Assembly: GCF_030732865.1 (NCBI RefSeq)
Contig: NZ_JASHKB010000002.1
Span: forward strand, 1 to 64,000
DNA length: 64,000 nt
DNA from: Roseitalea sp. MMSF_3546
GTDB taxonomy: Bacteria; Pseudomonadota; Alphaproteobacteria; Rhizobiales; Rhizobiaceae
Direction: 5' to 3'
Positions 1 through 64,000 of this stretch are shown in pieces. The notes under the pieces were generated by a model. That model saw only the letters and a list, made by a program, of their open reading frames with translations. It was not told the origin of the DNA and made no database searches. Both the position numbers and the translations under genes were made by a program. How positions within the stretch are numbered: the stretch's first letter is position 1; each line of letters starts with the position of its first letter.

Positions 1-2
1 AT

Positions 3-218
3 GCCGGCTCCGCCGTCGGCGCGCTGCGCCGTCTCGAACAACTCATCCAGGAAGCCGTCGTCACCGTCCCGCGCGCGTTGATCGCAGAGACCATCGATCT
101 CGTCGCCGTGCTTTCCGGCCGCGGCGCGGATCGGCGCCTCGCCGAACTCGCCCGCGTCACCGGCCTCAATTCCCAAGGCGATTACGCGCTCAGCCCCACA
201 GAAGGAGACCCTCAGTGA
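3..218 (+). CDS. trbB: TrbB conjugal transfer ATPase, C-terminal fragment
   Basis: The reading frame is open from the window edge and stops with TGA at 216-218. It gives about 71 residues beginning AGSAVGALRRLEQL and containing VPRALIAETIDLVAVLSGRG, which I recognise as the C-terminal end of the P-type/VirB11-like secretion ATPase TrbB. The ATPase core lies off the left edge. The stop overlaps the GTG start of trbC (215), the same coupling seen through the rest of the operon. The identification comes from this C-terminal pattern plus its position directly before trbC. Confidence 0.82.
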   Translation, partial: AGSAVGALRRLEQLIQEAVVTVPRALIAETIDLVAVLSGRGADRRLAELARVTGLNSQGDYALSPTEGDPQ

Positions 219-544
219 CCAGAATATCCATCCTCTATCCGCGCTGGCCCTATTATCTGACAGCGCTCGCGCTCGGCATCCTGATCGCGGACCCGGCTTA
301 CGCGGCCGGCTCCGGCATGCCCTGGGAGGAGCCGCTACAGGCGATCCTCGAATCCATCGAGGGACCTGTCGCCAAGATCGTCGCCGTGATCATCATTATC
401 ATCACCGGACTGACGCTCGCCTTCGGCGATTCCAGCGGCGGCTTCCGCCGGCTGGTGCAGATCGTCTTCGGCATCTCGATCGCCTTCGCGGCTTCGTCCT
501 TCTTCCTGACCTTTTTCGACTTCGGCGGCGGGGCGCTGGTCTAA
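215..544 (+). CDS. trbC: TrbC, VirB2-type conjugative pilin
   Basis: This 109-residue protein starts with GTG, overlapping the trbB stop. Residues 1-30 form a signal sequence ending AYA, followed by two long hydrophobic segments (about 50-70 and 78-105), the layout of a TrbC/VirB2 pilin precursor. The mature pilin would be inserted in the inner membrane and polymerised into the conjugative pilus by the Trb type IV secretion machine. Its TAA stop overlaps the trbD ATG. The family call is based on size, topology and the strict trbB-C-D-E order. Confidence 0.85.
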   Translation: MTRISILYPRWPYYLTALALGILIADPAYAAGSGMPWEEPLQAILESIEGPVAKIVAVIIIIITGLTLAFGDSSGGFRRLVQIVFGISIAFAASSFFLTFFDFGGGALV

Positions 545-813
545 TGCAGGAGGGCGCCGACATCCCCGGCTTCACCGCGCCGGTCCACCGGGCACTGATC
601 GAACCGATCCTGCTCGGCGGGGCGCCGCGGGCGATCGCCATCGCCAACGGCACGCTCGCAGCCGCCGTCGGCCTGGGCCTGCGGCTCTGGATCGTCGGCC
701 TGTTGCTCTGGCTGATCGGGCATCTCTTGGCCGTCTGGGCCGCCAGGCGTGACCCGGACATCGTCGACGTCACGCGCCGGCATCTGCGCTTCCCGACCTG
801 GTTTGAGGCGTGA
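544..813 (+). CDS. trbD: TrbD, VirB3-like inner-membrane protein
   Basis: This 89-residue protein has the family N-terminus (GFTAPVHRALIEPILLGGAPR) and a hydrophobic stretch at roughly 30-65 followed by a charged C-terminus. TrbD/VirB3 proteins sit in the inner membrane and work with the TrbE/VirB4 ATPase. It begins inside the trbC stop (TAATG) and ends 4 nt before the trbE ATG at 818, so it is translationally coupled on both sides. Confidence 0.88.
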   Translation: MQEGADIPGFTAPVHRALIEPILLGGAPRAIAIANGTLAAAVGLGLRLWIVGLLLWLIGHLLAVWAARRDPDIVDVTRRHLRFPTWFEA

Positions 814-817
814 GCCG

Positions 818-3256
818 ATGATGCGCCTCGCCGAATACCACTCCAAAGCCTCCAAGCTCGCCGACTTCCTCCCCTGGGCCGCGCTGATCGCGCCCGGCGT
901 CGTCCTCAACAAGGACGGCAGTCTTCAGCGCACGGCGCAGTTTCGCGGTCCCGATCTCGACTCGGCGACGCCCGCCGAGCTGGTGGCGACCGCCGGTCGC
1001 CTCAATAGCGCGTTCCGACGGCTCGGATCGGGCTGGGCGGTGTTCGTCGAAGCGCAACGGCTCCCGGCGCGGGATTATCCGCTCTCGGAGTTTCCCGATC
1101 CGGTCTCGGCCTTGGTCGACGCCGAACGACGGGCGCAGTTTGAAGAAGCCGGTTCGCATTTCGAGAGCGTCTATTTCCTGACGCTCGTCTGGATGCCGCC
1201 GGCCGACGATACGAGCCGCGCCGAGCGCTGGCTCTATGAGGGCGCCGAGGACGGCGGCGCCGATCCGCGCGAGCACCTCACGAGCTTCATCGGCCGCACG
1301 GACAGCCTCTTGGGCCTGCTCGACGGCTTCATGCCGGCGGCGGCCTGGCTATCCGATGAGGAGACGCTGACCTATCTGCATTCGACGATCTCGACGCACC
1401 GCCAGCGCGTGCGCGTCCCCGAGACACCCATGTATCTCGACGCGTCTCTCGCCGACTGCGGCCTCGTCGGTGGTCTGGCGCCGCGACTGGGCGAGGTTCA
1501 TCTCAAGACGCTGACGATCGTCGGGTTCCCGACGGCGACCTGGCCGGGCCTGCTCGACGAGCTCAACGGTCAGGCCTTCGAATATCGCTGGGCGACCCGC
1601 GCCATCTGTCTCGACAAGACCGATGCTGCCAAACTCTTCACCCGCATCCGCCGTCAATGGTTCGCCAAGCGAAAGGGCATCGCCGCGATCCTCAAGGAGG
1701 TGATGACCAACGAAGCCTCGACGCTGATGGATTCCGATGCCGCGAACAAGGCGGTCGACGCGGACGAAGCCTTGCAGGAGTTAGGCTCGGACATGGTCGG
1801 CGCGGCCTACGTCACCGCCACCGTGACGGTGTGGGATGAGGACGAGCGCCGCGCCGAAGCGAAGCTGAAAACCGTCGAGAAGATCGTCCAGGGTCGTGAC
1901 TTCACCTGCATGGCGGAGACCCTGAACGCCGTCGAAGCCTGGCTCGGATCGCTACCCGGCCACCTTTACGCCAATGTCCGCCAGCCGCCGATCTCGACCC
2001 TGAACCTCGCCCACATGATCCCGCTCTCGGCGGTCTGGGCCGGGCCGGCGCGCAACGACCATCTCGACGGCCCGCCGCTCTTCTTCGCCGATACGGAGGG
2101 CTCGACGCCGTTCCGTTTCTCCACCCATGTCGGCGATGTCGGCCATATGCTGATCGTCGGACCGACCGGCACGGGCAAGAGCGTACTCCTGGCGCTCATG
2201 GCATTGCAGTTTCGCCGCTATGCGGGCGCCCAAGTCTTCGCATTCGATTTCGGCGGCTCGATCCGCTGCGCGACGCTCGCCATGGGCGGCGACTTCGAAG
2301 ATCTCGCAGGGGCGCTTTCGGATGCCGAGGATGCGGTCTCGCTGCAGCCGCTCGCCCGGATCGACGACACGACCGAACGGAGTTGGGCGCAGGACTGGCT
2401 CGCGGGTCTGCTCGGGCGCGAAGGTGTCGCGATCGACCCGACCGCCAAAGATCACCTCTGGTCGGCGCTCACCTCACTCGCTTCGGCACCAGTCGAGGAA
2501 CGCACGCTCACCGGCCTGTCTGTGCTCCTCCAATCACAGGAGCTCAAGCGCGCACTGCAACCCTATTGCATCGGCGGGCCCTTCGGTCGGCTGCTCGACG
2601 CCGAGCATGAGGCATTGGGCGCCGCCGATGTGCAGGCCTTCGAGACGGAAGGCTTGATCGGCACGGCCGCCGCGCCGGCCGTGCTCGCCTATCTCTTCCA
2701 CCGCATCGAAGGTCGTCTCGACGGACGGCCGAGCCTGATCGTCGTCGATGAGGGTTGGCTCGCCCTCGATGACGCGACCTTTGGCGGCCAGCTCAAGGAA
2801 TGGCTGAAGACGCTGCGCAAAAAGAACGCCAGCGTCGTCTTCGCCACCCAGTCGCTCTCCGACGTGGACGGATCGAATATCGCTCCGGCGATCATCGAGA
2901 GCTGCCCGACGCGGGTTTTCCTGCCCAACGAACGCGCATTCGAACCGCAGATCGCGGCCATCTACCGGCGTTTCGGCCTCAACGACCGGCAGATCGAGAT
3001 CCTCGCCCGCGCGACGCCGAAGCGCGACTACTACGCCCAATCCCGGCGCGGCAACCGGTTGTTCGAGCTGGGCCTCGGCGAGGTCGCGCTCGCCTTCACC
3101 GCCGCCTCGTCAAAGACCGATCACGCCGCCATCACCGAAGTGCTCGCCGAGCATGGGCCGGACGGCTTCGCCGCGGCCTGGCTCCAGCACCGCGGCCTGC
3201 AATGGGCCGCCGACCTTCTCAATCCCCCAGCACAGGAGACCTCAGATGATCCGTAA
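818..3256 (+). CDS. trbE: TrbE, VirB4-type conjugal transfer ATPase
   Basis: This 812-residue VirB4/TrbE ATPase energises pilus assembly and DNA transfer at the inner membrane. A Walker A motif GPTGTGKS is at residues 448-455 and a Walker B region SLIVVDEGWLAL at about 640, followed by the ATQSLSD segment typical of the family. The open frame extends upstream to 749, but the ATG at 818 (MMRLAEYHSKASKLADFLPW) is preferred because it matches the usual TrbE N-terminus and follows the trbD stop closely. The 3' end overlaps trbJ by 11 nt. Confidence 0.95.
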   Translation: MMRLAEYHSKASKLADFLPWAALIAPGVVLNKDGSLQRTAQFRGPDLDSATPAELVATAGRLNSAFRRLGSGWAVFVEAQRLPARDYPLSEFPDPVSALVDAERRAQFEEAGSHFESVYFLTLVWMPPADDTSRAERWLYEGAEDGGADPREHLTSFIGRTDSLLGLLDGFMPAAAWLSDEETLTYLHSTISTHRQRVRVPETPMYLDASLADCGLVGGLAPRLGEVHLKTLTIVGFPTATWPGLLDELNGQAFEYRWATRAICLDKTDAAKLFTRIRRQWFAKRKGIAAILKEVMTNEASTLMDSDAANKAVDADEALQELGSDMVGAAYVTATVTVWDEDERRAEAKLKTVEKIVQGRDFTCMAETLNAVEAWLGSLPGHLYANVRQPPISTLNLAHMIPLSAVWAGPARNDHLDGPPLFFADTEGSTPFRFSTHVGDVGHMLIVGPTGTGKSVLLALMALQFRRYAGAQVFAFDFGGSIRCATLAMGGDFEDLAGALSDAEDAVSLQPLARIDDTTERSWAQDWLAGLLGREGVAIDPTAKDHLWSALTSLASAPVEERTLTGLSVLLQSQELKRALQPYCIGGPFGRLLDAEHEALGAADVQAFETEGLIGTAAAPAVLAYLFHRIEGRLDGRPSLIVVDEGWLALDDATFGGQLKEWLKTLRKKNASVVFATQSLSDVDGSNIAPAIIESCPTRVFLPNERAFEPQIAAIYRRFGLNDRQIEILARATPKRDYYAQSRRGNRLFELGLGEVALAFTAASSKTDHAAITEVLAEHGPDGFAAAWLQHRGLQWAADLLNPPAQETSDDP

Positions 3257-4022
3257 ACCTCTGCGCAGCGCCCTTGTCGCCGCCACCCTGATGACGTCGG
3301 CTGTCATCGGCGCAGCGACAATCACCGCGCCACCGGCCCACGCCTTCTTCGGCGGCGGGTTTGGCGGCATCGTCTACGACCCGACGAACCACGCCGAGAA
3401 CCTGCTGACCGCCGCACGCGCGCTGGAGCAGATCAACAACCAGATCGCCCAGCTCCAGAACGAGGCGCAGATGCTGATCAACCAGGCGCGCAATCTCGCG
3501 AGCCTGCCGCATTCGTCTCTCGGGCAACTGCAAGCGTCCGTACAGCGCACGCAGCAACTTCTTTCTGAAGCCCAGCGGATTGCCCATGCGGTCGCCGACA
3601 TCGAGCAGGCCTTTACACAAGACTATGGCGAGGCGGCCGGAACGGGCGATTTCGCCGCGCGGGTTACGGGCGCGCGCGAGCGCTGGCGGACTTCGATCGC
3701 CGGTTTCGAGGACGCCTTGCGCGTGCAGGCCGGCGTCGTCGGCAACATCGAGAGCGCGCGCGCCGAGATGCAGACGCTCGTCGCCCAGAGCCAGGGCGCG
3801 ACCGGCGCGTTGCAGGCCGCGCAGGCCGGCAATCAACTCCTCGCCCTGCAATCGACCCAGATGGCGGACCTGACCGCCGCCATCGCGGCTCAGAACCGCG
3901 CCCAGGCCCTCGACGCCGCACGGCGCGCGTCGGCCGAGGCCCAAGCGCGCGAGAATCTCAGCCAGTTCCTCGATTACGGTACGGGCTACGAGCCCACGAC
4001 CGTGCGGATGTTCGGGGGCTGA
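3246..4022 (+). CDS. trbJ: TrbJ, VirB5-like secreted pilus component
   Basis: This 258-residue protein has a Sec signal peptide ending PPAHA at about residue 33. Mature TrbJ starts FFGGGFGGIVYDPTNHAENL, which is the characteristic N-terminus, followed by a Gln/Ala-rich helical body (ALEQINNQIAQLQNEAQML and a second coiled region near 190-240). VirB5/TrbJ proteins are periplasmic or surface components of the mating pilus. The frame is open upstream to 3153, but the ATG at 3246 gives an intact signal peptide and overlaps the trbE end. Confidence 0.93.
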   Translation: MIRKPLRSALVAATLMTSAVIGAATITAPPAHAFFGGGFGGIVYDPTNHAENLLTAARALEQINNQIAQLQNEAQMLINQARNLASLPHSSLGQLQASVQRTQQLLSEAQRIAHAVADIEQAFTQDYGEAAGTGDFAARVTGARERWRTSIAGFEDALRVQAGVVGNIESARAEMQTLVAQSQGATGALQAAQAGNQLLALQSTQMADLTAAIAAQNRAQALDAARRASAEAQARENLSQFLDYGTGYEPTTVRMFGG

Positions 4023-4024
4023 GG

Positions 4025-4303
4025 ATGCGCGTCGGCCCAGATACGATCCCGCGACTGATCGCCATCGGCATGGGCGGGATCGCGGCGCTCATGGCCGCGA
4101 TCGAACTCACCGACAGCGCGACGCCGCCATCCGGTCGGGCGCCAGCGACGCTCGAAGGCGATCCGCTGCGCGCGGAACTCATGCGCTGCCGGACCATCAC
4201 GCCGGAAGAGCTCGCGGCCGACGCGGCGTGTCAGGCGGCGTGGGCGGAGAATCGTCGCCAGTTCTTCGGTCCCGGCGGCGACACTTCGGGCGAGGTCGAG
4301 TGA
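4025..4303 (+). CDS. TrbK-alt, putative entry-exclusion protein
   Basis: This 92-residue protein starts 2 nt after trbJ. A hydrophobic N-terminal helix (about residues 10-30) is followed by a soluble tail with the pattern LMRCRTITPEELAADAACQAAWAENRRQFF, of which two Cys flank the core. This is the TrbK-alt family found between trbJ and trbL in integrative elements. Annotated homologues are assigned to entry exclusion mainly by position, so the role is inferred rather than shown here. Confidence 0.8.
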   Translation: MRVGPDTIPRLIAIGMGGIAALMAAIELTDSATPPSGRAPATLEGDPLRAELMRCRTITPEELAADAACQAAWAENRRQFFGPGGDTSGEVE

Positions 4304-4304
4304 C

Positions 4305-5600
4305 ATGGACGGCGTCGGCGTCATCGACCGCTTCTTGGACGTTTTCACGTCTTACATCGACTCAGGTTTCGGACTGCTCGGCGGCGACGTCGCCTTCCTC
4401 GCGACGACGCTGATCGTCATAGACGTCACGCTCGCTGCGCTGTTCTGGGCCTGGGGCGCGGATGACGACATCATCGCCCGCCTCGTCAAGAAGACGCTCT
4501 TCGTCGGCATCTTCGCCTTCATCATCGGCAACTGGAACGCGCTCGCGCGCATCGTCTTCGAGAGCTTCGCCGGTTTGGGGCTGATCGCCTCAGGCGGCAG
4601 TATCTCCGCTGGCGAACTACTCCAGCCGGGCCGTATCGCGCAGGTCGGGCTCGACGCAGGACGGCCGCTGCTCGAAGCGATCGGCGAGCTCATGGGCTTC
4701 GTCTCCTTCTTCGAGAACTTCATCCAGATCGCGATCCTCATGTTCGCCTGGGTGATCGTGCTGCTCTCCTTCTTCATCCTCGCGATCCAGCTCTTCGTCA
4801 CCCTGATCGAGTTCAAACTGGCGACGCTCGCCGGCTTCGTGCTCGTGCCCTTCGGGCTGTTCGGCAAAACCGCCTTTATGGCCGAGCGGGTGCTCGGTCT
4901 CGTCATCTCCTCGGGCGTCAAGGTGCTGGTGCTCGCGGTCATCGTGGGGATCGGCTCGACCATCTTTGGCGAGTTCACCGCCGGCTTCAGCGGCGAGCCG
5001 ACCATCGAAGACGCCATGGCCGTCGTGCTCGCCGCGCTCTCACTGCTGGCGCTCGGCATCTTCGGCCCCGGCATCGCCAACGGCATCGTCTCCGGAGGGC
5101 CGCAGCTCGGCGCGGGTGCCGCGGTGGGCACGGGTCTCGCAGCGGGCGGTCTCGCCGTGGGCGGGGCCATGGCGGGCGGCATGGCCGCCGGCGCCGTTGG
5201 AGCAGGCGCGCGTGGCGCGGCCTCCGTCGCTGGCGGCGCTTCCACCGCCTACCGCCTCGGCAGTTCGGGTGCTGGCGGCGGTGCATCCGGTGTCGCCGCC
5301 GGGATCGCGAATGCCGGCAAGGCCGGGATGAGCGCGGCGGGAAGTCCGTTACGCAAGGCCGCCGGCGCGATGAAGGAGAGCTATCAAAGCGGATCGCGCG
5401 CCGCGTTCACCGCGACCGGCGGCAAGTTCTCGAACACGCCGGACATGCCAGCGGCCGCAAATGACGGCCCGCCTGCCTGGGCGCAGCGCCTCCGGCGCCA
5501 GCAAACCCTCAATCACGGCGTCGCAACGGCCGCCCATGTCGTCCGCTCCGGCGATCATGGCGGCGGCGGAACGTCGGTCAGCCTCTCGGAGAAACCATGA
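4305..5600 (+). CDS. trbL: TrbL, VirB6-like polytopic channel protein
   Basis: This 431-residue protein begins 1 nt after the preceding gene. Residues 1-270 hold about six hydrophobic segments, including the conserved LIEFKLATLAGFVLVPFGLF region, and the C-terminal 150 residues are Gly/Ala-rich and probably disordered and cytoplasmic. TrbL/VirB6 forms part of the inner-membrane translocation channel. The 3' end overlaps trbF by 4 nt (ATGA). Confidence 0.93.
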   Translation: MDGVGVIDRFLDVFTSYIDSGFGLLGGDVAFLATTLIVIDVTLAALFWAWGADDDIIARLVKKTLFVGIFAFIIGNWNALARIVFESFAGLGLIASGGSISAGELLQPGRIAQVGLDAGRPLLEAIGELMGFVSFFENFIQIAILMFAWVIVLLSFFILAIQLFVTLIEFKLATLAGFVLVPFGLFGKTAFMAERVLGLVISSGVKVLVLAVIVGIGSTIFGEFTAGFSGEPTIEDAMAVVLAALSLLALGIFGPGIANGIVSGGPQLGAGAAVGTGLAAGGLAVGGAMAGGMAAGAVGAGARGAASVAGGASTAYRLGSSGAGGGASGVAAGIANAGKAGMSAAGSPLRKAAGAMKESYQSGSRAAFTATGGKFSNTPDMPAAANDGPPAWAQRLRRQQTLNHGVATAAHVVRSGDHGGGGTSVSLSEKP

Positions 5601-6286
5601 GCCTCTTCAAACGCCCGAGCGTCCGCTACGCCACGAGCCCCGAACCGGTCACGCCCTATCAGAAGGCAGCGCAAGCCTGGGACGAACGCATCGGCTCGGC
5701 GCGGGTTCAAGCCCGCAACTGGCGCCTCATGGCCTTCTACTGTCTCGCACTCTCCGCCGGGCTCGCCGGCGCGCTGGCGTGGCAATCGACCCACGGGACC
5801 ATTGTCCCTTATGTCGTCGAGGTCGACGAGCTCGGTCAGGCCCAGGCCGTGGCGCCGGTGACCGCCGACTACCGGCCGACCGATCCGCAGATCGCCTTCC
5901 ACCTGGCGCGCTTCATCGAAAACGTCCGACAGGTCCCGGCCGACCCGATCGTGCTGCGGCAAAGCTGGCTGCGCGCCTACGACTTCACCACCGATCGCGG
6001 CGCTCTCGCGCTCAACGACTACGCCCGCGTCAACGACCCCTTCGCGCGGGTCGGCCAGACGCAGGTGTCCGTCGAGGTCTCCAGCGTCATCCGCGCCTCC
6101 GACACCAGCTTCCGCGTCGCCTGGATCGAACGCCGTTACCAAAACGGGCAACTCAGCCAGACCGAGCGCTGGACGGCGATCCTCACCATCGCGGTCCAGC
6201 CGCCCCGAGACGCGGAACGTCTGCGCAGCAATCCACTCGGCATTTTCGTTCACGCCATCAACTGGTCACGGGAGAGCGCCCAATGA
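5597..6286 (+). CDS. trbF: TrbF, VirB8-like assembly factor
   Basis: This 229-residue bitopic protein has the TrbF start (KRPSVRYATSPEPVTPYQKA), one transmembrane helix at about residues 43-66, and a periplasmic VirB8/NTF2-like domain. The domain contains the familiar stretch VEVSSVIRASDTSFRVAWIE. VirB8/TrbF nucleates the type IV secretion core complex. It overlaps trbL by 4 nt upstream and trbG by 4 nt downstream. Confidence 0.94.
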   Translation: MSLFKRPSVRYATSPEPVTPYQKAAQAWDERIGSARVQARNWRLMAFYCLALSAGLAGALAWQSTHGTIVPYVVEVDELGQAQAVAPVTADYRPTDPQIAFHLARFIENVRQVPADPIVLRQSWLRAYDFTTDRGALALNDYARVNDPFARVGQTQVSVEVSSVIRASDTSFRVAWIERRYQNGQLSQTERWTAILTIAVQPPRDAERLRSNPLGIFVHAINWSRESAQ

Positions 6287-7305
6287 AAAACAACATCCGA
6301 CACTCAGCGGCGCTTCCGGCGATCCTGCTTGCCGCGACCGCGCTGGCGGGCTGTGCGACCTTCCGCCCGCCGCAGATCGAGTATGATGAGCCGCCCATCG
6401 AGGCGACGCTTCTGCCCGAACCCGCGCGACCGGTCGAGGTAGTCGAGCGGCCCGTTCCGCTGCCGCTGCCCGGACAGCTTATGTCGGTGGAAGACGGCGG
6501 TCCGCTCCCCGAAGCCGGCGAGCCGCCCGAGCGCATCGAGGAGGCCAACGCCGCCGCCCGCATCGAACCCGTGCGCGACGGCTTCATCAACGCGGTCCAG
6601 CTCTACCCCTACAGCGCTGGGGCGCTCTATCAGGTCTACTCATCCCCCGGTCAGGTTACAGACATCGCCCTGCAGCCGGGAGAAAGCCTCGTCGGCAACG
6701 GCCCGATCGCGGCCGGCGACACCGCGCGCTGGATCATCGGCGACACGATCAGCGGCGCCGGCGATACGCAGCGCACGCACATCCTCGTCAAGCCGACCCG
6801 GCCCGACATCGTCACGAATCTCGTCATCAATACCGACCGCCGGACCTATCATCTCGAGCTTCGCGCCCATCCGAGCGCCTATATGGCTTCGGTTTCCTGG
6901 CGCTATCCGCAGGACGAATTGATCGCGCTCCGGCGGGGCAATGCCGACGCAGAGGCCGCCCTCCCAATCGGTCGCGACATCGCGCTTGATAGTCTCCGGT
7001 TCCGCTATCGCATCGAAGGCGAACGACCACCCTGGCGGCCGCGCCGCGCCTTCGACGACGGACGGCAGGTCTTCATCGAGTTCCCGCGCGGCATCGGTCA
7101 GGGCGAGATGCCCCCGCTCTTCATCATCGGACCGGAAGGCGAAGGCCAGCTCGTCAATTACCGCATCCGCCGGAACTACATCATCGTCGACCGGCTCTTC
7201 GCCGCCGCCGAACTGCGTCTCGGCGATCGTCAACAGGTGGTGCGCATCGTCCGCACCGACGGTGTGCGGCGCGCGCCCGAGCGCCATGTCGGAGCGGACT
7301 CATGA
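6283..7305 (+). CDS. trbG: TrbG, VirB9-like outer-membrane core protein (lipoprotein signal)
   Basis: This 340-residue protein begins at the ATG that overlaps the trbF stop. A lipobox LAGC at residues 21-24 predicts a lipidated Cys24. The VirB9/TrbG body includes IHVKP-like HILVKPTRPDIVTNL and the C-terminal domain ending LRLGDRQQVVRIVR. TrbG lines the outer-membrane part of the core complex with TrbI. The same frame is open far upstream through trbF, but that part has no TrbG similarity. Confidence 0.94.
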   Translation: MKNNIRHSAALPAILLAATALAGCATFRPPQIEYDEPPIEATLLPEPARPVEVVERPVPLPLPGQLMSVEDGGPLPEAGEPPERIEEANAAARIEPVRDGFINAVQLYPYSAGALYQVYSSPGQVTDIALQPGESLVGNGPIAAGDTARWIIGDTISGAGDTQRTHILVKPTRPDIVTNLVINTDRRTYHLELRAHPSAYMASVSWRYPQDELIALRRGNADAEAALPIGRDIALDSLRFRYRIEGERPPWRPRRAFDDGRQVFIEFPRGIGQGEMPPLFIIGPEGEGQLVNYRIRRNYIIVDRLFAAAELRLGDRQQVVRIVRTDGVRRAPERHVGADS

Positions 7306-8519
7306 GCGAGGCCGGCGATGGCCGGGATGAGACGGAGATCCGGGCCGGTCCGCGTCCCGAGGCGGAGATCGCGGCCGATCTGCGCCTGCACCCCGATCCG
7401 CCGCGTGTTATGCGCCTGTCGCGCAGAACCCTCGGCATTCTCGCCGCTGTCGGCGGCCTCGGCCTCGGCGCGATCCTGATTGTCGCCCTGCAGGATCCGG
7501 AGCGCGGCGATGGACCGGCGGAGCTCTTCAACACCGAACGCGTTCCGACCGCCGACGAGCTCCTGTCACTGCCGGAGGATTACAGCCAGGTCCCGCAACT
7601 CGGCCCGCCGCTCCCCGGCAAACTCGGACGCCCGGTTCTGGCGGCACGCGAGCGCGGCGAGCCCGTGCCGGCGGCGCCCGTCGCACCCGGTCCCGCCATG
7701 GACCCGGAAGAGCAGATGCGCTTGCAGGAGCAGGAAGCGGCGCGCCTCAGTCGACTGTTCCATGATGCGACCACCGCCGAGAGCGGCGGCGTCCTAGACA
7801 TCGCTACACCAACAACGCCGCAGATCGATCCGCAAACGGTGTTCCCGACGGTCGCGCAGCCAGGGTCGGAGCCGGACGCCATCGAGAGGCGCCAGGCGTT
7901 TCTTGACGAGCCCGTCGATCGCCGCACCATGAGCGCGGAACGTCTCGTGGACCCAGCAAGCCCTTACGTGCTCCAGGCCGGCGCGGTCATCCCGGCCGCG
8001 CTGGTGACCGGCCTGCGCTCCGATCTGCCCGGCCAGATCACCGCCCAAGTGACCGAGCATATCTATGACAGCCCGACCGGACGTTTCCTTTTGGTCCCCC
8101 AAGGCGCGCGGCTGATCGGCGAATATGACAGCCGGGTCGCCTTCGGCCAGCGCCGCGTGCTCCTGGTCTGGACACGGATGATCCTGCCGAATGGCCGGTC
8201 GATCACGCTGGAACGTCAGCCCGGCGCTGACGAAGCCGGATACGCCGGGCTCGAAGACGGCGTCGACTATCACTGGGGCCAGCTTCTCCGCGCCGCCGGT
8301 CTCGCCACCATCCTCAACATCGGCCTGGAATTCGGCCAGGACGAGGACGACGAGATCGCCGAGGCGATCCGCGACGGCGCCCAGGACACGGTCGGGCGCG
8401 CCGGCGACGAGATCGTCCGCCGCCAGCTCACCGTGCCGCCGACGCTGACCATCCGGCCCGGATTTCCGGTCCGGGTCATGGTCACGCGAGACCTGATCCT
8501 CGAACCCTATGAAAGCTGA
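7302..8519 (+). CDS. trbI: TrbI, VirB10-like core complex protein
   Basis: This 405-residue protein has a short cytoplasmic N-terminus, a transmembrane helix at about residues 44-66, a Pro-rich periplasmic linker and a C-terminal VirB10 domain. The VirB10 domain carries YVLQAGAVIPAALVTGLRSD, PTGRFLLVPQGARLIGEYDS and RPGFPVRVMVTRDLIL. It spans both membranes in the type IV secretion core and senses energy status in known homologues. It overlaps trbG by 4 nt and is followed 3 nt later by the DUF2274 gene. Confidence 0.95.
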   Translation: MSEAGDGRDETEIRAGPRPEAEIAADLRLHPDPPRVMRLSRRTLGILAAVGGLGLGAILIVALQDPERGDGPAELFNTERVPTADELLSLPEDYSQVPQLGPPLPGKLGRPVLAARERGEPVPAAPVAPGPAMDPEEQMRLQEQEAARLSRLFHDATTAESGGVLDIATPTTPQIDPQTVFPTVAQPGSEPDAIERRQAFLDEPVDRRTMSAERLVDPASPYVLQAGAVIPAALVTGLRSDLPGQITAQVTEHIYDSPTGRFLLVPQGARLIGEYDSRVAFGQRRVLLVWTRMILPNGRSITLERQPGADEAGYAGLEDGVDYHWGQLLRAAGLATILNIGLEFGQDEDDEIAEAIRDGAQDTVGRAGDEIVRRQLTVPPTLTIRPGFPVRVMVTRDLILEPYES

Positions 8520-8522
8520 TCG

Positions 8523-8783
8523 ATGACGAAACTGAAGCTCGGACCCATTCCAGACGACAAGCCTGTCAAGGTCGCGCTGGAGTTGCCCGCCGACGTCCAC
8601 CGCGATCTTGTCGCTTATGCCGAGGCGCTCGCCCAAGAGACCGGCCAGACTCACGAGCCCGCCAAGCTGATCGCGCCCATGCTAGCCCGCTTCATGGCGA
8701 CGGATCGGGGCTTTGCGAAGCTGCGGAAGGAGAAGAAACGGCCTTCCTTGCGTGAACCCGAGCCAGACTCACAAACCGCCTGA
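8523..8783 (+). CDS. DUF2274 family protein (trb operon 3' gene)
   Basis: This 86-residue soluble protein begins MTKLKLGPIPDDKPVKVALELPAD, the hallmark start of DUF2274. That family is usually encoded directly after trbI in integrative conjugative elements. The predicted ribbon-helix-helix-like N-terminus (KVALELPADVHRDLVAYAEAL) suggests DNA binding, but no function is known to me. Its last 92 bp overlap, tail to tail, the end of the opposing LysR gene at 8692. Confidence 0.85.
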   Translation: MTKLKLGPIPDDKPVKVALELPADVHRDLVAYAEALAQETGQTHEPAKLIAPMLARFMATDRGFAKLRKEKKRPSLREPEPDSQTA

Positions 8784-9717
8784 GCGCCGGATTGTCGTTC
8801 TCCGGACGCCAAGTGATGGAGAACGGGATGGTATCGCCTTCAGCTCCGATCCGGACAAAGGCGACGTCCGGGTAGCGGATGCCACGCCAATGGTCAGGGA
8901 CCAGGCTGACGCCCAATCCGAGGCCCACGAGATTCATGATGCCTTCTCGGTCGGCCTCGAAGCTCCGCATGCGGATTGATCGACCAAGATCAGAAGCGCA
9001 TCTTGTTATGTAGTCGTGGATTTCCGGGCCAGGTTCCCGCGCACTGACAATGAAAGCCTCTTTACGAACGTCCTTCCAAGAAAGCACCTCACGCCCCGCC
9101 AACCGATGATCGGTGCGCATTGCAAGATAGACCGCCTCATGGTGCAGAAGTAAACCTTCGCCAACTTCCGGCTCTGGATATCCGGCGGCGATAACCGCAT
9201 CGATCTCCCGGTGACTGAGAAGCGCAAGCAGTTCGCTACGGCCAGTCTCGCGCATTGAGACGTCAACACCCGGATGGGCAGCAAGGTATGTCGAGATCAG
9301 ATCACGCACAACGCCGCGAGAAAGCGATGCGATAATCCCAAGGCGCAACCGCCCGCATTCAGCCAAACCGTGGCTCTGCGCGGCACCGATCGCTCGTCGC
9401 ATGTCGCGCAAGACCATCCGGGCGCTCATGATGAAGTGCGACCCACCTTGGGTAAGTCGCGCACCGCTTGGATGACGTTCAAAGAGCGAAAGACCGAGGG
9501 CGTCTTCGAGCCTCTGGATTCGGCGCGACAGTGCGGGCTGGCTGACTGCAAGTCGAACCGCCGCTTGCCGAAAGCTCCCAGCTTCTGCGACAGAAACGAT
9601 CGACAACAGATCTGTGAAGCTCAAGTCCCGGTCAAAGCCATCAATCAAGGAATGTGTGTTGCGTTGCCGGGGCCCTCTCTTTGGACGCCGCACGGCACTC
9701 AGATCGCCCTTTTTCAT
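8692..9717 (-). CDS. LysR-family transcriptional regulator
   Basis: The protein is 341 residues if begun at the ATG at 9717. The N-terminal winged helix is clear (TDLLSIVSVAEAGSFRQAAV, then VSQPALSRRIQRLEDALG, about residues 35-95), followed by a substrate-binding domain from about 120. A downstream TTG start near 9652 would remove a basic 24-residue leader, and no strong ribosome site separates the choices. The C-terminus carries a 24-residue Ser/Pro-rich tail that lies antisense within the DUF2274 gene. It is the last gene of the minus-strand cargo set and may regulate it. Confidence 0.85.
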   Translation of the reverse strand: MKKGDLSAVRRPKRGPRQRNTHSLIDGFDRDLSFTDLLSIVSVAEAGSFRQAAVRLAVSQPALSRRIQRLEDALGLSLFERHPSGARLTQGGSHFIMSARMVLRDMRRAIGAAQSHGLAECGRLRLGIIASLSRGVVRDLISTYLAAHPGVDVSMRETGRSELLALLSHREIDAVIAAGYPEPEVGEGLLLHHEAVYLAMRTDHRLAGREVLSWKDVRKEAFIVSAREPGPEIHDYITRCASDLGRSIRMRSFEADREGIMNLVGLGLGVSLVPDHWRGIRYPDVAFVRIGAEGDTIPFSITWRPENDNPALRRFVSLARVHARKAVSSPSAASQSPDPSP

Positions 9718-9745
9718 TGGGCGAGCAGTGCAAGTTTCTGATGAT

Positions 9746-10405
9746 TCACCACCGTATTGGCCTGCGCTGGCGAAAGAAGCCCCCTGTTGGCCCGTCATCT
9801 GGCAGCGTGGCCAGCCAAACGGCCGTATCTGCGGCCTCTTCAGGGGTCGTAGTAGCGTTCGGTCCTCCCATTCGCGTCCTGACCCAGCCAGGGCACATGG
9901 CGTTGACCTTCACTGTCTGAGGCAGTTCTTGCGCCGCTACGAATGTCAATGCGTTCAAGGCGGCTTTAGCGACCCCGTACCCCCCGGGGCCTCTCAGGCC
10001 TTCTGCAAACGAGCCCCAACCCGAGGAAACGTTGACGATCCGGCCCCAGCGTTGTTCCATCATACGCGGTGCGAAGAGGCGCATGAGATGGAATGGACCG
10101 CGTGTCATGACGTCTAGGCAGCGGTCGAGGTCGGCAGGATCGTCAAACAAACCGCCATGTTGAAGAATGCCGGCGTTGTTCACAAGGATATCGATCCTGT
10201 CCAACCGCCTGGCAGCGTTTTCAATGCTCGCCCGGTCGGCCACGTCAAGTTCGAAGAACCTGGCGCCAATTCCTTTGGCCGCCGCCTGGCCAGCCTCCGC
10301 ATCCCGCGCGGCAAGAACAACCGAGATGCCCTGCTCTCGCAGCTGCTTGGCGATCTCTCTGCCAATGCCCCGGTTCGCTCCAGTCACGAGGGCAGTTTTC
10401 GTCAT
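9746..10405 (-). CDS. Short-chain dehydrogenase/reductase (SDR)
   Basis: This 219-residue classical SDR uses the ATG at 10405. The NAD(P)-binding motif TGANRGIG is at residues 8-15, NNAG at 76-79, the catalytic Ser in VNVSSGW near 127, and YGVAK with Tyr143 and Lys147. The C-terminus ends PTGGFFRQRRPIRW as in many intact SDRs. It would oxidise an alcohol or reduce a carbonyl using NAD(P)H; the substrate cannot be read from sequence. It lies 28 bp before the LysR gene and 46 bp after the luciferase-like gene, on the same strand. Confidence 0.9.
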   Translation of the reverse strand: MTKTALVTGANRGIGREIAKQLREQGISVVLAARDAEAGQAAAKGIGARFFELDVADRASIENAARRLDRIDILVNNAGILQHGGLFDDPADLDRCLDVMTRGPFHLMRLFAPRMMEQRWGRIVNVSSGWGSFAEGLRGPGGYGVAKAALNALTFVAAQELPQTVKVNAMCPGWVRTRMGGPNATTTPEEAADTAVWLATLPDDGPTGGFFRQRRPIRW

Positions 10406-10451
10406 TCTGAGCTCCATGGTTTCCGGAATTGAATTCACGTACGGGGTATCC

Positions 10452-11450
10452 TCAGAGCCGCGCCCCTGTCGCAAAAACAGGCAGGATGTCGCTACCGATC
10501 TCCTCTACGACTTCGTCAGCTGGTCTGCGGCTGTACTTGAGGTTAAGAAGAATGTGTTCGATGCCGATTTCCCGGTAAGCCGCAAGCAATTCCAACATTG
10601 CCTTGCGGCCAAGCCGCCAACCCAGGTGAATTGGCGTTGGGGCGGCATCTACAGACTCCGTGAGATCGACGTAGAGCGACTGCGCGAATGGCTTGGTTGA
10701 CGATGCCCCACTCGTTTCGACCGCCAAATCCCAATCGGATAGTGCCTGTGCCTGGTGTGCTGGCGGGCGAGGATAGGTCAGCCAACCATCAGCCTCGCGA
10801 CCAATCCAGGCCATATCCTGTTGCGCACGACCGGTGACGAGGACCGGCAGGCGGCCGGCCACGGGCTTGGGCAACAAATCTGCGCTGCCGTCCAACGTAC
10901 CCCAACTCGAAGACGCGCGAGGGAACGTCGATTCCGTCAGGTCGCGTATGTAAGCCAGGCTTTCCCGGAAGTCGGCGCCACGCGAACCTATCGGACGGCC
11001 ATATGCGCCATACTCCACGGCACGATCACCCGATGCCAATCCAAGGACCAGCCGCCCACCCGATAGGCTGTCCACCGACGTCGCAGACTTCGCGACATCG
11101 AGTGGATGGTGAAGCGGCAAGGCGATGGCACCGGTCGCAAGGGCGATCGACTTTGTGACCGTGGCCACGGCGCCCAACCAGACCCATGGGTCGTAGATCT
11201 GACCCACATCACCAAAACTGGGGTCGCGCAGCGGGACGTCGCGAACCCATAGCGTGGAATACCCGAGTTCTTCGGCGCGGCACGCCAGATCAAGTTGCCC
11301 CTCCATGCGAGGCACCTCGCCTGAGTAGGCTTCGATCGGGAAGGTCAGACCAAGTGATAGATGTCCCCGGCCCGCGAAGGTGCGCCGGAAACCTTTTGAT
11401 TGGGGCACGTCGCCGTTCTGCCTTTCGGAATGGATTGCGCTGGACCTCAT
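10452..11450 (-). CDS. Luciferase-like (LLM class) flavin-dependent oxidoreductase
   Basis: This 332-residue protein has the bacterial luciferase TIM-barrel pattern: LSLGLTFPIEAYSG, LACRAEELGYSTLWVRD, ALATGAIALPLHHPLDVAKS and LSGGRLVLGLASGDR. It resembles the TIGR03571 subgroup of LLM oxidoreductases, which use reduced flavin and often O2. A ribosome site (AAAGGA) precedes the ATG at 11450. It sits in the same minus-strand run as the MDR, TIM-barrel and SDR genes, suggesting a shared catabolic pathway. The substrate is unknown. Confidence 0.88.
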   Translation of the reverse strand: MRSSAIHSERQNGDVPQSKGFRRTFAGRGHLSLGLTFPIEAYSGEVPRMEGQLDLACRAEELGYSTLWVRDVPLRDPSFGDVGQIYDPWVWLGAVATVTKSIALATGAIALPLHHPLDVAKSATSVDSLSGGRLVLGLASGDRAVEYGAYGRPIGSRGADFRESLAYIRDLTESTFPRASSSWGTLDGSADLLPKPVAGRLPVLVTGRAQQDMAWIGREADGWLTYPRPPAHQAQALSDWDLAVETSGASSTKPFAQSLYVDLTESVDAAPTPIHLGWRLGRKAMLELLAAYREIGIEHILLNLKYSRRPADEVVEEIGSDILPVFATGARL

Positions 11451-11528
11451 TTCGAGTCCTTTCGGTCAGTCGATTGGGGTCGGCACGCTGGGAGGAGATG
11501 CGCGCCGACCCCGGCCGTGGGCATGCCG

Positions 11529-12476
11529 TCAGGCGGCCGCACCCTTTTCGGCCATCCCGGCCAAACGGAGTTGTTTGCCCGTAGCCTGAAAGACCCGCTT
11601 ATAGGCGATCTCCATCGGTAGGCGCCGGAACTCCTCCGAAAGGATCTCATTGCCCCAAGGTCCATCGAAGCCGGCAGCGCGGCAGGCATTTATGAAACCG
11701 ACTACGTCGTAGTCGCCCTCGCCGGGAATCCGACGGCAGTTGACGGTGAGATCGAGGAAGCCAGGCATGCCTGGTCGCGCCAGAACGGCCTTGTCTTCGT
11801 CGTCGAAGGCGAGACCGTCGTCGAGTTCAACACCGATCAACTTGCGCTTCGGAAGCGCCGCAATGTCGGCGTAGGAGATGCCGTCCATGTTGTTCACGTG
11901 CCAAGTATCGAGAAACAAGCCGGCTGCAGGATGATCCCCCATCCACTCCAAGGTTTGTTCGAGCGTTTGCGAGTTCGGGTCGGGTGGAAGAATCTCGAAT
12001 GCGATCCTCGTGCCGGCCTCAGCGGCTTCGTCACAGAGCTCATGGAACCGAGAACGCAAGAACGCCTTGTCTGGCAACGGAATTCCGAAGTTGCCGGCCT
12101 TGATGTGCCGGGCGCCGAATGCCTTGGCGGCCGCCAATACTAGACGTCGGTTCTCCATTTCACCCCGCCTGCGCGGATCGTCATTCGGGTGAACCCATTC
12201 GGTCAGGAACTCGACCTCGATTTCGGTAATACCGTGCGCGTCGAAGAGCCCCTTCATCCAGGCGAGTTTCTCTTCCTCGCTGCTCCCCTCGGCCTCGTTC
12301 GCCAGAACGAATGCCAGGTCCTCATGGAAGACGCCCATGCCGACAAAACCGGCACGAGCGACCTGTGCGACACGGGATCGAAAACTCCATGGGCTCCAGT
12401 TCTGCCAGGTAAAGGGCCGGGCCGGGCCGGCGTGCATCCAGCAAGTCGCCATCTGAGCGGTTGAGAGATTTGACAT
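11529..12476 (-). CDS. Xylose-isomerase-like TIM-barrel protein, cytoplasmic paralogue
   Basis: This 315-residue sugar phosphate isomerase/epimerase-family protein starts at 12476, where GGGGGA lies 4-9 nt upstream; the in-frame ATG 15 nt earlier overlaps that ribosome site. Metal-ligand-like motifs are visible: FEILPPDPN, LDTWHVNN, VELDDG and GNEILSEE. It has no signal peptide. It is closely similar along its length to the exported protein at 16649-17752, including the MA-CW-HxGP start and the RRLPMEIA end. It is 11 bp downstream of the MDR reductase gene. The reaction is unknown. Confidence 0.86.
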   Translation of the reverse strand: MSNLSTAQMATCWMHAGPARPFTWQNWSPWSFRSRVAQVARAGFVGMGVFHEDLAFVLANEAEGSSEEEKLAWMKGLFDAHGITEIEVEFLTEWVHPNDDPRRRGEMENRRLVLAAAKAFGARHIKAGNFGIPLPDKAFLRSRFHELCDEAAEAGTRIAFEILPPDPNSQTLEQTLEWMGDHPAAGLFLDTWHVNNMDGISYADIAALPKRKLIGVELDDGLAFDDEDKAVLARPGMPGFLDLTVNCRRIPGEGDYDVVGFINACRAAGFDGPWGNEILSEEFRRLPMEIAYKRVFQATGKQLRLAGMAEKGAAA

Positions 12477-12487
12477 GTCTTCCCCCT

Positions 12488-13480
12488 TCACGCTGCGATC
12501 TCGACGACGACCTTGCCGATCGCCGACTTGCTCTCGAGACGCGCATGCGCGTCCGAAGCCTTTTCGAGGGGGTGAACCGAGTCGATGATCGGCTTCAGCT
12601 TGCCAGCATCAACCAGACTGGCGATCTCCTTGAGGATCTCACCGTGCCGCTTATTTCCATACCCGTGAACGAGCGGGATCAACATGTAGATCACGTGCAG
12701 CGTCAGCCCACGCAGGTGTGCTTGGGTAAGATCGATTTCACCAATTGAAACCGTAGTGGCGACTTGCCCGTTCAGTTTGGCCGCGGCGAGCGCCGTTGGG
12801 ACGTTCGTCGTGCCAACCGTATCGAAGACGAGGTCGAATCCACGTCCGTCGGTCAGGCGCGCGACATAGTCATCCACGCCTTCGGCAGCATAGTCGATCG
12901 AAGTTGCTCCGAGAGCTTCGATGGCGGCGAGGCGATCTGACCCGCTGTCCGTAGCGAACACCTTTGCCCCAGCGTCTTTGGCGATCTGGATGGCAACGTG
13001 GCCCACGCCGCCGGCACCGCCGTGTATCAGGACAGTCTGGTCCGCGGTGAGCTTCATGCGGTCGAACAGCGCCTCGTATGCTGTGATCGAGACGAGTGGG
13101 AGAGCTGCCGCTTCGATCATCGAGAGAGACGAAGGCTTCTTGGCGATCAGGCGGATGTCCGCAGAAATGTACTCGGCAAGTGCCCCCTGGTGATGGGCGA
13201 CACCTCCGGCACACCCGTAGACTTCGTCACCGACCTTGTACCCTCTGACCCCTTCGCCCACGGCTTCGACGGTCCCGGCGAAGTCCATGCCGAGCACGGC
13301 AGGAGGTGTGGGAATGAAGTTCACGACAGGGCCCATGTCCCGCGCCATGAGATCGGCTGTGTTGACGCTCGAAGCAGCGATACTGACGAGCACTTGGCCT
13401 GAGCCTGCTTTCGGACGCTCGAGCTCGGCAGCCTCGAAGACGTCAGGGCCACCATTGCCACGAATTATCTGAACTCTCAT
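12488..13480 (-). CDS. MDR-family zinc-independent NAD(P)H:quinone oxidoreductase
   Basis: This 330-residue medium-chain reductase starts at 13480, with AGGAAAGG about 11 nt upstream; the open frame runs further to 13543 without family similarity. The Rossmann motif HGGAGGVGHVAIQIAK is at about 150-165, and the GroES-like N-terminal domain lacks the usual zinc-binding Cys/His set, as in quinone oxidoreductases. It is the first gene of the minus-strand cargo set and is divergent from the LysR gene at 13596, its likely regulator. Confidence 0.9.
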   Translation of the reverse strand: MRVQIIRGNGGPDVFEAAELERPKAGSGQVLVSIAASSVNTADLMARDMGPVVNFIPTPPAVLGMDFAGTVEAVGEGVRGYKVGDEVYGCAGGVAHHQGALAEYISADIRLIAKKPSSLSMIEAAALPLVSITAYEALFDRMKLTADQTVLIHGGAGGVGHVAIQIAKDAGAKVFATDSGSDRLAAIEALGATSIDYAAEGVDDYVARLTDGRGFDLVFDTVGTTNVPTALAAAKLNGQVATTVSIGEIDLTQAHLRGLTLHVIYMLIPLVHGYGNKRHGEILKEIASLVDAGKLKPIIDSVHPLEKASDAHARLESKSAIGKVVVEIAA

Positions 13481-13560
13481 CGGATCCGATTCCTTTCCTG
13501 TTGGAGCCGTTGAGACAGACATGGACTTTCGCACTTGCAGCATATAGAGCCATGAGTAAG

Positions 13561-13572
13561 GAAACTAGTTTC
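13561..13572. promoter_or_regulatory. Perfect 12-bp palindrome in the MDR/LysR divergent promoter
   Basis: The sequence GAAACTAGTTTC is a perfect palindrome located 24 bp before the LysR start and 80 bp before the MDR start. LysR proteins usually bind dyads in such divergent regions, so this is a candidate operator. Only the symmetry and position are seen; binding is inferred. Confidence 0.5.
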
Positions 13573-13595
13573 TCAAGAATCAGGAAAATCAAGCG

Positions 13596-14498
13596 ATGCC
13601 CTTGAACCTCGAGGATGTTGCGCTTTTCAAACGGATCGCCGCCGCTGGGAGCCTGTCCGAGGCGGCGCGGCAGATGGGGTTGACTCCACAGATCGCGAGC
13701 CGCCGACTTCAACGTTTGGAAGCCTATCTCGGGGTCAAGTTGCTTCATCGGACGACGCGGCGGAGCGCACTGACAAATGATGGCGAGGTTTTCCTTGCTG
13801 CTGCTCAACGTCTCACTGCCGAGGCGGAGGCGGCTGAAGCCTCCGTCGGTCCGAACAAGGAAGAGCCAAGAGGCACCCTGCGTGTCAGCGCTCCCGCCAC
13901 ATTCGGCCGGAAGGCGATATCGCCATTCGTGCCCGGACTTCTTGCAAGGCATCCGGATTTGAGGATCGATCTTCAACTGACAGACAGCGTCGTTGATCTT
14001 ATTGAAAATGCGATAGATATTGCCGTCCGCATAGCGACGATGCGTCCCACGACGCATATTGCGCGAAAGCTTGCGGACAACCCTATCATGCTGGTCGCCG
14101 CGCCGGCCTACATCAAGAAAAATGGAGTGCCCCGAACGCTCGATGACCTGGCCCAGCATTCCTGTCTGGTGCGGACCGGAACGGATGTTTGGTCCTTCAT
14201 CAATGACGGCACGGAGCGTCAGATTCGCGTTTCTGGGGCTTTCACCAGCAACGCGAACGAAGCACTGCGTGAAGCCGCCCTTTCGGGTCTCGGGCTTGGA
14301 CTGCACTCGCGCTGGGACATCGATGACCATCTAGCGAACGGAGAACTGGTGAAAGTTCCACTCGAAGACGCTGAACCACGCCGTCTCTCCATCTGGGCTG
14401 TCCGGCCTGGAGGGCGTGAAACCACGCCACGTGCAAAGGTCTTTTTGGACGCGCTTGAGGGCATGCTGCACCCGCACAGGAAACTGCCGCGCGCTTGA
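13596..14498 (+). CDS. LysR-family transcriptional regulator, divergent from the MDR gene
   Basis: This 300-residue LysR protein has its winged helix at residues 1-60 (LEDVALFKRIAAAGSLSEAARQMG, then SRRLQRLEAYLGVKLLHRTT) and a periplasmic-binding-type effector domain from about 90. It belongs to the CrgA/DsdC-like group by its short N-terminus and LxRTTR motif. It is transcribed away from the MDR-TIM-LLM-SDR set and shares a 115-bp intergenic region with it, the usual arrangement for a LysR activator of the neighbouring operon. Confidence 0.92.
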   Translation: MPLNLEDVALFKRIAAAGSLSEAARQMGLTPQIASRRLQRLEAYLGVKLLHRTTRRSALTNDGEVFLAAAQRLTAEAEAAEASVGPNKEEPRGTLRVSAPATFGRKAISPFVPGLLARHPDLRIDLQLTDSVVDLIENAIDIAVRIATMRPTTHIARKLADNPIMLVAAPAYIKKNGVPRTLDDLAQHSCLVRTGTDVWSFINDGTERQIRVSGAFTSNANEALREAALSGLGLGLHSRWDIDDHLANGELVKVPLEDAEPRRLSIWAVRPGGRETTPRAKVFLDALEGMLHPHRKLPRA

Positions 14499-14553
14499 CA
14501 GGCCAGTAGGCGTCCGGTGCTGTGCGGGCGGGAGATGCCATGGGAGGTATCCA

Positions 14554-16221
14554 ATGGTCGGTTTGTTGCACCCGAGCGAACACCGCGGGGCGGTTAAGTC
14601 GTCATGGGACCGATGTGCGAGGATCTTTAACATCCAAGCAGATTCGCACGTGCCTATTATGCGCCTTATGCAATCCGAGATAGCACCCCGACAAGGAGAG
14701 TTGCGAGATGCCCTGGGAGACGTCCGCTCGGAGATCGATTTGCTGGCGGACGTCGCACTCAAGGCCGGACAATGCCTCGTCGTTACGGATCCGGGAAGCG
14801 TCGTCGTTGAAGTTCGTGCCGATCCATCTGCGCAATCCATCCTGGAACGCGCAGGTATAACGCTCGGGAGTTGCTGGACCGAACAAGTCGCAGGGACGAA
14901 CGGTGTTTCGTTAGCACTCGCACAGGGCAAGGCTTTCACAGCCAGGGGACCGGACCATTATCTCCGCAATCTGCGCGAGTTCGCCTGTACCGGCGTCCCT
15001 CTGCGCGCTGCCGACGGTCGCGTCATGGGTACATTAACACTATCATGCATCGATCGCGATTATGCGGCTGATTACGTCTTGGCCCAGCAATTGCTGAACC
15101 AAGCGTCGGATGGTATTCAGGCGCGGCTCTTCTTGCGCGCCCACAGCGGCAGACACGTTGTCGCGCCATCGCCGGAAGCGCCGCCCGGTGCGTTGGTTGC
15201 GATCGACGACGGCGCAACCATTGTGGCGGCGACCCGAGCAGCCGAGCAAATGCCAGGTAACGGTAAGACCATCATCGGTCGGCCATTCGAAGAGGTTTTC
15301 ATCAAGCCCCTGCCGGCGCAGCGAGCCCCCGGGAGAGTGGCCAGCCTCGGTGGCGTGTCCGGCAGACTGCCTCACGCGGTTTCGCAGATTGCAGGACAGG
15401 ACTTGGCCGCGAACAAGGCAGCAACGCGGGCCGTACAGATACTATCTCTGGGTCAGCCCTTGGCGATCGTCGGAGCCGCCGGAACGGGCAAGCTGCAAGT
15501 CGCCGAAGGTTTTTTGGCGACACGAATGAAACGCGTCATTCGCCTTTGCGGGTCGGGACTGGCCGCGCATGGTGAAGCCGGCCGCTTGATCGCGAAATGG
15601 ATCGAGCAGGCCGACGAAGCACTAAACAGCGGCTCGGGGCCGAGCATGCTCCTCGACCGCATCGATTGCATTCCAAGAAAAGCACGCCACCGCCTGATTG
15701 CCTGGCTCGAGGCGCTGGACCGTGACGGACGCTTGCGAGGCGTTCACAGCGAAACTGTGATTGTTGCGACGATTCAGGCGGAGGAACTCCCCGCGAACCT
15801 GAGACCGCTGTTCGCGTCACACGAAATCTGTCTGCCTCCACTTCGGGACAGAAGCGACAAGGTCGAATTGATCCAAGCATGCTGGCGTCGACTTGCTTCA
15901 GACGGCCAAGAGCTGTGTGCAGACGCGGTTGAACCGATGCTCACATATCCCTGGCCGGGCAATTTTCGCGAGTTGCAAGCGGTGCTTTCTCAGGCGCTAA
16001 CGTTAGCCGGGACCAATTCTTTGGAAAGGGATATGCTTCCGGATCATATTCGCGACGCTGGAGCACCACGTGGGCCTGCAGCGCATTCCTTGACCTCGGC
16101 ATTGATGGCAGCGGATTGGAACGTAAGCCGTGCCGCTCGGCTTATGGGGGTAAGCCGAGCGACAATAAACAGGCGGATTAGAGAGGCCGGGCTGAGCCGG
16201 CCCGTAGTCAGAGACGACTAA
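14554..16221 (+). CDS. AcoR-like GAF/AAA+/Fis regulator with a degenerate AAA+ core
   Basis: The protein is 555 residues from the ATG at 14554, which has GGAGG 6 nt upstream; the frame is open to 14416 but inside the LysR gene. The AcoR-type start (AVKSSWDRCARIFNIQ) precedes a GAF domain (about 60-190), an AAA+ region with Walker A GAAGTGK, and a Fis helix-turn-helix at the C-terminus (WNVSRAARLMGVSRATINRR). The GAFTGA loop that contacts sigma-54 is absent, and the Walker B position reads LLDRID rather than FLDEI. It may therefore regulate without sigma-54 or ATP hydrolysis. The adjacent dehydrogenase operon is the probable target. Confidence 0.85.
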   Translation: MVGLLHPSEHRGAVKSSWDRCARIFNIQADSHVPIMRLMQSEIAPRQGELRDALGDVRSEIDLLADVALKAGQCLVVTDPGSVVVEVRADPSAQSILERAGITLGSCWTEQVAGTNGVSLALAQGKAFTARGPDHYLRNLREFACTGVPLRAADGRVMGTLTLSCIDRDYAADYVLAQQLLNQASDGIQARLFLRAHSGRHVVAPSPEAPPGALVAIDDGATIVAATRAAEQMPGNGKTIIGRPFEEVFIKPLPAQRAPGRVASLGGVSGRLPHAVSQIAGQDLAANKAATRAVQILSLGQPLAIVGAAGTGKLQVAEGFLATRMKRVIRLCGSGLAAHGEAGRLIAKWIEQADEALNSGSGPSMLLDRIDCIPRKARHRLIAWLEALDRDGRLRGVHSETVIVATIQAEELPANLRPLFASHEICLPPLRDRSDKVELIQACWRRLASDGQELCADAVEPMLTYPWPGNFRELQAVLSQALTLAGTNSLERDMLPDHIRDAGAPRGPAAHSLTSALMAADWNVSRAARLMGVSRATINRRIREAGLSRPVVRDD

Positions 16222-16570
16222 AGCCTGCTGCTTTCGCCGCGTAGGTCGGGCTGATGGCGTCTAGGACGCTACGAATGTACGGCGACGCATTGGACGAGAC
16301 GACGCCTTCGATCCCGTCGATGTGTTCGAAGAACCGACCCGCATAGTTTTCAGCGAAGTTCCTAACGTGTTTGTCGCCCTCTTCAGCGTTGGCATACCGC
16401 TCCTGAATGTGGCAGGTCCGGCCTTCGTCACAGAAGAACCACTCATAAATGAGCGTACCCGGCTCGTTTTCTGCCTCGGCCACCAACTCTTGCATGATCG
16501 TCTCAAAGCCATGTTTTCGTTCGGCCGGAACACCGACCTTCAGATAGACGTGGATGGATTCGTCGGGCAT
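16208..16570 (-). CDS. ABM-domain protein (putative quinol monooxygenase)
   Basis: This 120-residue protein matches the antibiotic biosynthesis monooxygenase fold: a GFETIMQELVAEAENEPGTLIYEWFF core, then HIQERYANAEEGDKHVRNF. Related small dimers act as quinol monooxygenases or as cofactor-free oxygenases. It is the last gene of the dehydrogenase operon on the minus strand. Its 3' end overlaps the end of the convergent AcoR-like gene by 14 bp. The substrate is unknown. Confidence 0.85.
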   Translation of the reverse strand: MPDESIHVYLKVGVPAERKHGFETIMQELVAEAENEPGTLIYEWFFCDEGRTCHIQERYANAEEGDKHVRNFAENYAGRFFEHIDGIEGVVSSNASPYIRSVLDAISPTYAAKAAGFSRL

Positions 16571-16648
16571 ATTCTGTCTCCCGGTTTGAATTGATTGTTG
16601 TCTGTCGTCCGCGGGCTATGCTGCAGGAGACTGATACTCCGGGGCAAT

Positions 16649-17752
16649 TCAACCCCGACTGTAGAGCTGGATCGGTCCGGCGAGATCTGTGCCGTCCAGG
16701 GCGTGCCGGACGTGGTTCATCGAGGTCTCATGGACATGGCGAACGGCGACTTCCATTGGAAGCCGGCGTAATTCCTCGGAGAGGATCTCGTTGCCCCACG
16801 GACCGCGGTAGCCGGAATCGTGCACCGCCTGGATAAAGCCGACGACGTCGAAGTTGCCTTCACCCAACGGCCTGCGCGTGTTCACGGTCAACTCGATGAA
16901 CCCGGGAGAGCCGATGCGTTGGAAGAAGCGCGCGTATCGTTGGTCATTGACAACCCAACCGTCGTCCAACTCGACGCCTACTATGTCACCCGGCTGGAGC
17001 GCCGCGATGGCATCGTATGTGATGCCAGGGATATTGTTGACGTGCCAGGTGTCGAGGAAGATCCCGCCGTTATGTGGTCCGTCCGTCACCGCCATAGCCT
17101 GGTCCAAAGTGGCGCCATTTGGGTCGGGTGGCAGGATTTCCATGCAGACGTTGACGCCGCTTTCCTCAAAATCGGCACAGAGCTCTCGGAAACCCTGGTT
17201 TGCGGTCGCCACATCAACAGGAACACCGAGGTTACCGCATTTCAGATTGGTCGGCCGCAGGATGTTCGCTGCCTCGATCAACAGCTCGCGGATCGGCTGT
17301 TCGCCGTCCCGAAGCATGTTGCCACGCGGAACCATCCAGTTGACAAGGAATTCGATCTCGTTTGTCGTCAGCCCGTTCTCGTCGAGTACGTCCTTCATCC
17401 AACGGAACTTGTCCGCCCGGCTGTTGCCCGGCGCCTGCTGTTCGAGGATGTACGCGATGTCGTCATGGAAGAGACCCATCCCCTGAAAACCCGCTTCCGC
17501 GACCTGGCGGGCGCGATACTCGAAAGGTACGGGGCTCCACATACGACCCGCGAATGGAACAACCGGCCCCATATGGACCCAGCATGAGGCGATCAATCGG
17601 TGATCTCCAGCCGCAGACTGCGCGGAGGCGCTGGCGCCTGATGTGAGCCCCATTCCCATTGCACCGAATGCGACGGCGCCGGCGGCCCCAGCTTGGAGCA
17701 TCGCCCGACGTGACGGGTCCTTGGGGCTGTCGTCTTTAGTATGTTCGTGCAT
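16649..17752 (-). CDS. Tat-exported xylose-isomerase-like TIM-barrel protein
   Basis: This 367-residue protein has a Tat signal: SRRAMLQ at residues 14-20, a hydrophobic AGAAGAVAFGAMGMGLTSGA stretch, then an ASAS/A-type cleavage region near 44. The mature part is a TIM-barrel isomerase-like domain with MEILPPDPN, LDTWHVNN, VELDDGW and GNEILSEELRRLPMEVA, closely matching the cytoplasmic protein at 11529-12476. Tat export would imply folding, probably with metal, before transport to the periplasm. The gene is 84 bp downstream of the lipoate ligase gene. The reaction is unknown. Confidence 0.87.
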   Translation of the reverse strand: MHEHTKDDSPKDPSRRAMLQAGAAGAVAFGAMGMGLTSGASASAQSAAGDHRLIASCWVHMGPVVPFAGRMWSPVPFEYRARQVAEAGFQGMGLFHDDIAYILEQQAPGNSRADKFRWMKDVLDENGLTTNEIEFLVNWMVPRGNMLRDGEQPIRELLIEAANILRPTNLKCGNLGVPVDVATANQGFRELCADFEESGVNVCMEILPPDPNGATLDQAMAVTDGPHNGGIFLDTWHVNNIPGITYDAIAALQPGDIVGVELDDGWVVNDQRYARFFQRIGSPGFIELTVNTRRPLGEGNFDVVGFIQAVHDSGYRGPWGNEILSEELRRLPMEVAVRHVHETSMNHVRHALDGTDLAGPIQLYSRG

Positions 17753-17836
17753 CGTTTCCTCCCTTTTGGGTTATGCCCTCCTCCAAGGGCCTCTCACCGA
17801 ATGTGAGTTCGTTGGGCGTTGCGTGCGGCCTTCTCC

Positions 17837-18550
17837 TCAAGCAGCCGCCCTAACTTCTTGCCCTGGCGCGGTTCGGGTGAGTTCGCGCCATGCCGCGTCA
17901 TGGAATGACGTGCCGAGTGCCGACACCTCGGCGGGCCTTGCTTCAAGGACAGCTTCCAACGAGGTGTGAGCCTCAGGCCGCACGCGCTTTCCCAAAGCCA
18001 GACCCTGATGAAGAGCGTCGACAGCGATCGCTCCCGGGCCAAGGCGTCCGTGGGTCAAAATCAGAGCGTGAATGAGAACACGCGTGCCACCCTGAGGCAG
18101 CGAACGCCAACGTTGGGCCGTGCCGACGATCTTGCGACCTGCCACTGAGAGGTTCCATTTGCCGTCACAGAAGCTCCCGGGCGTGTCTCCAATCTCGGCA
18201 AGGAGGTCGGCTTGGGCCAGAGTATGCATGATTGGACGGGTCAGTAGACGGTAGCCGTCTTCGATGGTGAAACCCGGCTTCACAGTCAGCGCGACCGCGA
18301 GATTGAGAACGCCCGGCCCCTGCGGCACAGCCCCGCCACCCGTCGGGCGCGACACGACGGGCCAGCCTCGGGCAGCAGAACGGTCCGCGGCAGCTTTGAA
18401 GCCTTTTTTCCGCGACATGCTCGCCGGACAGACAATCGCCCGGGTCTTCGATGTCCACGACACGACACCCGGTCCGGCGCCCGCCAAAAGCTCCGCCTCG
18501 AGCATGAGCCCTGAGGTCGGGTCCGTCACGGAGTGGATCGGGCCGGTCAT
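17837..18550 (-). CDS. Lipoate-protein ligase family protein
   Basis: This 237-residue biotin/lipoate ligase-fold protein has the lipoyl-binding segment SRPTGGGAVPQGPGVLNLAV (about 67-86), and the GSFCDGKWNLSVAGRKIVGTAQR segment places the catalytic Lys at about 140. It probably attaches lipoate to Lys44 of the neighbouring lipoyl protein. It overlaps the E2 gene by 4 bp, so its product is made together with its presumed substrate complex. A C-terminal accessory domain of full LplA is absent, as in many short ligases. Confidence 0.88.
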   Translation of the reverse strand: MTGPIHSVTDPTSGLMLEAELLAGAGPGVVSWTSKTRAIVCPASMSRKKGFKAAADRSAARGWPVVSRPTGGGAVPQGPGVLNLAVALTVKPGFTIEDGYRLLTRPIMHTLAQADLLAEIGDTPGSFCDGKWNLSVAGRKIVGTAQRWRSLPQGGTRVLIHALILTHGRLGPGAIAVDALHQGLALGKRVRPEAHTSLEAVLEARPAEVSALGTSFHDAAWRELTRTAPGQEVRAAA

Positions 18551-19227
18551 GATCCGATTCCCTCGATCTCTTCGCAGATCGTGGTCAAAACATCTGCAGC
18601 TGGCGCTCCATCGATGGCTCGATGATCGAAAGTTAGGGACAACCCGACGAAGGGCCGCAGTTCAACGGCGCCAGCGTCGTTGCGGACGGCACGATCGGTC
18701 AGCCTGCCGATGCCAAGCAGGCCGATCTGTGGTGCATTCAGGATCGGCGTGAAATGCTCCACCCGGGTGAGCCCGAGATTTGAGACGCAGAAGGTTCCTC
18801 CGGTCATCTCGGACACGCTCAGCTTGTTGGCTTTGGCTCGCGTCGCGAGATCCTGGCGCGCCGCGCGCAGCGCGGTGACGTCCATCTCGCCCGCCCCGTC
18901 GATAGCTGGCGCAACCAAGACGTTCCCAGGCAAGGCGATTGCGATACTGAGATCGATACTGTCGAAGATTTGGACCACGCGCCCTTCTACACGGGCGTTT
19001 ATTTCCGGGTGCTTCTTGAGCGCTCTGACCACTGCAAGCATCAGCAGATCTTCAACCGACGCCTTCGTACCAGCTCCAGCCAATCTTGCCTTCTCGGCCA
19101 GAAGCGCGCCGGCATCGGCACTGCCATGGTGGGTTAGCTGCGCCGCGGTCTGCAGGCTTTCCACCATCTTGTCGGCAATCATTCCGCGCACGCCTTTCAA
19201 GGGCACGGATCTCGTTGGCACCTTCAT
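18547..19227 (-). CDS. 2-oxoacid dehydrogenase E2 catalytic core without lipoyl or E3-binding domain
   Basis: This 226-residue acyltransferase domain begins PTRSVPLKGVRGMIADKMVE and carries the active-site motif DHRAIDG with His202 and Asp206. Usual E2 proteins have one to three lipoyl domains and a peripheral subunit-binding domain before this core, and both are missing here. The lipoyl domain is encoded as a separate 77-residue protein that overlaps this gene by 4 bp upstream. It should form the oligomeric core of an acetoin- or branched-acid-type dehydrogenase complex. Confidence 0.93.
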   Translation of the reverse strand: MKVPTRSVPLKGVRGMIADKMVESLQTAAQLTHHGSADAGALLAEKARLAGAGTKASVEDLLMLAVVRALKKHPEINARVEGRVVQIFDSIDLSIAIALPGNVLVAPAIDGAGEMDVTALRAARQDLATRAKANKLSVSEMTGGTFCVSNLGLTRVEHFTPILNAPQIGLLGIGRLTDRAVRNDAGAVELRPFVGLSLTFDHRAIDGAPAADVLTTICEEIEGIGS

Positions 19228-19457
19228 TCGACCACCCCAATGACGGTGCCCTTGGCAACCACGGCGTCGGCATCTTCTTTGATGTGGACGGTGCCCGATG
19301 CAGGCGCCTGGATCTCATACTGCACCTTGGCGGTCATGATTTCGGCGATCAGTGCGCCTTCCTCGACGGTCGAACCATCGTTGACCAACCAGGCCGTTAT
19401 GACGGTTTCGTCGTCCTCCTCCCAGAGATCAGACGGGATGACGATATCGGTGGCCAT
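19224..19457 (-). CDS. Free-standing lipoyl-domain protein
   Basis: This 77-residue protein is a single lipoyl/biotinyl hammerhead domain. IMTAKVQYEI places the modifiable Lys at residue 44, and the C-terminal half repeats the ASGTVHIKEDADAVVAKGTVIGVV fold half. It would carry the acyl group between E1 and the E2 core as a diffusible protein, comparable in logic to GcvH. It lies between the E1 beta gene (73 bp upstream) and the E2 gene (4-bp overlap). Confidence 0.92.
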   Translation of the reverse strand: MATDIVIPSDLWEEDDETVITAWLVNDGSTVEEGALIAEIMTAKVQYEIQAPASGTVHIKEDADAVVAKGTVIGVVE

Positions 19458-19530
19458 TCAGATAGTCCTTTCCTGATTGAGGCCGCGGCGTGCGGCCCCA
19501 TCGCGATGCCATTGAAGCTCTTGAGGGGAG

Positions 19531-20550
19531 TCAGGCAGCCTGCATTCCTGCCCAAGCCGCAACGATTTTGTCGGGATTGGGAAGGCAGAATTGCTCCATG
19601 ACGCGCGCGAAGGGGATGGGCACATCCGGGAAAGCCACCCGCTTGGGCGGAGCTTTCAGAACCGAGATGTCGTGCTCCGTCACGGAGGCGATGATCTCGC
19701 CGGAGACGCCGTAGCTCATGTAATCTTCGTCAACGACAATCAGGCGTCCCGTCTTGGCGACTGACGCACGGATCGTGTCCCGGTCGAGCGGCACAAGGCT
19801 GACGAGATCGATGACCTCGGCGCTCACACCCTGCTCTTGCAGCTCTTTCGCGGCCTTCATGGCATGGTGGACACCCATTCCAAGACTGACGACCGTTACG
19901 TCCGTCCCGTCTCGAACGACCTTCGCCTTGCCTATTTCGAGTGCGTAGCTTTCCTCTGGCACATGGACGGTCGCGCCGGGTTCGGTTCCCAGCCAACCCA
20001 TACCCTGCAGACCTTTGTGGTACATGTAGACCACCGGACTATCGTCTCGCATAGCGGCAGTCATCAAGCCCTTGGCATCATAGGCATTCGAGGGAGCGAC
20101 GACTTTCATGCCCGGCAGATGAGCGAAGGTGCCATAGACGCATTGCGAATGCTGACCCCCATCAGAATACCCCCCGCCGGTGGACGTCATCAGAACCATG
20201 GGCACTTTGAACGAACCGCCGGAGAAATAGGTGTTCTTGGCCATCATGTTGTAGATGGCGTCGAAGCACACGCCGAAGAAATCGACGAACATGAGTTCTA
20301 CCACCGGCCGCATTCCGTCCTGCGCAGCTCCGACAGCTGCACCAATGAATGCGGTCTCCGAAATCGGCGTATCGCGTATGCGCTCAGCTCCGAACTCTTC
20401 CAAGAGGCCTCGCGTATTGCCGTAGACGCCACCGAGGGCCCCGATGTCTTCGCCCATAACGAAGACTCGAGGGTCGACGCGCAGCTCTTGTGCCACGGCT
20501 TCTGCCATGGCTCGCGCGATGGTTAGTTTTCTCTCGTTCGTTTTGTTCAC
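19531..20550 (-). CDS. Thiamine-dependent 2-oxoacid/acetoin dehydrogenase E1 beta subunit
   Basis: This 339-residue protein starts TIARAMAEAVAQELRVDPRVFVMGEDIGALGGVYGNTRGL and has the pyrimidine-binding and transketolase C-terminal domains of E1 beta. Conserved pieces include DTPISETAFIGAAVGAA and MTSTGGGYSDGGQHSQ. With the upstream alpha subunit it forms the E1 heterotetramer. The start is 17 bp after the alpha stop. It resembles acetoin dehydrogenase AcoB as closely as the pyruvate or branched-chain types, and the substrate is not settled by sequence. Confidence 0.93.
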   Translation of the reverse strand: MNKTNERKLTIARAMAEAVAQELRVDPRVFVMGEDIGALGGVYGNTRGLLEEFGAERIRDTPISETAFIGAAVGAAQDGMRPVVELMFVDFFGVCFDAIYNMMAKNTYFSGGSFKVPMVLMTSTGGGYSDGGQHSQCVYGTFAHLPGMKVVAPSNAYDAKGLMTAAMRDDSPVVYMYHKGLQGMGWLGTEPGATVHVPEESYALEIGKAKVVRDGTDVTVVSLGMGVHHAMKAAKELQEQGVSAEVIDLVSLVPLDRDTIRASVAKTGRLIVVDEDYMSYGVSGEIIASVTEHDISVLKAPPKRVAFPDVPIPFARVMEQFCLPNPDKIVAAWAGMQAA

Positions 20551-20566
20551 CTTATCCTCCCTAGTT

Positions 20567-21556
20567 TCACGCGGCGAAGACGCTCGTCAGCGCGTCCTCC
20601 GGCGCGGGATCGGCGCTCTCGCGGGCAAACTTGATGGCAGCATCGACCCTTTCCGCGCTTTCAACCTCGATTGCGTCCAGCTCGGTCTCGGTGGCCGTGC
20701 CGTCGGTCAGCATGCGCCACCGCATCTTCGGGATCGGGTCCTTTGCGAAGAGGCCATCCTTCTCGCCTTCGGGACGGTAGGCTTCTGCATCGCCCATGAA
20801 ATGTCCGGCCAAACGGTAGGTCTCCACCTCGATCAGTGTCGGTCCCTCGCCGGCGCGGGCTCTTGCGACGGCTTCACCGGCAACTTCGAAGATCGCGTAG
20901 GGGTCGTTGTCTTCGACATGGTGGCCGGGTATGCCGTAGGCGGCTGCCCGAACATCGTTGCGTGGAACCGAAGTGGCGGCAGCCTTGGCGACCGAGATGC
21001 CCCAGGCGTTGTCTTCGATCACGCAGATGAAAGGGAGCTTCCAGAGCGCTGCAAGGTTCATGGCCTCATGCCAACCACCCTGGTTGACCGCGCCTTCCCC
21101 AACGAAAGCAACAGCGACGCCGGGTTTGCCCTGCACCTTCCGGCTAAGCGCCGCGCCGACGGCCGGCCCCATTCCCTGGGCGATGATCCCGGAACACGCG
21201 AAGTTCACCGCGGGATCAAAGATGTGCATGTGCCCACCGCGACCGCCTGACGGGCCTGTCGCCTTGCCAAAAATCTCGGCGACCATTCGATCGAGATCCA
21301 CGCCCTTTGCGATCGCCTGGTGATGAGGACGGTGGGTGGCTGTGACGACGTCTTCCGCCGTCAGATGCGCACACACTCCGACCGCGACCGGTTCCTGACC
21401 GTCGCTGAGATGCATCTCGCCCGGTATGGGGCCGTTGGCCATGTTAAAGACTGGCGTCTTGCCTTCCAGGTAGATCTTCGCAATGGCCTCTTCCAGCCTC
21501 CTGCTGGTGACCATGTTGCGGTACATCCAGTGCAGTTGGTCGCGCGACGGCGTCAT
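20567..21556 (-). CDS. Thiamine-dependent 2-oxoacid/acetoin dehydrogenase E1 alpha subunit
   Basis: The protein is 329 residues from the ATG at 21556, which has GGGAGGA about 6 nt upstream; the frame is open to 21670 without similarity. The thiamine diphosphate motif appears as GEGAVNQGGWHEAMN followed by CVIEDNAWGISV, and the SGGRGGHMHIFDP loop is typical of AcoA/PdhA. It is the first gene of the operon E1 alpha - E1 beta - lipoyl - E2 core - lipoate ligase - exported TIM barrel - ABM. No E3 gene is present, so a housekeeping dihydrolipoamide dehydrogenase would be needed. Confidence 0.94.
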   Translation of the reverse strand: MTPSRDQLHWMYRNMVTSRRLEEAIAKIYLEGKTPVFNMANGPIPGEMHLSDGQEPVAVGVCAHLTAEDVVTATHRPHHQAIAKGVDLDRMVAEIFGKATGPSGGRGGHMHIFDPAVNFACSGIIAQGMGPAVGAALSRKVQGKPGVAVAFVGEGAVNQGGWHEAMNLAALWKLPFICVIEDNAWGISVAKAAATSVPRNDVRAAAYGIPGHHVEDNDPYAIFEVAGEAVARARAGEGPTLIEVETYRLAGHFMGDAEAYRPEGEKDGLFAKDPIPKMRWRMLTDGTATETELDAIEVESAERVDAAIKFARESADPAPEDALTSVFAA

Positions 21557-21694
21557 GATGTCCTCCCTGGCTTCGCCCATGGATCTGGGCTTGTTTTGTC
21601 GATCGGAGGTTTGCTGACAGGGCAGGAGTGTCGCAACGGGAAAGCGAGGCGGTACAAGAACGTGTCTCAAACTGCCTCAGGGAGCGCGGTCATG

Positions 21695-21720
21695 TGTCTC
21701 ATAAGGCCACGGGTGAGACA
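21695..21720. promoter_or_regulatory. Inverted repeat TGTCTCA-N12-TGAGACA, candidate activator site
   Basis: A perfect 7-bp inverted repeat (21695-21701 and 21714-21720) lies about 140 bp upstream of the E1 alpha ATG, at the distance usual for an enhancer-type activator site. A further TGTCTCA half-site is at 21663-21669. The AcoR-like regulator is the obvious candidate to bind it, which is inference. Confidence 0.55.
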
Positions 21721-21840
21721 GGTTTTTGCGGTGCGGCGTTCTCTTTCGGCTGGGACGGCCCTAAAGACTTCTGAAGAACAACCGTCGGCGCACACACGCG
21801 TCTGCCGTTGCTCTTCCAACATGCGAGCCGAGGCCAGGCG

Positions 21841-21862
21841 CTGTCTGACGACTGCGAGACAG
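21841..21862. promoter_or_regulatory. Second inverted repeat CTGTCT-N10-AGACAG
   Basis: A perfect 6-bp inverted repeat shares the TGTCT/AGACA arms of the element at 21695-21720 but with a shorter internal spacing (10 against 16 between the shared arms). It may be a second, weaker site or chance. Confidence 0.3.
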
Positions 21863-22144
21863 TTCGCCGTTGCACGACGGAGCTCTCGTGACCGCGGTGC
21901 ATCCGCCAAGAGCTCGACCGCCGCCTGGAGGGGCAAGTGGGATCTGAACTATATTGCAATCAAGCCACTGAGCCCGTGGTGGCCGAACTCCCGCAGGTCC
22001 GACCCACGAAACAAGTCGGCCTTTCAGAAATCAACGCTGCCGCCTTAAGATCAAAATCCGACCTGTCTGCCTACGTGAAATCCTCGCGTAAGCAGCTAGT
22101 CAGGAAAACGTCTCTACCTTAACGTACTGTTTTGCAATTAGAAA

Positions 22145-22165
22145 TGGCGCACCCGAGAGGATTCG
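22145..22165 (-). other. Putative attachment site (tRNA-Arg 3' end)
   Basis: The last 21 nt of the tRNA, with CCA, mark the junction between the trb/cargo segment on the left and the stress island on the right. Tyrosine recombinases of integrative elements often use tRNA 3' ends and rebuild the gene on insertion. I found no second copy of this stretch in the window, as expected if the other end lies beyond position 1. Confidence 0.5.
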
Positions 22166-22221
22166 AACCTCTGGCCTCCGCCTTCGGAGGGCGGCGCTCT
22201 ATCCAGCTGAGCTACGGGTGC
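22145..22221 (-). tRNA. tRNA-Arg (anticodon CCG)
   Basis: Read on the minus strand, the 77-nt gene starts GCACCCGTAGCTCAGCTGG, has the anticodon stem CCGCC/GGCGG enclosing loop CTCCGAA (anticodon CCG), a T arm with GTTCGAATC, an acceptor CGGGTGC pairing with the 5' end, and an encoded CCA at 22145-22147. Its 3' end faces the conjugation and cargo region, which is the usual orientation for a tRNA used as an integration site. Confidence 0.96.
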
Positions 22222-22412
22222 ATACCGTTCGCGAGATGCTTACGCCATGCTTACGCGAGATTTTCGGCTCCTTGAAGAGCGAACCCGACATTCGCTCAAG
22301 CCATTGTTAAATCACTTCCTTTTTGCAGCACTCTTTGCAATCGCCAGACTTGACATCCGCCATCGGAGGGCAATGGTTCCGCACGGGTTCGGCGCGCGCA
22401 TCTGCCAGCGGT

Positions 22413-22437
22413 GGAACCTGTTTGCGTGCACAGCGTA
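22413..22437 (+). promoter_or_regulatory. EcfG-type promoter, one mismatch, for the yihY-csbD pair
   Basis: GGAAC at 22413-22417 is followed after 16 nt by CGTA at 22434-22437, one base from the GGAAC-N16/17-CGTT consensus of the alphaproteobacterial stress sigma factor. It lies 70 bp before the YihY start. Confidence 0.55.
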
Positions 22438-22506
22438 GCCATTGCATGGGGCAGCCCGTAACACATGCAGGCGCGCGATCCGGCGCGCGAAGCGACAGGC
22501 CCGACG

Positions 22507-23508
22507 ATGAGCAGGCATGACGAGGCCCGCCGGCCGGTCAAGCTCGACCGGCGCGCCTGGATGGAGGCGGGCATGGCCACGATCAACTACACCTTCGCCA
22601 TGGACAACAATCTGCGTTGTGCGGGCGTGGCGTTCTTCGGCTTTCTGTCCGTCTTTCCCGCGCTGAGCGCGGCGATCTCCCTTTTCGGGCTGATCGCCGA
22701 TCCGACCCAGATCGCCGTGGCCGATCCGCCCTTCGCCGCCGCGCTGCCCGATGACGTCACCATCGTCATCAAGGAGCAGATCGCCGAATTCGCCGCGCGT
22801 GACGCGACCGCCGGGTGGGGCCTGGCGATCAGCCTGCTGGTGGCGCTGTGGACCGGTTCGCGCGGCATGAACGCGCTGGTCTTCGCGATCACGCGGGCGC
22901 ATCGCGAGACCGAAGAACGCAGCTTCATCGCCAGCATCGTGATGTCGCTCGCCGCGACGGTCGGTGCCTTCGTCACGCTGGGCATCATCATTGCCAGCCT
23001 GACCGTCGTTCCGGCGCTGGCGGTGATGTGGCCCTATGTCGACAGCCGCGAGACGGCGCTGTTGTGGCTGCGCTGGCCGCTGGTCGTTCTCGTTCTGACG
23101 GTGGCGGTGTTCTTCCTTTACAGGCACGCGCCCAACCGACGCTCGCCGCGCAGGGACTGGGTCGTGCCTGGCGCGATCCTGGCCACGCTGCTGTGGCTTT
23201 TGGGCTCGGTCGCCCTTTCGTTCTTCATCGAGAATTTCGGACGCTACAACGCCACGTTCGGCTCGATCGCGGCAGCGGCGATCTTCATGTTGTGGCTGTA
23301 TTTCAGCGCGCTGGTGCTGATAGCGGGCGCTGCGCTCAATGCCGAACTGGAATGGCGCACCACAAAGGACACGACGGTCGGCCCGGATCGGCCGATGGGC
23401 GAGCGCCAGGCGCATGTCGCCGATACGCTGGCCCCGCAGGCGCGGGAACGAAACCGGGACGATGACGTTCATCCGGTGCAAGACGCCGAAAGGAGAATGA
23501 CGACATGA
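22507..23508 (+). CDS. YihY/BrkB-family integral membrane protein
   Basis: This 333-residue protein has the BrkB/YihY signature: RAWMEAGMATINYTFAMDNNLRCAGVAFFGFLSVFPALSA-type first helix, then about five further hydrophobic segments up to residue 295, and a charged C-terminal tail. The family was once labelled ribonuclease BN but is now regarded as a membrane protein of uncertain role. An in-frame ATG at 22465 is an alternative start. It overlaps the csbD gene by 4 bp, so the two form an operon. Confidence 0.9.
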   Translation: MSRHDEARRPVKLDRRAWMEAGMATINYTFAMDNNLRCAGVAFFGFLSVFPALSAAISLFGLIADPTQIAVADPPFAAALPDDVTIVIKEQIAEFAARDATAGWGLAISLLVALWTGSRGMNALVFAITRAHRETEERSFIASIVMSLAATVGAFVTLGIIIASLTVVPALAVMWPYVDSRETALLWLRWPLVVLVLTVAVFFLYRHAPNRRSPRRDWVVPGAILATLLWLLGSVALSFFIENFGRYNATFGSIAAAAIFMLWLYFSALVLIAGAALNAELEWRTTKDTTVGPDRPMGERQAHVADTLAPQARERNRDDDVHPVQDAERRMTT

Positions 23509-23705
23509 ACTGGGACCAGGTCAAGGGAAAATGGACCGAATTGCAGGGCCAGGCGAAGCAGCGTTGGGGTCAGCTGACCGACGACGATCTCGCCCAGGCC
23601 CAGGGCGACCGCGAGGAGCTGGCCGGTATCGTGCGCCAGCGCTACGGCAAGTCCAAGGAAGAAGCCCAGCGCGAGGTGGACGACTGGATGGCATCGCTGC
23701 GGTAG
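23505..23705 (+). CDS. CsbD-family stress protein
   Basis: This 66-residue protein has the full CsbD pattern: MNWDQVKGKWTELQGQAKQRWG, then TDDDLAQAQGDREELAGIVRQRYGKSKEEAQREVDDW. CsbD proteins are small, very hydrophilic and induced by general stress in several bacteria; their biochemical role is not known. It is coupled to the YihY gene by an ATGA overlap. Confidence 0.94.
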   Translation: MNWDQVKGKWTELQGQAKQRWGQLTDDDLAQAQGDREELAGIVRQRYGKSKEEAQREVDDWMASLR

Positions 23706-23836
23706 TCGTCCGGTTCGGGCAGGGGAAGACCGCGTGCGACCGATCGGAGGCGGACGGTCCCATGCACTTCACCACATGAAGGGATCAAGGCGAGATCATC
23801 GCTTGCAGGGCCGCCCCAATCGGGCGGTTCCTGCCG

Positions 23837-24046
23837 TCAGGGTCCGATTGCCCGGAACATCAACAGTGCCAGGATGATGACGGCAAGCACGGCAATGCCG
23901 ATCCGCCACCACATTCCCGGCCCCCAGGTCGGCGGCACCATGGATTCCAGTTCGGTATCGGTCTGGGCCTCCTGCGCCAGGTGCCGATTGCGTGCGTCGA
24001 CCTTGCGATCGTGATCGTCCCTGCGACCATTGGTGCCGTCGGTCAT
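23837..24046 (-). CDS. Small single-span membrane protein, unknown
   Basis: This 69-residue protein starts at 24046 with AAGGAG 8 nt upstream. It has a charged N-terminus (NGRRDDHDRKVDARNRHLAQE) and one C-terminal transmembrane helix (about 47-66), ending FRAIGP. I do not recognise a named family. An exact EcfG-type promoter precedes it, and its neighbours are stress genes. Confidence 0.75.
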   Translation of the reverse strand: MTDGTNGRRDDHDRKVDARNRHLAQEAQTDTELESMVPPTWGPGMWWRIGIAVLAVIILALLMFRAIGP

Positions 24047-24076
24047 CAAATGGGCTCCTTTGTGTGTCAGACAATT

Positions 24077-24101
24077 GGAACGAAGCAGCAATGCATCGGT
24101 T
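24077..24101 (+). promoter_or_regulatory. EcfG-type promoter, one mismatch, overlapping the opposite promoter
   Basis: GGAAC at 24077-24081 is followed after 16 nt by GGTT at 24098-24101, one base from consensus. It points to the 92-residue gene starting at 24159 and uses nearly the same 27 bp as the minus-strand promoter. Confidence 0.5.
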
Positions 24102-24103
24102 CC
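24079..24103 (-). promoter_or_regulatory. EcfG-type promoter for the 69-residue membrane protein
   Basis: On the minus strand, GGAAC (24103-24099) is followed after 16 nt by CGTT (24082-24079), an exact consensus match 33 bp before the start at 24046. It overlaps almost completely with a plus-strand site. Confidence 0.78.
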
Positions 24104-24158
24104 GGACACTCGAGCAAGGCTATCGAAGCTGCTTGCCGCGAAACGAGGAACATCGACA

Positions 24159-24437
24159 ATGTCCGATAATGGACGCAACAAGGAACCGGTCAAGTCGGAA
24201 GTCGGCGATCCGGTCGACATCGAGCGCACCGCGCTTTCCATCACGCCGGGCGATGTGCGCGCCATGATGGTTTCCGAAGCGCCGGCCGAGGAACGTCTGG
24301 CCGAATTGCAGGCGATGCGCCGCGAGGTGCTCGCAAGAGTGGAAGCCGATCCGAACCATGAACTCGCCCCGATCGAGCGCGATCTTGACAATGCGATCGC
24401 GGCGTTGCGTCGCCAAATGGGTATGGACGAAAAATAA
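24159..24437 (+). CDS. Conserved small charged protein, unknown
   Basis: The protein is 92 residues from the ATG at 24159, with GAGGA 9 nt upstream. It is soluble and rich in Glu, Arg and Ala, with a helical C-terminal half (ERLAELQAMRREVLARVEAD, then IERDLDNAIAALRRQMG). I do not recognise the family. Its position opposite another stress-promoter gene suggests a stress role. Confidence 0.7.
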   Translation: MSDNGRNKEPVKSEVGDPVDIERTALSITPGDVRAMMVSEAPAEERLAELQAMRREVLARVEADPNHELAPIERDLDNAIAALRRQMGMDEK

Positions 24438-24481
24438 GGGCCGCGGCACTGCGCCGCGACCCCGCCCGAAAGGTCCTCGTC

Positions 24482-24643
24482 CTATCGGCGCATGACCCGG
24501 AAGATCAGGCTGACCACGAACAGGGCCAGGAACAGGAAGAACAGGATCTGCGCGATTCCCGCCGACGCGCCGGCGATGCCGCCAAAGCCGAGAACGGCGG
24601 CAATGATGGCGATGACGAGGAATGCAATTGCCCATCCGAGCAT
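24482..24643 (-). CDS. DUF1328 small membrane protein
   Basis: This 53-residue protein is encoded on the minus strand, starting [20 protein letters not shown] and continuing [19 protein letters not shown] to RVMRR. This is the DUF1328/YtjA pattern with two transmembrane helices and a Gly-rich turn. GGAGACAACC precedes the ATG. The function is unknown, but the family is often found in general stress regulons, and an exact EcfG-type promoter lies upstream. Confidence 0.9.
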
Positions 24644-24674
24644 GGTTGTCTCCTATCGCTTGGACTGGGCCGTC

Positions 24675-24699
24675 AACGCCCTCGGCGGCGGCTGGTTCC
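24675..24699 (-). promoter_or_regulatory. EcfG-type promoter for the DUF1328 gene
   Basis: On the minus strand, GGAAC (24699-24695) is separated by 16 nt from CGTT (24678-24675), an exact match 32 bp before the DUF1328 start. Confidence 0.8.
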
Positions 24700-24747
24700 G
24701 GTCGCAGCGGCGCGCCCGGCCGTCCGGGCGTCGATGCGGTGGCCGGC

Positions 24748-24772
24748 GGAACCTTTCGCCTGCTGCGTCGTT
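24748..24772 (+). promoter_or_regulatory. EcfG-type promoter for nepR-ecfG
   Basis: GGAAC (24748-24752), 16 nt, CGTT (24769-24772) is an exact match 34 bp before the nepR start. It implies that the sigma factor autoactivates its own operon, as known in other alphaproteobacteria. Confidence 0.85.
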
Positions 24773-24805
24773 TGAAAGGCGAAAGAAAGAGCCTTCAGAG
24801 CAGTC

Positions 24806-25015
24806 ATGAACGTTATTCCTTTTCAAAGAACGATAGAGCGGGAGAACCGCAACGACATCGCGGTGGAGCAGATTGGCCAAAGGCTGAAATCGGCCTACCA
24901 GGCGATGGTCGAAGCGCCCGTGCCGGACAGGTTCACCGCCCTTCTGGGCGAACTCGAGCGCGCCGAGGCCGAGCGCGCGCCAGACAAATCCAGCCTGAAA
25001 AGGGCCAGTCAATGA
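24806..25015 (+). CDS. nepR: NepR-family anti-sigma factor (copy 1)
   Basis: This 69-residue protein contains the NepR core IGQRLKSAYQAMVEAPVPDRFTALLGEL, two short helices that bind the EcfG sigma factor and, when PhyR is phosphorylated, its sigma-like domain. It overlaps the sigma factor gene by 4 bp, giving the usual nepR-ecfG pair. A second copy lies at 30009-30215. Confidence 0.93.
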   Translation: MNVIPFQRTIERENRNDIAVEQIGQRLKSAYQAMVEAPVPDRFTALLGELERAEAERAPDKSSLKRASQ

Positions 25016-25563
25016 CGGGCAGTGCGGACTTCAAGACGGAATTGCTCACCTCGATTCCCAGCCTACGCGCCTTCGCTCTTTCGCTTAGCGGCAATGCCGA
25101 CCGCGCCGACGATCTGGTGCAGGAAACGCTGGTCAAGGCGTGGCACAAGCAGAGCACATTCATGCCCGGCACCAATATGCGTGCCTGGCTGTTCACGATC
25201 CTGCGCAACGAGTTCTATTCGCAGATGCGCAAGAAGGGGCGCGAGGTGGCCGACGCCGACGGCGCGCTGACCGAAGGTCTGGCCGCGCACCCCGAGCAGT
25301 CGGGGAAACTCGACCTGCAGGACATGAAGACCGCGCTGCAGAAACTGCCCGAGGACCAGCGCGAAGCCATCATCCTGGTCGGCGCGTCGGGGCTGAGCTA
25401 CGAGGAGGCGGCGGAGGTCTGCGGCTGCGCCGTCGGCACGGTGAAGAGCCGCGTGTCGCGCGCGCGCACCAAGCTGGCCGAACTGCTCAAGATCGATGAC
25501 AGCAGCGACTACGGTCCCGATGCGGTCTCGACCCATGTGCTGGCAAAGCCGGCCGTGGCCTGA
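25012..25563 (+). CDS. ecfG: EcfG-type general stress sigma factor
   Basis: The protein is 183 residues, starting at the ATG within the nepR stop. Region 2 (NADRADDLVQETLVKAWHKQ, FMPGTNMRAWLFTILRNEFY) and region 4 (LPEDQREAIILVGASGLSYE, then VGTVKSRVSRARTKLAELL) are complete and separated by a short acidic linker, as in ECF15/EcfG. It should direct transcription from the GGAAC-N16/17-CGTT sites found around it. The frame is open far upstream, but the coupled start is clear. Confidence 0.95.
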   Translation: MTGSADFKTELLTSIPSLRAFALSLSGNADRADDLVQETLVKAWHKQSTFMPGTNMRAWLFTILRNEFYSQMRKKGREVADADGALTEGLAAHPEQSGKLDLQDMKTALQKLPEDQREAIILVGASGLSYEEAAEVCGCAVGTVKSRVSRARTKLAELLKIDDSSDYGPDAVSTHVLAKPAVA

Positions 25564-25580
25564 CCGGTTGGGAGGCGGGC

Positions 25581-26169
25581 ATGGCCCAGGCCGCCACGCT
25601 GACCGACATCGTCGACGAGCTGGAGCAGGCCAATGCCGGCCAAGCCATGTCGGTCAGCGAAATGGTCGGCGCATTCGGCAGTCGCGGCTTCGGCGCGCTG
25701 CTCGGCGCTCCCGCGCTGATATCGATCTCGCCGCTGGGCGCCCTGCCGGGCGCGTCGTTCGTGATCGCGTTCATCCTGATCCTGATCGGCGGCCAGTTCG
25801 CGCTCGGCCGCACGCAGCCCTGGTTGCCGGGCTATTTCGAACGCCTGACGGTGGATGCCGACAAGGTCGATGCCGCCACCGCCAAGATGCGGTCATGGAC
25901 GAGGCGGATCGACCGGGTGCTGGCGCCGCGCCTTCAATTCATGGTTTCGCGCCTTGGCGACCGGCTCATGGCAGCGGCGAGCGTGATCCTGGCGATTTCG
26001 TTCTTCCCGGTCATCCTGATCCCGTGGGCGGTGGTCATCCCGAGCCTGATCATATTGCCTGTTTGCAACGGCGATCGTCGCACGCGACGGGCTGAGCGCC
26101 GTGCTGGGCTGGGTCCTGTGCCCGGTCTGGCTGTGGGCGTTCTGGCGCTTCACCACGGTCGCGACATGA
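25581..26169 (+). pseudogene. ExoD-family membrane protein with a single-base frameshift
   Basis: The first about 160 codons encode an ExoD-like protein (DIVDELEQANAGQAMSVSEM, ALISISPLGALPGASFVIAF, WLPGYFERLTV, ILAISFFPVILIPWAVVIPS). At about 26057-26060 the frame changes. Omitting one C after the codon for Leu in IIL restores LFATAIVARDGLSAVLGWVL and a Trp-rich C-terminus ending at TGA 26167-26169. In the uncorrected frame the remainder is non-family sequence to 26510. Either the gene is recently broken or the base is a sequencing error. It is 17 bp after ecfG. ExoD proteins are linked to exopolysaccharide and envelope functions. Confidence 0.8.
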
Positions 26170-26193
26170 TGGACATCGACAATGGAGAGACAA

Positions 26194-26460
26194 ATGCCTG
26201 GAAAAGACCATGGACCGACGGTCAAACAAGACGAGGTCTATCAGAAACTGCGCGAGAAGGGCGCGTCGAAGGAAAAGGCGGCGCGTATTGCCAACGCACA
26301 GGCAAACCCCTCGCGAAAGCCGTCCAAGAAGGGCGGAAAATCAGATGCCTACGAGGAATGGACGCGCGACGATCTGTACGAGCGGGCCCGGGAGATCGGC
26401 ATCGAGGGCCGTTCGGAGATGTCCAGGGACGAACTGATCGACGCGCTGCGCAACCATTAG
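26194..26460 (+). CDS. Rho-N-domain small protein (SAP/Rho termination factor-like)
   Basis: The protein is 88 residues from the ATG at 26194, with GGAGAG 4-9 nt upstream. The N-terminal half is Lys-rich (KDHGPTVKQDEVYQKLREKG, EKAARIANAQANPSRKPSKK) and resembles DUF7218 proteins. The C-terminal part (WTRDDLYERAREIGIEGRSEM, LIDALRN) is a Rho N-terminal/SAP-like helix-extended-helix motif. It probably binds nucleic acid. It sits among stress genes. Confidence 0.82.
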   Translation: MPGKDHGPTVKQDEVYQKLREKGASKEKAARIANAQANPSRKPSKKGGKSDAYEEWTRDDLYERAREIGIEGRSEMSRDELIDALRNH

Positions 26461-26483
26461 CGGTGAAACCGGCCGGCCAAGGT

Positions 26484-26508
26484 GGAACCAGCCGGACGTG
26501 GCTGCGTT
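26484..26508 (+). promoter_or_regulatory. EcfG-type promoter for the aldehyde dehydrogenase
   Basis: GGAAC (26484-26488), 16 nt, CGTT (26505-26508) matches the consensus exactly, 122 bp before the start codon at 26631. Confidence 0.75.
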
Positions 26509-26630
26509 GAACCGGGGATCCAATTGGATCACCGTCCGGCCCGTCCCCAACTGGACGGTCGGGAGAGAGGCTGTTTCCTCCCCAAGTCCCCGTCAAGCCT
26601 CTCTCCCGCTCTTTCTTGCCGAGGTCCTCG

Positions 26631-27992
26631 ATGCCAGACAGCGTCAATCCCGCCACTGCCAGAACCGAAAAATCCTTTGCCCGCCACAGCGCTGAAGACG
26701 CAAGAAATGCGATCGGCAACGCTCGGGCGGCGTTCGAGGAATGGCGCGCAACGCCCGTCGCCGACCGGGCGGCGCTCCTGCGCAGGGTGGCCGAAGTGCT
26801 CGATGCGCGCCGCGACGAGATGGCGCGCCTTGCCACCACGGAAATGGGCAAGCGGATCGCCGAAGCGCGCGCCGAGGTCGAAAAGTGCGCGTGGGTGTGC
26901 CACTACTACGCAGACAATGCCGAAACCTTCCTGGCAGACGAGACGCGCGAGTCGAGCGCGGCCAAATCGTTCGTCCGCTATCAGCCGCTCGGCATCGTGC
27001 TGGCCGTCATGCCGTGGAACTTTCCCTACTGGCAAGTCTTCCGCTTTGCCGCGCCGGCGCTGATGGCGGGCAATGTCGGTCTTCTCAAGCACGCCAGCAA
27101 CGTGCCGCAATGTGCCATGGCAATCGAAGAAAGCTTTCTGGAGGCCGGGTTCCCACAGGGGGTGTTCGCATCCCTGCTGATCGGCTCCGATCAGGTCGAG
27201 GCGATCATCGCCGACGATCGCGTCCGCGCCGTCACGCTGACCGGCAGCGAGGCGGCGGGCCGCTCGGTGGCTGCCCTGGCAGGCAAGCACATCAAGCCCA
27301 GCGTGCTGGAACTTGGCGGCAGCGATCCGTTCGTCGTCATGCCGAGCGCCGATCTGGATGCGGCCGTGGAAACGGCCGTCGCCGCCCGCATGATCAACAA
27401 CGCGCAGTCGTGCATCGCCGCCAAGCGGTTCATCGTGCACAGCGACATCCATGCGCGATTTGTCGAGGCGATGGCCGACCGTTTCCAGGCGCTGAAGATC
27501 GGCGATCCGATGGACGAGGACACCGAGCTTGGCCCGCTGTCCAGCCGGCAGGCGCTCGAGGGGTTGGACGCACAGGTGCGTGCGCTGGCCGATGCCGGCG
27601 CCAGCGTGATCTGCGGCGGTGCGCCGGTCGACCGGCCGGGGCACTACTTCGAGCCGACGCTCATTGCGGACATTCCCGACAATGCCGGCACCCGGTTCGA
27701 GGAGCTGTTCGGTCCGGTCGCCATGGTCTTCGAGGCGGCGAGCATCGACGATGCGGTGCGGCTTGCAAACGAGACGCCATTCGGTCTGGGCAGTGCGGTC
27801 TGGACCCGCGATCAGGACGAGATCGATCATTTCGTCAATGCGATCGAAGCCGGATCGGTGTTCGTCAACCAGAAGGTGGCCTCCGACCCGCGCCTGCCAT
27901 TCGGCGGCGTCAAGAATTCGGGCTATGGCCGCGAACTCTCGCGCGAGGGCATTGTGGGCTTCGTCAACGTCAAGACCGTCTCGATCGCCTGA
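26631..27992 (+). CDS. NAD(P)-dependent succinate-semialdehyde dehydrogenase-like
   Basis: The protein is 453 residues from the ATG at 26631; a TTG 15 nt upstream is also in frame. It has the aldehyde dehydrogenase fold with GIVLAVMPWNFPYWQV, the active-site Glu227 in LELGGSDPF, and catalytic Cys261 in NNAQSCIAAKRF. Overall it resembles the short GabD/Sad group. It would oxidise succinate semialdehyde or a related aldehyde to the acid. It is a single gene under an exact stress promoter and converges on the kinase gene. Confidence 0.9.
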   Translation: MPDSVNPATARTEKSFARHSAEDARNAIGNARAAFEEWRATPVADRAALLRRVAEVLDARRDEMARLATTEMGKRIAEARAEVEKCAWVCHYYADNAETFLADETRESSAAKSFVRYQPLGIVLAVMPWNFPYWQVFRFAAPALMAGNVGLLKHASNVPQCAMAIEESFLEAGFPQGVFASLLIGSDQVEAIIADDRVRAVTLTGSEAAGRSVAALAGKHIKPSVLELGGSDPFVVMPSADLDAAVETAVAARMINNAQSCIAAKRFIVHSDIHARFVEAMADRFQALKIGDPMDEDTELGPLSSRQALEGLDAQVRALADAGASVICGGAPVDRPGHYFEPTLIADIPDNAGTRFEELFGPVAMVFEAASIDDAVRLANETPFGLGSAVWTRDQDEIDHFVNAIEAGSVFVNQKVASDPRLPFGGVKNSGYGRELSREGIVGFVNVKTVSIA

Positions 27993-28008
27993 AAATCCCT
28001 GATTTGCG

Positions 28009-28995
28009 TCAGTGAAACTGCGTGCCGGCGACGGTGAGCGTATAGACGACGCCATCGGGCCTGAGCTCGAGCGTGCCGCTGCCGTCGACGGCGCGCGGCA
28101 CGATGCGTTCGAGCATGGTCTTGCCGAAGCTTGTCTCGTTGTGCGTGGGTGAGGGCTGTGCCGCCGAGCGTTCATGCCAGGTTATCCTGGCGACCGGCGG
28201 CTCGGACTTGGAATGGATGACCTCGCAGCGGATCTTCACATTGCCCCCGGTCTGGACCAGGGCACCATGCACGAGTGCGTTGGTGACCAGTTCGTGCAGG
28301 GCCAGGCCGATATGCAGCCCCGCATTGGGCCGCAGGTTCGGATCGTCGCCGCTCACCTCGATGCGGGCGCCGCCGAGCTGGACGACGTTGATCACCTGGT
28401 GATCGACCAGTTCGCGAAAGCGGGCGCCGCGCCAGTCGCTGTCGGTGATCACGTCCTGGGACTTGGACAGCGACTGGACGCGGCCGGTGAACGCCCGCAG
28501 GAACCCGTCGATGCTGCGTGCCGAGCGCGCGGTCTGCGCCGACAGGCCCAACACCATGGCCAGCATGTTCTTCGAGCGGTGCGACACCTCCAGAAGCAGG
28601 GTCTTCAAGGTCGCTTCGCGCTGCTTTTCGAGCGTGGTGTCCATGGAGGAACACAGGTAACCCTCGATCGCCCCGTTCGCACCGGTCAGCGGCTCGACCG
28701 AAACCTTGAGGTGGCACTGCGCACCCATCGGGATGATTTCCGTGCGCGGGGAGAGTTCGACCGTCTGGCGCGTGCCGCCGTCGCCGGCGCGTTCCTTGGC
28801 GCGCTGGAAGGCGGCGACGCTTTCGGCGTCAAAAACGTCGGCATCGGTCTTTCCGACAAGGTCCTGGCTGGCCCAGATCGACTGCAGGTTAACGAACCAC
28901 TGGAAACGTCCCTTCGCGTCCTGTGCGAAAATGGTCACCGGCGATCCCGACAAGGCTGTCGCCAGCGACTTGAAATCTGGGTTTTTTGAGGGCAT
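28009..28995 (-). CDS. Soluble HWE/HisKA_2 sensor histidine kinase
   Basis: The protein is 328 residues from the ATG at 28995. A PAS domain (about 15-125, ending GYLCSSMDTTLEKQREATL) precedes the phospho-acceptor box LLLEVSHRSKNMLAMVLGL with His139. The ATPase part has LHELVTNALVHGAL, a WHE motif in RITWHERS, and FGKTMLERIVPRAV. There is no transmembrane segment. Such kinases commonly phosphorylate PhyR, and this gene lies 91 bp downstream of phyR on the same strand. Confidence 0.9.
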   Translation of the reverse strand: MPSKNPDFKSLATALSGSPVTIFAQDAKGRFQWFVNLQSIWASQDLVGKTDADVFDAESVAAFQRAKERAGDGGTRQTVELSPRTEIIPMGAQCHLKVSVEPLTGANGAIEGYLCSSMDTTLEKQREATLKTLLLEVSHRSKNMLAMVLGLSAQTARSARSIDGFLRAFTGRVQSLSKSQDVITDSDWRGARFRELVDHQVINVVQLGGARIEVSGDDPNLRPNAGLHIGLALHELVTNALVHGALVQTGGNVKIRCEVIHSKSEPPVARITWHERSAAQPSPTHNETSFGKTMLERIVPRAVDGSGTLELRPDGVVYTLTVAGTQFH

Positions 28996-29086
28996 TGCGA
29001 GAGATCGTCGGTGAGTTGCCTGAACCCCCTCCAATTTAGGGTCGGGCGCGCCGATTTGCAGCGCCCCTTTGCGTGACGATCCTGTC

Positions 29087-29881
29087 TCAGGCCGCCTTTT
29101 GCCGGGCCTGCGAGAAGAAGAGCGCCTGGCTGATCAATGCACCCACGGTCTGCGGATGGAACGGCTTGGTCACCAGATAAGCCGGCTCGGGCCGCTCGCC
29201 CGTCAGGAGCCGTTCGGGAAACGCCGTGATGAAGATGACGGGAACGTCGACTGACTTGAGAATGTCGTTGACCGCATCGAGCCCGGAACTGCCATCGGCG
29301 AGCTGGATATCGGCCAGGACGATGCCCGGTCGTTCCTTTTCGAAGGCGGCCAGCGCCTCCGCGTGGGTGCGCGCAATGCCGGTGACACGGTGCCCCAGTT
29401 CCTCGACCATCGCCTCGACGTCCATCGCGATCAGCGGCTCGTCCTCGATGATCAGCACGCTGGTGGCGACCTGCTGGGCTATGTCGCGCGATGCCTGGTC
29501 GATCAGCCTGTCGACCTCGCCCGCCGAAACGCCCAGAATCTCGGCGCTGTCCTGGCGGTCGAAGCCTTCCACCGCGGTCAGAAGGAACGCCTGGCGCGGA
29601 AGCGGCGCGATCGCCTGCAGATTGCGCTCGGCGCCTTCATTGGACATGTTGCCCGGCTGCTCGCCGCGCAGATTCACATCGAGCGAGGACCACAGCGCAA
29701 CGAACGCCCTGTAAAGGCCGACGCGGGCATCGTCGCTCTCGGGAAAGACGGACGGATCGGCGACGAGCGCCTCGAGCAGGGCCGCGACATAGGCATCGCC
29801 AGCCTGTTGCGAACCCGTAAGGGCCCGTGCGAACCTTCGCAGAAGGGGGATATGGGGTGTAATGCGTGCTGCGAGCGACAT
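29087..29881 (-). CDS. phyR: PhyR anti-anti-sigma response regulator
   Basis: This 264-residue protein has the PhyR layout: a sigma-like N-terminal domain (1-125, with LPRQAFLLTAVEGFDRQDSA and VSAGEVDRLIDQA) and a C-terminal receiver (140-256). The receiver has acidic Glu146/Asp147, the phospho-acceptor Asp191 in VLADIQLADG, and VTKPF. When phosphorylated it releases the sigma-like domain to sequester NepR and free EcfG. It is divergent from a second nepR gene, with an exact EcfG promoter in between. Confidence 0.96.
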   Translation of the reverse strand: MSLAARITPHIPLLRRFARALTGSQQAGDAYVAALLEALVADPSVFPESDDARVGLYRAFVALWSSLDVNLRGEQPGNMSNEGAERNLQAIAPLPRQAFLLTAVEGFDRQDSAEILGVSAGEVDRLIDQASRDIAQQVATSVLIIEDEPLIAMDVEAMVEELGHRVTGIARTHAEALAAFEKERPGIVLADIQLADGSSGLDAVNDILKSVDVPVIFITAFPERLLTGERPEPAYLVTKPFHPQTVGALISQALFFSQARQKAA

Positions 29882-29916
29882 ATAGTCTTCCTCCTGTCCG
29901 GACCGTCACACAAATC

Positions 29917-29942
29917 AACGTGCGTTGACCGTTGCCGGTTCC
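29917..29942 (-). promoter_or_regulatory. EcfG-type promoter for phyR
   Basis: On the minus strand, GGAAC (29942-29938), 17 nt, CGTT (29920-29917) is an exact match 36 bp before the phyR start. Confidence 0.85.
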
Positions 29943-29949
29943 CGGTCGT

Positions 29950-29974
29950 GGAACATTTTTCGTGCTCAGGCGTT
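29950..29974 (+). promoter_or_regulatory. EcfG-type promoter for the second nepR
   Basis: GGAAC (29950-29954), 16 nt, CGTT (29971-29974) is an exact match 35 bp before the nepR copy 2 start. It lies back to back with the phyR promoter, with only 7 bp between the two -35 elements. Confidence 0.85.
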
Positions 29975-30008
29975 GATGGGCCTGATACGGGGAAAGGGCA
30001 AGGTTAAC

Positions 30009-30215
30009 ATGACAACGGCGAACACCAACAGGGCCGAGAAGAAGGGGGAGGATGCCGCCGATTCCGGGCAGGGAGGCGATGAGGCGGCGGTACGGAAGAT
30101 CGGGGAGAAGCTGCGCGAAAGCTATGAAGAGGTCGTCAATGCCCCGGTTCCGGACCGGTTCAAGGCGCTGCTCGACCAGCTCGAGCAGAACGAAAAGCCG
30201 GACGACACGGGATGA
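30009..30215 (+). CDS. NepR-family anti-sigma factor (copy 2)
   Basis: The protein is 68 residues from the ATG at 30009. The core KIGEKLRESYEEVVNAPVPDRFKALLDQLEQ aligns with copy 1 (IGQRLKSAYQAMVEAPVPDR), but the N-terminus is different and acidic (RAEKKGEDAADSGQGGDEAA). It has no sigma factor gene beside it. It may tune the threshold of the response or act on a second EcfG elsewhere. Confidence 0.9.
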   Translation: MTTANTNRAEKKGEDAADSGQGGDEAAVRKIGEKLRESYEEVVNAPVPDRFKALLDQLEQNEKPDDTG

Positions 30216-30235
30216 TCGCCATCGCGACGGGCCGA

Positions 30236-30604
30236 TCAGCGGCTCAGTGCCCTGACGAGGGCATCGCGCAGATCGGCATCGCTGAAGGGCTTGCGCAAGA
30301 TGATCCGCGCGCCATCGAGCAACGGGTCATCCATGCCCTCGTGATCGGTGGTCACGATCACGAGCGTTGCACCGGTGTCGGCGACAAGTCCGAGCAGTTC
30401 GCGCCGCCTGCCGTCGGCGGCCCGGTAGTCGACAACGGCGATGTCGGCGGCGAAGTCGGCGCCGGGCATGAATTCGAGCGCTTCGGCGGGTCGCAGGATG
30501 GTGACCTTGCCGGCACCCAGATCGAGCGCTGTCTGCTCGATGTTCATGGCGATGAGCAGCTTGTCTTCGATGATCAGCATCGTCCAGCCAGCGGGATGCG
30601 CCAT
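30236..30604 (-). CDS. Stand-alone receiver-domain response regulator
   Basis: The protein is 122 residues from the ATG at 30604, with AAGGAAG upstream. It is a single CheY-like receiver: acidic pair in MLIIEDK, acceptor Asp in IAVVDYRAADG, Thr in VIVTTDHEG and Lys in ILRKPF. No output domain is present. Single-domain receivers beside phyR often modulate phosphate flow from HWE kinases in general stress signalling, so that role is suggested. Confidence 0.87.
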   Translation of the reverse strand: MAHPAGWTMLIIEDKLLIAMNIEQTALDLGAGKVTILRPAEALEFMPGADFAADIAVVDYRAADGRRRELLGLVADTGATLVIVTTDHEGMDDPLLDGARIILRKPFSDADLRDALVRALSR

Positions 30605-30701
30605 GGGTCTTCCTTTGATTGATCGGCCCATTCGTCTAGCAGGTCCCGCCGTTTGCGGCTTTTAACTTTGACATAGCCCGTCACCGGGATCGGGGAGGCC
30701 G

Positions 30702-31469
30702 ATGACACCGCCCACCACACCGCCATCGAACACGCGCGCCATACCCTGCGAGAAGTGTCCCTTGCGCTCTTCGGGTCATTTCCGGGACTTCGAAAACGAT
30801 GAGGAACTGGCCTTCGTCTCCCATTTCAAGCGCGGCGAACTGCTGGCCGAGGCGCGCTCGACGCTGTTTGTCGAGGGCACCAACAGCCCGCATCTGTACA
30901 CGGTGATTTCCGGGTGGGGGTTTCGCTACAAGACCCTGCAGGACGGCCGGCGGCAGATCCTAAACTATGTCATGCCGGGCGATTTCGTCGGCTTGCAGGC
31001 CTCGCTGATGCGCGAGATGCAGCACGCGGTCGAATGTCTTTCGGACATGCGGCTGTGCCTTTTCGAGCGCAGCCGCCTGATGGAGCTTTACAGCCGGAAC
31101 CCCTCGCTGGGTTTCGACATCACGTGGATCGCGGCGCGCGACGAGCGGATCCTCGATGAACATCTGCTCAGCGTCGGCCGCCGCACGGCCGTCGAGCGCA
31201 CCGCCTATCTGCTCGCCTACATTCAGGCGCGCGCGAAGGCCGTCGGTCTATTCGAGGGTGATGACGTCGACATTACGCCGCTGACGCAGCAACACCTGGC
31301 CGACACACTGGGCCTGTCGCTCGTGCACACCAACAAGACGCTGCGCAAGCTTCAGGATCTGAAGGTGATTGCCTGGCGCGAGGCGGGGGTGCGCGTGCTC
31401 GACATCGATCGGTTGTGCGACATTGCCGGCTGGCAGGGCCTGCCGGACGAGAAGCGGCCCTTCGTTTGA
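30702..31469 (+). CDS. Crp/Fnr-family transcriptional regulator
   Basis: This 255-residue protein starts with a CEKCPLRSSGHFRDF segment, then a cyclic-nucleotide-type sensor barrel (about 35-150) and a C-terminal HTH_Crp domain (LTQQHLADTLGLSLVHTNKTLRKLQDL). Only two N-terminal Cys are close together, so an Fnr-type iron-sulfur cluster with four Cys is not supported. A TTGACA-like element sits just upstream (30669-30674). Target genes are unknown. Confidence 0.9.
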   Translation: MTPPTTPPSNTRAIPCEKCPLRSSGHFRDFENDEELAFVSHFKRGELLAEARSTLFVEGTNSPHLYTVISGWGFRYKTLQDGRRQILNYVMPGDFVGLQASLMREMQHAVECLSDMRLCLFERSRLMELYSRNPSLGFDITWIAARDERILDEHLLSVGRRTAVERTAYLLAYIQARAKAVGLFEGDDVDITPLTQQHLADTLGLSLVHTNKTLRKLQDLKVIAWREAGVRVLDIDRLCDIAGWQGLPDEKRPFV

Positions 31470-31509
31470 AAGGCCACCCATGTGACGATGTCCGCGCGGC
31501 GCGGTGCGC

Positions 31510-31809
31510 CTACTGCACACCCGATGTCCAGGTGGGCCGCGCCTTGTGCTTTTCGGCCTTCTGGTCGGCCTGACCACTCTTGACCGATTCGATCGCCCGC
31601 TCGATCATGCGCAGATCGGGATGATCGCCGCCCTCGGCGATCTGATCGTCGTCGCGCTCGCGGGCGAGCGCGTCGGTCTTCATCTGTTCGAGACGTTTGA
31701 TCTTTTCCTGATCGGTCCATTCGCCATGGGCGGCGACCTGCTCGGGCGTCATGTCACGCTCGGGGCCGAGCGCGCCGCTGATGATGGACGGGTTGCGATT
31801 TGTCGACAT
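31510..31809 (-). CDS. Small hydrophilic protein, unknown
   Basis: The protein is 99 residues from the ATG at 31809, with CAAGGGAG upstream. It starts MSTNRNPSIISGALGPERDM and is rich in charged residues (DQEKIKRLEQMKTDALARER), with a likely helical middle and no membrane span. I do not recognise the family. It follows the Dps/PLDc_N genes on the same strand, 117 bp downstream, and may belong to the same stress operon. Confidence 0.7.
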   Translation of the reverse strand: MSTNRNPSIISGALGPERDMTPEQVAAHGEWTDQEKIKRLEQMKTDALARERDDDQIAEGGDHPDLRMIERAIESVKSGQADQKAEKHKARPTWTSGVQ

Positions 31810-31926
31810 TGCACACTCCCTTGCCGCAATGCAGGCGCGAGCGCCTCGGTCGCGCCCGCGTCCTGCGTCATCGGTCACGCGGCGGCCTCCGAACCCTCAG
31901 GCGGGCTCGGGCACGCCGGGCCGATT

Positions 31927-32124
31927 TCAGGTGGCGTGCCTGTTGCGCCCCTTGGGGCCGAACAGCAGCCAGATGATCAGGCCGACGACGGGCACGACGA
32001 TGATCAGCACCGTCCACAGCACCTTGGCGCCGGTCGATGCGGCCGACTGGAATATGCTGTAGATCGCCCAGACCATGGCGATCAGCAGCAGCAGGCCGAG
32101 AAGGCCTCCGGTCTCGATGCCCAT
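31927..32124 (-). CDS. PLDc_N-domain small membrane protein
   Basis: This 65-residue protein has two transmembrane helices (about 5-25 and 34-55) and the C-terminal motif WLLFGPKGR typical of PLDc_N (phospholipase D nuclease N-terminal) proteins. The domain alone has no catalytic residues. It lies 4 bp after the Dps gene. Confidence 0.85.
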   Translation of the reverse strand: MGIETGGLLGLLLLIAMVWAIYSIFQSAASTGAKVLWTVLIIVVPVVGLIIWLLFGPKGRNRHAT

Positions 32125-32128
32125 CGGA

Positions 32129-32635
32129 TCACTCCGTGATCAGCGCGCGCAGCATCCAGACCACCTGCTCGTGAAAGGTCAGGCGGGCGGTCAGCATGTC
32201 GTGCGTGACCAGATCGTGCTTGTCCTCGGCCATCTCGGCGGCCTGGCGCATGTTGCGGATGGCGGCCTCGTGATCGCCGATCAGATCGGCGATCATGTCA
32301 TGGGCCGAACGCGCCGAGGCGGCGGTCGAAACCACCGATTCATCGGGTCCGGCCGCATCGGAGATGGGCGCCCGGTGTCCGAGCGCGCGAATGCGTTCGG
32401 CGATGTCGTCGGCAGCTTCGAACAGGTTCTTGTACTGCTCCTCGGTCATCTCGTGGACCGCATGGAAAAGCGGGCCGACCACGTTCCAGTGATAGATGTG
32501 GGTCTTGATGACCAGATAGTAGGTATCGGTGAGAACCGAGGAAAGCGCTTCGGCGATCTGCCTGCGCGAATCGGCATCGATCCCGGTCGAAACCTGCTCC
32601 CTGCTTAGCTCGGGCTTCAGGACGGCTTGGGTCAT
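32129..32635 (-). CDS. dps: Dps-family ferritin-like DNA-protection protein
   Basis: This 168-residue four-helix protein has the Dps ferroxidase pattern at the subunit interface: IKTHIYHWNVVGPLFHAVHE and EAADDIAERIRALG. It would store iron and protect DNA from oxidative damage. It lies between the 59-residue membrane protein gene (70 bp upstream) and the PLDc_N gene (4 bp downstream), all downstream of one exact EcfG promoter. Confidence 0.93.
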   Translation of the reverse strand: MTQAVLKPELSREQVSTGIDADSRRQIAEALSSVLTDTYYLVIKTHIYHWNVVGPLFHAVHEMTEEQYKNLFEAADDIAERIRALGHRAPISDAAGPDESVVSTAASARSAHDMIADLIGDHEAAIRNMRQAAEMAEDKHDLVTHDMLTARLTFHEQVVWMLRALITE

Positions 32636-32705
32636 TGGCGGTGTCCTTTCTCGTGCTCTGGCTGTCTCGTGGCGTGTGTGAAGACGGCGCGCGCCTTGCG
32701 GTGCA

Positions 32706-32885
32706 TCATCCGGGAACGGGCTCGACGCCCGGAGCGCCGATGTTGTCGGTCACCGCATCATTGTCGATGACCTCCAAGACGATCGCGCCGACGGCCGCAA
32801 GCAGCAGCCCGGCGATGAGGATGGTCAGCACCCGACGTCCGCCGCGCCCCTGGCGCGCCTGTTCGGGATCCAGTTTGGTGGTCAT
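32706..32885 (-). CDS. Small single-span membrane protein, unknown
   Basis: The protein is 59 residues from the ATG at 32885, with GGAGACC upstream. The layout is a basic N-terminus (DPEQARQGRGGRRV), one transmembrane helix (about 19-40) and a short acidic tail ending GVEPVPG. I do not recognise a family. It is the first gene after the EcfG promoter at 32922-32946. Confidence 0.7.
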   Translation of the reverse strand: MTTKLDPEQARQGRGGRRVLTILIAGLLLAAVGAIVLEVIDNDAVTDNIGAPGVEPVPG

Positions 32886-32921
32886 TTGGTCTCCTTGTCC
32901 GCTTGCGCGGTGTTCATCCGC

Positions 32922-32946
32922 AACGCACGCGGCGACGAAGGGTTCC
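32922..32946 (-). promoter_or_regulatory. EcfG-type promoter for the dps operon
   Basis: On the minus strand, GGAAC (32946-32942), 16 nt, CGTT (32925-32922) is an exact match 37 bp before the 59-residue gene. It lies just inside the 3' end of the phospholipase D-like gene or directly beside it. Confidence 0.8.
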
Positions 32947-32949
32947 CGC

Positions 32950-34557
32950 TCAGACCATTTCCTCGGGCACAAAAAGATGGTCCTTGGCAAAGCGGCGTGT
33001 CCTGGCCAGCGGAAAGGGGACAATGCCGTCGATCGCGCTCGACCGGCCCGCATTGCGGCGCAGTTCGGCCTGCCGGCGCCAGACCGCAAGGCTGCCCTCG
33101 GGCGCTTCGACCGGATCGAGATCGGCCGCGATCTCGCCCAGATGGACATGCCACAGATCGCGCCGCAGCCCGACGGCGAAACCTTCGTCATGGGCCATGA
33201 GCCCCGCCTCGACATCCCAGCGCATCGACCTGCCGTTGAGATTGGCCGAACCCACGATGGCGACGCGGTCGTCGGCGATCATCAGCTTGGAATGCACATA
33301 GACCATGGCCTTGCCGTGAAGCGCGTCGCGCTCGTTGTGTTCGGCGCGGTCGCGATCATTGGTCAGCGAAAACACCCCGAACCGGTCCGGGAAGGCATCG
33401 GCAAGGCGGTTGCAGGCGCGCATCTGCAGCCATTCGCCATAGCGCTGAACGCCGCTCCTTGCGCCCTCATAGGCGACGACATCGGGCGCGCCGGGCAGCA
33501 GCATGATCAGGTGGAGATCGCGGTTTCGCTCGAGCGCCGAGACGAGCGAGTCGCGGATCATGGAGAATCTGAAGAACTGGCTCTCGACATAGATGTATCG
33601 CCTGGCGCCCGCGATCAGCTCCAGATGGGCCTCGAGCAGCGAGCAGTCATCGGGCCGCGGGCCAAAGCGCAGCGGATTGCGGCCGGGCACCGGAAGGGTG
33701 GCGGCGATGCGGCATGGACCGGCCGATGTGTCGGGCGCCGGGGCGCTGTGTGGCCGTGCCCTGGCGTGTGCGGCGGTATCGACCAGCGTCAGGGGGAAGT
33801 CGGGATGGCTGCGGCGGAAGGCCGGCGCGTGGCTGGTGCCGTCGGCCTGCACGGCAGCCCAGCAGCGCTCGAAATGGCGTTCGAGCTGTTCGGCCGGCGG
33901 CCCGTCGAATGCCACGCAGACATCGTGCCAGGTTTGCTGCGCATTGCGGCGATGACCGGGATCGTCATAGCGCCGCTCGTCGATGTCGAGGCCGCCCAGT
34001 ATGGCGCGCTCGCCATCGGCGAGCAGGAACTTCTGATGCAGCGTCTGCGTGAAGTTCGCGGTCGGTGGCCACCAGCGAACCGTTCCGTGGTCGAGCGCAT
34101 CGAGGCCGGGCGGCAGGCGACGGCCGCGCTGCTTGAAATCGGCGATGGCCGTCTTCAGATGGCCGCGGACCCTTGGCCATGCCAGAAGGCGCAGGGCGGC
34201 ACCGGCCTGCCCGCCCGGATGGGCGACCAGCACGACCACGCGCTGGCGCTCCTGGGCGGTCATGTCCGCGAAGGCTTCGCCGAGCATGGCGACCCGTTCC
34301 CACACGCGCGCGTGCATGTCCGCCCAGCCGGCCGGATCGAAATCGTTGAGCAGGATGCGGATCGACACGCCGCGGCGGGCGGCATCGGCGATCAAATCCC
34401 CCCAGTCGACCAAGGTACGGTCGTGAGACGCTGCGCTTCGCGTCTTGGTGCGCGGCGAAAACAGGTGAAGGGCGATGTCCAGGCTTTCACGCGCGCCGAG
34501 CACCAGCCGCTCCATCTCGGGAAAGGCCTGATCCGCCGTGATCAAATGACGCAACAT
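32950..34557 (-). CDS. Phospholipase D-family protein
   Basis: Two HKD motifs are complete: HQKFLLADGERAILGG and HSKLMIADDRVAIVGSANLNG, at about residues 188-203 and 436-454 counted from the longer start at 34599. The start at 34557 is preferred for its GAGGA; 34599 remains possible. No signal peptide is seen. It would hydrolyse or transfer phosphatidyl groups in the manner of cardiolipin synthase or phospholipase D. The tail ends with a basic PFPLARTRRFAKDHLFVP segment. Confidence 0.88.
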   Translation of the reverse strand: MLRHLITADQAFPEMERLVLGARESLDIALHLFSPRTKTRSAASHDRTLVDWGDLIADAARRGVSIRILLNDFDPAGWADMHARVWERVAMLGEAFADMTAQERQRVVVLVAHPGGQAGAALRLLAWPRVRGHLKTAIADFKQRGRRLPPGLDALDHGTVRWWPPTANFTQTLHQKFLLADGERAILGGLDIDERRYDDPGHRRNAQQTWHDVCVAFDGPPAEQLERHFERCWAAVQADGTSHAPAFRRSHPDFPLTLVDTAAHARARPHSAPAPDTSAGPCRIAATLPVPGRNPLRFGPRPDDCSLLEAHLELIAGARRYIYVESQFFRFSMIRDSLVSALERNRDLHLIMLLPGAPDVVAYEGARSGVQRYGEWLQMRACNRLADAFPDRFGVFSLTNDRDRAEHNERDALHGKAMVYVHSKLMIADDRVAIVGSANLNGRSMRWDVEAGLMAHDEGFAVGLRRDLWHVHLGEIAADLDPVEAPEGSLAVWRRQAELRRNAGRSSAIDGIVPFPLARTRRFAKDHLFVPEEMV

Positions 34558-34701
34558 GTCCTGCGATCCTCGGATTGCGTGCAGTGTTTCACAGTCCATG
34601 CATCCGTGCTATCATCGAGGCAAAGCTCCGATCCGTTCGATCTGTAACCCGACCGCGGCCCGCATCTTCGTCGCGTTCCTGTTTTTGTTGTTGCGAGCGC
34701 G

Positions 34702-35775
34702 ATGAAGCCGATGGATGACGAAGAAGAAAGATTGCCCGAAGGGCAGGCCCCACCGGCGACCGAGCAGGCAAGCGAAGAACCGTCCGATACGTTTCTGGAG
34801 ATGTCGGCCGAACTGCGCCAGCAGGTGGCGCTGAAGTCGAGCGGGGCGGCGACCTGGGTCTGGGATCTGGCCTCGGACCTGGTGGACGCCGATCCGAACC
34901 TGCCGCGCCTGTTCGGCATGCCGTTCGGGCGGGGACCCTTCACCGGTGCGGTGCTTCTCAAACATGTCCATGTCGGCGACCGGGCGCGTGTGGAAGCGGC
35001 CATGGCCACGACCATCGCCGATGGCACGCAATATGAAGAGCGGTTTCGGGTGACCGATGGTCTGGGGCAGGAGCGCTGGCTTCTCGGGACGGGCGAGGTC
35101 TACAGGCGCGACGCGCAGGGGCGTGCGAGCATCATCATCGGCATGAACCACGATGTCACCGAGCAGGTGCATGCCGAACAGCGGTTGCTGGCCGTGATCG
35201 GCGAGATGCGCCATCGTATCAAGAACTCGCTGGCGATGGTCAATTCGCTTGCCGCGGCGACCGCGCGCGAGACCAATCAGATTAGCGACTACGTCCAGAA
35301 GCTGCGAGGGCGGATCGACGCGCTGGCCGCCGCCCAGCATGCGATCGGCACCGTCGCCGACGCCGAGCTGGCCTCGGTTTCCGAGGCCGTGGACGGCGCG
35401 CTCGCCCCCTTCATCGGCGCGCGCGCCTGGGCGCCGCGCATTTCCGTTCACGTCGACGACATCGCCGTGCCGCCATCGCTGGGCCAAGCACTTGCCCTGA
35501 CGATCTACGAGCTTGCCACCAACGCGATCAAGTATGGGGCGTTCGCGCGGGAAACGGGCGAGATCAGCCTTTCGTGTCGCGCCGGCAAGAACCCGGACGG
35601 GCTTGAACTGGTGTGGGACGAGCAGCATGCCGGCCAGGCGATCGACACCCAGCAGGAAAGCTCGGGCTTCGGCAATGTCCTTATCGACCGGTTGATCGCG
35701 GCCGAAAAAGGCGTCATCGAGCGCGTGGCCGGTGAAAGAGGATATCGCGTCACCATCCGCTTCGTGTTGCACTGA
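34702..35775 (+). CDS. Soluble PAS-HWE sensor histidine kinase
   Basis: This 357-residue protein has an acidic N-terminus and a PAS/PAC domain (about 40-155, ending IIIGMNHDVTEQVHAEQRLL). The phospho-acceptor box is AVIGEMRHRIKNSLAMVNSL with His171, and the ATPase part has ALTIYELATNAIKYGAF and GFGNVLIDRLIAAE. There is no membrane span. It is a second candidate to feed PhyR or the orphan receiver. The gene stands alone, convergent with a small minus-strand gene. Confidence 0.9.
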   Translation: MKPMDDEEERLPEGQAPPATEQASEEPSDTFLEMSAELRQQVALKSSGAATWVWDLASDLVDADPNLPRLFGMPFGRGPFTGAVLLKHVHVGDRARVEAAMATTIADGTQYEERFRVTDGLGQERWLLGTGEVYRRDAQGRASIIIGMNHDVTEQVHAEQRLLAVIGEMRHRIKNSLAMVNSLAAATARETNQISDYVQKLRGRIDALAAAQHAIGTVADAELASVSEAVDGALAPFIGARAWAPRISVHVDDIAVPPSLGQALALTIYELATNAIKYGAFARETGEISLSCRAGKNPDGLELVWDEQHAGQAIDTQQESSGFGNVLIDRLIAAEKGVIERVAGERGYRVTIRFVLH

Positions 35776-35787
35776 GACCTGCCCTGG

Positions 35788-36075
35788 TTAGTTCCTGGCC
35801 AGTTGCAGGTCCGTGGAGCGCGGCTCGACGATCAGGCGGCCGTCGGCCGCAAAGAACCAGTCGAACTCCAGGTCCGCATCGGCGCGCCGTTCCTCGACTT
35901 CGATACAGCTGCCGATGGCGGTGGGAAACCCGGTTACCTGCCGTGCGGTCCTTTCGAGTTCGCGTTCGCATGACGCGCGGCTTTCGAAGACCGGCTCGGG
36001 ATTGTCGATCGGCCGGCACACATCGAGATTGTGCCCGCAGCCCATCATGAATATGGCAAAGACCATCTGTTCCAT
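35788..36075 (-). CDS. Small protein with a conserved Cys pattern, unknown
   Basis: The protein is 95 residues from the ATG at 36075, with AAAGGA upstream. It has a short hydrophobic N-terminus (QMVFAIFMMGCGHNLDVCRP) that may be a weak signal or lipobox-like sequence, then four Cys spread through the chain (RASCEREL, GSCIEVE). I do not recognise the family. An exact EcfG promoter precedes it. Confidence 0.72.
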   Translation of the reverse strand: MEQMVFAIFMMGCGHNLDVCRPIDNPEPVFESRASCERELERTARQVTGFPTAIGSCIEVEERRADADLEFDWFFAADGRLIVEPRSTDLQLARN

Positions 36076-36384
36076 GGCTTGATCCTTTCTTGCTCCGGAA
36101 ACGGGCCACCACGTGCCGGGGTTCCCCGATTGCCCAATCGTTGGCCGGCGGAACCGAGGTGGCGCCGCCAGCGTTGGAAGCGTCAAGCACTTCATTGACT
36201 CATGGGAACCATAGGCTCGGCCGATGGTGACGAACCGGCCCGAAAGCCCCGCCAGAACCGCCATGTTCGCGATCAGCATTGAGACGAAAGCGGCATCGAT
36301 CGACTTGACGATGGTTTGCCCGTCGCCGCGCTCATCGATTGCCCGCCCTGCGCAGCCCGGTCCTCAGGGCGCTGAAGGCGCTTC
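36076..36384. other. 309-bp gap before the AI-2E-type permease
   Basis: The stretch contains the EcfG promoter at 36100-36125 for the minus-strand gene. Its right half shows no recognisable gene or exact stress promoter for the permease; GGAAC at 36203-36207 has no CGTT at 16-17 nt. Confidence 0.6.
36100..36125 (-). promoter_or_regulatory. EcfG-type promoter for the 95-residue gene
   Basis: On the minus strand, GGAAC (36125-36121), 17 nt, CGTT (36103-36100) is an exact match 25 bp before the start at 36075. Confidence 0.72.
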
Positions 36385-37485
36385 ATGATCGGCCTGGACG
36401 GCTGGCTTTTTCGGGGCCTGGCCGGGCTCGCCGTCATCATCGCGCTCGTTGCCGGGCTCATGCTGGCCAAGGCGGTCTTCATCCCGATCTTCATCGCGCT
36501 GTTCCTGGCGATCATCCTGCATCTGCCATTGGCGGCGATGGAGCGCGCCGGCGTTCCGCGCATCCTGGCGGCGCTGACGCTGACGCTGACCGTGGCCGGG
36601 CTGATCGCGCTGCTCGCCTATTTCATCTCCGGACCCGTGCAGACCACGATCGAAAACTATCCCAGCATGGTCAATCAGTTGCAGCGCAAGCTGGCGGCGC
36701 TGCGCCTGTCGCTGCGCGAGGCCCAGGAGATCGGCGAGGCCCTGTCGACGGTGGGAGAGGAGGTCGGCGAGGCGCTGGACGATGGTCGCGACGACAATGT
36801 CGAGGAAGTGGTGGTCCGGCAGCCCGGATTCCTGATGAACGCGGCCACGAGCTTCGCCTCGGGCGCAACGACCTTCCTGGTGACGGTGACCATCGCCGGC
36901 TTCATTCTGGCGATGCGTCGGCCGTTCATGATCATCGCGACGATCCCACATGGCACGATGCGCGGCAAGCTGCGCGCCGCCCGTGTCTGGAAAGCGGTCG
37001 AGTCCCAGGTCAGCCACTATCTGCTGGTGACGACGCTGATCAATATCGCACTGGGCATCGTGGTCGGGCTGGCGCTGTGGTGGCTGGGCGTGCCCATGCC
37101 GGTCTTCTGGGGGGCGGTCGTCGCGTTTCTCAACTACATGCCGTTCGTCGGCCCGGCGATCGGGGTGCTGTTGCTGCTGGCGGTGAGCATCGTGCAGTTC
37201 GACACCGTCTTGCAGATGATCCTGCCGGCGGCGACCTACATGGCGATCAATTTCGTGGAGGCCAACTTCGTCACGCCGAACCTGGTGGGCCGGCGCACCA
37301 ACATCGCGCCGCTGGCCATCATCGTTTCGCTGCTCGTGTGGGGCTGGATGTGGGGGTTCGCCGGCCTGTTCCTGTCGGTGCCCATCCTGGTGGTGCTCAA
37401 GGCGACCGCCGAGAAGACCGAAAGCCTTGCGGGCATCCACCGCATGCTCACGCCGCGCGCCCGGCACCCCATGTCGCTCCGGTAA
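36385..37485 (+). CDS. AI-2E (TqsA/PerM) family membrane permease
   Basis: This 366-residue protein has seven to eight hydrophobic segments. It starts LAGLAVIIALVAGLMLAKAVFIPIFIALFL and carries the conserved central region LALWWLGVPMPVFWGAVVAF, NYMPFVGPAIGV, then GRRTNIAPLAIIVSLLVWGW. Members export small molecules or act in sodium/proton-linked transport; the substrate here is unknown. It is followed by small stress-type genes. Confidence 0.9.
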   Translation: MIGLDGWLFRGLAGLAVIIALVAGLMLAKAVFIPIFIALFLAIILHLPLAAMERAGVPRILAALTLTLTVAGLIALLAYFISGPVQTTIENYPSMVNQLQRKLAALRLSLREAQEIGEALSTVGEEVGEALDDGRDDNVEEVVVRQPGFLMNAATSFASGATTFLVTVTIAGFILAMRRPFMIIATIPHGTMRGKLRAARVWKAVESQVSHYLLVTTLINIALGIVVGLALWWLGVPMPVFWGAVVAFLNYMPFVGPAIGVLLLLAVSIVQFDTVLQMILPAATYMAINFVEANFVTPNLVGRRTNIAPLAIIVSLLVWGWMWGFAGLFLSVPILVVLKATAEKTESLAGIHRMLTPRARHPMSLR

Positions 37486-37511
37486 CGTCACCGTCGCAAC
37501 GCCAGCGGGCG

Positions 37512-37536
37512 GGAACCCTTCGCCCGGGCGCGCATT
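37512..37536 (+). promoter_or_regulatory. Weak EcfG-like site upstream of the DUF883-like gene
   Basis: GGAAC (37512-37516), 16 nt, CATT (37533-37536) differs from consensus by one base in the essential CGTT. It is listed as weak only. Confidence 0.25.
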
Positions 37537-37656
37537 GGCCCCTTGTGTGCCTTTGGGACGGGGAGCACCTCTTCCTTGGCTCGAATGCACGGGAAAACAG
37601 ACAGTTGAGCCGTTGGCGACGGTCATCTCCGAGCCGGCTCACGAAAGGAGACTGTG

Positions 37657-38004
37657 ATGAATGCGACATCCGACAACCAGTCCGGCTCGAAATCGCGCAA
37701 TGGCCCTGGCAAGGCGGGCAATGACGAGTTGTCCGCCGAGATCGCCGCGCTGCGTCGGGACATCGACGCGGTGACCGAGCGGCTGGGCAAGGTTGCCGGA
37801 GCCGGCGCCCGCACGGCGCGTTCGCGTCGCGACGAGACCAGCAAGATGTTTCGCGCAAAGTCCGACGAGTTCATCGACGACCTGAACCATCAACTCGAGC
37901 GGATCGAACGGCAGACCAGCGCGACGGTGCGCCGCCATCCGATCCAGACAATGGCAATTGCCGCCGGGGCGGGGTTTCTGGCTGCGCTGCTGATGCGGCG
38001 CTGA
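37657..38004 (+). CDS. DUF883/ElaB-like protein with a C-terminal membrane helix
   Basis: The protein is 115 residues from the ATG at 37657, with AAAGGAG upstream. A helical, charged body (ELSAEIAALRRDIDAVTERL, then FIDDLNHQLERIERQTSATV) is followed by RRHPIQTMAIAAGAGFLAALLMRR, the typical ElaB/YqjD C-terminal anchor. E. coli relatives are stress-induced and bind ribosomes at the membrane, which is only suggestive here. It begins a run of three small membrane-protein genes. Confidence 0.85.
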   Translation: MNATSDNQSGSKSRNGPGKAGNDELSAEIAALRRDIDAVTERLGKVAGAGARTARSRRDETSKMFRAKSDEFIDDLNHQLERIERQTSATVRRHPIQTMAIAAGAGFLAALLMRR

Positions 38005-38005
38005 C

Positions 38006-38431
38006 ATGCTCAAACCGCTCTCGAGCTTCGCCCGCCTGACCGCCGCCGACTTCCACAGCCGCAAACGGCGATGGATCTGGGCGGCGGTGATGTATGGGAT
38101 CGCGGGCATCTGCGCATTGTTCGCCGTCGGCTTCGGCGCGACGGCGCTCGCCGTGTGGATCGCCGCGCTCTATGATCCCATCATCGCGCTGGTGATCACG
38201 GCGGCGCTGTTCCTGGTGATTGCGGCGATCGCGCTGATCGTCAATTCGATCTACCAGACGCGGGCGAAACGGCGCATCCGGCGCAACGCCGCCCTGCGCA
38301 GCGCGGCGGTCGCCACGGCGATGGTCAGCCTGAGACGGACCGGAACCGCGGCGCTGCCCATCGCGGCGGTGGTGGCCGGCGCCCTGCTTGCCACGCAACT
38401 CACCGGCGGCGATGACGACGCGGACGAGTGA
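38006..38431 (+). CDS. Holin-X/phage holin-like small membrane protein
   Basis: This 141-residue protein has two long transmembrane helices (about 26-50 and 57-82) and a shorter one at 112-127, after the start MLKPLSSFARLTAADFHSRKRR. It resembles the YqjE/Holin-X type proteins that follow ElaB/YqjD-like genes. It starts 1 nt after the DUF883-like stop, so the two are co-translated. Confidence 0.75.
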   Translation: MLKPLSSFARLTAADFHSRKRRWIWAAVMYGIAGICALFAVGFGATALAVWIAALYDPIIALVITAALFLVIAAIALIVNSIYQTRAKRRIRRNAALRSAAVATAMVSLRRTGTAALPIAAVVAGALLATQLTGGDDDADE

Positions 38432-38461
38432 GCGCGCCAATCGGCGGGCGCGCGGGTGAGC

Positions 38462-38487
38462 GGAACGGCGGACCGGGTCGCCGCGTT
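38462..38487 (+). promoter_or_regulatory. EcfG-type promoter for the 88-residue gene and oxidoreductase
   Basis: GGAAC (38462-38466), 17 nt, CGTT (38484-38487) is an exact match 33 bp before the start at 38521. Confidence 0.78.
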
Positions 38488-38520
38488 TTGCCGGCAACAC
38501 CGAACCGATGGAGGTTTGCC

Positions 38521-38787
38521 ATGCGAACCCGAACGCTCATGGCCGGTGCGATCGCCCTTCCGCTCAACGCCGTCGTCTTCGGCGTCGGCGCGGTGACGGT
38601 GCTGTCGATCCCCGCGCTCGCGCCATACTGGAAATACGTGTTGCCGGTCGTCATCGTGGCCGGCATCGCGCTGACCGTGCCGCTGGCCTGGAAGCTGGCG
38701 CCGCGGCTGCGCCTGAACAGCCAGTACTATCCGCGCCTGTTCCGCAAGTCGAAGGAGGCGCGCGACGATGCCGGCGCGGGACGCTGA
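38521..38787 (+). CDS. Small membrane protein, unknown
   Basis: The protein is 88 residues from the ATG at 38521, with GGAGGT 5-10 nt upstream. Two hydrophobic helices (about 7-30 and 35-58) are followed by a basic tail (RLRLNSQYYPRLFRKSKEA). I do not recognise a family. It overlaps the downstream oxidoreductase gene by 20 bp. Confidence 0.75.
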   Translation: MRTRTLMAGAIALPLNAVVFGVGAVTVLSIPALAPYWKYVLPVVIVAGIALTVPLAWKLAPRLRLNSQYYPRLFRKSKEARDDAGAGR

Positions 38788-39745
38788 GAAGGGCCGGCTG
38801 GCCATTTGCGGCGCCGCCCACGTTCATCTGCCCGACCATGTGCGCATGGCTCGGGATCACTCGTGGACGATCGGCGGGGTCTTCGACCGCGACGAGCAGC
38901 GCGGCCGCGACTGGTGCGACCGGCTCGGCGCCAACTGGCATGGCGAGGCGGCGGAACTGGCCGGGGCAGGCTATGACGGCGCCATCGTCTGCTCGGAGAC
39001 CGCCCATCACGAAGCCGACATGCATGCGCTTGTCGAGGCCGGCATTCCGGTCTTCGCCGAAAAGCCGCTTGCCCACGACGCGGCCTCCGCCCGCCGCATC
39101 GCCGATGCCGCCGAACGCACCGGCACGACGGTGCATACCGGCTTTTTCATGCGTACCAACACGGCGCTGGCCGAGCTGTGCGAACGGGTGCGCGAGGGCG
39201 TGCTCGGCGACATCGTGGAAGCGCGTGCGCGCTTTTCCCATGATGGCGCCTTTGCCCGCTGGCTCGACCTTTCGGGTTGGATGACCACGCCGCAGCTTGC
39301 CGGCTATGGCGGTTTCGCCGATGAGGGCGTGCACGCGATCGACCTGCTGCAATGGATGCTCGGCCCGATCGCGGACGGGCAGGCGCGCCTTGGTTTCGAA
39401 AAGGGCTATCCGGTCGACGACCACGGCGCGGCGGTGCTGGCATTCGAATCGGGCGCGATCGGAGCCGTGCAGGCAGGCTGGACCGACACGCGGATGCGCC
39501 TCGAACTCGATCTGGTGGGCACCGAAGGCGGCGCGCGCGTGCGCCAGGGCCTCGCCGAGGCCTGGGACAGGCAGGACGGAACGCGCAACTGGTCGGCCGA
39601 ACTGGCCTCACTGGATGCGGGCGAGGGACTGGTGCCTTTCCTCGATGCGCTTCAGGGAAAGGACGGCGCCGGGCTCGTAACGGCGTGCGAAGCGGTGGCG
39701 GTCAACGCGGTCCTGGACATGCTCTATGGCCGGCCGTCGGCGTGA
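38768..39745 (+). CDS. Gfo/Idh/MocA-family oxidoreductase
   Basis: This 325-residue protein has an N-terminal Rossmann domain (RLAICGAAHVHLPDHVRMA, then GAIVC-like DGAIVCSETAHHEADMHALV and AGIPVFAEKPL with the conserved EKP) and a C-terminal substrate domain. These enzymes use NAD(P) on sugars, inositols or related compounds; the substrate is unknown. It is probably transcribed from the EcfG promoter at 38462-38487 and converges with ligD. Confidence 0.88.
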   Translation: MPARDAEKGRLAICGAAHVHLPDHVRMARDHSWTIGGVFDRDEQRGRDWCDRLGANWHGEAAELAGAGYDGAIVCSETAHHEADMHALVEAGIPVFAEKPLAHDAASARRIADAAERTGTTVHTGFFMRTNTALAELCERVREGVLGDIVEARARFSHDGAFARWLDLSGWMTTPQLAGYGGFADEGVHAIDLLQWMLGPIADGQARLGFEKGYPVDDHGAAVLAFESGAIGAVQAGWTDTRMRLELDLVGTEGGARVRQGLAEAWDRQDGTRNWSAELASLDAGEGLVPFLDALQGKDGAGLVTACEAVAVNAVLDMLYGRPSA

Positions 39746-39752
39746 GTGCCGA

Positions 39753-42320
39753 TCACTCCAGCTTCGCTTCGAGCCTTTCGATGACCGGTTTGGTGATCGC
39801 CTGATCGAGGTCGGCCTCGGCCCGTTCGAGCGGGCAGGGCCGGGACAGCCGGTCCCGGGCCTTCGCCATGGAAAAGGTATTGGCCGCATCCAGGCGCTCC
39901 AGTTCCTGCCAGGTGACCGGCATGGCGACGGGTGCGCCCTTGCGTGCGCGCAACGAATAGGGCGCGATCGCCGTCGAACCGCGCTCGTTGCGCAGCCAGT
40001 CCACGAACACCTTGCCCTTGCGCTTTGCCTTGGACATGGTCGCGACAAACCGGTCCGGCTCGGTCTGGGCGAAATAGGTCGCAACGGTACGGGCGAACAG
40101 CACCACGCTCTGCCAGCGGGCTGTGCGGCGCAGCGGAACGATGACGTGCACCCCCTTGCCGCCGGTGACCATCGCGACCGATTGAAGGCCGAGATCCGAC
40201 AGCAGTTCGCGCACCCTTGCCGAGGCGGCCCTTACCGCCGCGAAGTCGACGCCTTGCCCGGGATCCATGTCGAAGACGGCGCGGTCGGGCTTTTCCAGAT
40301 TGTCGGTGCGGGCACCCCAGATGTGGAATTCGATCGCGCCCATCTGCGCGGCAGCCACGAATCCTTCCGGCCTGTCGATGACCAGATAGTCCTCGGTGCC
40401 GCCGGACTTCTCTTCGATCGGAACCGAGGCGATCTCGCCGGGGAAACCCTTGCCGGCGTGCTTCTGGAAGAAGCAGTCGCCCTCGGTGCCCCTGGGACAG
40501 CGCAGCAGCGAGACGGGCCGGCTGCCGGCGAGCGCAAGCATGCGGTCGCCGACCGTGCCGTAGTGCCGGGCGACATCGCCCTTGGTGCAGCCGGCGTCTG
40601 GAAAGACCGTCCGGTCGGCGCTCGAGATGCGGATGTCGCGCACGTGCACGGTGCCGCCGTCGTCGTGGTCGGTGCCGGCTGCCGTGTCGTCGTCCGCGTC
40701 ATCTGCGGACCCGCCGGGCTCGGCCCGGGTATCGTTTTGCATGCTCACCGCCTTGGCCTCCTTGTCCTCGCGCAGGCCCTCGAACCGGCCATGGCGGATG
40801 CGCCCGTCGGCCGTCAGTTCGGCAAAGCCGATCTCGGCCACCAGATTCGGCGTCAGCCACCGCGCATTGCGGGCGATCTGGCGCGGTACGTCGTCGGCAA
40901 AGGGCGATGTCTTGCGCTCGATCCGGGAAAATCGCGCTTCGAGCCGGCCGAGCGTATCGGCATCGAAGCCGGTGCCGACGCGGCCGCGATAGACCAGCGC
41001 GCCATCGTCATGGGTGCCAAGCAGGACCGAGGCGAAGGGCCGGCCCCTGGCTGAGGAGGGGGTGGTGCCGGCTATGACGAACTCGCGGCGCCGCTCGGCC
41101 TTGACCTTGCGCCATTTGCCCGAGCGCCTGCCCGTATAGGCGCTGTCGGCGCGTTTGGAGATGATGCCCTCGGCGCCGCCTTCGGCAATGGCCTTGAAGA
41201 CCTTGGGGCCCTTGCCGACGATATGCTCGCTGTAGCGCACCGGTCCGCCCGCCGGCGCGCCTGCGATCAACGCGCGCAGCCTTTCCTTGCGCTCGGCGAG
41301 CCCGGTCTTGCGCAGCGATCGTCCGTCGAGTTCGAGCAGATCGAAGACCATGAAGCGGACGGGGCGTCCGGCCTTCAGATCGTCCTGAAGGTCGGAGAAC
41401 TTGGCCGTCGCCGGATCGCCGCCGCCGCCGGCGACGACCTCGCCGTCGATGAGCGCGCTCTCGCAATCCAGAAAGGCAAGGGCGTCGGCCAGACCGACGA
41501 AGCGCTCGGTCCAGTCCTTGCCCGAGCGCGTGTGCAGGCGGATGCCGTCGCGGCCGAGCGCGGCAAGGCAGCGATAGCCGTCATATTTGGGCTCATGCAG
41601 CCAGTCCTCGCCCTCGGGAGCATGGTCGTCGAGCACGGCCAGTTCGGGCGGCGTGAATTTCGGCGTCTTCCTTGTGAAGGTTTCGGCCGGATCGGGCGGT
41701 TGTCGCGGCGCCGAGCCGGGATCGGACGTCGGCGGTTCGTCTTGGGCGATCGCCGTCATGGTGCGGCCCGACACGACGCTCGTGTTGTATGCGTCGGTCA
41801 GATGGTTTTCGTCATCGGTCGCCTGCCCGTCGCGTTCCTTGATCAGCAGCCAGTTGTCGCGCTTTTCGCCCTTGCGCCGGCGCATGCGTACCAGCGCCCA
41901 GGCGCCGGTCATGCGTTTTCCGTGCAGGTCAAAGCCGAGCTTGCCCTTCTGAAGGCCTTCCTCGACGTCGCCGTGCGGTCCCCACCAGCCCTTGTCCCAG
42001 ACCATGACGGTGCCGCCGCCATATTCGTCCTTGGGGATCGTGCCCTCGAAATCCTGATAGTCGAGCGGGTGGTCCTCGGCGCGCACGGCCAGCCTTTTGG
42101 CAGTGGGGTCGTCGCTTGGCCCCTTGGTCACCGCCCAACTCAGCAGCACGCCATCCCATTCGAGCCGGAAGTCGTAATGCAGACGGGTCGCATCGTGCTT
42201 CTGGACGACGAAAACCGGCTTGCCGCGCTTTTGGGGTATCGCCTTGCCAGAGGGCTCGGAGGTGACCGAGAAGTCGCGCTTTTGCGCATAGTCGGACAGT
42301 CTGTCTGACTTCGCCGCCAT
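39753..42320 (-). CDS. ligD: LigD multidomain DNA ligase for non-homologous end joining
   Basis: This 855-residue protein has the order phosphoesterase - ligase - polymerase. The N-terminal phosphoesterase has KHDATRLHYDFRLEW (41-55) and HPLDYQDFEGTIPKDEYGGG. The ATP-dependent ligase has catalytic Lys in EPKYDGYR (243-250). The C-terminal primase-polymerase (about 560-850) has VFDMDPGQGVD. It repairs double-strand breaks with Ku. It starts 3 bp after the Ku stop, so both are made from one message. Confidence 0.96.
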   Translation of the reverse strand: MAAKSDRLSDYAQKRDFSVTSEPSGKAIPQKRGKPVFVVQKHDATRLHYDFRLEWDGVLLSWAVTKGPSDDPTAKRLAVRAEDHPLDYQDFEGTIPKDEYGGGTVMVWDKGWWGPHGDVEEGLQKGKLGFDLHGKRMTGAWALVRMRRRKGEKRDNWLLIKERDGQATDDENHLTDAYNTSVVSGRTMTAIAQDEPPTSDPGSAPRQPPDPAETFTRKTPKFTPPELAVLDDHAPEGEDWLHEPKYDGYRCLAALGRDGIRLHTRSGKDWTERFVGLADALAFLDCESALIDGEVVAGGGGDPATAKFSDLQDDLKAGRPVRFMVFDLLELDGRSLRKTGLAERKERLRALIAGAPAGGPVRYSEHIVGKGPKVFKAIAEGGAEGIISKRADSAYTGRRSGKWRKVKAERRREFVIAGTTPSSARGRPFASVLLGTHDDGALVYRGRVGTGFDADTLGRLEARFSRIERKTSPFADDVPRQIARNARWLTPNLVAEIGFAELTADGRIRHGRFEGLREDKEAKAVSMQNDTRAEPGGSADDADDDTAAGTDHDDGGTVHVRDIRISSADRTVFPDAGCTKGDVARHYGTVGDRMLALAGSRPVSLLRCPRGTEGDCFFQKHAGKGFPGEIASVPIEEKSGGTEDYLVIDRPEGFVAAAQMGAIEFHIWGARTDNLEKPDRAVFDMDPGQGVDFAAVRAASARVRELLSDLGLQSVAMVTGGKGVHVIVPLRRTARWQSVVLFARTVATYFAQTEPDRFVATMSKAKRKGKVFVDWLRNERGSTAIAPYSLRARKGAPVAMPVTWQELERLDAANTFSMAKARDRLSRPCPLERAEADLDQAITKPVIERLEAKLE

Positions 42321-42323
42321 GGT

Positions 42324-43205
42324 TCAGGCCGACTTCTTCCTGCGGGCGCCCGACGAGCCGCGCTTGCCGCCGGAGCCGGACTTCGATCCCGACTTGCCCT
42401 TGCGGCCGCTGTTTTCCGATTCCTCCAGGCTTTCCTTCAGCGCGCTCATCAGATCGACGACGTTTTCGCCCGTCGGGCGCGGCTCGGCGCCTTCGGTCTC
42501 CACGCGCGGGGTCGACTTGTTCCTGACCTTTCGGTCGACGAGATCGCGCAGCGCCTTCGCATAGCTGTCGGTGAAGGCCGACGCATCGAATGGCGCCGTC
42601 TTGCGTTCGATCAGCGAGGTGGCAACATCGAGCAGTTCCTCGTCGGGCTCGTCATCGGTGACCTGGGCAAACATCGGCTCGGCGCTGCGGATCTCGTCGT
42701 CGTAGTGCAGCGTCTCGAGCAGCAGGCCATCGCCGCAGGGACGGATCGCGGCCAGATACTCCTTGCCGCGCATGGCGACCTGGCACAGGCCGGTCTTGCC
42801 GCTCTGGCGCAGGGCGTCGCGCACCACGCGATAGGCGTCCTCGGCCAGTTCGTCCGCCGGCGTCAGGTAATAGGGCTTGTTGAAGTAGATCGGCGGGATC
42901 TCGCCCTGGTCGACGAACTGGACGATCTCCATGGTCTTCTTCGTCTCCAGCTTTATCGCATCGATCTCGTCGGGATCGATCAGCGCGTAGCGGTCCTTTT
43001 CGTACTCGAAGCCCTTGACGATCTCGTCGCGATCGACCGGGCCGATGCCCGGCACCGATTTCTCGTAGCGCACGGGCTTGCCGCTGGGAGCATGGATCTG
43101 GCGGAAGCGGATGCGCGCCGCGCTCTCGGTCGCCGAATACAGCTCGACCGGTATCGAGACCAGCGAAAGCCTCAATTGGCCCTTCCAGAGCGCGCGTGCG
43201 GCCAT
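42324..43205 (-). CDS. ku: Ku DNA end-binding protein
   Basis: The protein is 293 residues from the ATG at 43205 with GGAGGAG just upstream; the frame is open to 43322 but without similarity. It has the Ku core start (RALWKGQLRLSLVSIPVELYS) and the IHAPSGKPVRYEKSVPGIG and DGLLLETLHYDDEIR segments. A Gly/Ser/Lys-rich C-terminal tail may aid DNA binding. It forms the ring that recruits LigD to ends. A one-mismatch stress promoter lies 130 bp upstream. Confidence 0.96.
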   Translation of the reverse strand: MAARALWKGQLRLSLVSIPVELYSATESAARIRFRQIHAPSGKPVRYEKSVPGIGPVDRDEIVKGFEYEKDRYALIDPDEIDAIKLETKKTMEIVQFVDQGEIPPIYFNKPYYLTPADELAEDAYRVVRDALRQSGKTGLCQVAMRGKEYLAAIRPCGDGLLLETLHYDDEIRSAEPMFAQVTDDEPDEELLDVATSLIERKTAPFDASAFTDSYAKALRDLVDRKVRNKSTPRVETEGAEPRPTGENVVDLMSALKESLEESENSGRKGKSGSKSGSGGKRGSSGARRKKSA

Positions 43206-43336
43206 CGACTCCTCCGCCCTCAGGCCGGCCGCGAGCGCACGCCGCGCTTCGGTCGACGGCGCGCCGAGGCGGCATCGGCCAGGTCGGGTTGAGCCATGTT
43301 GTGTTCGACGTCGTTGATCCACATCTGCGTTAACGG

Positions 43337-43361
43337 AACCGACGGGCGCCGCATTGGTTCC
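43337..43361 (-). promoter_or_regulatory. EcfG-type promoter, one mismatch, upstream of ku-ligD
   Basis: On the minus strand, GGAAC (43361-43357), 16 nt, GGTT (43340-43337) is one base from consensus, about 130 bp before the Ku start. The same mismatch occurs at the plus-strand site at 24077. Confidence 0.4.
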
Positions 43362-43385
43362 GCCCGCATGCCCGGGGTCGGAGCA

Positions 43386-44870
43386 CTAGCTGCGCGTCAT
43401 CTCGACCGGGTAGCCCCACAGGCGACGCATGTGCTCGAGCGTCATCGTCTCCGAGCGCTTGTCGAGCGGAACGCCGTCTTGCTGGAGATGGCAAAGATGC
43501 AGGACCCTGTCGCCCTGAAGGTCGACATCGACGATCTGGATGTTCGGTTCGAGGAGCGAGATGTCGCGCGAGCGCGCCAGCGCCTCGCGCACCTGGCGAT
43601 AGCCGCGTTCGTTGTGGATCGCCGAGACGGTATAGAACGGTGCGTTCGTGTCGTCGGTCAGCGCGAACAGGCGCAGGCGCCGCATCACCTCCGGGCTGAG
43701 AAACTGCAGGATGAAGCTTTCGTCGCGGTAGTTCGCCCATGCGTCCTTGAGCACGCCGTGCCAGTCACCGCTGCCGGCAAAGTCGGGAAACCATTGCCGG
43801 TCCTCCTCGGTCGGCGCCTCGCAGATGCGACGGATGTCCTGCATCATGGTGAAGCCGAGCGTATAGGGGTTCAGGCCGCCGAAATGCGGGTCGTCGAAGT
43901 CGGGCTGGCGGACGACTTCGGTATGGTTGTGCAGGATCTCGAGCATCGCGCCATCGTCGATGCGCCCCTTTGCATGCAGCGCGTGCATGACGTGATAATG
44001 CACGAAGCAGGCACAGCCCTCGTTCATGATCTGCGTCTGCTTCTGGGGGTAGAAGTACTGGCCGATCGTCCGCACGATCGCCAGCGCTTCGCGCTGCCAT
44101 GGTTGCAGGATCGGACTGTAGCGCTCGATGAAGTAGAGAAGATTCTCTTCGGGCAGATGCATGGCGCGCTTGCGCTGGCGTATCTGATCGGCGTCGGAGG
44201 CGGGCTGGCTCGCCGGCAGCCGGTCCCACAGATAGTGGGCGCTGCGCTCGGCCTCGTTCCGACGCGCCTGCTGACGGGCTTCGGCCTGCCGGGGCGTGGG
44301 CGGCGGCGGGCGCCGGCTGCGGAAGACGCTCGAGGGCATCAGCGCATGCGCGGAATCGAGCAGCCGCTCGACCTCGATCCGGCCATGGCGCTCCTCGCAG
44401 CGCTGCATGAAATCGCGGGCATATTCGAGATAGTCGAGAATGCCATCGGGATCGGTCCATTGCCGGAACAGTTCGTTGTTCTTGAAGAAGTGGTTGTGGC
44501 CGAAGCCGGCATGGGCGATCACCAGCGCCTGAAGCGCCATGGTGTTCTCTTCCAGGCAATAGCTGATGCACGGATTGGAGTTGATGACGATCTCGTAGGC
44601 CAGCCCGCGGGCGCCGCGCCGGTAGGCCCGCTCGTGCTGGATGAAGTGCTTGCCGAAGGACCAGTGGCGGTACATCAGCGGCATGCCGATCGAGGAATAG
44701 GCGTCGAGCATCTGCTCGCTCGAGATGATTTCGATCTGGTTGGGGTACAGATCCAGGGCCAGGTCCTTGCGGGCGACCTTCTCGATGGCATCATGCACGC
44801 GGCTGAGATCGTCAAACGTCCATTCGGCGCCCTCGAAGAGAAGCGAGCGGGATTTTCTGCCTTCAGCCAT
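43386..44870 (-). CDS. SpoVR-family protein
   Basis: This 494-residue protein matches SpoVR/YcgB: YPNQIEIISSEQMLDAYSSI, MYRHWSFGKHFIQHE, YEIVINSNPCISYCLEENTM, ALVIAHAGFGHNHFFKNN. In non-spore-formers it is co-conserved with PrkA and YeaH and linked to stress and stationary phase; the biochemical role is unresolved. It overlaps the DUF444 gene by 8 bp and ends the prkA operon. Confidence 0.94.
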   Translation of the reverse strand: MAEGRKSRSLLFEGAEWTFDDLSRVHDAIEKVARKDLALDLYPNQIEIISSEQMLDAYSSIGMPLMYRHWSFGKHFIQHERAYRRGARGLAYEIVINSNPCISYCLEENTMALQALVIAHAGFGHNHFFKNNELFRQWTDPDGILDYLEYARDFMQRCEERHGRIEVERLLDSAHALMPSSVFRSRRPPPPTPRQAEARQQARRNEAERSAHYLWDRLPASQPASDADQIRQRKRAMHLPEENLLYFIERYSPILQPWQREALAIVRTIGQYFYPQKQTQIMNEGCACFVHYHVMHALHAKGRIDDGAMLEILHNHTEVVRQPDFDDPHFGGLNPYTLGFTMMQDIRRICEAPTEEDRQWFPDFAGSGDWHGVLKDAWANYRDESFILQFLSPEVMRRLRLFALTDDTNAPFYTVSAIHNERGYRQVREALARSRDISLLEPNIQIVDVDLQGDRVLHLCHLQQDGVPLDKRSETMTLEHMRRLWGYPVEMTRS

Positions 44871-46173
44871 GGCTTTCGGCCCGTTCGAACAATTCGCGGA
44901 AGACGGGGTATATCTCGGAGGGGTGGGCCACGCGCTTCATGGCAAAGTTCGGCCAGTCCTCGGCCACGGTCAGGTAGGCCCGCCACAGTTCGGTGCCGCT
45001 GCCGTCGCTGGTCACGAAGCTGCGCTCCTGCTCCTGCAGGATCTCGACATAGGCGAAATACTGCAACCGCCGCATCAGCGTGTCGTCGAGGATGTCGGCA
45101 CAGGTGTCGGAATCGCCCGCATAATTGTCGCCGTCCGAGGCCTGGGCCGCGTAGATGTTCCATTCGGCAGGCGAATAGCGCTCCGAAATGATGCGCGCCA
45201 TCTCGTCCAGGGCCGAACTGACCACCGTCCCGCCGGTCTCCCGGGAGTGGAAGAAGGTGTCCTCGTCAACTTCGCTCGCCTGGTGGGTGTGCCGGATGAA
45301 GACCAGGTCGACGCGCTCGTAGCAGCGTTCGAGGAACAGGTGCAGCAGCACGAAGAAGCGCTTGGCCAGATCCTTCTCGCGCTCGCCCATCGATGCCGAC
45401 ACATCCATCAGGCAGAACATCACCGCCTTGGCGTTCGGCTCGGGCCTGGGCTCGAAATAGCTGTAGCGCACGTCGAGCGGGTCCAGATAGGGCACCCGCT
45501 TCTGTCGCCTGCGCAGCGCCTCGAGTTCGAGGCGCAATGCGTGCATTTCCTCGTGCTGTTCCTCGGTGGGCTGATGCACCGCTTCGAGTTCGAACAGCCT
45601 TGCGCGCAGTTCGCCGATCCGCTTGTCGCTCGGACGCCCGAGCGCGATGTGCCGGCCAAGCGCGTTGCGCATGGTGCGTTCGACATTGAGGTTGCCGGGC
45701 GAACCGGTCACCGAGATGCCGGCGCGGTGGGGCCTTGCCGTGCTCTGGTCGGACAGGGTCCGCTTGACCAGGTCGGGCAGTTCGAGATTCTCAAAGAAGA
45801 TATCGAGGAACTCGTCGCGCGAAAGGACGAAGGCGAACGAATCCTCGCCCTCGCCGCCGGGGGCGCCCCTGTTGCCGCTGCCCGCGCCGCCGGTGCGCGG
45901 CTTCCTGATCCGGTCACCGGCCTGGTAGTCCCGGTTGCCCGGCAGGACGCGCTCGCGGCGGCCGCCCTCGGCGGCGTGCTGGAAATGCGGCTCGAGGATG
46001 CTGTCGGCCGGCACGGTCACCGCGCCGCTGTCGTTGACGTCGGCGATGCTGCGCTTGCGGACGGCCTCGTCGACGGCGCGCTTCACATGCGCGCGCACCT
46101 TGCCCAGAAAGCGTCTGCGGTTCCCAAGGCTCTTGTTCTTGGGATTGAGCCGGCGGTCGACGAAGCTCACCAT
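44863..46173 (-). CDS. YeaH/YhbH family (DUF444) protein
   Basis: This 436-residue protein begins VSFVDRRLNPKNKSLGNRRR and carries a von Willebrand-like domain with MFCLMDVSASMGEREKDLAKRF, a metal-site-like DxSxS motif, and GGTVVSSALDEM. It is the middle gene of the conserved prkA - yeaH - spoVR set and probably works with the PrkA kinase. It begins 13 bp after the prkA stop. Confidence 0.95.
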   Translation of the reverse strand: MVSFVDRRLNPKNKSLGNRRRFLGKVRAHVKRAVDEAVRKRSIADVNDSGAVTVPADSILEPHFQHAAEGGRRERVLPGNRDYQAGDRIRKPRTGGAGSGNRGAPGGEGEDSFAFVLSRDEFLDIFFENLELPDLVKRTLSDQSTARPHRAGISVTGSPGNLNVERTMRNALGRHIALGRPSDKRIGELRARLFELEAVHQPTEEQHEEMHALRLELEALRRRQKRVPYLDPLDVRYSYFEPRPEPNAKAVMFCLMDVSASMGEREKDLAKRFFVLLHLFLERCYERVDLVFIRHTHQASEVDEDTFFHSRETGGTVVSSALDEMARIISERYSPAEWNIYAAQASDGDNYAGDSDTCADILDDTLMRRLQYFAYVEILQEQERSFVTSDGSGTELWRAYLTVAEDWPNFAMKRVAHPSEIYPVFRELFERAESHG

Positions 46174-46186
46174 CGGCGTGTGGCCA

Positions 46187-48121
46187 TCACCCGGCCTTGT
46201 TGACGCGCATGTACCATTCCACCAGCCTGCGCACCTGACGCGGCGTGTAGCCGCGCGCGGTCATGCGCCCGACGAACTCCTCGTGCTTGGCGTCGCTGTC
46301 GCGATCGCTCTTTGCGCCGAAGCTGATGACCGGCAGCAGATCCTCGACATTGCTGAACATGCGCCGTTCGATCACGCGCCGCAGCTTCTCGTATTTGTGC
46401 CAGTCCGGATTGCGGCCCTCGTTCTCGGCGCGCGCGCGCAGCACGAACTTGACGACCTCGTTGCGGAAGTCCTTGGGGTTGCTGATCCCGGCCGGCTTTT
46501 CGATCTTTTCAAGCTCCTGTTCGAGCACCTCGCGGTCGAACATCTGACCGGTGTCGGGATCCTTGAAGTCCTGCTCCTCGATCCAGGCATCGGCATAGGC
46601 GATGTAGCGGTCGAACAGGTTCTGCCCGTAGTCCGAGTAGGATTCCAGATAGGCCTTCTGGATCTCGTCGCCGATGAATTCGGCGTAGCGCGGTGCGAGC
46701 TCGGTGCGGATGAAGTCGAGATAACGGCTTTCGACCTCGGGCGGATATTGCTCGCGCCGGACCGCCTGCTCGAGCACGTACATCAGATGGACCGGGTCGG
46801 CCGCCACTTCCTCGGTGTCGTGGTTGAAGGTCTCCGACAGCACCTTGAAGGCAAAGCGCGTCGAGATGCCCGTCATGCCCTCGTCGACACCGGCCATGTC
46901 CCGGTATTCCTGCAACGACCGCGCCTTGGGATCGGTGTGCTTGAGCGTTTCGCCGTCATAGACCCGAAGCTTGGAGTAAAGGTTCGAGTTTTCATGCTCG
47001 CGCAGCCGCGTCAGCACGCTGAAACGGGCCAGCAGCGGCAGCGTCTCGGGCGCGCAAGGCGCTTCGCGCAGCGAACTGTTGCCCAGCAGCTTGCCATAGA
47101 TCTGCGCCTCCTCGGTCGCGCGCAGGCAATAGGGCACCTTGACGACGCTGATGCGGTCCAGAAAGGCCTCGTTGTTCTTGTTGGACTTGAACTGCTGCCA
47201 TTCGGCCTCGTTGGAATGGGCGATGATGATGCCCTGATAGGGCATTGCGCCGATGTTCTCGGTGCCGACATAGGAGCCTTCCTGCGTCGCCGTGAGCAGC
47301 GGGTGCAGCACCTTTATGGGCGCCTTGAACATCTCGACGAATTCCAGAAGCCCCTGGGTGGTGCGGTTGAGCCCGCCCGAATAGCTGTACGCATCGGGAT
47401 CGTTCTGGCTGAGATGCTCGAGCTTGCGGATGTCGAGCTTGCCGACCAGCGTGGACACGTCCTGATTGTTCTCGTCGCCGGGCTCGGTCTTGGCGATGCA
47501 GAGCTGGCGCAGCTTGGACGGATGAGCCTTGACGACAGAGAACCTGGAGATGTCGCCGTCGAATTCCTCGAGCCGCTTGACCGCCCATGGCGACATGAGC
47601 CCGCTCAGAAGGCGTCGCGGAATGCGGTACTTGCTTTCCAGGATGTCGCCGAACCGGTCGGGGTCGAACAGGCCGAGCGGCGACTCGAACACCGGGCTGA
47701 TCTGCTCGCCCGCCTTGAGGATATAGACCGGTTCCTTCTCCATCAGACGCTTGAGGATTTCGGCAAGGGACGACTTGCCGCCGCCGACCGGTCCGAGCAG
47801 GTAGAGGATCTGCTTTCTCTCCTCCAGGCCCTGGCTGGCATGACGGAAGAAGCCGACGACGCGCTCGATCGTCTCCTCGGCCCCGAAAAGGTCGTCAAAG
47901 GCCGGGTAGCGCTTGATGGTCCGGTTGAGGAAGATGCGGCCGAGCCGCTGGTCCTGGCTTGTGTCGACGAGTTCGGGCTCGCCGATGGCCGAGACCATGC
48001 GCTCGGCCGCAGTGGCGCGCATCGACGGGTCTTCGCGGCAGCCCAGCAGGTAGTCCTGCAGCGGCATCTCCTCGACCTTCAGGCGATCGTAGACTTCGGT
48101 ATAGTGACTGAAGAGCTCCAT
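46187..48121 (-). CDS. prkA: PrkA serine protein kinase / AAA+ protein
   Basis: The protein is 644 residues from the ATG at 48121, with GGGAGC upstream; the frame is open to 48781 but without similarity there. An AAA_PrkA domain carries Walker A LLGPVGGGKSSLAEIL (about 107-122) and GIIIAHSNEAEW. The C-terminal domain, once likened to a kinase, ends SDAKHEEFVGRMTARGYTPR. It is the first gene of the set with yeaH and spoVR, a starvation and stress module in many proteobacteria. Confidence 0.96.
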   Translation of the reverse strand: MELFSHYTEVYDRLKVEEMPLQDYLLGCREDPSMRATAAERMVSAIGEPELVDTSQDQRLGRIFLNRTIKRYPAFDDLFGAEETIERVVGFFRHASQGLEERKQILYLLGPVGGGKSSLAEILKRLMEKEPVYILKAGEQISPVFESPLGLFDPDRFGDILESKYRIPRRLLSGLMSPWAVKRLEEFDGDISRFSVVKAHPSKLRQLCIAKTEPGDENNQDVSTLVGKLDIRKLEHLSQNDPDAYSYSGGLNRTTQGLLEFVEMFKAPIKVLHPLLTATQEGSYVGTENIGAMPYQGIIIAHSNEAEWQQFKSNKNNEAFLDRISVVKVPYCLRATEEAQIYGKLLGNSSLREAPCAPETLPLLARFSVLTRLREHENSNLYSKLRVYDGETLKHTDPKARSLQEYRDMAGVDEGMTGISTRFAFKVLSETFNHDTEEVAADPVHLMYVLEQAVRREQYPPEVESRYLDFIRTELAPRYAEFIGDEIQKAYLESYSDYGQNLFDRYIAYADAWIEEQDFKDPDTGQMFDREVLEQELEKIEKPAGISNPKDFRNEVVKFVLRARAENEGRNPDWHKYEKLRRVIERRMFSNVEDLLPVISFGAKSDRDSDAKHEEFVGRMTARGYTPRQVRRLVEWYMRVNKAG

Positions 48122-48444
48122 GATGCTCCCTGCGTCCTGCGATGTTCCTGCCGGTGGCCCCTGGGCGCATCGGTGTGGTTTGGCCGGCCGGGATCGGGGC
48201 ACCTTCCAGGCGGTGTTGCCCCGGCCGACAACGTGTCCACGGCACCGGTCCTTCACATTAGATGTCGCTGGAGGCGGATTTGTTAAGCCCCCTGTTGCGA
48301 CCGCGCCGGAAAAGTGATCGGGACCGACCGTGTTGCCGCCCAGCCGACCGGCCCAATCTCGCGCCCAATTGTGGTGAAGAAGCGACGCACGGAAAACTGC
48401 GTTGAGCCGCGCGATGCCGGGCCGCTCGCCGCACCAGGCCGGCG
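48122..48444. other. 323-bp gap between prkA and the M24 gene region
   Basis: The stretch should contain the prkA promoter on the minus strand. I find no exact EcfG site and no recognisable gene. Frames through 48300-48440 lack family similarity and could include a lost N-terminus of the ORF at 48445. Confidence 0.5.
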
Positions 48445-48831
48445 GTGAGGCCGATCGCCCTGAGCAGGCCGGAACCCGGCGTGGGCCAGCGCGGGGAGGG
48501 CGAACCGCTGCGCCACGCCGCCGCCGAAGGGCTCGAGCGCATCGATGCGGCGCGCAACCAGTTCCTCGACAAGTTCTACCGGCTGGCGCGCGACTTTCGC
48601 CGGCGCCTGCACCTTCTGCACTACTACCCGCTGTTCGACGAGGCCCAGGCGGCCTTGACGGTCGGCCAGCACAAGGCCATTGCCAAGGCCGTGCGCGCGG
48701 GCGACTGCGACCGTGCCGACCGGCCGGTCGGCGTGCATCTAATGGCCGAACCGGCGGTGATCCAGCGTTCGCTGGCCCCAAGGTTCGGCAACAGTTTCAC
48801 CGTCTCGGACCAGTTTGGGGGACAAGCATGA
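48445..48831 (+). pseudogene. Possible remnant of a GntR-type regulator (C-terminal part)
   Basis: This 128-codon frame is coupled to the M24 gene by an ATGA overlap. Residues 30-100 (AARNQFLDKFYRLARDFRRR, then HKAIAKAVRAGDCDRADRPV) resemble the end of an FCD effector domain, where a HxAIxxAxRAGD-type helix is common. No winged-helix DNA-binding domain is visible before it. It could instead be an unrelated small protein; the call is weak. Confidence 0.35.
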
Positions 48832-49943
48832 TCGACCAGGAACGCAAGGCGGCGCGCCTATCAAAGCTCACCGCGGCCATGGACGGGGCGGGGCTCGACG
48901 CCGTGGCGCTCGTGCCCGGCGCCAATTTCTACTATCTGACCGGCGTGCACCTGCACCTGATGGAGCGGCCGACGGTGCTGTTCGTTGCACGCGACGGCTC
49001 CATGCATGGCGCGATCCCGACGCTGGAAAGCGCCCGATGGGGGCAGGGCGCACCGGAGGTGAACACCACATACTGGCAGGATTCGGACGGCTTCGACGAC
49101 GCCTTCGCCGATGTGGCCCGCCGGCTGAAGGCCGAGCGGATCGGCGTCGAGGGCCAGTTGATGCGCGTGTTCGAACGCGACGCGCTGCGCAGCGCGTTCG
49201 CCGATGCGCGCATCGACAATGCCCACGCGGCGATCTCGCGCATGCGGCTCGTGAAGGACGCCGAGGAGGTGGCGATCATCGAACAGGCGATCGCGATCAG
49301 CGAGCGGGCCCTTCGCACCACCATCGATGCGGTCGTGCCGGGCATGAGCGAGGTCGAGATCAGGAGCCGGCTGATGACCGAGATGCTGGCCGAGGGGGCC
49401 GACGCGCCGGCCTTCGACACGATCGTGCTCGCCAGGGGCGCTTCGGCCGACCCGCACGGCACGCCATCGCCCGAGCGCAGGCTCGAAAAGGGCGATCCGC
49501 TGCTGATCGACTTCGGCGCGGCCCATGGCGGCTACAATGCCGACATCACGCGCACCTTCTTCGTTGGCGCGGTCAGCGACGAGCACCGGGCGATCTACGA
49601 GACAGTTCTGGCCGCCAACGAGACCGGCCGCACGATCGCCGCGCCGGGCATGACGCTGCACGATCTGGATACGGCCGTCACCGAGCGGCTGCGCGGGTCG
49701 CCATTCGCCGACATGGTGCTGCACAAGACCGGCCACGGGCTCGGCATCGAGGTGCACGAGGCGCCGCAGGTGATGGTCGGCAACCGCGCGCCGATCGAGC
49801 CGGGAATGGTGTTCACCATCGAACCGGGGCTCTATCGCAGTGGCGAGATCGGCGTGCGCATCGAGGACGACGTGCTGATCACCGAGGACGGCTGTCGGTC
49901 GCTGACGGGTTTCGAGCGCGGCCTGACCGTGATCGGGTCGTGA
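48828..49943 (+). CDS. M24-family metallopeptidase (Xaa-Pro peptidase-like)
   Basis: The protein is 371 residues from the ATG at 48828, with GGGGGA upstream. A creatinase-type N-terminal domain is followed by the pita-bread catalytic domain with all five metal ligands in place: Asp residues in LIDFGAAHGGYNADITRTFF, His in HKTGHGLGIEVHE, Glu in FTIEPGLY and Glu in VRIEDDVL. It would cleave Xaa-Pro peptides or act as a creatinase-like hydrolase. Its neighbours handle hydroxyproline, so release of Pro/Hyp from dipeptides is plausible. Confidence 0.92.
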   Translation: MIDQERKAARLSKLTAAMDGAGLDAVALVPGANFYYLTGVHLHLMERPTVLFVARDGSMHGAIPTLESARWGQGAPEVNTTYWQDSDGFDDAFADVARRLKAERIGVEGQLMRVFERDALRSAFADARIDNAHAAISRMRLVKDAEEVAIIEQAIAISERALRTTIDAVVPGMSEVEIRSRLMTEMLAEGADAPAFDTIVLARGASADPHGTPSPERRLEKGDPLLIDFGAAHGGYNADITRTFFVGAVSDEHRAIYETVLAANETGRTIAAPGMTLHDLDTAVTERLRGSPFADMVLHKTGHGLGIEVHEAPQVMVGNRAPIEPGMVFTIEPGLYRSGEIGVRIEDDVLITEDGCRSLTGFERGLTVIGS

Positions 49944-49944
49944 C

Positions 49945-50205
49945 GTGACGCGGGGCGAGCATTCGGCCCGTGACGGCGGCGAGAGCGCCAAGGCGCCGTT
50001 CGCCGCCATCGCCGACCGTGTCCGCCAGACGACGGGCGACCGCCTGATCACGATCCTGGCGGTCAATGGCGATGCCGGCCATCCTTGGCGGGTGTGGTCG
50101 TCCGACCGCCGGCACTATCCGCTTGGCTGCGGCGGGTATGTCAGCACGCCGACCGAGGCGACATGCACGCTTCTGACGCGGCGCATGGGCGTGATCCGGG
50201 TCTGG
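49945..50205 (+). pseudogene. Truncated GAF-domain gene remnant
   Basis: A frame starting GTG at 49945, 1 nt after the M24 stop, encodes FAAIADRVRQTTGDRLITIL, then HPWRVWSSDRRHYPLGCGGY. This aligns with the N-terminal half of the intact GAF protein at 60431-60925 (FDALCALARRTVGARLFTLM, RRIYSNMPDAYPELGTKPV). The similarity ends near 50205, where the sequence becomes the antisense of the hydroxyproline epimerase gene. The second half of the GAF domain is absent. Confidence 0.6.
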
Positions 50206-51207
50206 CTATTGGACCACGAAACCGTGGGCGAGCGGGTCGCGGTCGTCGATGAAGATGGTGTTGAAGCCGGTCACGCGGGCCCAGCCACCGATCGAGGGCA
50301 CGATGGCGGGCAGGCCGCCGACGCTCGTGGTTTGCTCGAGGCGACCGGAGAACAGCGTGCCGATGATGCTCTCATGGACGAAGGTATCGCCCTTTTGCAG
50401 CCGGCCCTTGCCGGCAATCTGCGCCATGCGCGCCGAGGTGCCGGTACCGCAGGGCGATCGATCGATCGCCTTTTCGCCGTAGAAGACGGCGTTGCGCGCA
50501 TCGGCCCTGGTCTGCGTCGGCCTGCCGGTCCACATGATGTGCGACAGACCGGCAATGTCGGGATTGTCGGGATGCACGAAGTCGTATTTTTCGTTGAGCG
50601 CGGCGCGCAGGGCCGGGCTCCAGGCGATCAGGTCGGTTGCGGCATGGTCGGCCAGATCGGCGTAGTTCCGCTGCGGTTCGACGATTGCGTAGAAATTGCC
50701 GCCATAGGCGACATCGACCGTCAGTTCCCCGAGCACGGGGCAGGTGGCCGTCAGCGCTTGGCTGTAGAGAAAGGAGGGGACATTGGTGATGCGCACCTCG
50801 TCGACATGGTCGCCGTTCATCGCGTATCGGGCGGTGACCGGGCCGGCCGGCGTGTCCAGATGCAGCACGCCCGGTGTCCTGGGCCGGACGAGGCCGTGCT
50901 CGACGGCGATGGTCACCGTGCCGATCGTGCCGTGCCCGCACATGGGCAGGCAGCCCGATGTCTCGATGAACAGCACGCCGATATCGCAATCCTCGCGGGT
51001 TGGCGGATAGAGGATCGCGCCCGACATCTGGTCGTGGCCGCGCGGCTCGTACATCAGCCCGGTGCGAATCCAGTCATAGTCGGCGAGAAAGTGCGCGCGC
51101 CGCTGCATCATGGTTGCCCCGTCCAGCGCCGGTCCGCCGCCGGTGACGAGCCGGACCGGATTGCCGCAGGTGTGCCCGTCGATGCAAAGAAATGTGTGCT
51201 TGCTCAT
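50206..51207 (-). CDS. 4-hydroxyproline 2-epimerase (proline racemase family)
   Basis: The protein is 333 residues from the ATG at 51207; an ATG at 51216 that overlaps the upstream stop is an alternative. The N-terminus TFLCIDGHTCGNPVRLVTGG is typical. Both catalytic Cys are present, in GCLPMCGHGTIG and DRSPCGTGTSA, which favours an epimerase over the dehydratase branch, where one is Thr. It would convert trans-4-hydroxy-L-proline to cis-4-hydroxy-D-proline, feeding the adjacent FAD dehydrogenase. Confidence 0.93.
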   Translation of the reverse strand: MSKHTFLCIDGHTCGNPVRLVTGGGPALDGATMMQRRAHFLADYDWIRTGLMYEPRGHDQMSGAILYPPTREDCDIGVLFIETSGCLPMCGHGTIGTVTIAVEHGLVRPRTPGVLHLDTPAGPVTARYAMNGDHVDEVRITNVPSFLYSQALTATCPVLGELTVDVAYGGNFYAIVEPQRNYADLADHAATDLIAWSPALRAALNEKYDFVHPDNPDIAGLSHIMWTGRPTQTRADARNAVFYGEKAIDRSPCGTGTSARMAQIAGKGRLQKGDTFVHESIIGTLFSGRLEQTTSVGGLPAIVPSIGGWARVTGFNTIFIDDRDPLAHGFVVQ

Positions 51208-51212
51208 GGCGT

Positions 51213-52472
51213 TCATCCAAAGCGCGTTGGCGAGAAGGGCGCAAGATCGATTTCGGGCGGCCGGCCGGTCAGCATGTCGGCGACGAGCGCGGCCGTGCCG
51301 GCCGACTGGGTCAGGCCGAGATGGCCGTGACCGAAGGCATGGACGATCCTGGCCGAGGCGCGGCTCGGCCCGATCACGGGCAGCGTGTCGGGCAAAGAGG
51401 GGCGATAGCCCATCCAGCGTGTGCCGCCGCCGGTCTTCAGGCCGGGCATCAGGCGCCGGGCATGGGCGAGCAGCGCGTCGGCACGCTTCCAGTTGGGTGG
51501 ACGGTCGAGCCCGCCCAGTTCGACTGCGCCGCCCACGCGGACCCCGCTTGCGAGCCGCGAGACGACGAAGCCCTGGCAGGAAAAGCTGACCTGGCACTTC
51601 AGGTCGAAGGCGTCGGCCGGCAGGGTGGTGTTGTAGCCGCGCTCGGTTTCCAGCGGGATGCGGTCGCCGAGCGTGCGCGCGAGCAGGTGCGACCATGCGC
51701 CGGCGGCGATGACGGCACGCGCGGCGCCGCGCGTGCCGGCACCGGTCTGGGCTGTGACGCCCGTTTCGGTCGGCCGCAGCGCGCGGATTTCGGTCCGCTC
51801 GATGGCGCCGCCCGCCTCGCGGAACCGGCCGGCCAGTGCAAGCAGGTAGTCGCGCGGATCGCAGATGTTGAACCAGCCCGGCGTGAACGCGCCATGGCGC
51901 AGATGCGTTGCGAGGCCGGGCTGGTGCGCAACGAGCCCGTCATGGGTGGTGATCAGCGTGAAATCGATGCCGCGGCGGGCGCGCTCGTCCCATTCGGGCC
52001 GGGCGGCCCTATATGACGCCTCGGTCTCGTAGACCTGCAGCTGGCCCTCGCGGCGCAGCATGGCGGCGGTGCCCGTCGCCGCCATGAAGGGCTCGAGCGC
52101 GCGCTCCGACACCGCCATCAGCGATGCCTGCGCGGCGATGCTGGCGCGGTAGCGGTCGGGCATGGAGGCGCGCCAGAAGCGGTAGAGCCAGGGCGCAAGG
52201 CGTGGCGCGTAGGCGGGTGGGATGGCGAGCGGCCCCGTCGGGTCGAGCAGCCAGCGCGGGGCTCTCGCCATGATGCCGGGCGAGGCCAGCGGCATGATCT
52301 CGGGAAAGGCGAAGGCGCCGGCATTGCCCGAAGAGGTGCCCTGGCCGACGGGGTCGCGGTCGATCACCGTCACCGCCAGCCCGCGCGCCTGGGCGGCCAG
52401 GGCGATGCTCAGCCCGATCACGCCGGCGCCGATGACCAGCAGCGTGTCGGTGCGGTGTGCGGGGTTTGCCAT
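51213..52472 (-). CDS. FAD-dependent D-amino acid/D-hydroxyproline dehydrogenase
   Basis: This 419-residue DAO-type flavoprotein has the dinucleotide motif VIGAGVIGLSIALAAQARG at 13-31, GTSSGNAGAFAFPEIMPLAS, and the C-terminal GHGHLGLTQSAGTAALVADM. It resembles DadA. In this operon it most likely oxidises cis-4-hydroxy-D-proline to the pyrroline carboxylate, between the epimerase and the DHDPS-family deaminase. It is 43 bp after that gene. Confidence 0.92.
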   Translation of the reverse strand: MANPAHRTDTLLVIGAGVIGLSIALAAQARGLAVTVIDRDPVGQGTSSGNAGAFAFPEIMPLASPGIMARAPRWLLDPTGPLAIPPAYAPRLAPWLYRFWRASMPDRYRASIAAQASLMAVSERALEPFMAATGTAAMLRREGQLQVYETEASYRAARPEWDERARRGIDFTLITTHDGLVAHQPGLATHLRHGAFTPGWFNICDPRDYLLALAGRFREAGGAIERTEIRALRPTETGVTAQTGAGTRGAARAVIAAGAWSHLLARTLGDRIPLETERGYNTTLPADAFDLKCQVSFSCQGFVVSRLASGVRVGGAVELGGLDRPPNWKRADALLAHARRLMPGLKTGGGTRWMGYRPSLPDTLPVIGPSRASARIVHAFGHGHLGLTQSAGTAALVADMLTGRPPEIDLAPFSPTRFG

Positions 52473-52515
52473 GCTCGTTCCCGTTCGCGGCAGGGCGCAG
52501 CGCGCCGGCGACCGC

Positions 52516-53409
52516 TCAGTGGCGCGTCAGGTCGGGGCGCGTGTCGATGGCGGCCTGCACGATGGCTTCGACGCGGGCGCGGTGCTCGCCGACGATCGGC
52601 AGGCGCGGCGCACGGACATGCTCGGTCGACCCCAGCGTCATCGCCTCGGCGAGCTTGATCTGCTGGACCAGATAGGTCGACACGTCCAGGTCGAGCACCG
52701 GCCGGAGCCAGCGGTAGATCTCGCGCGCCTGGGCGATGCGGCCCTGCGCGATCAGATCGTAGATCCTCTGGTTTTCCTCGGGGAAGGCGAGCGAAACGCC
52801 GGAAATCCAGCCGACCGCGCCCATCAGCAGGGCCTCCATGCCCAGATTGTCGACGCCGGTGAACACCGCATAGCGGTCGCCGAGCAGGTTGATGATCTCG
52901 GTGGTGCGGCGGATGTCGTCCGAACTCTCCTTGACCGCGACGAAGCGGTCATCGTCCGCCAGTTCGGCCATCATGTCGGGCGTGATGTCGACGCGGTAGC
53001 CGACCCGGTTCGAGTAGATCATCACCGGAAGGTCGCCGGCCGAGGCGATGGCGCGCAGATTGGCGATCGCCTCGCGCCGGTCGGTGAAGTAGATCGGCGA
53101 GGGCACGACCATCAGCCCGTCGGCGCCGGCGGCGGCCGCCTTTCTGGCCATTTCGCAGGCTTCGCGCGTGCCCGCCTCGCTGACGGTCATCAGCACCGTC
53201 CTGTCGCCGGCCACCGCCCTGCATCGCGCCAGCACCGCGAGCCGCTCGTCCTGCGAGAGCATCGGACCCTCGCCAAGGCTGCCGCAGGCGACCAGACCGG
53301 CATTGCCGGCCTCGATCTGCAGGCCGAAGCAGCGCTCCATCTCGGCATGGTCGAGACCGCCGTCCTCGGTGAACTTGGTGGTCACGGCGGGCATCATTCC
53401 CTTCCACAT
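52516..53409 (-). CDS. DHDPS-family lyase/deaminase, probably pyrroline hydroxycarboxylate deaminase
   Basis: The protein is 297 residues from the ATG at 53409. It shows the aldolase TIM-barrel pattern: GLVACGSLGEGPMLSQDER, PSPIYFTDRREAI, MIYSNRVGYRVDITPDMMAE, and the Schiff-base Lys in FVAVKESSDD. In hydroxyproline clusters this family converts 1-pyrroline-4-hydroxy-2-carboxylate to alpha-ketoglutarate semialdehyde. It is the first gene of the minus-strand hydroxyproline operon and is divergent from the GntR gene. Confidence 0.9.
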   Translation of the reverse strand: MWKGMMPAVTTKFTEDGGLDHAEMERCFGLQIEAGNAGLVACGSLGEGPMLSQDERLAVLARCRAVAGDRTVLMTVSEAGTREACEMARKAAAAGADGLMVVPSPIYFTDRREAIANLRAIASAGDLPVMIYSNRVGYRVDITPDMMAELADDDRFVAVKESSDDIRRTTEIINLLGDRYAVFTGVDNLGMEALLMGAVGWISGVSLAFPEENQRIYDLIAQGRIAQAREIYRWLRPVLDLDVSTYLVQQIKLAEAMTLGSTEHVRAPRLPIVGEHRARVEAIVQAAIDTRPDLTRH

Positions 53410-53447
53410 GGGCGGTCTCCCGATCTCGAATGGCTCCGTGGGCTGAA

Positions 53448-53483
53448 TGGTTATCGGATATTGGATATGATTTGCAATAACCA
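53448..53483. promoter_or_regulatory. Inverted repeat TGGTTAT-N22-ATAACCA, candidate GntR operator
   Basis: A perfect 7-bp inverted repeat (53448-53454 and 53477-53483) lies in the 128-bp divergent region between the DHDPS-family and GntR genes, within an unusually AT-rich patch. It is a reasonable operator for the GntR protein. Confidence 0.5.
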
Positions 53484-53537
53484 ATTGGCCGGGCTATCTC
53501 TCGCTCAGCACCGCGCAAGACCGGATCGGAAACCGCA

Positions 53538-54206
53538 ATGCCGCTGAAGGCCGTCGACATCACCAGGACCGCCTCGAGCGCCGACATCATCTGCGAGGCG
53601 TTGCGCAAGGCCATCATCTCGGGCGAGGTCGCCGATGGCGAACCGCTGCGCCAGGACGAGTTGGCGCGGCTGTTCAACACCAGCCGCATCCCGGTGCGCG
53701 AGGCGCTCACCCGGCTCGAGCAGCAGGGGCTTGTCACCCAGCAGCGCTATCGCGGCGCCACGGTCGCGAGCATCGACATCGCCGAGGTCAGCGAGATCTT
53801 CGATTTCCGCAAGCTGGTGGAAAGCGCGGTGATGCGGGCGGCGGTGCCGCGCATGCGCGCCGAAACGCTGGCCGAGGCGCGGGCCCATTGCGAGGACTTC
53901 TTCAGGTCGACCGATCCAATGCTATGGGGCGATCTGAACCGGCAGTTCCACCATACGCTCTATCGCGACAGCGGGCTCGGCTACCACCTGCAGGTGATCG
54001 GCAACACCCACGATCGCGTCGACCGCTTCACCCGCGCGCAACTGACCATGACCGACGGTATGGAACGGGCGAACCGCGAACATCAGGCGATCGTCGAGGC
54101 CTGCGAGGCGGGCGACGCCGAGCTTGCCGCCCGGCGCATCGCCGATCATGTCGAGGGCGCCAAGGCGGATCTGATCGCCTATCTGCGCGGGCGCGACAAG
54201 GCATAG
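53538..54206 (+). CDS. GntR/FadR-family regulator of the hydroxyproline genes
   Basis: This 222-residue protein has a winged helix (EALRKAIISGEVADGEPLRQ, ELARLFNTSRIPVREALTRL, about 14-75) and an FCD effector domain (about 85-210) with metal-site-type residues, such as DLNRQFHHTLYRDSG and a final ADHVEGAKADL. It is transcribed away from the epimerase operon, which it probably represses until induced. Confidence 0.92.
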   Translation: MPLKAVDITRTASSADIICEALRKAIISGEVADGEPLRQDELARLFNTSRIPVREALTRLEQQGLVTQQRYRGATVASIDIAEVSEIFDFRKLVESAVMRAAVPRMRAETLAEARAHCEDFFRSTDPMLWGDLNRQFHHTLYRDSGLGYHLQVIGNTHDRVDRFTRAQLTMTDGMERANREHQAIVEACEAGDAELAARRIADHVEGAKADLIAYLRGRDKA

Positions 54207-54220
54207 GTGCCGATTGACGT

Positions 54221-55834
54221 TCAGCCATTCCCCGCGCGGCTTCCCCATCCGCCGCCATTGGCGGTGTCGATGTCGATGACATCGCCCGGTTCGACGGCGA
54301 GGCCGCTGACGAAGGCGTGGCTCTCACGGCTGCCATCGGCGCGGGTTACCGACAGGGCGTTCGTGCCGCCGGCATCGCCGCCGTTCGAACCCCAGACCGG
54401 CACGCGGTTGCGACTGTAGCCGGCCGACAGGATCGCCGGCCCGCGCGGGCGGTAGCGCACGCTCAGGCCCCGGCCGCCGCGATGCAGGCCCTGGCCCAGG
54501 GCGCTTTCGCTAAGCCGCTTGTGCTCGACATCGATGCCGTAGCGCGCCTCGCAGATCTCCACCGGGCAGTTGAACGTCTCGCCATGGCTCGCCGAATACA
54601 TCGCATCGAGGCCGTCGCGGCTCGCGGTCGCGCCCCAGCCGCCCATTTGCGGCTCGACCATTGTGTATCTGCGGCCCGTATCGGGATGGTCGCCGGCGAT
54701 CACGGTGCCGCAGATCGAGGCGAAATGGCCGGCCGGCAGGCGCTCGGGAAAGGCGCGCGCCATGCATTGCCACAACATGTCGTAGAGCCGGATGCGGGTC
54801 TCGAAATAGTATCCGTGCGGCGCGGTGCCGGTGGCGTTAAAAATCGTGCCCGGCTCCGTGATGACCTCCAGCGGGCGGAACGAGCCGGCATTGGCGGCGA
54901 GCGTGGGATCGGTCAGCGCCCGGAAGATCATCTGCGAGGAGATCACCGCGCCGTCGCGGCTGGTGTTGTGCGGGGCGGCGCGCTGGGCCGGATTGCCGCT
55001 CAGATCGACGGTGAAGCGGTCGGGGCCGATGCGGATCGCGGCGCGCCAGAGGGCACCGTCGTCCTGTTCCTCGGTGATCGCGTAGTCGCCTTCGGGCAGG
55101 GCAGCCAGGCCGTCGCGCGCCCGGCGCTCGCCCTGGGCGAACAAATCGTCGACGGCGCGCTCGAAGGTCTCGACGCCATGGGCGGCGGCAAGGCCGGCCA
55201 CGCGCTGCGCGGCCTTGCGGCTGGCGGCGATCTGCGCCCACAGATCGCCGCGCACGAAATCGGGCAGACGCGAGTTGGCGGCGATGATGTCGAAGACCGG
55301 GTCGACCGGCTCGCCCGCCGCGAACAGCCTGACGGCGGGCAGGCGCAGCCCTTCCTGGAAGATCTCGGTCGCCGTGGTCGACATCGAGCCGGGCGTCATG
55401 CCGCCGACGTCGTTCCAATGGGCGATCGATGCGGTCCAGGCGATCGGCCGGCCGGCTGCGAAGACCGGCATGGCGATGACCACGTCATTGAGGTGCGTGA
55501 CGCCGCCATAGGCGGGATCGTTGGTGACGAACAGATCGCCGTCGCGCAGATCCTGCAGGCCGTGCAGTTCGACGATGCGCCGGACCGCCTTGTCAAGCAC
55601 GCCGACAAAGGTGGGAATGCCGGCGCCCGAGGAGACCAGTTCGCCACGTGCGTCGGTGATGCCGGTGCCGACATCGAGCACCTCGTAGATGATCGGGCTC
55701 ATCGCGGTCTTCCTGAGCACGGCGAACATCTCGTCGGCCGCCGCGGTCAGGCCGGCCTGGATTACCGACAGCGTGACCGGATCGGCGGACGCCGTGCGAT
55801 CCGATGCCGGGCCGGGCGCGGGGTTCGGCATCAT
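54221..55834 (-). CDS. Hydantoinase B/oxoprolinase subunit (second B copy)
   Basis: This 537-residue HyuB-family protein has ADEMFAVLRKTAMSPIIYEV, VTNDPAYGGVTHLNDVVIAM, NDVGGMTPGSMSTTATEIFQ and ATASRDGLDAMYSASHGETF. It is clearly homologous to the B subunit at 56682-58340 but distinct in length and sequence. No separate A partner lies beside it, so the single A subunit may serve both. It overlaps the racemase gene by 4 bp and ends the nine-gene operon. Confidence 0.92.
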   Translation of the reverse strand: MMPNPAPGPASDRTASADPVTLSVIQAGLTAAADEMFAVLRKTAMSPIIYEVLDVGTGITDARGELVSSGAGIPTFVGVLDKAVRRIVELHGLQDLRDGDLFVTNDPAYGGVTHLNDVVIAMPVFAAGRPIAWTASIAHWNDVGGMTPGSMSTTATEIFQEGLRLPAVRLFAAGEPVDPVFDIIAANSRLPDFVRGDLWAQIAASRKAAQRVAGLAAAHGVETFERAVDDLFAQGERRARDGLAALPEGDYAITEEQDDGALWRAAIRIGPDRFTVDLSGNPAQRAAPHNTSRDGAVISSQMIFRALTDPTLAANAGSFRPLEVITEPGTIFNATGTAPHGYYFETRIRLYDMLWQCMARAFPERLPAGHFASICGTVIAGDHPDTGRRYTMVEPQMGGWGATASRDGLDAMYSASHGETFNCPVEICEARYGIDVEHKRLSESALGQGLHRGGRGLSVRYRPRGPAILSAGYSRNRVPVWGSNGGDAGGTNALSVTRADGSRESHAFVSGLAVEPGDVIDIDTANGGGWGSRAGNG

Positions 55835-56661
55835 GCCGCCAGCGGCCTGGCGTCAGGATCGGCCGGCACGATGACGCGGTTGCCGAAGGCCTCGCCCTCG
55901 TCGAAGCCGCCAAAGCGCGCGATCTCGTCTTCGGACGGCGCCTCGCAGGACCATTTGCGGCTCGGCACCCAGCCGCATTGCCGCTTCAGCAGGGCGGCAT
56001 ATTCGGCCCGCTTGAGCGCGGCGGTCGACGGGTCGATCACCGGCACGCCGAGCCTTTCCTGCATCCGCGCGTGAAAGCCGACCTCCAGCGTGCAGCCCAG
56101 GATCAGCGCCTCGGCATAATCCTCCTCGACCGCCTTGCGGCCGGCCTCCATGAGGCGGCCCTCGGTGACGCAATGGTCCTTCTGAAAATCGTTCACGCCC
56201 AGGTCGACGTGGTAGAAGCCGCTCAGACGCTCGCCATGGCCATGCTCGTGCACGGTGCGCGTCATCTGATTGACCCATTTGCGCCGGCCGACGATCATGC
56301 CGAAACGGTTGGCAAGGCTCGCGGCGATCTCGCAGGAGGCCATGCAGGGCGCGGTGACGATCATGTCGCCGGATATCTCGCGCGCGTCATGGAGCGCGGT
56401 GTCGTAGAAGCAGCCGATCGCAAGGGCATCGAAGCCTTCCCTGGCCGCCGCGCGCGCCCCGCGGACGATGCCGCGCGTGACGATCGCCTCGTAGGATCGG
56501 AACTCGATATGGGTGAAGGCGCCGTCATTGTCGGGCAGGCAGGTGACGTGCACCTCCGTGCCGGGCAGCTTCACGTCCTGAGCCATCTTGGCGAAGATGG
56601 GATCGTCCGCGCCGCCATTGGCGACCGGGCTCAGATACATGATCTTCAGCGGCTGGGTCAT
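55831..56661 (-). CDS. Asp/Glu/hydantoin racemase family protein
   Basis: The protein is 276 residues from the ATG at 56661, with AGGAGGA upstream. The two-domain Asp/Glu racemase fold shows both catalytic Cys, in FDALAIGCFYDTAL and ALILGCTLEVGF. It begins LKIMYLSPVANGGADDPIF. It would interconvert enantiomers of a hydantoin or amino acid so that both can be hydrolysed by the stereoselective HyuAB enzyme. Confidence 0.9.
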   Translation of the reverse strand: MTQPLKIMYLSPVANGGADDPIFAKMAQDVKLPGTEVHVTCLPDNDGAFTHIEFRSYEAIVTRGIVRGARAAAREGFDALAIGCFYDTALHDAREISGDMIVTAPCMASCEIAASLANRFGMIVGRRKWVNQMTRTVHEHGHGERLSGFYHVDLGVNDFQKDHCVTEGRLMEAGRKAVEEDYAEALILGCTLEVGFHARMQERLGVPVIDPSTAALKRAEYAALLKRQCGWVPSRKWSCEAPSEDEIARFGGFDEGEAFGNRVIVPADPDARPLAA

Positions 56662-56681
56662 GGTCTTTCCTCCTGTGCACA

Positions 56682-58340
56682 TCAGACCGTCACGCCATAG
56701 ACCTCGCGGGCGCGTTCGGCCGTGATCAGTCCGTTTTTGACGTCGGCGCGCACGGCTTCGGGGTCGCGCCTTTTCGGATCGCCCAGGCCGCCGCCATTGC
56801 CGGTGACGACGCGGATCACGTCGTCCGTGCGGGTGGTCAGGCCAGAGACGAAGGCAAAGCGTTGCGGTGCGCCGTCCTTCGGCCGGTATTCGACATAGTT
56901 GGGCGAGCCCTCACGGCCGCCGTCGAGCGACCAGGCGGGGAATTTCGAGCGGGTGTAGCCGGCGGTCAGAAAGCCGTTGTCGGCGCGCACGCGATAGTCC
57001 ATCACGATGCCGCGCCCGCCGGTGTGCTCGCCTTCTCCGCCGGGTTCGGTGTTCAGTTCCATGCGGTCGACGTAAAGGCCGTTTCGCGCCTCGTTGATCT
57101 CGGCTGGACAGTTGTAGGTCTCGCCGTGAAAGCCGCAGAAGATGGCGCTGTTGCCGTCGGCGTTGCGGCTGGCGCCCCAGCCGCCCAGTTGCGGTTCGAT
57201 GATGGTGTACTGGCGGCCCGTGTCGGGGTGGATGCCGCCGATGAAGGTGCCGCAGACCGAGGCGAAGTGCCCCGCCGCGAGCCGGTCGGGCATATGCGGG
57301 GCCAGGCATCGCCACATCAGGTCGTAAACGCGCAGTTCGATCTCGTAGTAAAAGCCGATCGGCGCCGGCTCGGAGGCGTGGAAGACCGATCCCTCGCGCG
57401 TCAGCAGCGCGATCGGACGGAACGAGCCGCCATTGGCCGGCGAATAGGGATCGGTGAGCGACTTGAAGATCATCTGCGCGGCGACCATGACGCCGTCGCG
57501 GCTGGTGTTGACCGGATTTGGCGACTGGTCGGGATTGTCGGTCAGATCGACGGTGAAGGCGTCGTCGGTGATGGTGATCTTGACGTTGAAGATGCGCCCG
57601 TCGTCCTGCTCCTCGGAGAGTTCGAACGTGCCCTTGGGCAGGTTGGCCAGTTCCGTACGCGAGACCGTCTCGCCATAGTCCATGAAATGGTCCATGGCGG
57701 TCTTGAAGGTCCCGACACCGTATTTGCCGGCGATCTCGGCAAGGCGCCGGGCGCCGATGCGCACCGAGGCGATCGCCGCCCAGACATCGCCCTCGAGCAC
57801 GTCGGGCATGCGCGAATTGACCTTGATGATGTCGAAGACCGGCTTGATCGGCGTGCCTTCGGCGATGATCTTGACCGCCGGCAGGCGCAGGCCTTCCTGG
57901 AATATCTCGGTGGCGTCGCCCGAAAGCGAGCCGGGCGCCATGCCGCCGACATCGGAATTGTGGGCGATGTTGGCGGTCCAGGCGATCAGTTCGCCGTCGA
58001 CGAAGACCGGCATGGCGACGACGATGTCGTTGAGATGGGTGACGCCGCCATGATAGGGGTCGTTGGTGGCGAAGACGTCGCCGGGCCTGACGGCGCCCGG
58101 TTCGTCATACTTTGCCGCGATCACCTTGACCGCCTTGTCGAGCACCCCGATGAAGGCGGGAATGCCCGCGCCCGAACAGGCGATCTCGCCTTTGGCGTCG
58201 AGGATGCCGGTGCCCATGTCCAGCACCTCGTAGATGATCGAGCTCATCGCCGTCTTCTTCATCGCCGCGAACATCTCGTCGGCCGCCGATTGCAGCGAGT
58301 TCTGGATGATTTCCAGCGTGATGGGGTCGTGGGTCGTCAT
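56682..58340 (-). CDS. hyuB: Hydantoinase B/oxoprolinase subunit
   Basis: This 552-residue protein has the HyuB features: LEIIQNSLQSAADEMFAAMK, IYEVLDMGTGILDAKGEIAC, FATNDPYHGGVTHLNDIVVA and GFHGETYNCPAEINEARNGL. With HyuA it forms an ATP-dependent hydantoinase or 5-oxoprolinase that opens cyclic amides. It starts 12 bp after hyuA. The exact substrate, hydantoin, N-methylhydantoin or 5-oxoproline, is not decided by sequence. Confidence 0.93.
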   Translation of the reverse strand: MTTHDPITLEIIQNSLQSAADEMFAAMKKTAMSSIIYEVLDMGTGILDAKGEIACSGAGIPAFIGVLDKAVKVIAAKYDEPGAVRPGDVFATNDPYHGGVTHLNDIVVAMPVFVDGELIAWTANIAHNSDVGGMAPGSLSGDATEIFQEGLRLPAVKIIAEGTPIKPVFDIIKVNSRMPDVLEGDVWAAIASVRIGARRLAEIAGKYGVGTFKTAMDHFMDYGETVSRTELANLPKGTFELSEEQDDGRIFNVKITITDDAFTVDLTDNPDQSPNPVNTSRDGVMVAAQMIFKSLTDPYSPANGGSFRPIALLTREGSVFHASEPAPIGFYYEIELRVYDLMWRCLAPHMPDRLAAGHFASVCGTFIGGIHPDTGRQYTIIEPQLGGWGASRNADGNSAIFCGFHGETYNCPAEINEARNGLYVDRMELNTEPGGEGEHTGGRGIVMDYRVRADNGFLTAGYTRSKFPAWSLDGGREGSPNYVEYRPKDGAPQRFAFVSGLTTRTDDVIRVVTGNGGGLGDPKRRDPEAVRADVKNGLITAERAREVYGVTV

Positions 58341-58352
58341 GGTGCGCCTCCC

Positions 58353-60428
58353 TCAGCCCGCAATGTCGATGATGATGTTGCCATGGCCGTCCATCTTCGC
58401 GCGGCTGCCCGGATGGATGACGATCGTGGTGCCCGGATCCTCGACGATGGCCGGACCCTCGAACACCATGCCCGGCTGCAGCTTCTCGCCGTCATAGATG
58501 ATCGCCTCGTGCTCGCCCTCGAGCGCGAAGTCGACCTGGCGGGCGCCCTTGACCGCGGGGCTGGGATCGTCGTCGCCCAGCGGCCGTTCGGCGACCGTCA
58601 GCTTGCCGATCTCGGCGGCGGCGACCAGATGAATGCCGACCATCTCGACCGGCGCGTCGAGCCGGTAGGTGTATTCGCGCTCATAGGTCTCGTGGAACGC
58701 TGCCTCGATCGCCGCGACGCGCTCGGGCGTGATCGCGCCATCGTCGAGCAGCACTTCGGTCGTGTGTTCCTGGTTCTGGTAGCGGAACTTGCCGAAGCGC
58801 AGGAACGAGACCTTGTCGCCGGCAACGCCTTCGGCCTCGAACTGGGCGCGGGCGCGGTCTTCCGTTTCCGCGAACAGGGTCTCGATGGTTGCGGCATTGT
58901 CCGGGACGAGATCGGCCAGATTGGTGACGAAATAGTCGCGCCGGAGGTCCGACATCATCATGCCCCAGGCCGAAAAGACCGAGGCGCCGGCCGGCACGAC
59001 GACGCGCTTGACGCCCAGTTCCTGGGCGAGGGCGACCGCATGCATCGCCCCGCCGCCGCCGAAGGCGACGAGGGTGAAATCGCGCGGATCGAAGCCCCGA
59101 TTCAGCGAGACAAGCTTGAGCGCATTGACCATGTTGTTGTTGGCGATGCGGATGATGCCGCGCGCCGCCTCGTCGGCATCGACACCGAGCCTGTCGCCGA
59201 CGGCACGGATGGCGGTCTCGACGGCCGCCATGTCGGCGGCCACCTCGCCGCCGCAGAAATAGTCGGGGTTGATGCGGCCGAGCCGGAGGTTGGCATCAGT
59301 CGTCGTCGCCTCGGTGCCGCCGCGACCATAGGCTGCCGGGCCGGGCTGGGCGCCGGCCGATTGCGGGCCGACATGCAGCTTGCCGTAGTCGTCGACCCAG
59401 GCGATCGAACCACCGCCATTGCCGATCTCGACCAGATCGACCACCGGCACCATGATCGGATAACCGGCCGATGTGCGGTCGCGCTCGATCCAGTAGTCGG
59501 TCATGATCTTGATCTGGCCGTTCTCGATCAGCGAGCATTTCGCCGTCGTGCCACCGATATCGAGGGCGATCACGTTGGGCTCGCCGATCAGCTTGCCCAG
59601 TTCCGCCGCGCCCCAGAAACCCGAGGCGGGGCCGGACTCGACCATGGTGATCGGAATGCGCGAGACCGCCTGAAGCGAGTCGACGCCGCAGTTGGACTGC
59701 ATGATGTAGGGGCTTCCCGTAAAGCCCCGCGACTTGAGCCCATCGTCCAGGCGCTGAAGATAGCGCTCGGCGACGGGCTGCACATAGGCCGACAGCACCG
59801 CCGTGTTGGTGCGTTCGTACTCGCGCCATTCGCGCGTGATCTGGTGCGATGCGACGGCCGAAACCTCCGGCCAGAGCCGGCGGACCTCATCGAGCGCGGC
59901 CTGTTCATGGGTCGGATTGGCGTAGGAATGCAGGAAGCAGATGGCGATCGCTGCGACGCCCTCGGCCTTGAAGTCCGCTATGATCGCCGGCAGCGGCGAC
60001 AGGTCCAGCGGTGCGCGTTCCTCGCCCTTGTAGGTCATGCGCCCGGGCAGTTCGCGGCGCAGATGGCGCGGCACGAACGGGGCGGGCTTGCGATAGTGCA
60101 GGTTGAAGAAGTCCGGCCGGTTGCCGCGCGCGATCTCCAGCGTGTCGCGAAAGCCTTGCGTGGTGATCAGGCCGACCTTGACGCCCTTGCGCTCGGTCAG
60201 CGCGTTGATGACGACCGTGGTGCCGTGCGCGAGAAAGTCGATGGCGGCGGGGTCGACCCCGCCCTTCTCGAGCACGTCGAGCACGCCCTTTTCGTAGTCG
60301 GGCGGGGTGGTGTCCGACTTGGCGGTGCGGATCTGCGACTGGCCGGTCGCGGTGTCGGTCTCGAACACCACAAGATCGGTGAACGTTCCGCCGACATCGG
60401 TTGCAACGCGCGTCGTTTTCGTCGACAT
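58353..60428 (-). CDS. hyuA: Hydantoinase A/oxoprolinase subunit
   Basis: This 691-residue ASKHA-fold protein begins with the phosphate motif TRVATDVGGTFTDLVVFE and continues FLAHGTTVVINALTERKGVK, NVIALDIGGTTAKCSLIENG and LVAFGGGGAMHAVALAQELG, the second actin-like half. It supplies the ATP-dependent activity of the enzyme with the B subunit. It begins 2 bp after the GAF gene stop, in the transport and hydrolysis operon. Confidence 0.94.
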   Translation of the reverse strand: MSTKTTRVATDVGGTFTDLVVFETDTATGQSQIRTAKSDTTPPDYEKGVLDVLEKGGVDPAAIDFLAHGTTVVINALTERKGVKVGLITTQGFRDTLEIARGNRPDFFNLHYRKPAPFVPRHLRRELPGRMTYKGEERAPLDLSPLPAIIADFKAEGVAAIAICFLHSYANPTHEQAALDEVRRLWPEVSAVASHQITREWREYERTNTAVLSAYVQPVAERYLQRLDDGLKSRGFTGSPYIMQSNCGVDSLQAVSRIPITMVESGPASGFWGAAELGKLIGEPNVIALDIGGTTAKCSLIENGQIKIMTDYWIERDRTSAGYPIMVPVVDLVEIGNGGGSIAWVDDYGKLHVGPQSAGAQPGPAAYGRGGTEATTTDANLRLGRINPDYFCGGEVAADMAAVETAIRAVGDRLGVDADEAARGIIRIANNNMVNALKLVSLNRGFDPRDFTLVAFGGGGAMHAVALAQELGVKRVVVPAGASVFSAWGMMMSDLRRDYFVTNLADLVPDNAATIETLFAETEDRARAQFEAEGVAGDKVSFLRFGKFRYQNQEHTTEVLLDDGAITPERVAAIEAAFHETYEREYTYRLDAPVEMVGIHLVAAAEIGKLTVAERPLGDDDPSPAVKGARQVDFALEGEHEAIIYDGEKLQPGMVFEGPAIVEDPGTTIVIHPGSRAKMDGHGNIIIDIAG

Positions 60429-60430
60429 GG

Positions 60431-60925
60431 TCAGGCTCCCCTGGCGGTGAGAAAATGGTCGAGAAGAAACGCGCTCGCGCCGGGCAGCTTGAGCGCTTCG
60501 GAGGCGGCGACGCGCTCGGGCGTGTAATGGCCGGCGCCATCGAGGCAGTTGATCGTGCCGATCACCCCGCCATCGACCACGATCGGGACATTGATGACCG
60601 ATTCGCAGCCCAGCGAAGCGATGAGGTCATGATCGCCGAACACCTCGGCGATGCCGGCGATGTCGTTGGCGACGAAGGTCCTGTGGCCGTCGAGCACATG
60701 GGCGGTCCAGTGGGTCTGGTTGACCGGCTTGGTGCCGAGCTCGGGATAGGCGTCGGGCATGTTCGAATAGATGCGGCGCGCCTGGCGGGTGGTGGCGTCG
60801 AAGGTCATCAGGGTGAACAGCCTGGCGCCGACGGTCCGGCGGGCCAGCGCGCACAGCGCGTCGAAGGTGGCGCGCGGCTGGTTGCCGGGGCTGGCGAGTG
60901 CGGCGGTGAAGGCGGTGGCAGTCAA
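60431..60925 (-). CDS. GAF-domain protein of the hydantoinase operon
   Basis: This 164-residue protein is a single GAF domain: ATFDALCALARRTVGARLFT, HWTAHVLDGHRTFVANDIAG, CESVINVPIVVDGGVIGTIN. The start is a TTG at 60925 that overlaps the upstream ABC gene stop (TTGA); no ATG is available in a better place. It may sense the substrate or another small molecule. A truncated relative lies at 49945-50205. Confidence 0.83.
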   Translation of the reverse strand: MTATAFTAALASPGNQPRATFDALCALARRTVGARLFTLMTFDATTRQARRIYSNMPDAYPELGTKPVNQTHWTAHVLDGHRTFVANDIAGIAEVFGDHDLIASLGCESVINVPIVVDGGVIGTINCLDGAGHYTPERVAASEALKLPGASAFLLDHFLTARGA

Positions 60926-61740
60926 GGGGCATCCTCTTTTGTGTGGGCGGCAAGCTTGTCGCGCAGGGCCAGTTCGTCCCCGGTGATGACGGGCACGGCG
61001 CTGATCAGGCGGCGGGTATAGGTCTGCGAGGGTGCCGAGAAGATGGTCTCGGTGTCGCCGATCTCGATCATCCGGCCCTTTTCGAAGACCGCGATGCGGT
61101 CGGCGATGTTGCGCACGACCGACAGATCGTGGGTGATGAAGATGTAGGTCAGCCCGCGTTCGGCGCGCAGCGCATCGAGCAGGCGCAAGACGCGCGCCTG
61201 CACCAGCACGTCGAGCGCCGAGGTCGGCTCGTCGAGCACGACCACGCGCGACTGGCAGGCGAGCGCGCGGGCGATGGCGACCCTCTGGCGTTGTCCGCCC
61301 GACAGCGCGGCCGGCGCGCGTCTTGCGTATTCGGCGGCAAGGCCGACCTCCTCGAGCAGGGCGCCGACGATGGCTGCGCGGTCGGCCGGCGCGCCGATCC
61401 CGTGCACGTCGAGCGCGAGCCGCAGCGTCGCGCCGATCGAGCGCTTGGGATTGAGCGAGGACAGCGGGTTCTGCTGGACGAGCTGGATCGCCTGCCGGTG
61501 GGCGAGCGCGCGCCGGGCCGGCAGGACCGTGCCCTCGAGCGCGATCTCGCCGGTCGTCGGCGGATAGATGCCAAGGATCATGTTGGCCAGCGTCGACTTG
61601 CCCGAGCCCGATTCGCCGACGATGGCAAGGCACTCGCCGGCGGCGACGTCGAAGGAGACCGATCGGACCGCGTGCACCGCGCCGTCGCCGGTTCCGAAGG
61701 TGCGGCTGACATCGCTCAGGCGCAGGATCGGCGCGGTCAT
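60922..61740 (-). CDS. Dipeptide-type ABC transporter ATPase (DppF-like)
   Basis: The protein is 272 residues from the ATG at 61740. It has Walker [16 protein letters not shown], signature LSGGQRQRVAIARAL, Walker B VVVLDEPTSALDV and the H-loop YIFITHDLSVV. The Q-loop region QLVQQNPLSSLNPKRSI and the C-terminal TYTRRLISAVP oligopeptide-family tail identify the second ATPase of an Opp/Dpp transporter. It overlaps the DppD-like gene by 4 bp. Confidence 0.94.
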   Translation of the reverse strand: MTAPILRLSDVSRTFGTGDGAVHAVRSVSFDVAAGECLAIVGESGSGKSTLANMILGIYPPTTGEIALEGTVLPARRALAHRQAIQLVQQNPLSSLNPKRSIGATLRLALDVHGIGAPADRAAIVGALLEEVGLAAEYARRAPAALSGGQRQRVAIARALACQSRVVVLDEPTSALDVLVQARVLRLLDALRAERGLTYIFITHDLSVVRNIADRIAVFEKGRMIEIGDTETIFSAPSQTYTRRLISAVPVITGDELALRDKLAAHTKEDAP

Positions 61741-62615
61741 GATGGCGCCTCCGCCTCGTGGTCGACGAGCGGCGCGGCGAAATCGGGCGAAGCCTCGGCG
61801 ATCTCGGGAATGCCGCCGCCGGTCAGGTGCGGCACGGCGGCCATCAGCGCGCGCGTATAGGGATGGCGCGGATCGGCGAAGACGGCATCGGTGGGGCCCT
61901 GCTCGACCATTCGGCCCTTGTATATGACATAGAGCCGGTCGGCGAATTCGCGCACCACGCCCAGATTGTGCGAGATGAACAGGACCGCCGTGTGATGGTC
62001 CTCGACCAGCCGGCGCATCAGCTGCAGCGTCTGCGCCTGCACGGTGACGTCCAGCGCGGTGCCCGGCTCGTCGGCGATCAGCAACGCCGGCTCGTTGGCG
62101 AGCGCCATGGCGATCATCACGCGCTGGTTCATGCCGCCCGAGAGCTGGAAGGGATAGGCGTTGAGCACGCGCTGCGCATCGCGGATCGACACCTCGGCGA
62201 GGATCGCGGCGGCGCGGTCGTGCGCTGCCGCTTTCGCGACCGACGGATCGGCGCGGCGCAGCACGTCGTGGAACTGGTCGGCGATGCGGAAGACCGGGTT
62301 GAGCGATGAGGTCGGATCCTGGAAGATCATCGACATGGCCGTGCCGCGCAGGGCGTGGCGCGCACGCGAGGACATCAGCTCCAGATCGCGTCCGTCGAAC
62401 AGAACCTGGCCGGTGATCCGCGCCGATGGCAGATCCTGCAGCAGGCCGAGGACGATCCGCGCCGTCACCGACTTGCCCGAGCCGCTCTCGCCGACCAGCG
62501 CGACGCGCTCGCCCGGCTGGATGTGCAGGGATATGCCGTGCAGCACTTCGGTCAGGCCGGTATGGCCCTTGAAGCTCAGATGCAGGTCGCGGATGTCGAG
62601 CATGGGCGCGCTCAT
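61737..62615 (-). CDS. Dipeptide-type ABC transporter ATPase (DppD-like)
   Basis: The protein is 292 residues from the ATG at 62615. It has Walker [16 protein letters not shown], the signature [15 protein letters not shown], Walker [15 protein letters not shown], and [11 protein letters not shown]. The [17 protein letters not shown] tail is typical of DppD/OppD. It overlaps the permease gene by 4 bp. With the DppF-like protein it powers uptake of peptides or, in this operon, probably cyclic amide or amino-acid derivatives. Confidence 0.94.
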
Positions 62616-63445
62616 TGATCCGCTCCCAGAATGTCGCGCAGCGCATCGCCGATGAGATTGAAGCCGAATACGGCCACCAGAATGGCAAGGCCGGGAAACA
62701 CGGTCAGCCACCACGAATCGGGCAGATAGGTCGCCCCGGCGGCGACCATCGAGCCAAGGTCGGGCGTCGGGGGCTGCACGCCGAGCCCCAGAAAGGAGAG
62801 CGAGGAGGCGATGAGAATGACAAAGCCCATGTCGAGCGTCATCTTGGTGATGACCGCCGGCATGCAATTGGGCAGGATCTCGCGGAAGATGACATGGCCC
62901 CTGGAGGCGCCGATCACCTCGGCGGCCAGCACGTAGCCCTCCTCGCGCTCGCCGCGCGTGATGTTGTAGACGAGCCGCGCATACCAGGGCCACCACATGG
63001 CGGTGACCGCCAGCATGCCGTTGGTCAGCGTCGGCTCGAGCACGCCCATGATCGACATGGCAAGCACCAGCGGCGGGATCGACAGGAAGACGTCGGTCAG
63101 CCGCATCAGCAGATATTCGGTCCAGCCGCCCAGATAGCCGGCCAGAAGGCCGATCGTCACGCCGATGGGAACGGCGATGGCGAGCACGACGATGCCCAGG
63201 ACCAGCGAAATGCGATAGGCGTAGATGATGCGGCTGAACAGGTCGCGGCCGACCAGATCGGTGCCGAAGATGTAGGGCCATTGCGGCGGCTGGTTGAAGT
63301 TGGCGAAATCGACGACCGCGCCGCGATGGGCCGGAAACGGAGCGATGAAGTCGGCGAACACCGCCGAGATCACCACCAGCGCGACGAGGACGAGGCCGAG
63401 CAGCGACAGCGGGTTGGCCGCAAGGATGGCGAAGGTGCGCCTCAT
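62612..63445 (-). CDS. Dipeptide-type ABC transporter permease (DppC-like)
   Basis: This 277-residue protein has six transmembrane helices. The start LAANPLSLLGLVLVALVVIS, the FGTDLVGRDLFSRIIYAYRI segment and the permease loop EVIGASRGHVIFREILPNCM define the DppC/OppC group. It overlaps both neighbours by 4 bp. Confidence 0.94.
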   Translation of the reverse strand: MRRTFAILAANPLSLLGLVLVALVVISAVFADFIAPFPAHRGAVVDFANFNQPPQWPYIFGTDLVGRDLFSRIIYAYRISLVLGIVVLAIAVPIGVTIGLLAGYLGGWTEYLLMRLTDVFLSIPPLVLAMSIMGVLEPTLTNGMLAVTAMWWPWYARLVYNITRGEREEGYVLAAEVIGASRGHVIFREILPNCMPAVITKMTLDMGFVILIASSLSFLGLGVQPPTPDLGSMVAAGATYLPDSWWLTVFPGLAILVAVFGFNLIGDALRDILGADQ

Positions 63446-64000
63446 GACGCCCTCTGCGAATGGCGGATGCGCGGATTGAGAAAGGCGATCAGAAGATCGA
63501 CGATGATGTTGACGATCAGGAAGGTCGCCGAGATGATCAGCACCGTGCCGACGATGCCGTTGAGATCCTTGCGCAGGATCACCTCGACGCCATAGCGCGA
63601 AAGGCCCGGCCAGGCGAAGATCGCCTCGACCAGGAACGCATTGCCGAGCATGGCCGCGAAATCGAGCCCGATAATCGTCAGCGACGGGATCAGCGAGGGC
63701 TTGAAGGCGTAGCGATTGGCGATGCGGCGCTCGGAAAAGCCGTAGGACCGCGCCATCTCGATATAGGGGCGCTCATAGGTCTCGACCATGTTGGCGCGGG
63801 TCAGCCGGGCGGCCTGCCCGATGCCCGAAAGCGCCAGCGCGAAGGCGGGCAGGGCGATGTGCCACGCCGCATCGGCAAAAGCCCGCAGATTGCCGGCAAC
63901 CAGCGTATCGATCATCAGGAAGCCGGTCACGGGGGTGACGACGATGTCGTCCGAGATGCGCCCGGCAATTGGAAACAGCGGCAGATAGAAGGCAAACAGA
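63442..64000 (-). CDS. Dipeptide-type ABC transporter permease (DppB-like), partial
   Basis: The frame is open to the window edge. The visible 185 residues read LFAFYLPLFPIAGRISDDIV at the upstream side, then LPAFALALSGIGQAARLTRA, MARSYGFSERRIANRYAFKP, and the C-terminal helices ending AFLNPRIRHSQRAS. The GTG at 63930 is internal to the protein, not the start. The N-terminus and the substrate-binding protein should lie to the right of the window. Confidence 0.92.
   Translation of the reverse strand, partial: LFAFYLPLFPIAGRISDDIVVTPVTGFLMIDTLVAGNLRAFADAAWHIALPAFALALSGIGQAARLTRANMVETYERPYIEMARSYGFSERRIANRYAFKPSLIPSLTIIGLDFAAMLGNAFLVEAIFAWPGLSRYGVEVILRKDLNGIVGTVLIISATFLIVNIIVDLLIAFLNPRIRHSQRAS

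Follow-up and report, generated by a model that had tools for sequence, protein, structure and literature searches.

The window analysed here, a 64-kb stretch of DNA from Roseitalea sp. MMSF_3546, very probably holds the physically clustered core of an alphaproteobacterial general stress response, with promoters predicted to be driven by EcfG. The pattern GGAAC-N16/17-CGTT has 11 exact matches in the window, all between positions 23445 and 38487, as compared to a mean of 0.92 and a maximum of 4 in dinucleotide shuffles of the window (n = 100). The density of the cluster is 0.73 exact sites per kb (11 in 15.0 kb), approximately 54 times that of the genome outside this cluster and a second one described below (0.0135 per kb; 54 sites in approximately 4.0 Mb). 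The preliminary description had named equal density elsewhere or in shuffled sequence as grounds for rejecting the cluster; the excess over both therefore leaves the cluster standing.

Density and placement of the promoter sites

The two clusters contain 22 of the 76 exact sites of the genome in 43.6 kb, or approximately 1.1% of its length. Between 19 and 40 kb of the window, 11 forward sites were found as compared to no reversed ones. Among spacer lengths from 14 to 19, only 16 and 17 were enriched. A background sample of 17 stretches of 20 kb, some of them picked since they contained sites, yielded 21 exact sites in 340 kb. A position weight matrix (PWM), trained on sites of other species only, gave 12 hits with a score of at least 12 in the window, all in the cluster region, and 24 in the same 340 kb.

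Ten of the 11 exact sites in the window are located at most 150 bp upstream of a correctly oriented gene, as compared to 408 of 4,682 random positions (8.7%). Because the sampled stretches had partly been picked for their sites, promoter placement was scored over all 76 sites of the genome. The two clusters account for 18 of the 42 promoter-placed sites (approximately 43%, one of the 18 having a miscalled gene start), and approximately 24 are located outside both. The preliminary description had treated the window cluster as the regulon; the clustering is borne out, but the whole regulon would also take in the second cluster and these dispersed sites.

All nine exact sites listed earlier are present (minus strand: 24079, 24675, 29917, 32922 and 36100; plus strand: 24748, 26484, 29950 and 38462), although the list had overlooked 23445 (+) and 36150 (+). 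The nine were said to lie 25–150 bp upstream of genes, and their distances are indeed 25–123 bp, the exception being 29950, with 2 bp to the start of nepR2 in its longest reading and 35 bp to its internal ATG at 30009. The units of the sigma factor, phyR, nepR2, dps and DUF1328, all named as targets, each have an exact site upstream.

Regulators and predicted target genes

The proteins of the partner switch are all encoded in the cluster. The site at 24748..24772 (+), a pattern match, precedes nepR1 (24806..25015, +) and ecfG (25012..25563, +), which overlap by 4 bp. NepR1 matches PF18557 and no NCBIfam model, the NCBIfam NepR model included. EcfG scores above the cut-off of the general model NF009199 and contains ECF regions 2 and 4, as expected for the EcfG group (ECF15); its best solved relative is 5uxx_A (1.6e-69). 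A match to EcfG is present in 76 of 80 named phyR loci, with a median identity of 68%. No second EcfG was found in the genome, where the sole close match is EcfG itself; two other encoded ECF sigma factors show 28–34% identity.

PhyR (29087..29881, -) combines a sigma-like domain with a receiver (PF22029, 1.3e-25; PF22233, 1.5e-22; PF00072, 1.1e-12), scores above the NF006623 cut-off and resembles the solved structures 4g97 (1.7e-101) and 4qic, the latter named PhyR (3.2e-94). Its site at 29917..29942 (-) forms a back-to-back pair with the nepR2 site at 29950..29974 (+), 7 bp away. NepR2 (30009..30215, +, or from 29976 in the longest reading) matches PF18557 on the longest reading, and NF051865 below its cut-off (1.7e-8). 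Both NepR copies are thus above the PF18557 cut-off, and one of them lies beside the sigma factor. The phyR orthologs have an exact site in 4 of 4 same-genus genomes and in 54 of the 80 named loci, and back-to-back phyR/nepR promoters 5–10 bp apart recur in 5 of 5 genomes of the genus and in 23 of the 80 loci. Sites suited to autoregulation are present for both phyR (29917, -) and nepR-ecfG (24748, +).

Two HWE histidine kinases are encoded nearby, at 28009 and 34702, the former a PAS-HWE protein (28009..28938, -; PF07536) without an exact site of its own. A single-domain protein resembling response regulators (30236..30580, -), also without a site, matches NF009972 below cut-off (4.7e-8), and the NCBIfam response regulator models match it far below theirs. 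We considered a FATGUY-type response regulator (SdrG/MrrA) and rejected this assignment, as the FATGUY motif, which we take to be the criterion for that type, was absent on reading the sequence.

Upstream of ecfG, a gene for a BrkB/YihY-family membrane protein (22507..23508, +; PF03631) contains within its end the site at 23445..23469 (+), 36 bp before csbD (23505..23705, +; PF05532). Orthologs of csbD have an exact site in 3 of 3 genomes of the genus and in 12 of 13 named loci. The small membrane protein DUF1328 (24482..24643, -; PF07043) is preceded by a pattern match at 24675..24699 (-), and its orthologs have the site in 4 of 4 same-genus genomes, 41 of 42 named loci and 21 of 21 genus labels. 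Downstream of ecfG follow an ExoD-family gene (25581..26163, +), apparently frame-shifted near 26057 and intact in the relative G003, and a small DUF7218/Rho_N protein (26194..26460, +; PF23855). The site at 26484..26508 (+; PWM 20.0) lies 123 bp before an aldehyde dehydrogenase of the succinic-semialdehyde type (26631..27992, +; NF006915, 7.5e-197, below the curated cut-off), and the G003 ortholog has an exact site at 122 bp.

The site at 32922..32946 (-; PWM 20.4) precedes a unit made up of sp59, a Dps-type ferritin (32129..32635, -; PF00210, with the NCBIfam Dps models below cut-off), a small PLDc_N membrane protein (31927..32124, -; PF13396) and sp99. An AI-2E-family transporter (36385..37485, +; PF01594) has its site 210 bp upstream (36150..36175, +), and its orthologs have one in 2 of 4 genomes of the genus and 6 of 9 named loci. 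It is followed by a DUF883-like protein (37657..38004, +; PF19029, 5.3e-6, and PF05957, 5.8e-4, both below cut-off), whose orthologs have an exact site in 3 of 4 and 37 of 50 cases, respectively. Beyond these lie Ku (42324..43205, -; PF02735, TIGR02772 above cut-off) and a presumed LigD-type ligase (39753..42320, -), which we name so on the basis of its sequence and its position next to Ku. No exact site was found directly upstream of SpoVR/DUF444/PrkA, HWE1, HWE2, Crp or PLD in the window.

Six small proteins gave no match in Pfam or NCBIfam: TM69 (23837..24046, -; 69 aa), sp92 (24159..24437, +; 92 aa), sp99 (31510..31809, -), sp59 (32706..32885, -), sp95 (35788..36075, -) and sp82 (38521..38787, +; searched against Pfam with its shorter start). 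The earlier claim that at least six such proteins are tied to the regulon applies to four by an exact site of their own (TM69, sp59, sp95 and sp82); six are reached only by counting sp92, through a GGTT site, and sp99, through its position in the dps operon. By reading, TM69 and sp59 each contain one hydrophobic stretch and sp82 several. The TM69 site is at 24079..24103 (-; PWM 18.3) and the sp82 site at 38462..38487 (+; PWM 17.4), with an exact site at 39 bp in the G003 ortholog of sp82. The orthologs of sp59 have an exact site in 3 of 3 genomes of the genus and in 1 of 3 named loci, and those of sp92, whose predicted structure is helical (pLDDT 75), in 3 of 4 genomes of the genus. The sp95 site (36100..36125, -) is a pattern match, and exact sites precede 3 of 4 same-genus orthologs and 13 of 17 in named loci. 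The sp95 family shares four invariant cysteines and one tryptophan in 22 sequences; searching each of the 22 members against Pfam gave stray weak matches only, and its predicted fold (pLDDT 79.9, pTM 0.67) had no PDB match at E ≤ 0.001. The L-x-G-C motif near its N-terminus had raised the possibility of a lipoprotein, which we rejected since this segment forms a strand in the model and a basic n-region is lacking.

Since a matrix built from exact sites puts those with one mismatch at a disadvantage, the one-mismatch sites were judged by variant counts. The three listed previously, 22413..22437 (+; CGTA at -10), 24077..24101 (+; GGTT) and 43337..43361 (-; GGTT), all exist. The GGTT variant is modestly enriched, with 37 forward as compared to 15 reversed sites in the named loci and 9 to 0 in the genus clusters. 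This makes the second and third plausible promoters, 58 bp before sp92 and 132 bp before Ku, respectively; the former overlaps 24079 (-), and the latter likewise overlaps a site of the other strand and is absent among matrix hits scoring at least 8. The CGTA variant is unenriched (8 forward, 45 reversed), and 22413, located 70 bp before the BrkB gene with a PWM score of 9.7, is a weak candidate; in G002, BrkB carries an exact site. Better supported than any of the three is a candidate at 37512..37536 (+; CATT, PWM 14.6), 121 bp before the DUF883 gene, with a variant count of 69 to 13 reversed. Overlapping exact pairs on opposite strands are absent from the 80 named loci and occur once each in the stretches of G001, G002, G004 and G013.

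Conservation, the second cluster and alternative explanations

In four same-genus genomes, orthologs of the site-bearing genes keep an exact site in 23 of 27 gene-genome pairs, a count that omits NepR1, which in G001–G004 points to the sites of NepR2, and AI-2E, counted apart. None of the 21 pairs for window genes without a site has one. The spacers of conserved sites are near-random, with 38% identity as compared to 33% for unrelated sites. This retention of sites with diverged spacers argues that the exact sites of the cluster are promoters under selection, and almost certainly read by EcfG. In G003, sp95 and the best match of TM69 lack an exact site (a second TM69 homolog in G003 has one), and several genes of the stretch have none; both observations count against the explanation proposed here.

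The surroundings of phyR in the 80 named loci contain 389 exact sites and 33 reversed ones. Taken together, these loci have approximately one site per kb beside phyR and background density beyond 7 kb. Thus, clustering around phyR is common to many related bacteria and not peculiar to the source genome. Membership of the predicted regulon shifts between lineages, because some window genes without a site have one within 260 bp in named loci (Crp in 11 of 29, HWE1 in 20 of 66 and HWE2 in 15 of 69). No site was found there for TM69 (0 of 4), the aldehyde dehydrogenase (0 of 4) or DUF7218 (0 of 5).

A second cluster, on another contig, has 11 exact sites in 28.5 kb, among genes for a caa3 oxidase, GMC dehydrogenases, Trk, a formate/nitrite-type transporter, DUF892 and others. 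Its HdeD-like (DUF308) protein had no match in G001–G004, in a search without a positive control.

A doubtful but real possibility is that the cluster is a by-product of synteny, in which an ancient locus was passed on as one block without any special gathering of EcfG targets. Gene order is indeed partly shared within the genus, a DUF1328 neighbour is matched in 42 of the 80 named loci, and sites near phyR are few in some relatives (1, 2 and 3 in 20 kb in G009, G016 and G007, respectively). However, gene content around phyR differs between groups (CsbD is matched in 13 of 80 loci) while sites remain concentrated there, and 11 genes in approximately six blocks are found in opposite clusters in the source genome and G003, although an old single cluster that was split differently would also fit.

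It is very unlikely that the promoters are read mainly by RpoH or another ECF sigma factor instead of EcfG. An AAC -35 element is read by many ECF sigma factors, and the genome encodes two besides EcfG, which may read some of the sites. Against this, both the consensus and its spacer of 16/17 are identical to those assigned to EcfG in mutant studies, as far as the accessible parts show, and site density is highest at phyR and falls off away from it. Chance, by which luck or composition would have gathered the common elements GGAAC and CGTT of a genome with 65% GC, agrees with the genome-wide counts (76 exact, 75 reversed) but is already refuted for the whole cluster by the forward excess in the window and the named loci and by site conservation with diverged spacers, even if individual weak sites such as 22413 may be chance matches.

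Proposed mechanism and significance

According to the preferred explanation, an EcfG-driven stress response with a clustered core, the HWE kinases would phosphorylate PhyR under stress, phosphorylated PhyR would remove NepR from EcfG, and RNA polymerase with EcfG would simultaneously fire about a dozen distinct promoters spread over 15 kb. The nepR1-ecfG and phyR/nepR2 units would be autoregulated by EcfG. Further driven units would be csbD, DUF1328, sp59-dps-PLDc_N-sp99, the aldehyde dehydrogenase, sp95, AI-2E/DUF883, sp82, TM69 and probably sp92. The second cluster would place the caa3 oxidase/GMC dehydrogenase chain, Trk, the formate/nitrite-type transporter and DUF892 under EcfG-type promoters. 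We infer that the sites are read by EcfG and activated by stress, and that clustering arises as genes beside the regulator are recruited to its promoter or kept under it.

A more speculative and rather unlikely extension is that the phyR neighbourhood in Alphaproteobacteria is a self-enlarging regulon island, where genes landing near the regulators of the sigma factor would gain or retain its promoter, while whole blocks would move between islands with their promoters. The back-to-back pair would then be part of the switch at the DNA level: promoters 5–10 bp apart could not be occupied together, and EcfG-polymerase would choose between the anti-sigma factor and its antagonist.

This kind of system, the EcfG/PhyR/NepR general stress response, is already known. 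In the accessible parts of the studies, mutants tie the GGAAC-N16/17-CGTT-type consensus to EcfG in R. etli (PMC3892343) and in Sphingopyxis, where direct targets include csbD, ku-ligD, phyR and nepR-ecfG (PMC7083833). Typical targets in the sources available in part, namely csbD, Dps-type proteins, Ku and aldehyde dehydrogenase, are also shared with the source genome (PMC3892343, PMC7083833, PMC6599016, PMC4814048). The phyR-nepR-ecfG loci of R. etli, S. melonis, Sphingopyxis and M. extorquens, as far as these sources extend, have the same regulators and likewise the consensus at phyR and nepR-ecfG. Single neighbours are already known as targets: in R. etli an ncRNA next to phyR-tcrY, and in Sphingopyxis an HWE kinase adjacent to phyR2. 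The source genome differs in having ecfG and a second nepR approximately 4 kb from phyR, nepR2 divergent from phyR, and 11 exact promoters in 15 kb with 11 more in a distant cluster. RpoE2 of Sinorhizobium meliloti is likewise a general stress sigma factor that works with two anti-sigma and PhyR-type partners; its promoter motif was mapped by 5' ends and its overexpression raises 202 genes, and the available text on these genes contains no comment on clustering (PMC3616915). In the locus of Sinorhizobium sp. A49 (L117; not S. meliloti), 2 exact sites lie no more than 10 kb from phyR.

In the accessible open-licence literature, no description of EcfG-promoter clustering near phyR was found, and strong clustering around the control genes looks previously undescribed. 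The second cluster, the location of 11 genes in opposite clusters in the source genome and G003, and the recurrent back-to-back phyR/nepR promoters are new. In bacteria, the targets of a global stress sigma factor are generally regarded as dispersed over the genome. Clustering near phyR would simplify the prediction of EcfG targets in unstudied alphaproteobacteria. Predicted promoters tie the conserved small proteins sp95, sp92, sp59, sp82, TM69, DUF1328 and DUF883 to the stress response and, in two species, also connect the caa3 oxidase/GMC dehydrogenase chain with it. The locus offers a natural case for how regulons gather near their own regulator.

Exact EcfG-type sites in the window and genome

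A pattern search of the window identified 11 exact EcfG-type promoter sites (GGAAC-N16/17-CGTT), all located within 23445-38487, as compared to 0.92 expected from shuffled sequences. All nine exact sites of the preliminary description were recovered, although its list was incomplete, since 23445(+) and 36150(+) had been overlooked. Ten of the 11 sites precede a called gene in the right orientation by at most 150 bp, and the remaining one by 210 bp. Over the genome as a whole (4.05 Mb in 63 contigs), there were 76 exact sites versus 75 for the reversed control pattern. Thus, the exact sites are not above the control genome-wide, and their excess shows up locally and in placement relative to genes.

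There are 54 exact sites outside the window cluster and a second cluster on contig C62. Of these, 24 are correctly oriented within 150 bp upstream of a gene (stretches L005-L013 and L146-L172), 6 are at 151-300 bp, 23 are within genes and 1 is elsewhere. Because only 408 of 4,682 random positions (8.7%) have the same promoter placement, perhaps about twenty of the outside sites are real promoters. The genes behind them include what we take to be a 53-aa entericidin-like lipoprotein, an 81-aa small membrane protein and a PfpI-like protein.

Sites around phyR in related bacteria

In the site listing of each of four same-genus genomes (G001-G004), exact sites are most densely packed around phyR. 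G003, a single contig of 3.54 Mb with 66 sites in total, has 14 exact sites in 21.8 kb, followed by G002 (11 in 19 kb), G001 (10 in 13 kb) and G004 (9 in 11 kb). We also analyzed phyR loci of relatives (extending at most 10 kb to either side of the gene, identities 58-68%), using the best 80 of at least 442 confirmed loci. These 80, among them 14 Mesorhizobium and 9 Rhizobium loci, are not independent of each other. They contained 389 exact sites, compared to 33 reversed sites and 24 expected from shuffles. Among spacers of 14-19, only 16 and 17 were enriched (320 versus 24 and 69 versus 9 for the reversed pattern). In the 64 full-length loci of this set, the density was 1.0 per kb over the first kilobase and fell to 0.02-0.03 at distances above 7 kb. 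Counts per locus in the 80 best ranged from 0 to 10, with 10 reached by 6 of 14 Mesorhizobium loci and two others, and 0-1 in five Bartonella loci. Within 20 kb around phyR, further relatives had 7 (G012), 6 (G006), 5 (G017), 3 (G007), 2 (G016) and 1 (G009, with 2 reversed sites) exact sites, and G013 had 15 in 70 kb. Thus, the cluster described here strongly exemplifies a pattern that is widespread but not universal.

The phyR and nepR2 sites of the window (29917-29974) stand back to back, their GGAAC (-35) boxes being 7 bp apart; the corresponding gap is 7 bp in G003, 8 in G002, 10 in G001 and 9 in G004. Among the best 80 of at least 442 loci, 24 divergent pairs include a site at most 160 bp from phyR. 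The gap was 5-10 bp in 23 of these pairs (23 loci, 13 of them Mesorhizobium), and NepR or EcfG was found on the other side in 22; other divergent pairs in these loci had a gap of up to 10 bp in 4 of 39 cases. The spacing suggests that two polymerases might exclude each other at this pair.

When the window was scored with a matrix derived from 46 sites of G001-G004, 12 hits reached a score of at least 12, all within the region, namely the 11 exact sites and 37512(+); at this score, 17 background stretches (340 kb) gave 24 hits. Variants were counted directly, because the matrix was trained without any box mismatch. The CATT variant (69 versus 13 reversed) supports 37512. Of the three one-mismatch sites proposed previously, 24077 and 43337 are plausible, based on enrichment of the GGTT variant (37 versus 15 in the best 80 of at least 442 loci, 9 versus 0 in the genus clusters) and on the C/G alternative in the Methylobacterium consensus, as given in an excerpt of PMC4814048; for 24077, 3 of 4 sp92 orthologs also have an exact site. 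Site 22413 is weak, because the CGTA variant was found 8 times versus 45 reversed, even though in G002 an exact site precedes BrkB by 90 bp and in G003 BrkB directly follows sp82 on the same strand. Separately, overlapping exact sites on opposite strands were observed between an sp92 homolog and a 431-aa gene (shorter as called in G002) at G001:C15:69815-69846, G002:C19:176474-176505 and G004:C12:79270-79301.

Genes of the window cluster and conservation of their sites

The genes are BrkB, CsbD, TM69, sp92, DUF1328, NepR1, EcfG, ExoD, DUF7218, aldehyde dehydrogenase (ALDH), a PAS-HWE kinase (HWE1), PhyR, NepR2, a receiver-like protein, a Crp-type regulator, an sp59-Dps-PLDc_N-sp99 unit, a PLD-type protein, a second HWE kinase (HWE2), sp95, an AI-2E-type transporter, DUF883, a holin-X-like protein, sp82, a GFO/IDH oxidoreductase, what we take to be LigD, Ku, SpoVR, DUF444 and PrkA; TM69 and the sp proteins are small proteins without a match in Pfam or NCBIfam. 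Judged from sequence, this set fits the established partner switch, in which stress acts via an HWE kinase, phosphorylated PhyR and NepR release on EcfG. A search of the genome for a second EcfG found none, the nearest other ECF sigma factors being 28-34% identical. The ecfG gene with its own nepR is apart from phyR here and in G003, and nepR-ecfG is divergent from phyR in G001, G002 and G004.

Conservation was analyzed by tblastn against the cluster regions of G001-G004 (PhyR 73-79% identical), with exact sites scored if they lay -60 to 260 bp ahead of the ortholog start. Where the window gene has an exact site immediately upstream, 23 of 27 orthologs had one as well: CsbD 3/3, TM69 0/1, DUF1328 4/4, NepR2 4/4, ALDH 1/3, PhyR 4/4, sp59 3/3, sp95 3/4 and sp82 1/1, leaving out AI-2E (2/4) and NepR1, which has the same sites as NepR2. 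Orthologs of the siteless genes (HWE1, receiver-like, Crp, PLD, HWE2, LigD) had an exact site in 0 of 21 cases. Mean spacer identity of ortholog sites was 38% in the genus (27 comparisons, counting both NepR1 and NepR2 but not TM69) and 29% across the best 80 of at least 442 loci (141 comparisons), similar to the 33% of unrelated window sites (36 pairs). Thus, the boxes have been retained and the intervening sequence has not.

In the best 80 of at least 442 loci, exact sites preceded DUF1328 in 41/42 cases, CsbD in 12/13, sp95 in 13/17, DUF883 in 37/50 and PhyR in 54/80, with reversed counts of 2, 0, 0, 0 and 1, respectively. Support was weaker for NepR2 (18/35), NepR1 (2/19), Dps (1/6) and sp59 (1/3), and no exact site was found in these loci for TM69 (0/4), ALDH (0/4) or DUF7218 (0/5). 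Crp (11/29), HWE1 (20/66) and HWE2 (15/69), siteless in the window, have sites in some of these loci. The most widely matched unnamed target with an exact site is sp95, for which a set of 22 sequences has four cysteines and one tryptophan in common; its structure model is alpha/beta with moderate confidence and gave no match in the PDB.

Three further observations concern individual genes. The ExoD-family gene (25581-26163) has a frame shift near 26057 relative to its intact G003 relative, either real or a sequencing error. The receiver-like single-domain protein beside nepR2 (30236-30580) has a match in all four genus genomes and none in Pfam. The SpoVR, DUF444 and PrkA genes (43386-48121) adjoin the cluster but lack an exact EcfG-type site, and the two G003 clusters compared contain no match to them.

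A second cluster and its relation to the first

Contig C62 contains 11 exact sites in 28.5 kb (120826-149347, stretches L001-L003). Seven are within 150 bp of a called start, as is the GMC site if the start is placed as in the G003 ortholog; among the remaining three, the distance to a start is 172 bp for one, and the other two are not followed by any gene start within 300 bp. The genes in this cluster include those for GMC oxidoreductases, along with a Gluconate_2-dh3 subunit and cytochromes c, for a caa3-type oxidase, TrkH/TrkA, a formate/nitrite-type transporter, an MscS-type channel and an SDR, and for DUF892, DUF4112, DUF2383 and DUF308; small proteins of stress type are among them. The matching G003 cluster (579933-601787) has 6 sites and is 210 kb from the other G003 cluster; GMC, Gluconate_2-dh3, TrkH and SDR have a site at near-equal distance in both genomes. 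The caa3 oxidase of C62 and Ku are present in both genomes and were not found in G001, G002 or G004, where the oxidase query met only relatives of 38-48%.

When matches had to extend over half of the gene, 25 window and 23 C62 genes matched the corresponding G003 cluster; doubt attaches to 6 of these 48, namely two ABC proteins (26%), one SDR (36%) and three antisense ORFs. Eight C62 genes match the G003 phyR cluster and three window genes (GFO, LigD, Ku) match the other, all 11 at 52% identity or more and, by reading, in about six blocks. Besides moves of genes between the clusters, an old single cluster that was split in two ways may account for these swapped genes. For several genes of both clusters, neither G003 cluster contains a match, so that the count covers only moves between these two clusters.

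The presence of EcfG promoters on phyR and nepR-ecfG and the proximity of these genes are well established (PMC4814048, PMC3892343, PMC7083833), and single neighbours are also known as targets, namely an ncRNA beside phyR-tcrY in R. etli and a kinase beside phyR2 in Sphingopyxis; a search reaching open-licence papers found no report of clustering near phyR. The clustering noted in the preliminary description is confirmed, and its interpretation as a physically clustered general stress regulon is supported with small corrections. Sites near phyR are commonly clustered in these bacteria, and the clustering is unusually large in this genus, with two clusters in the present genome and in G003.
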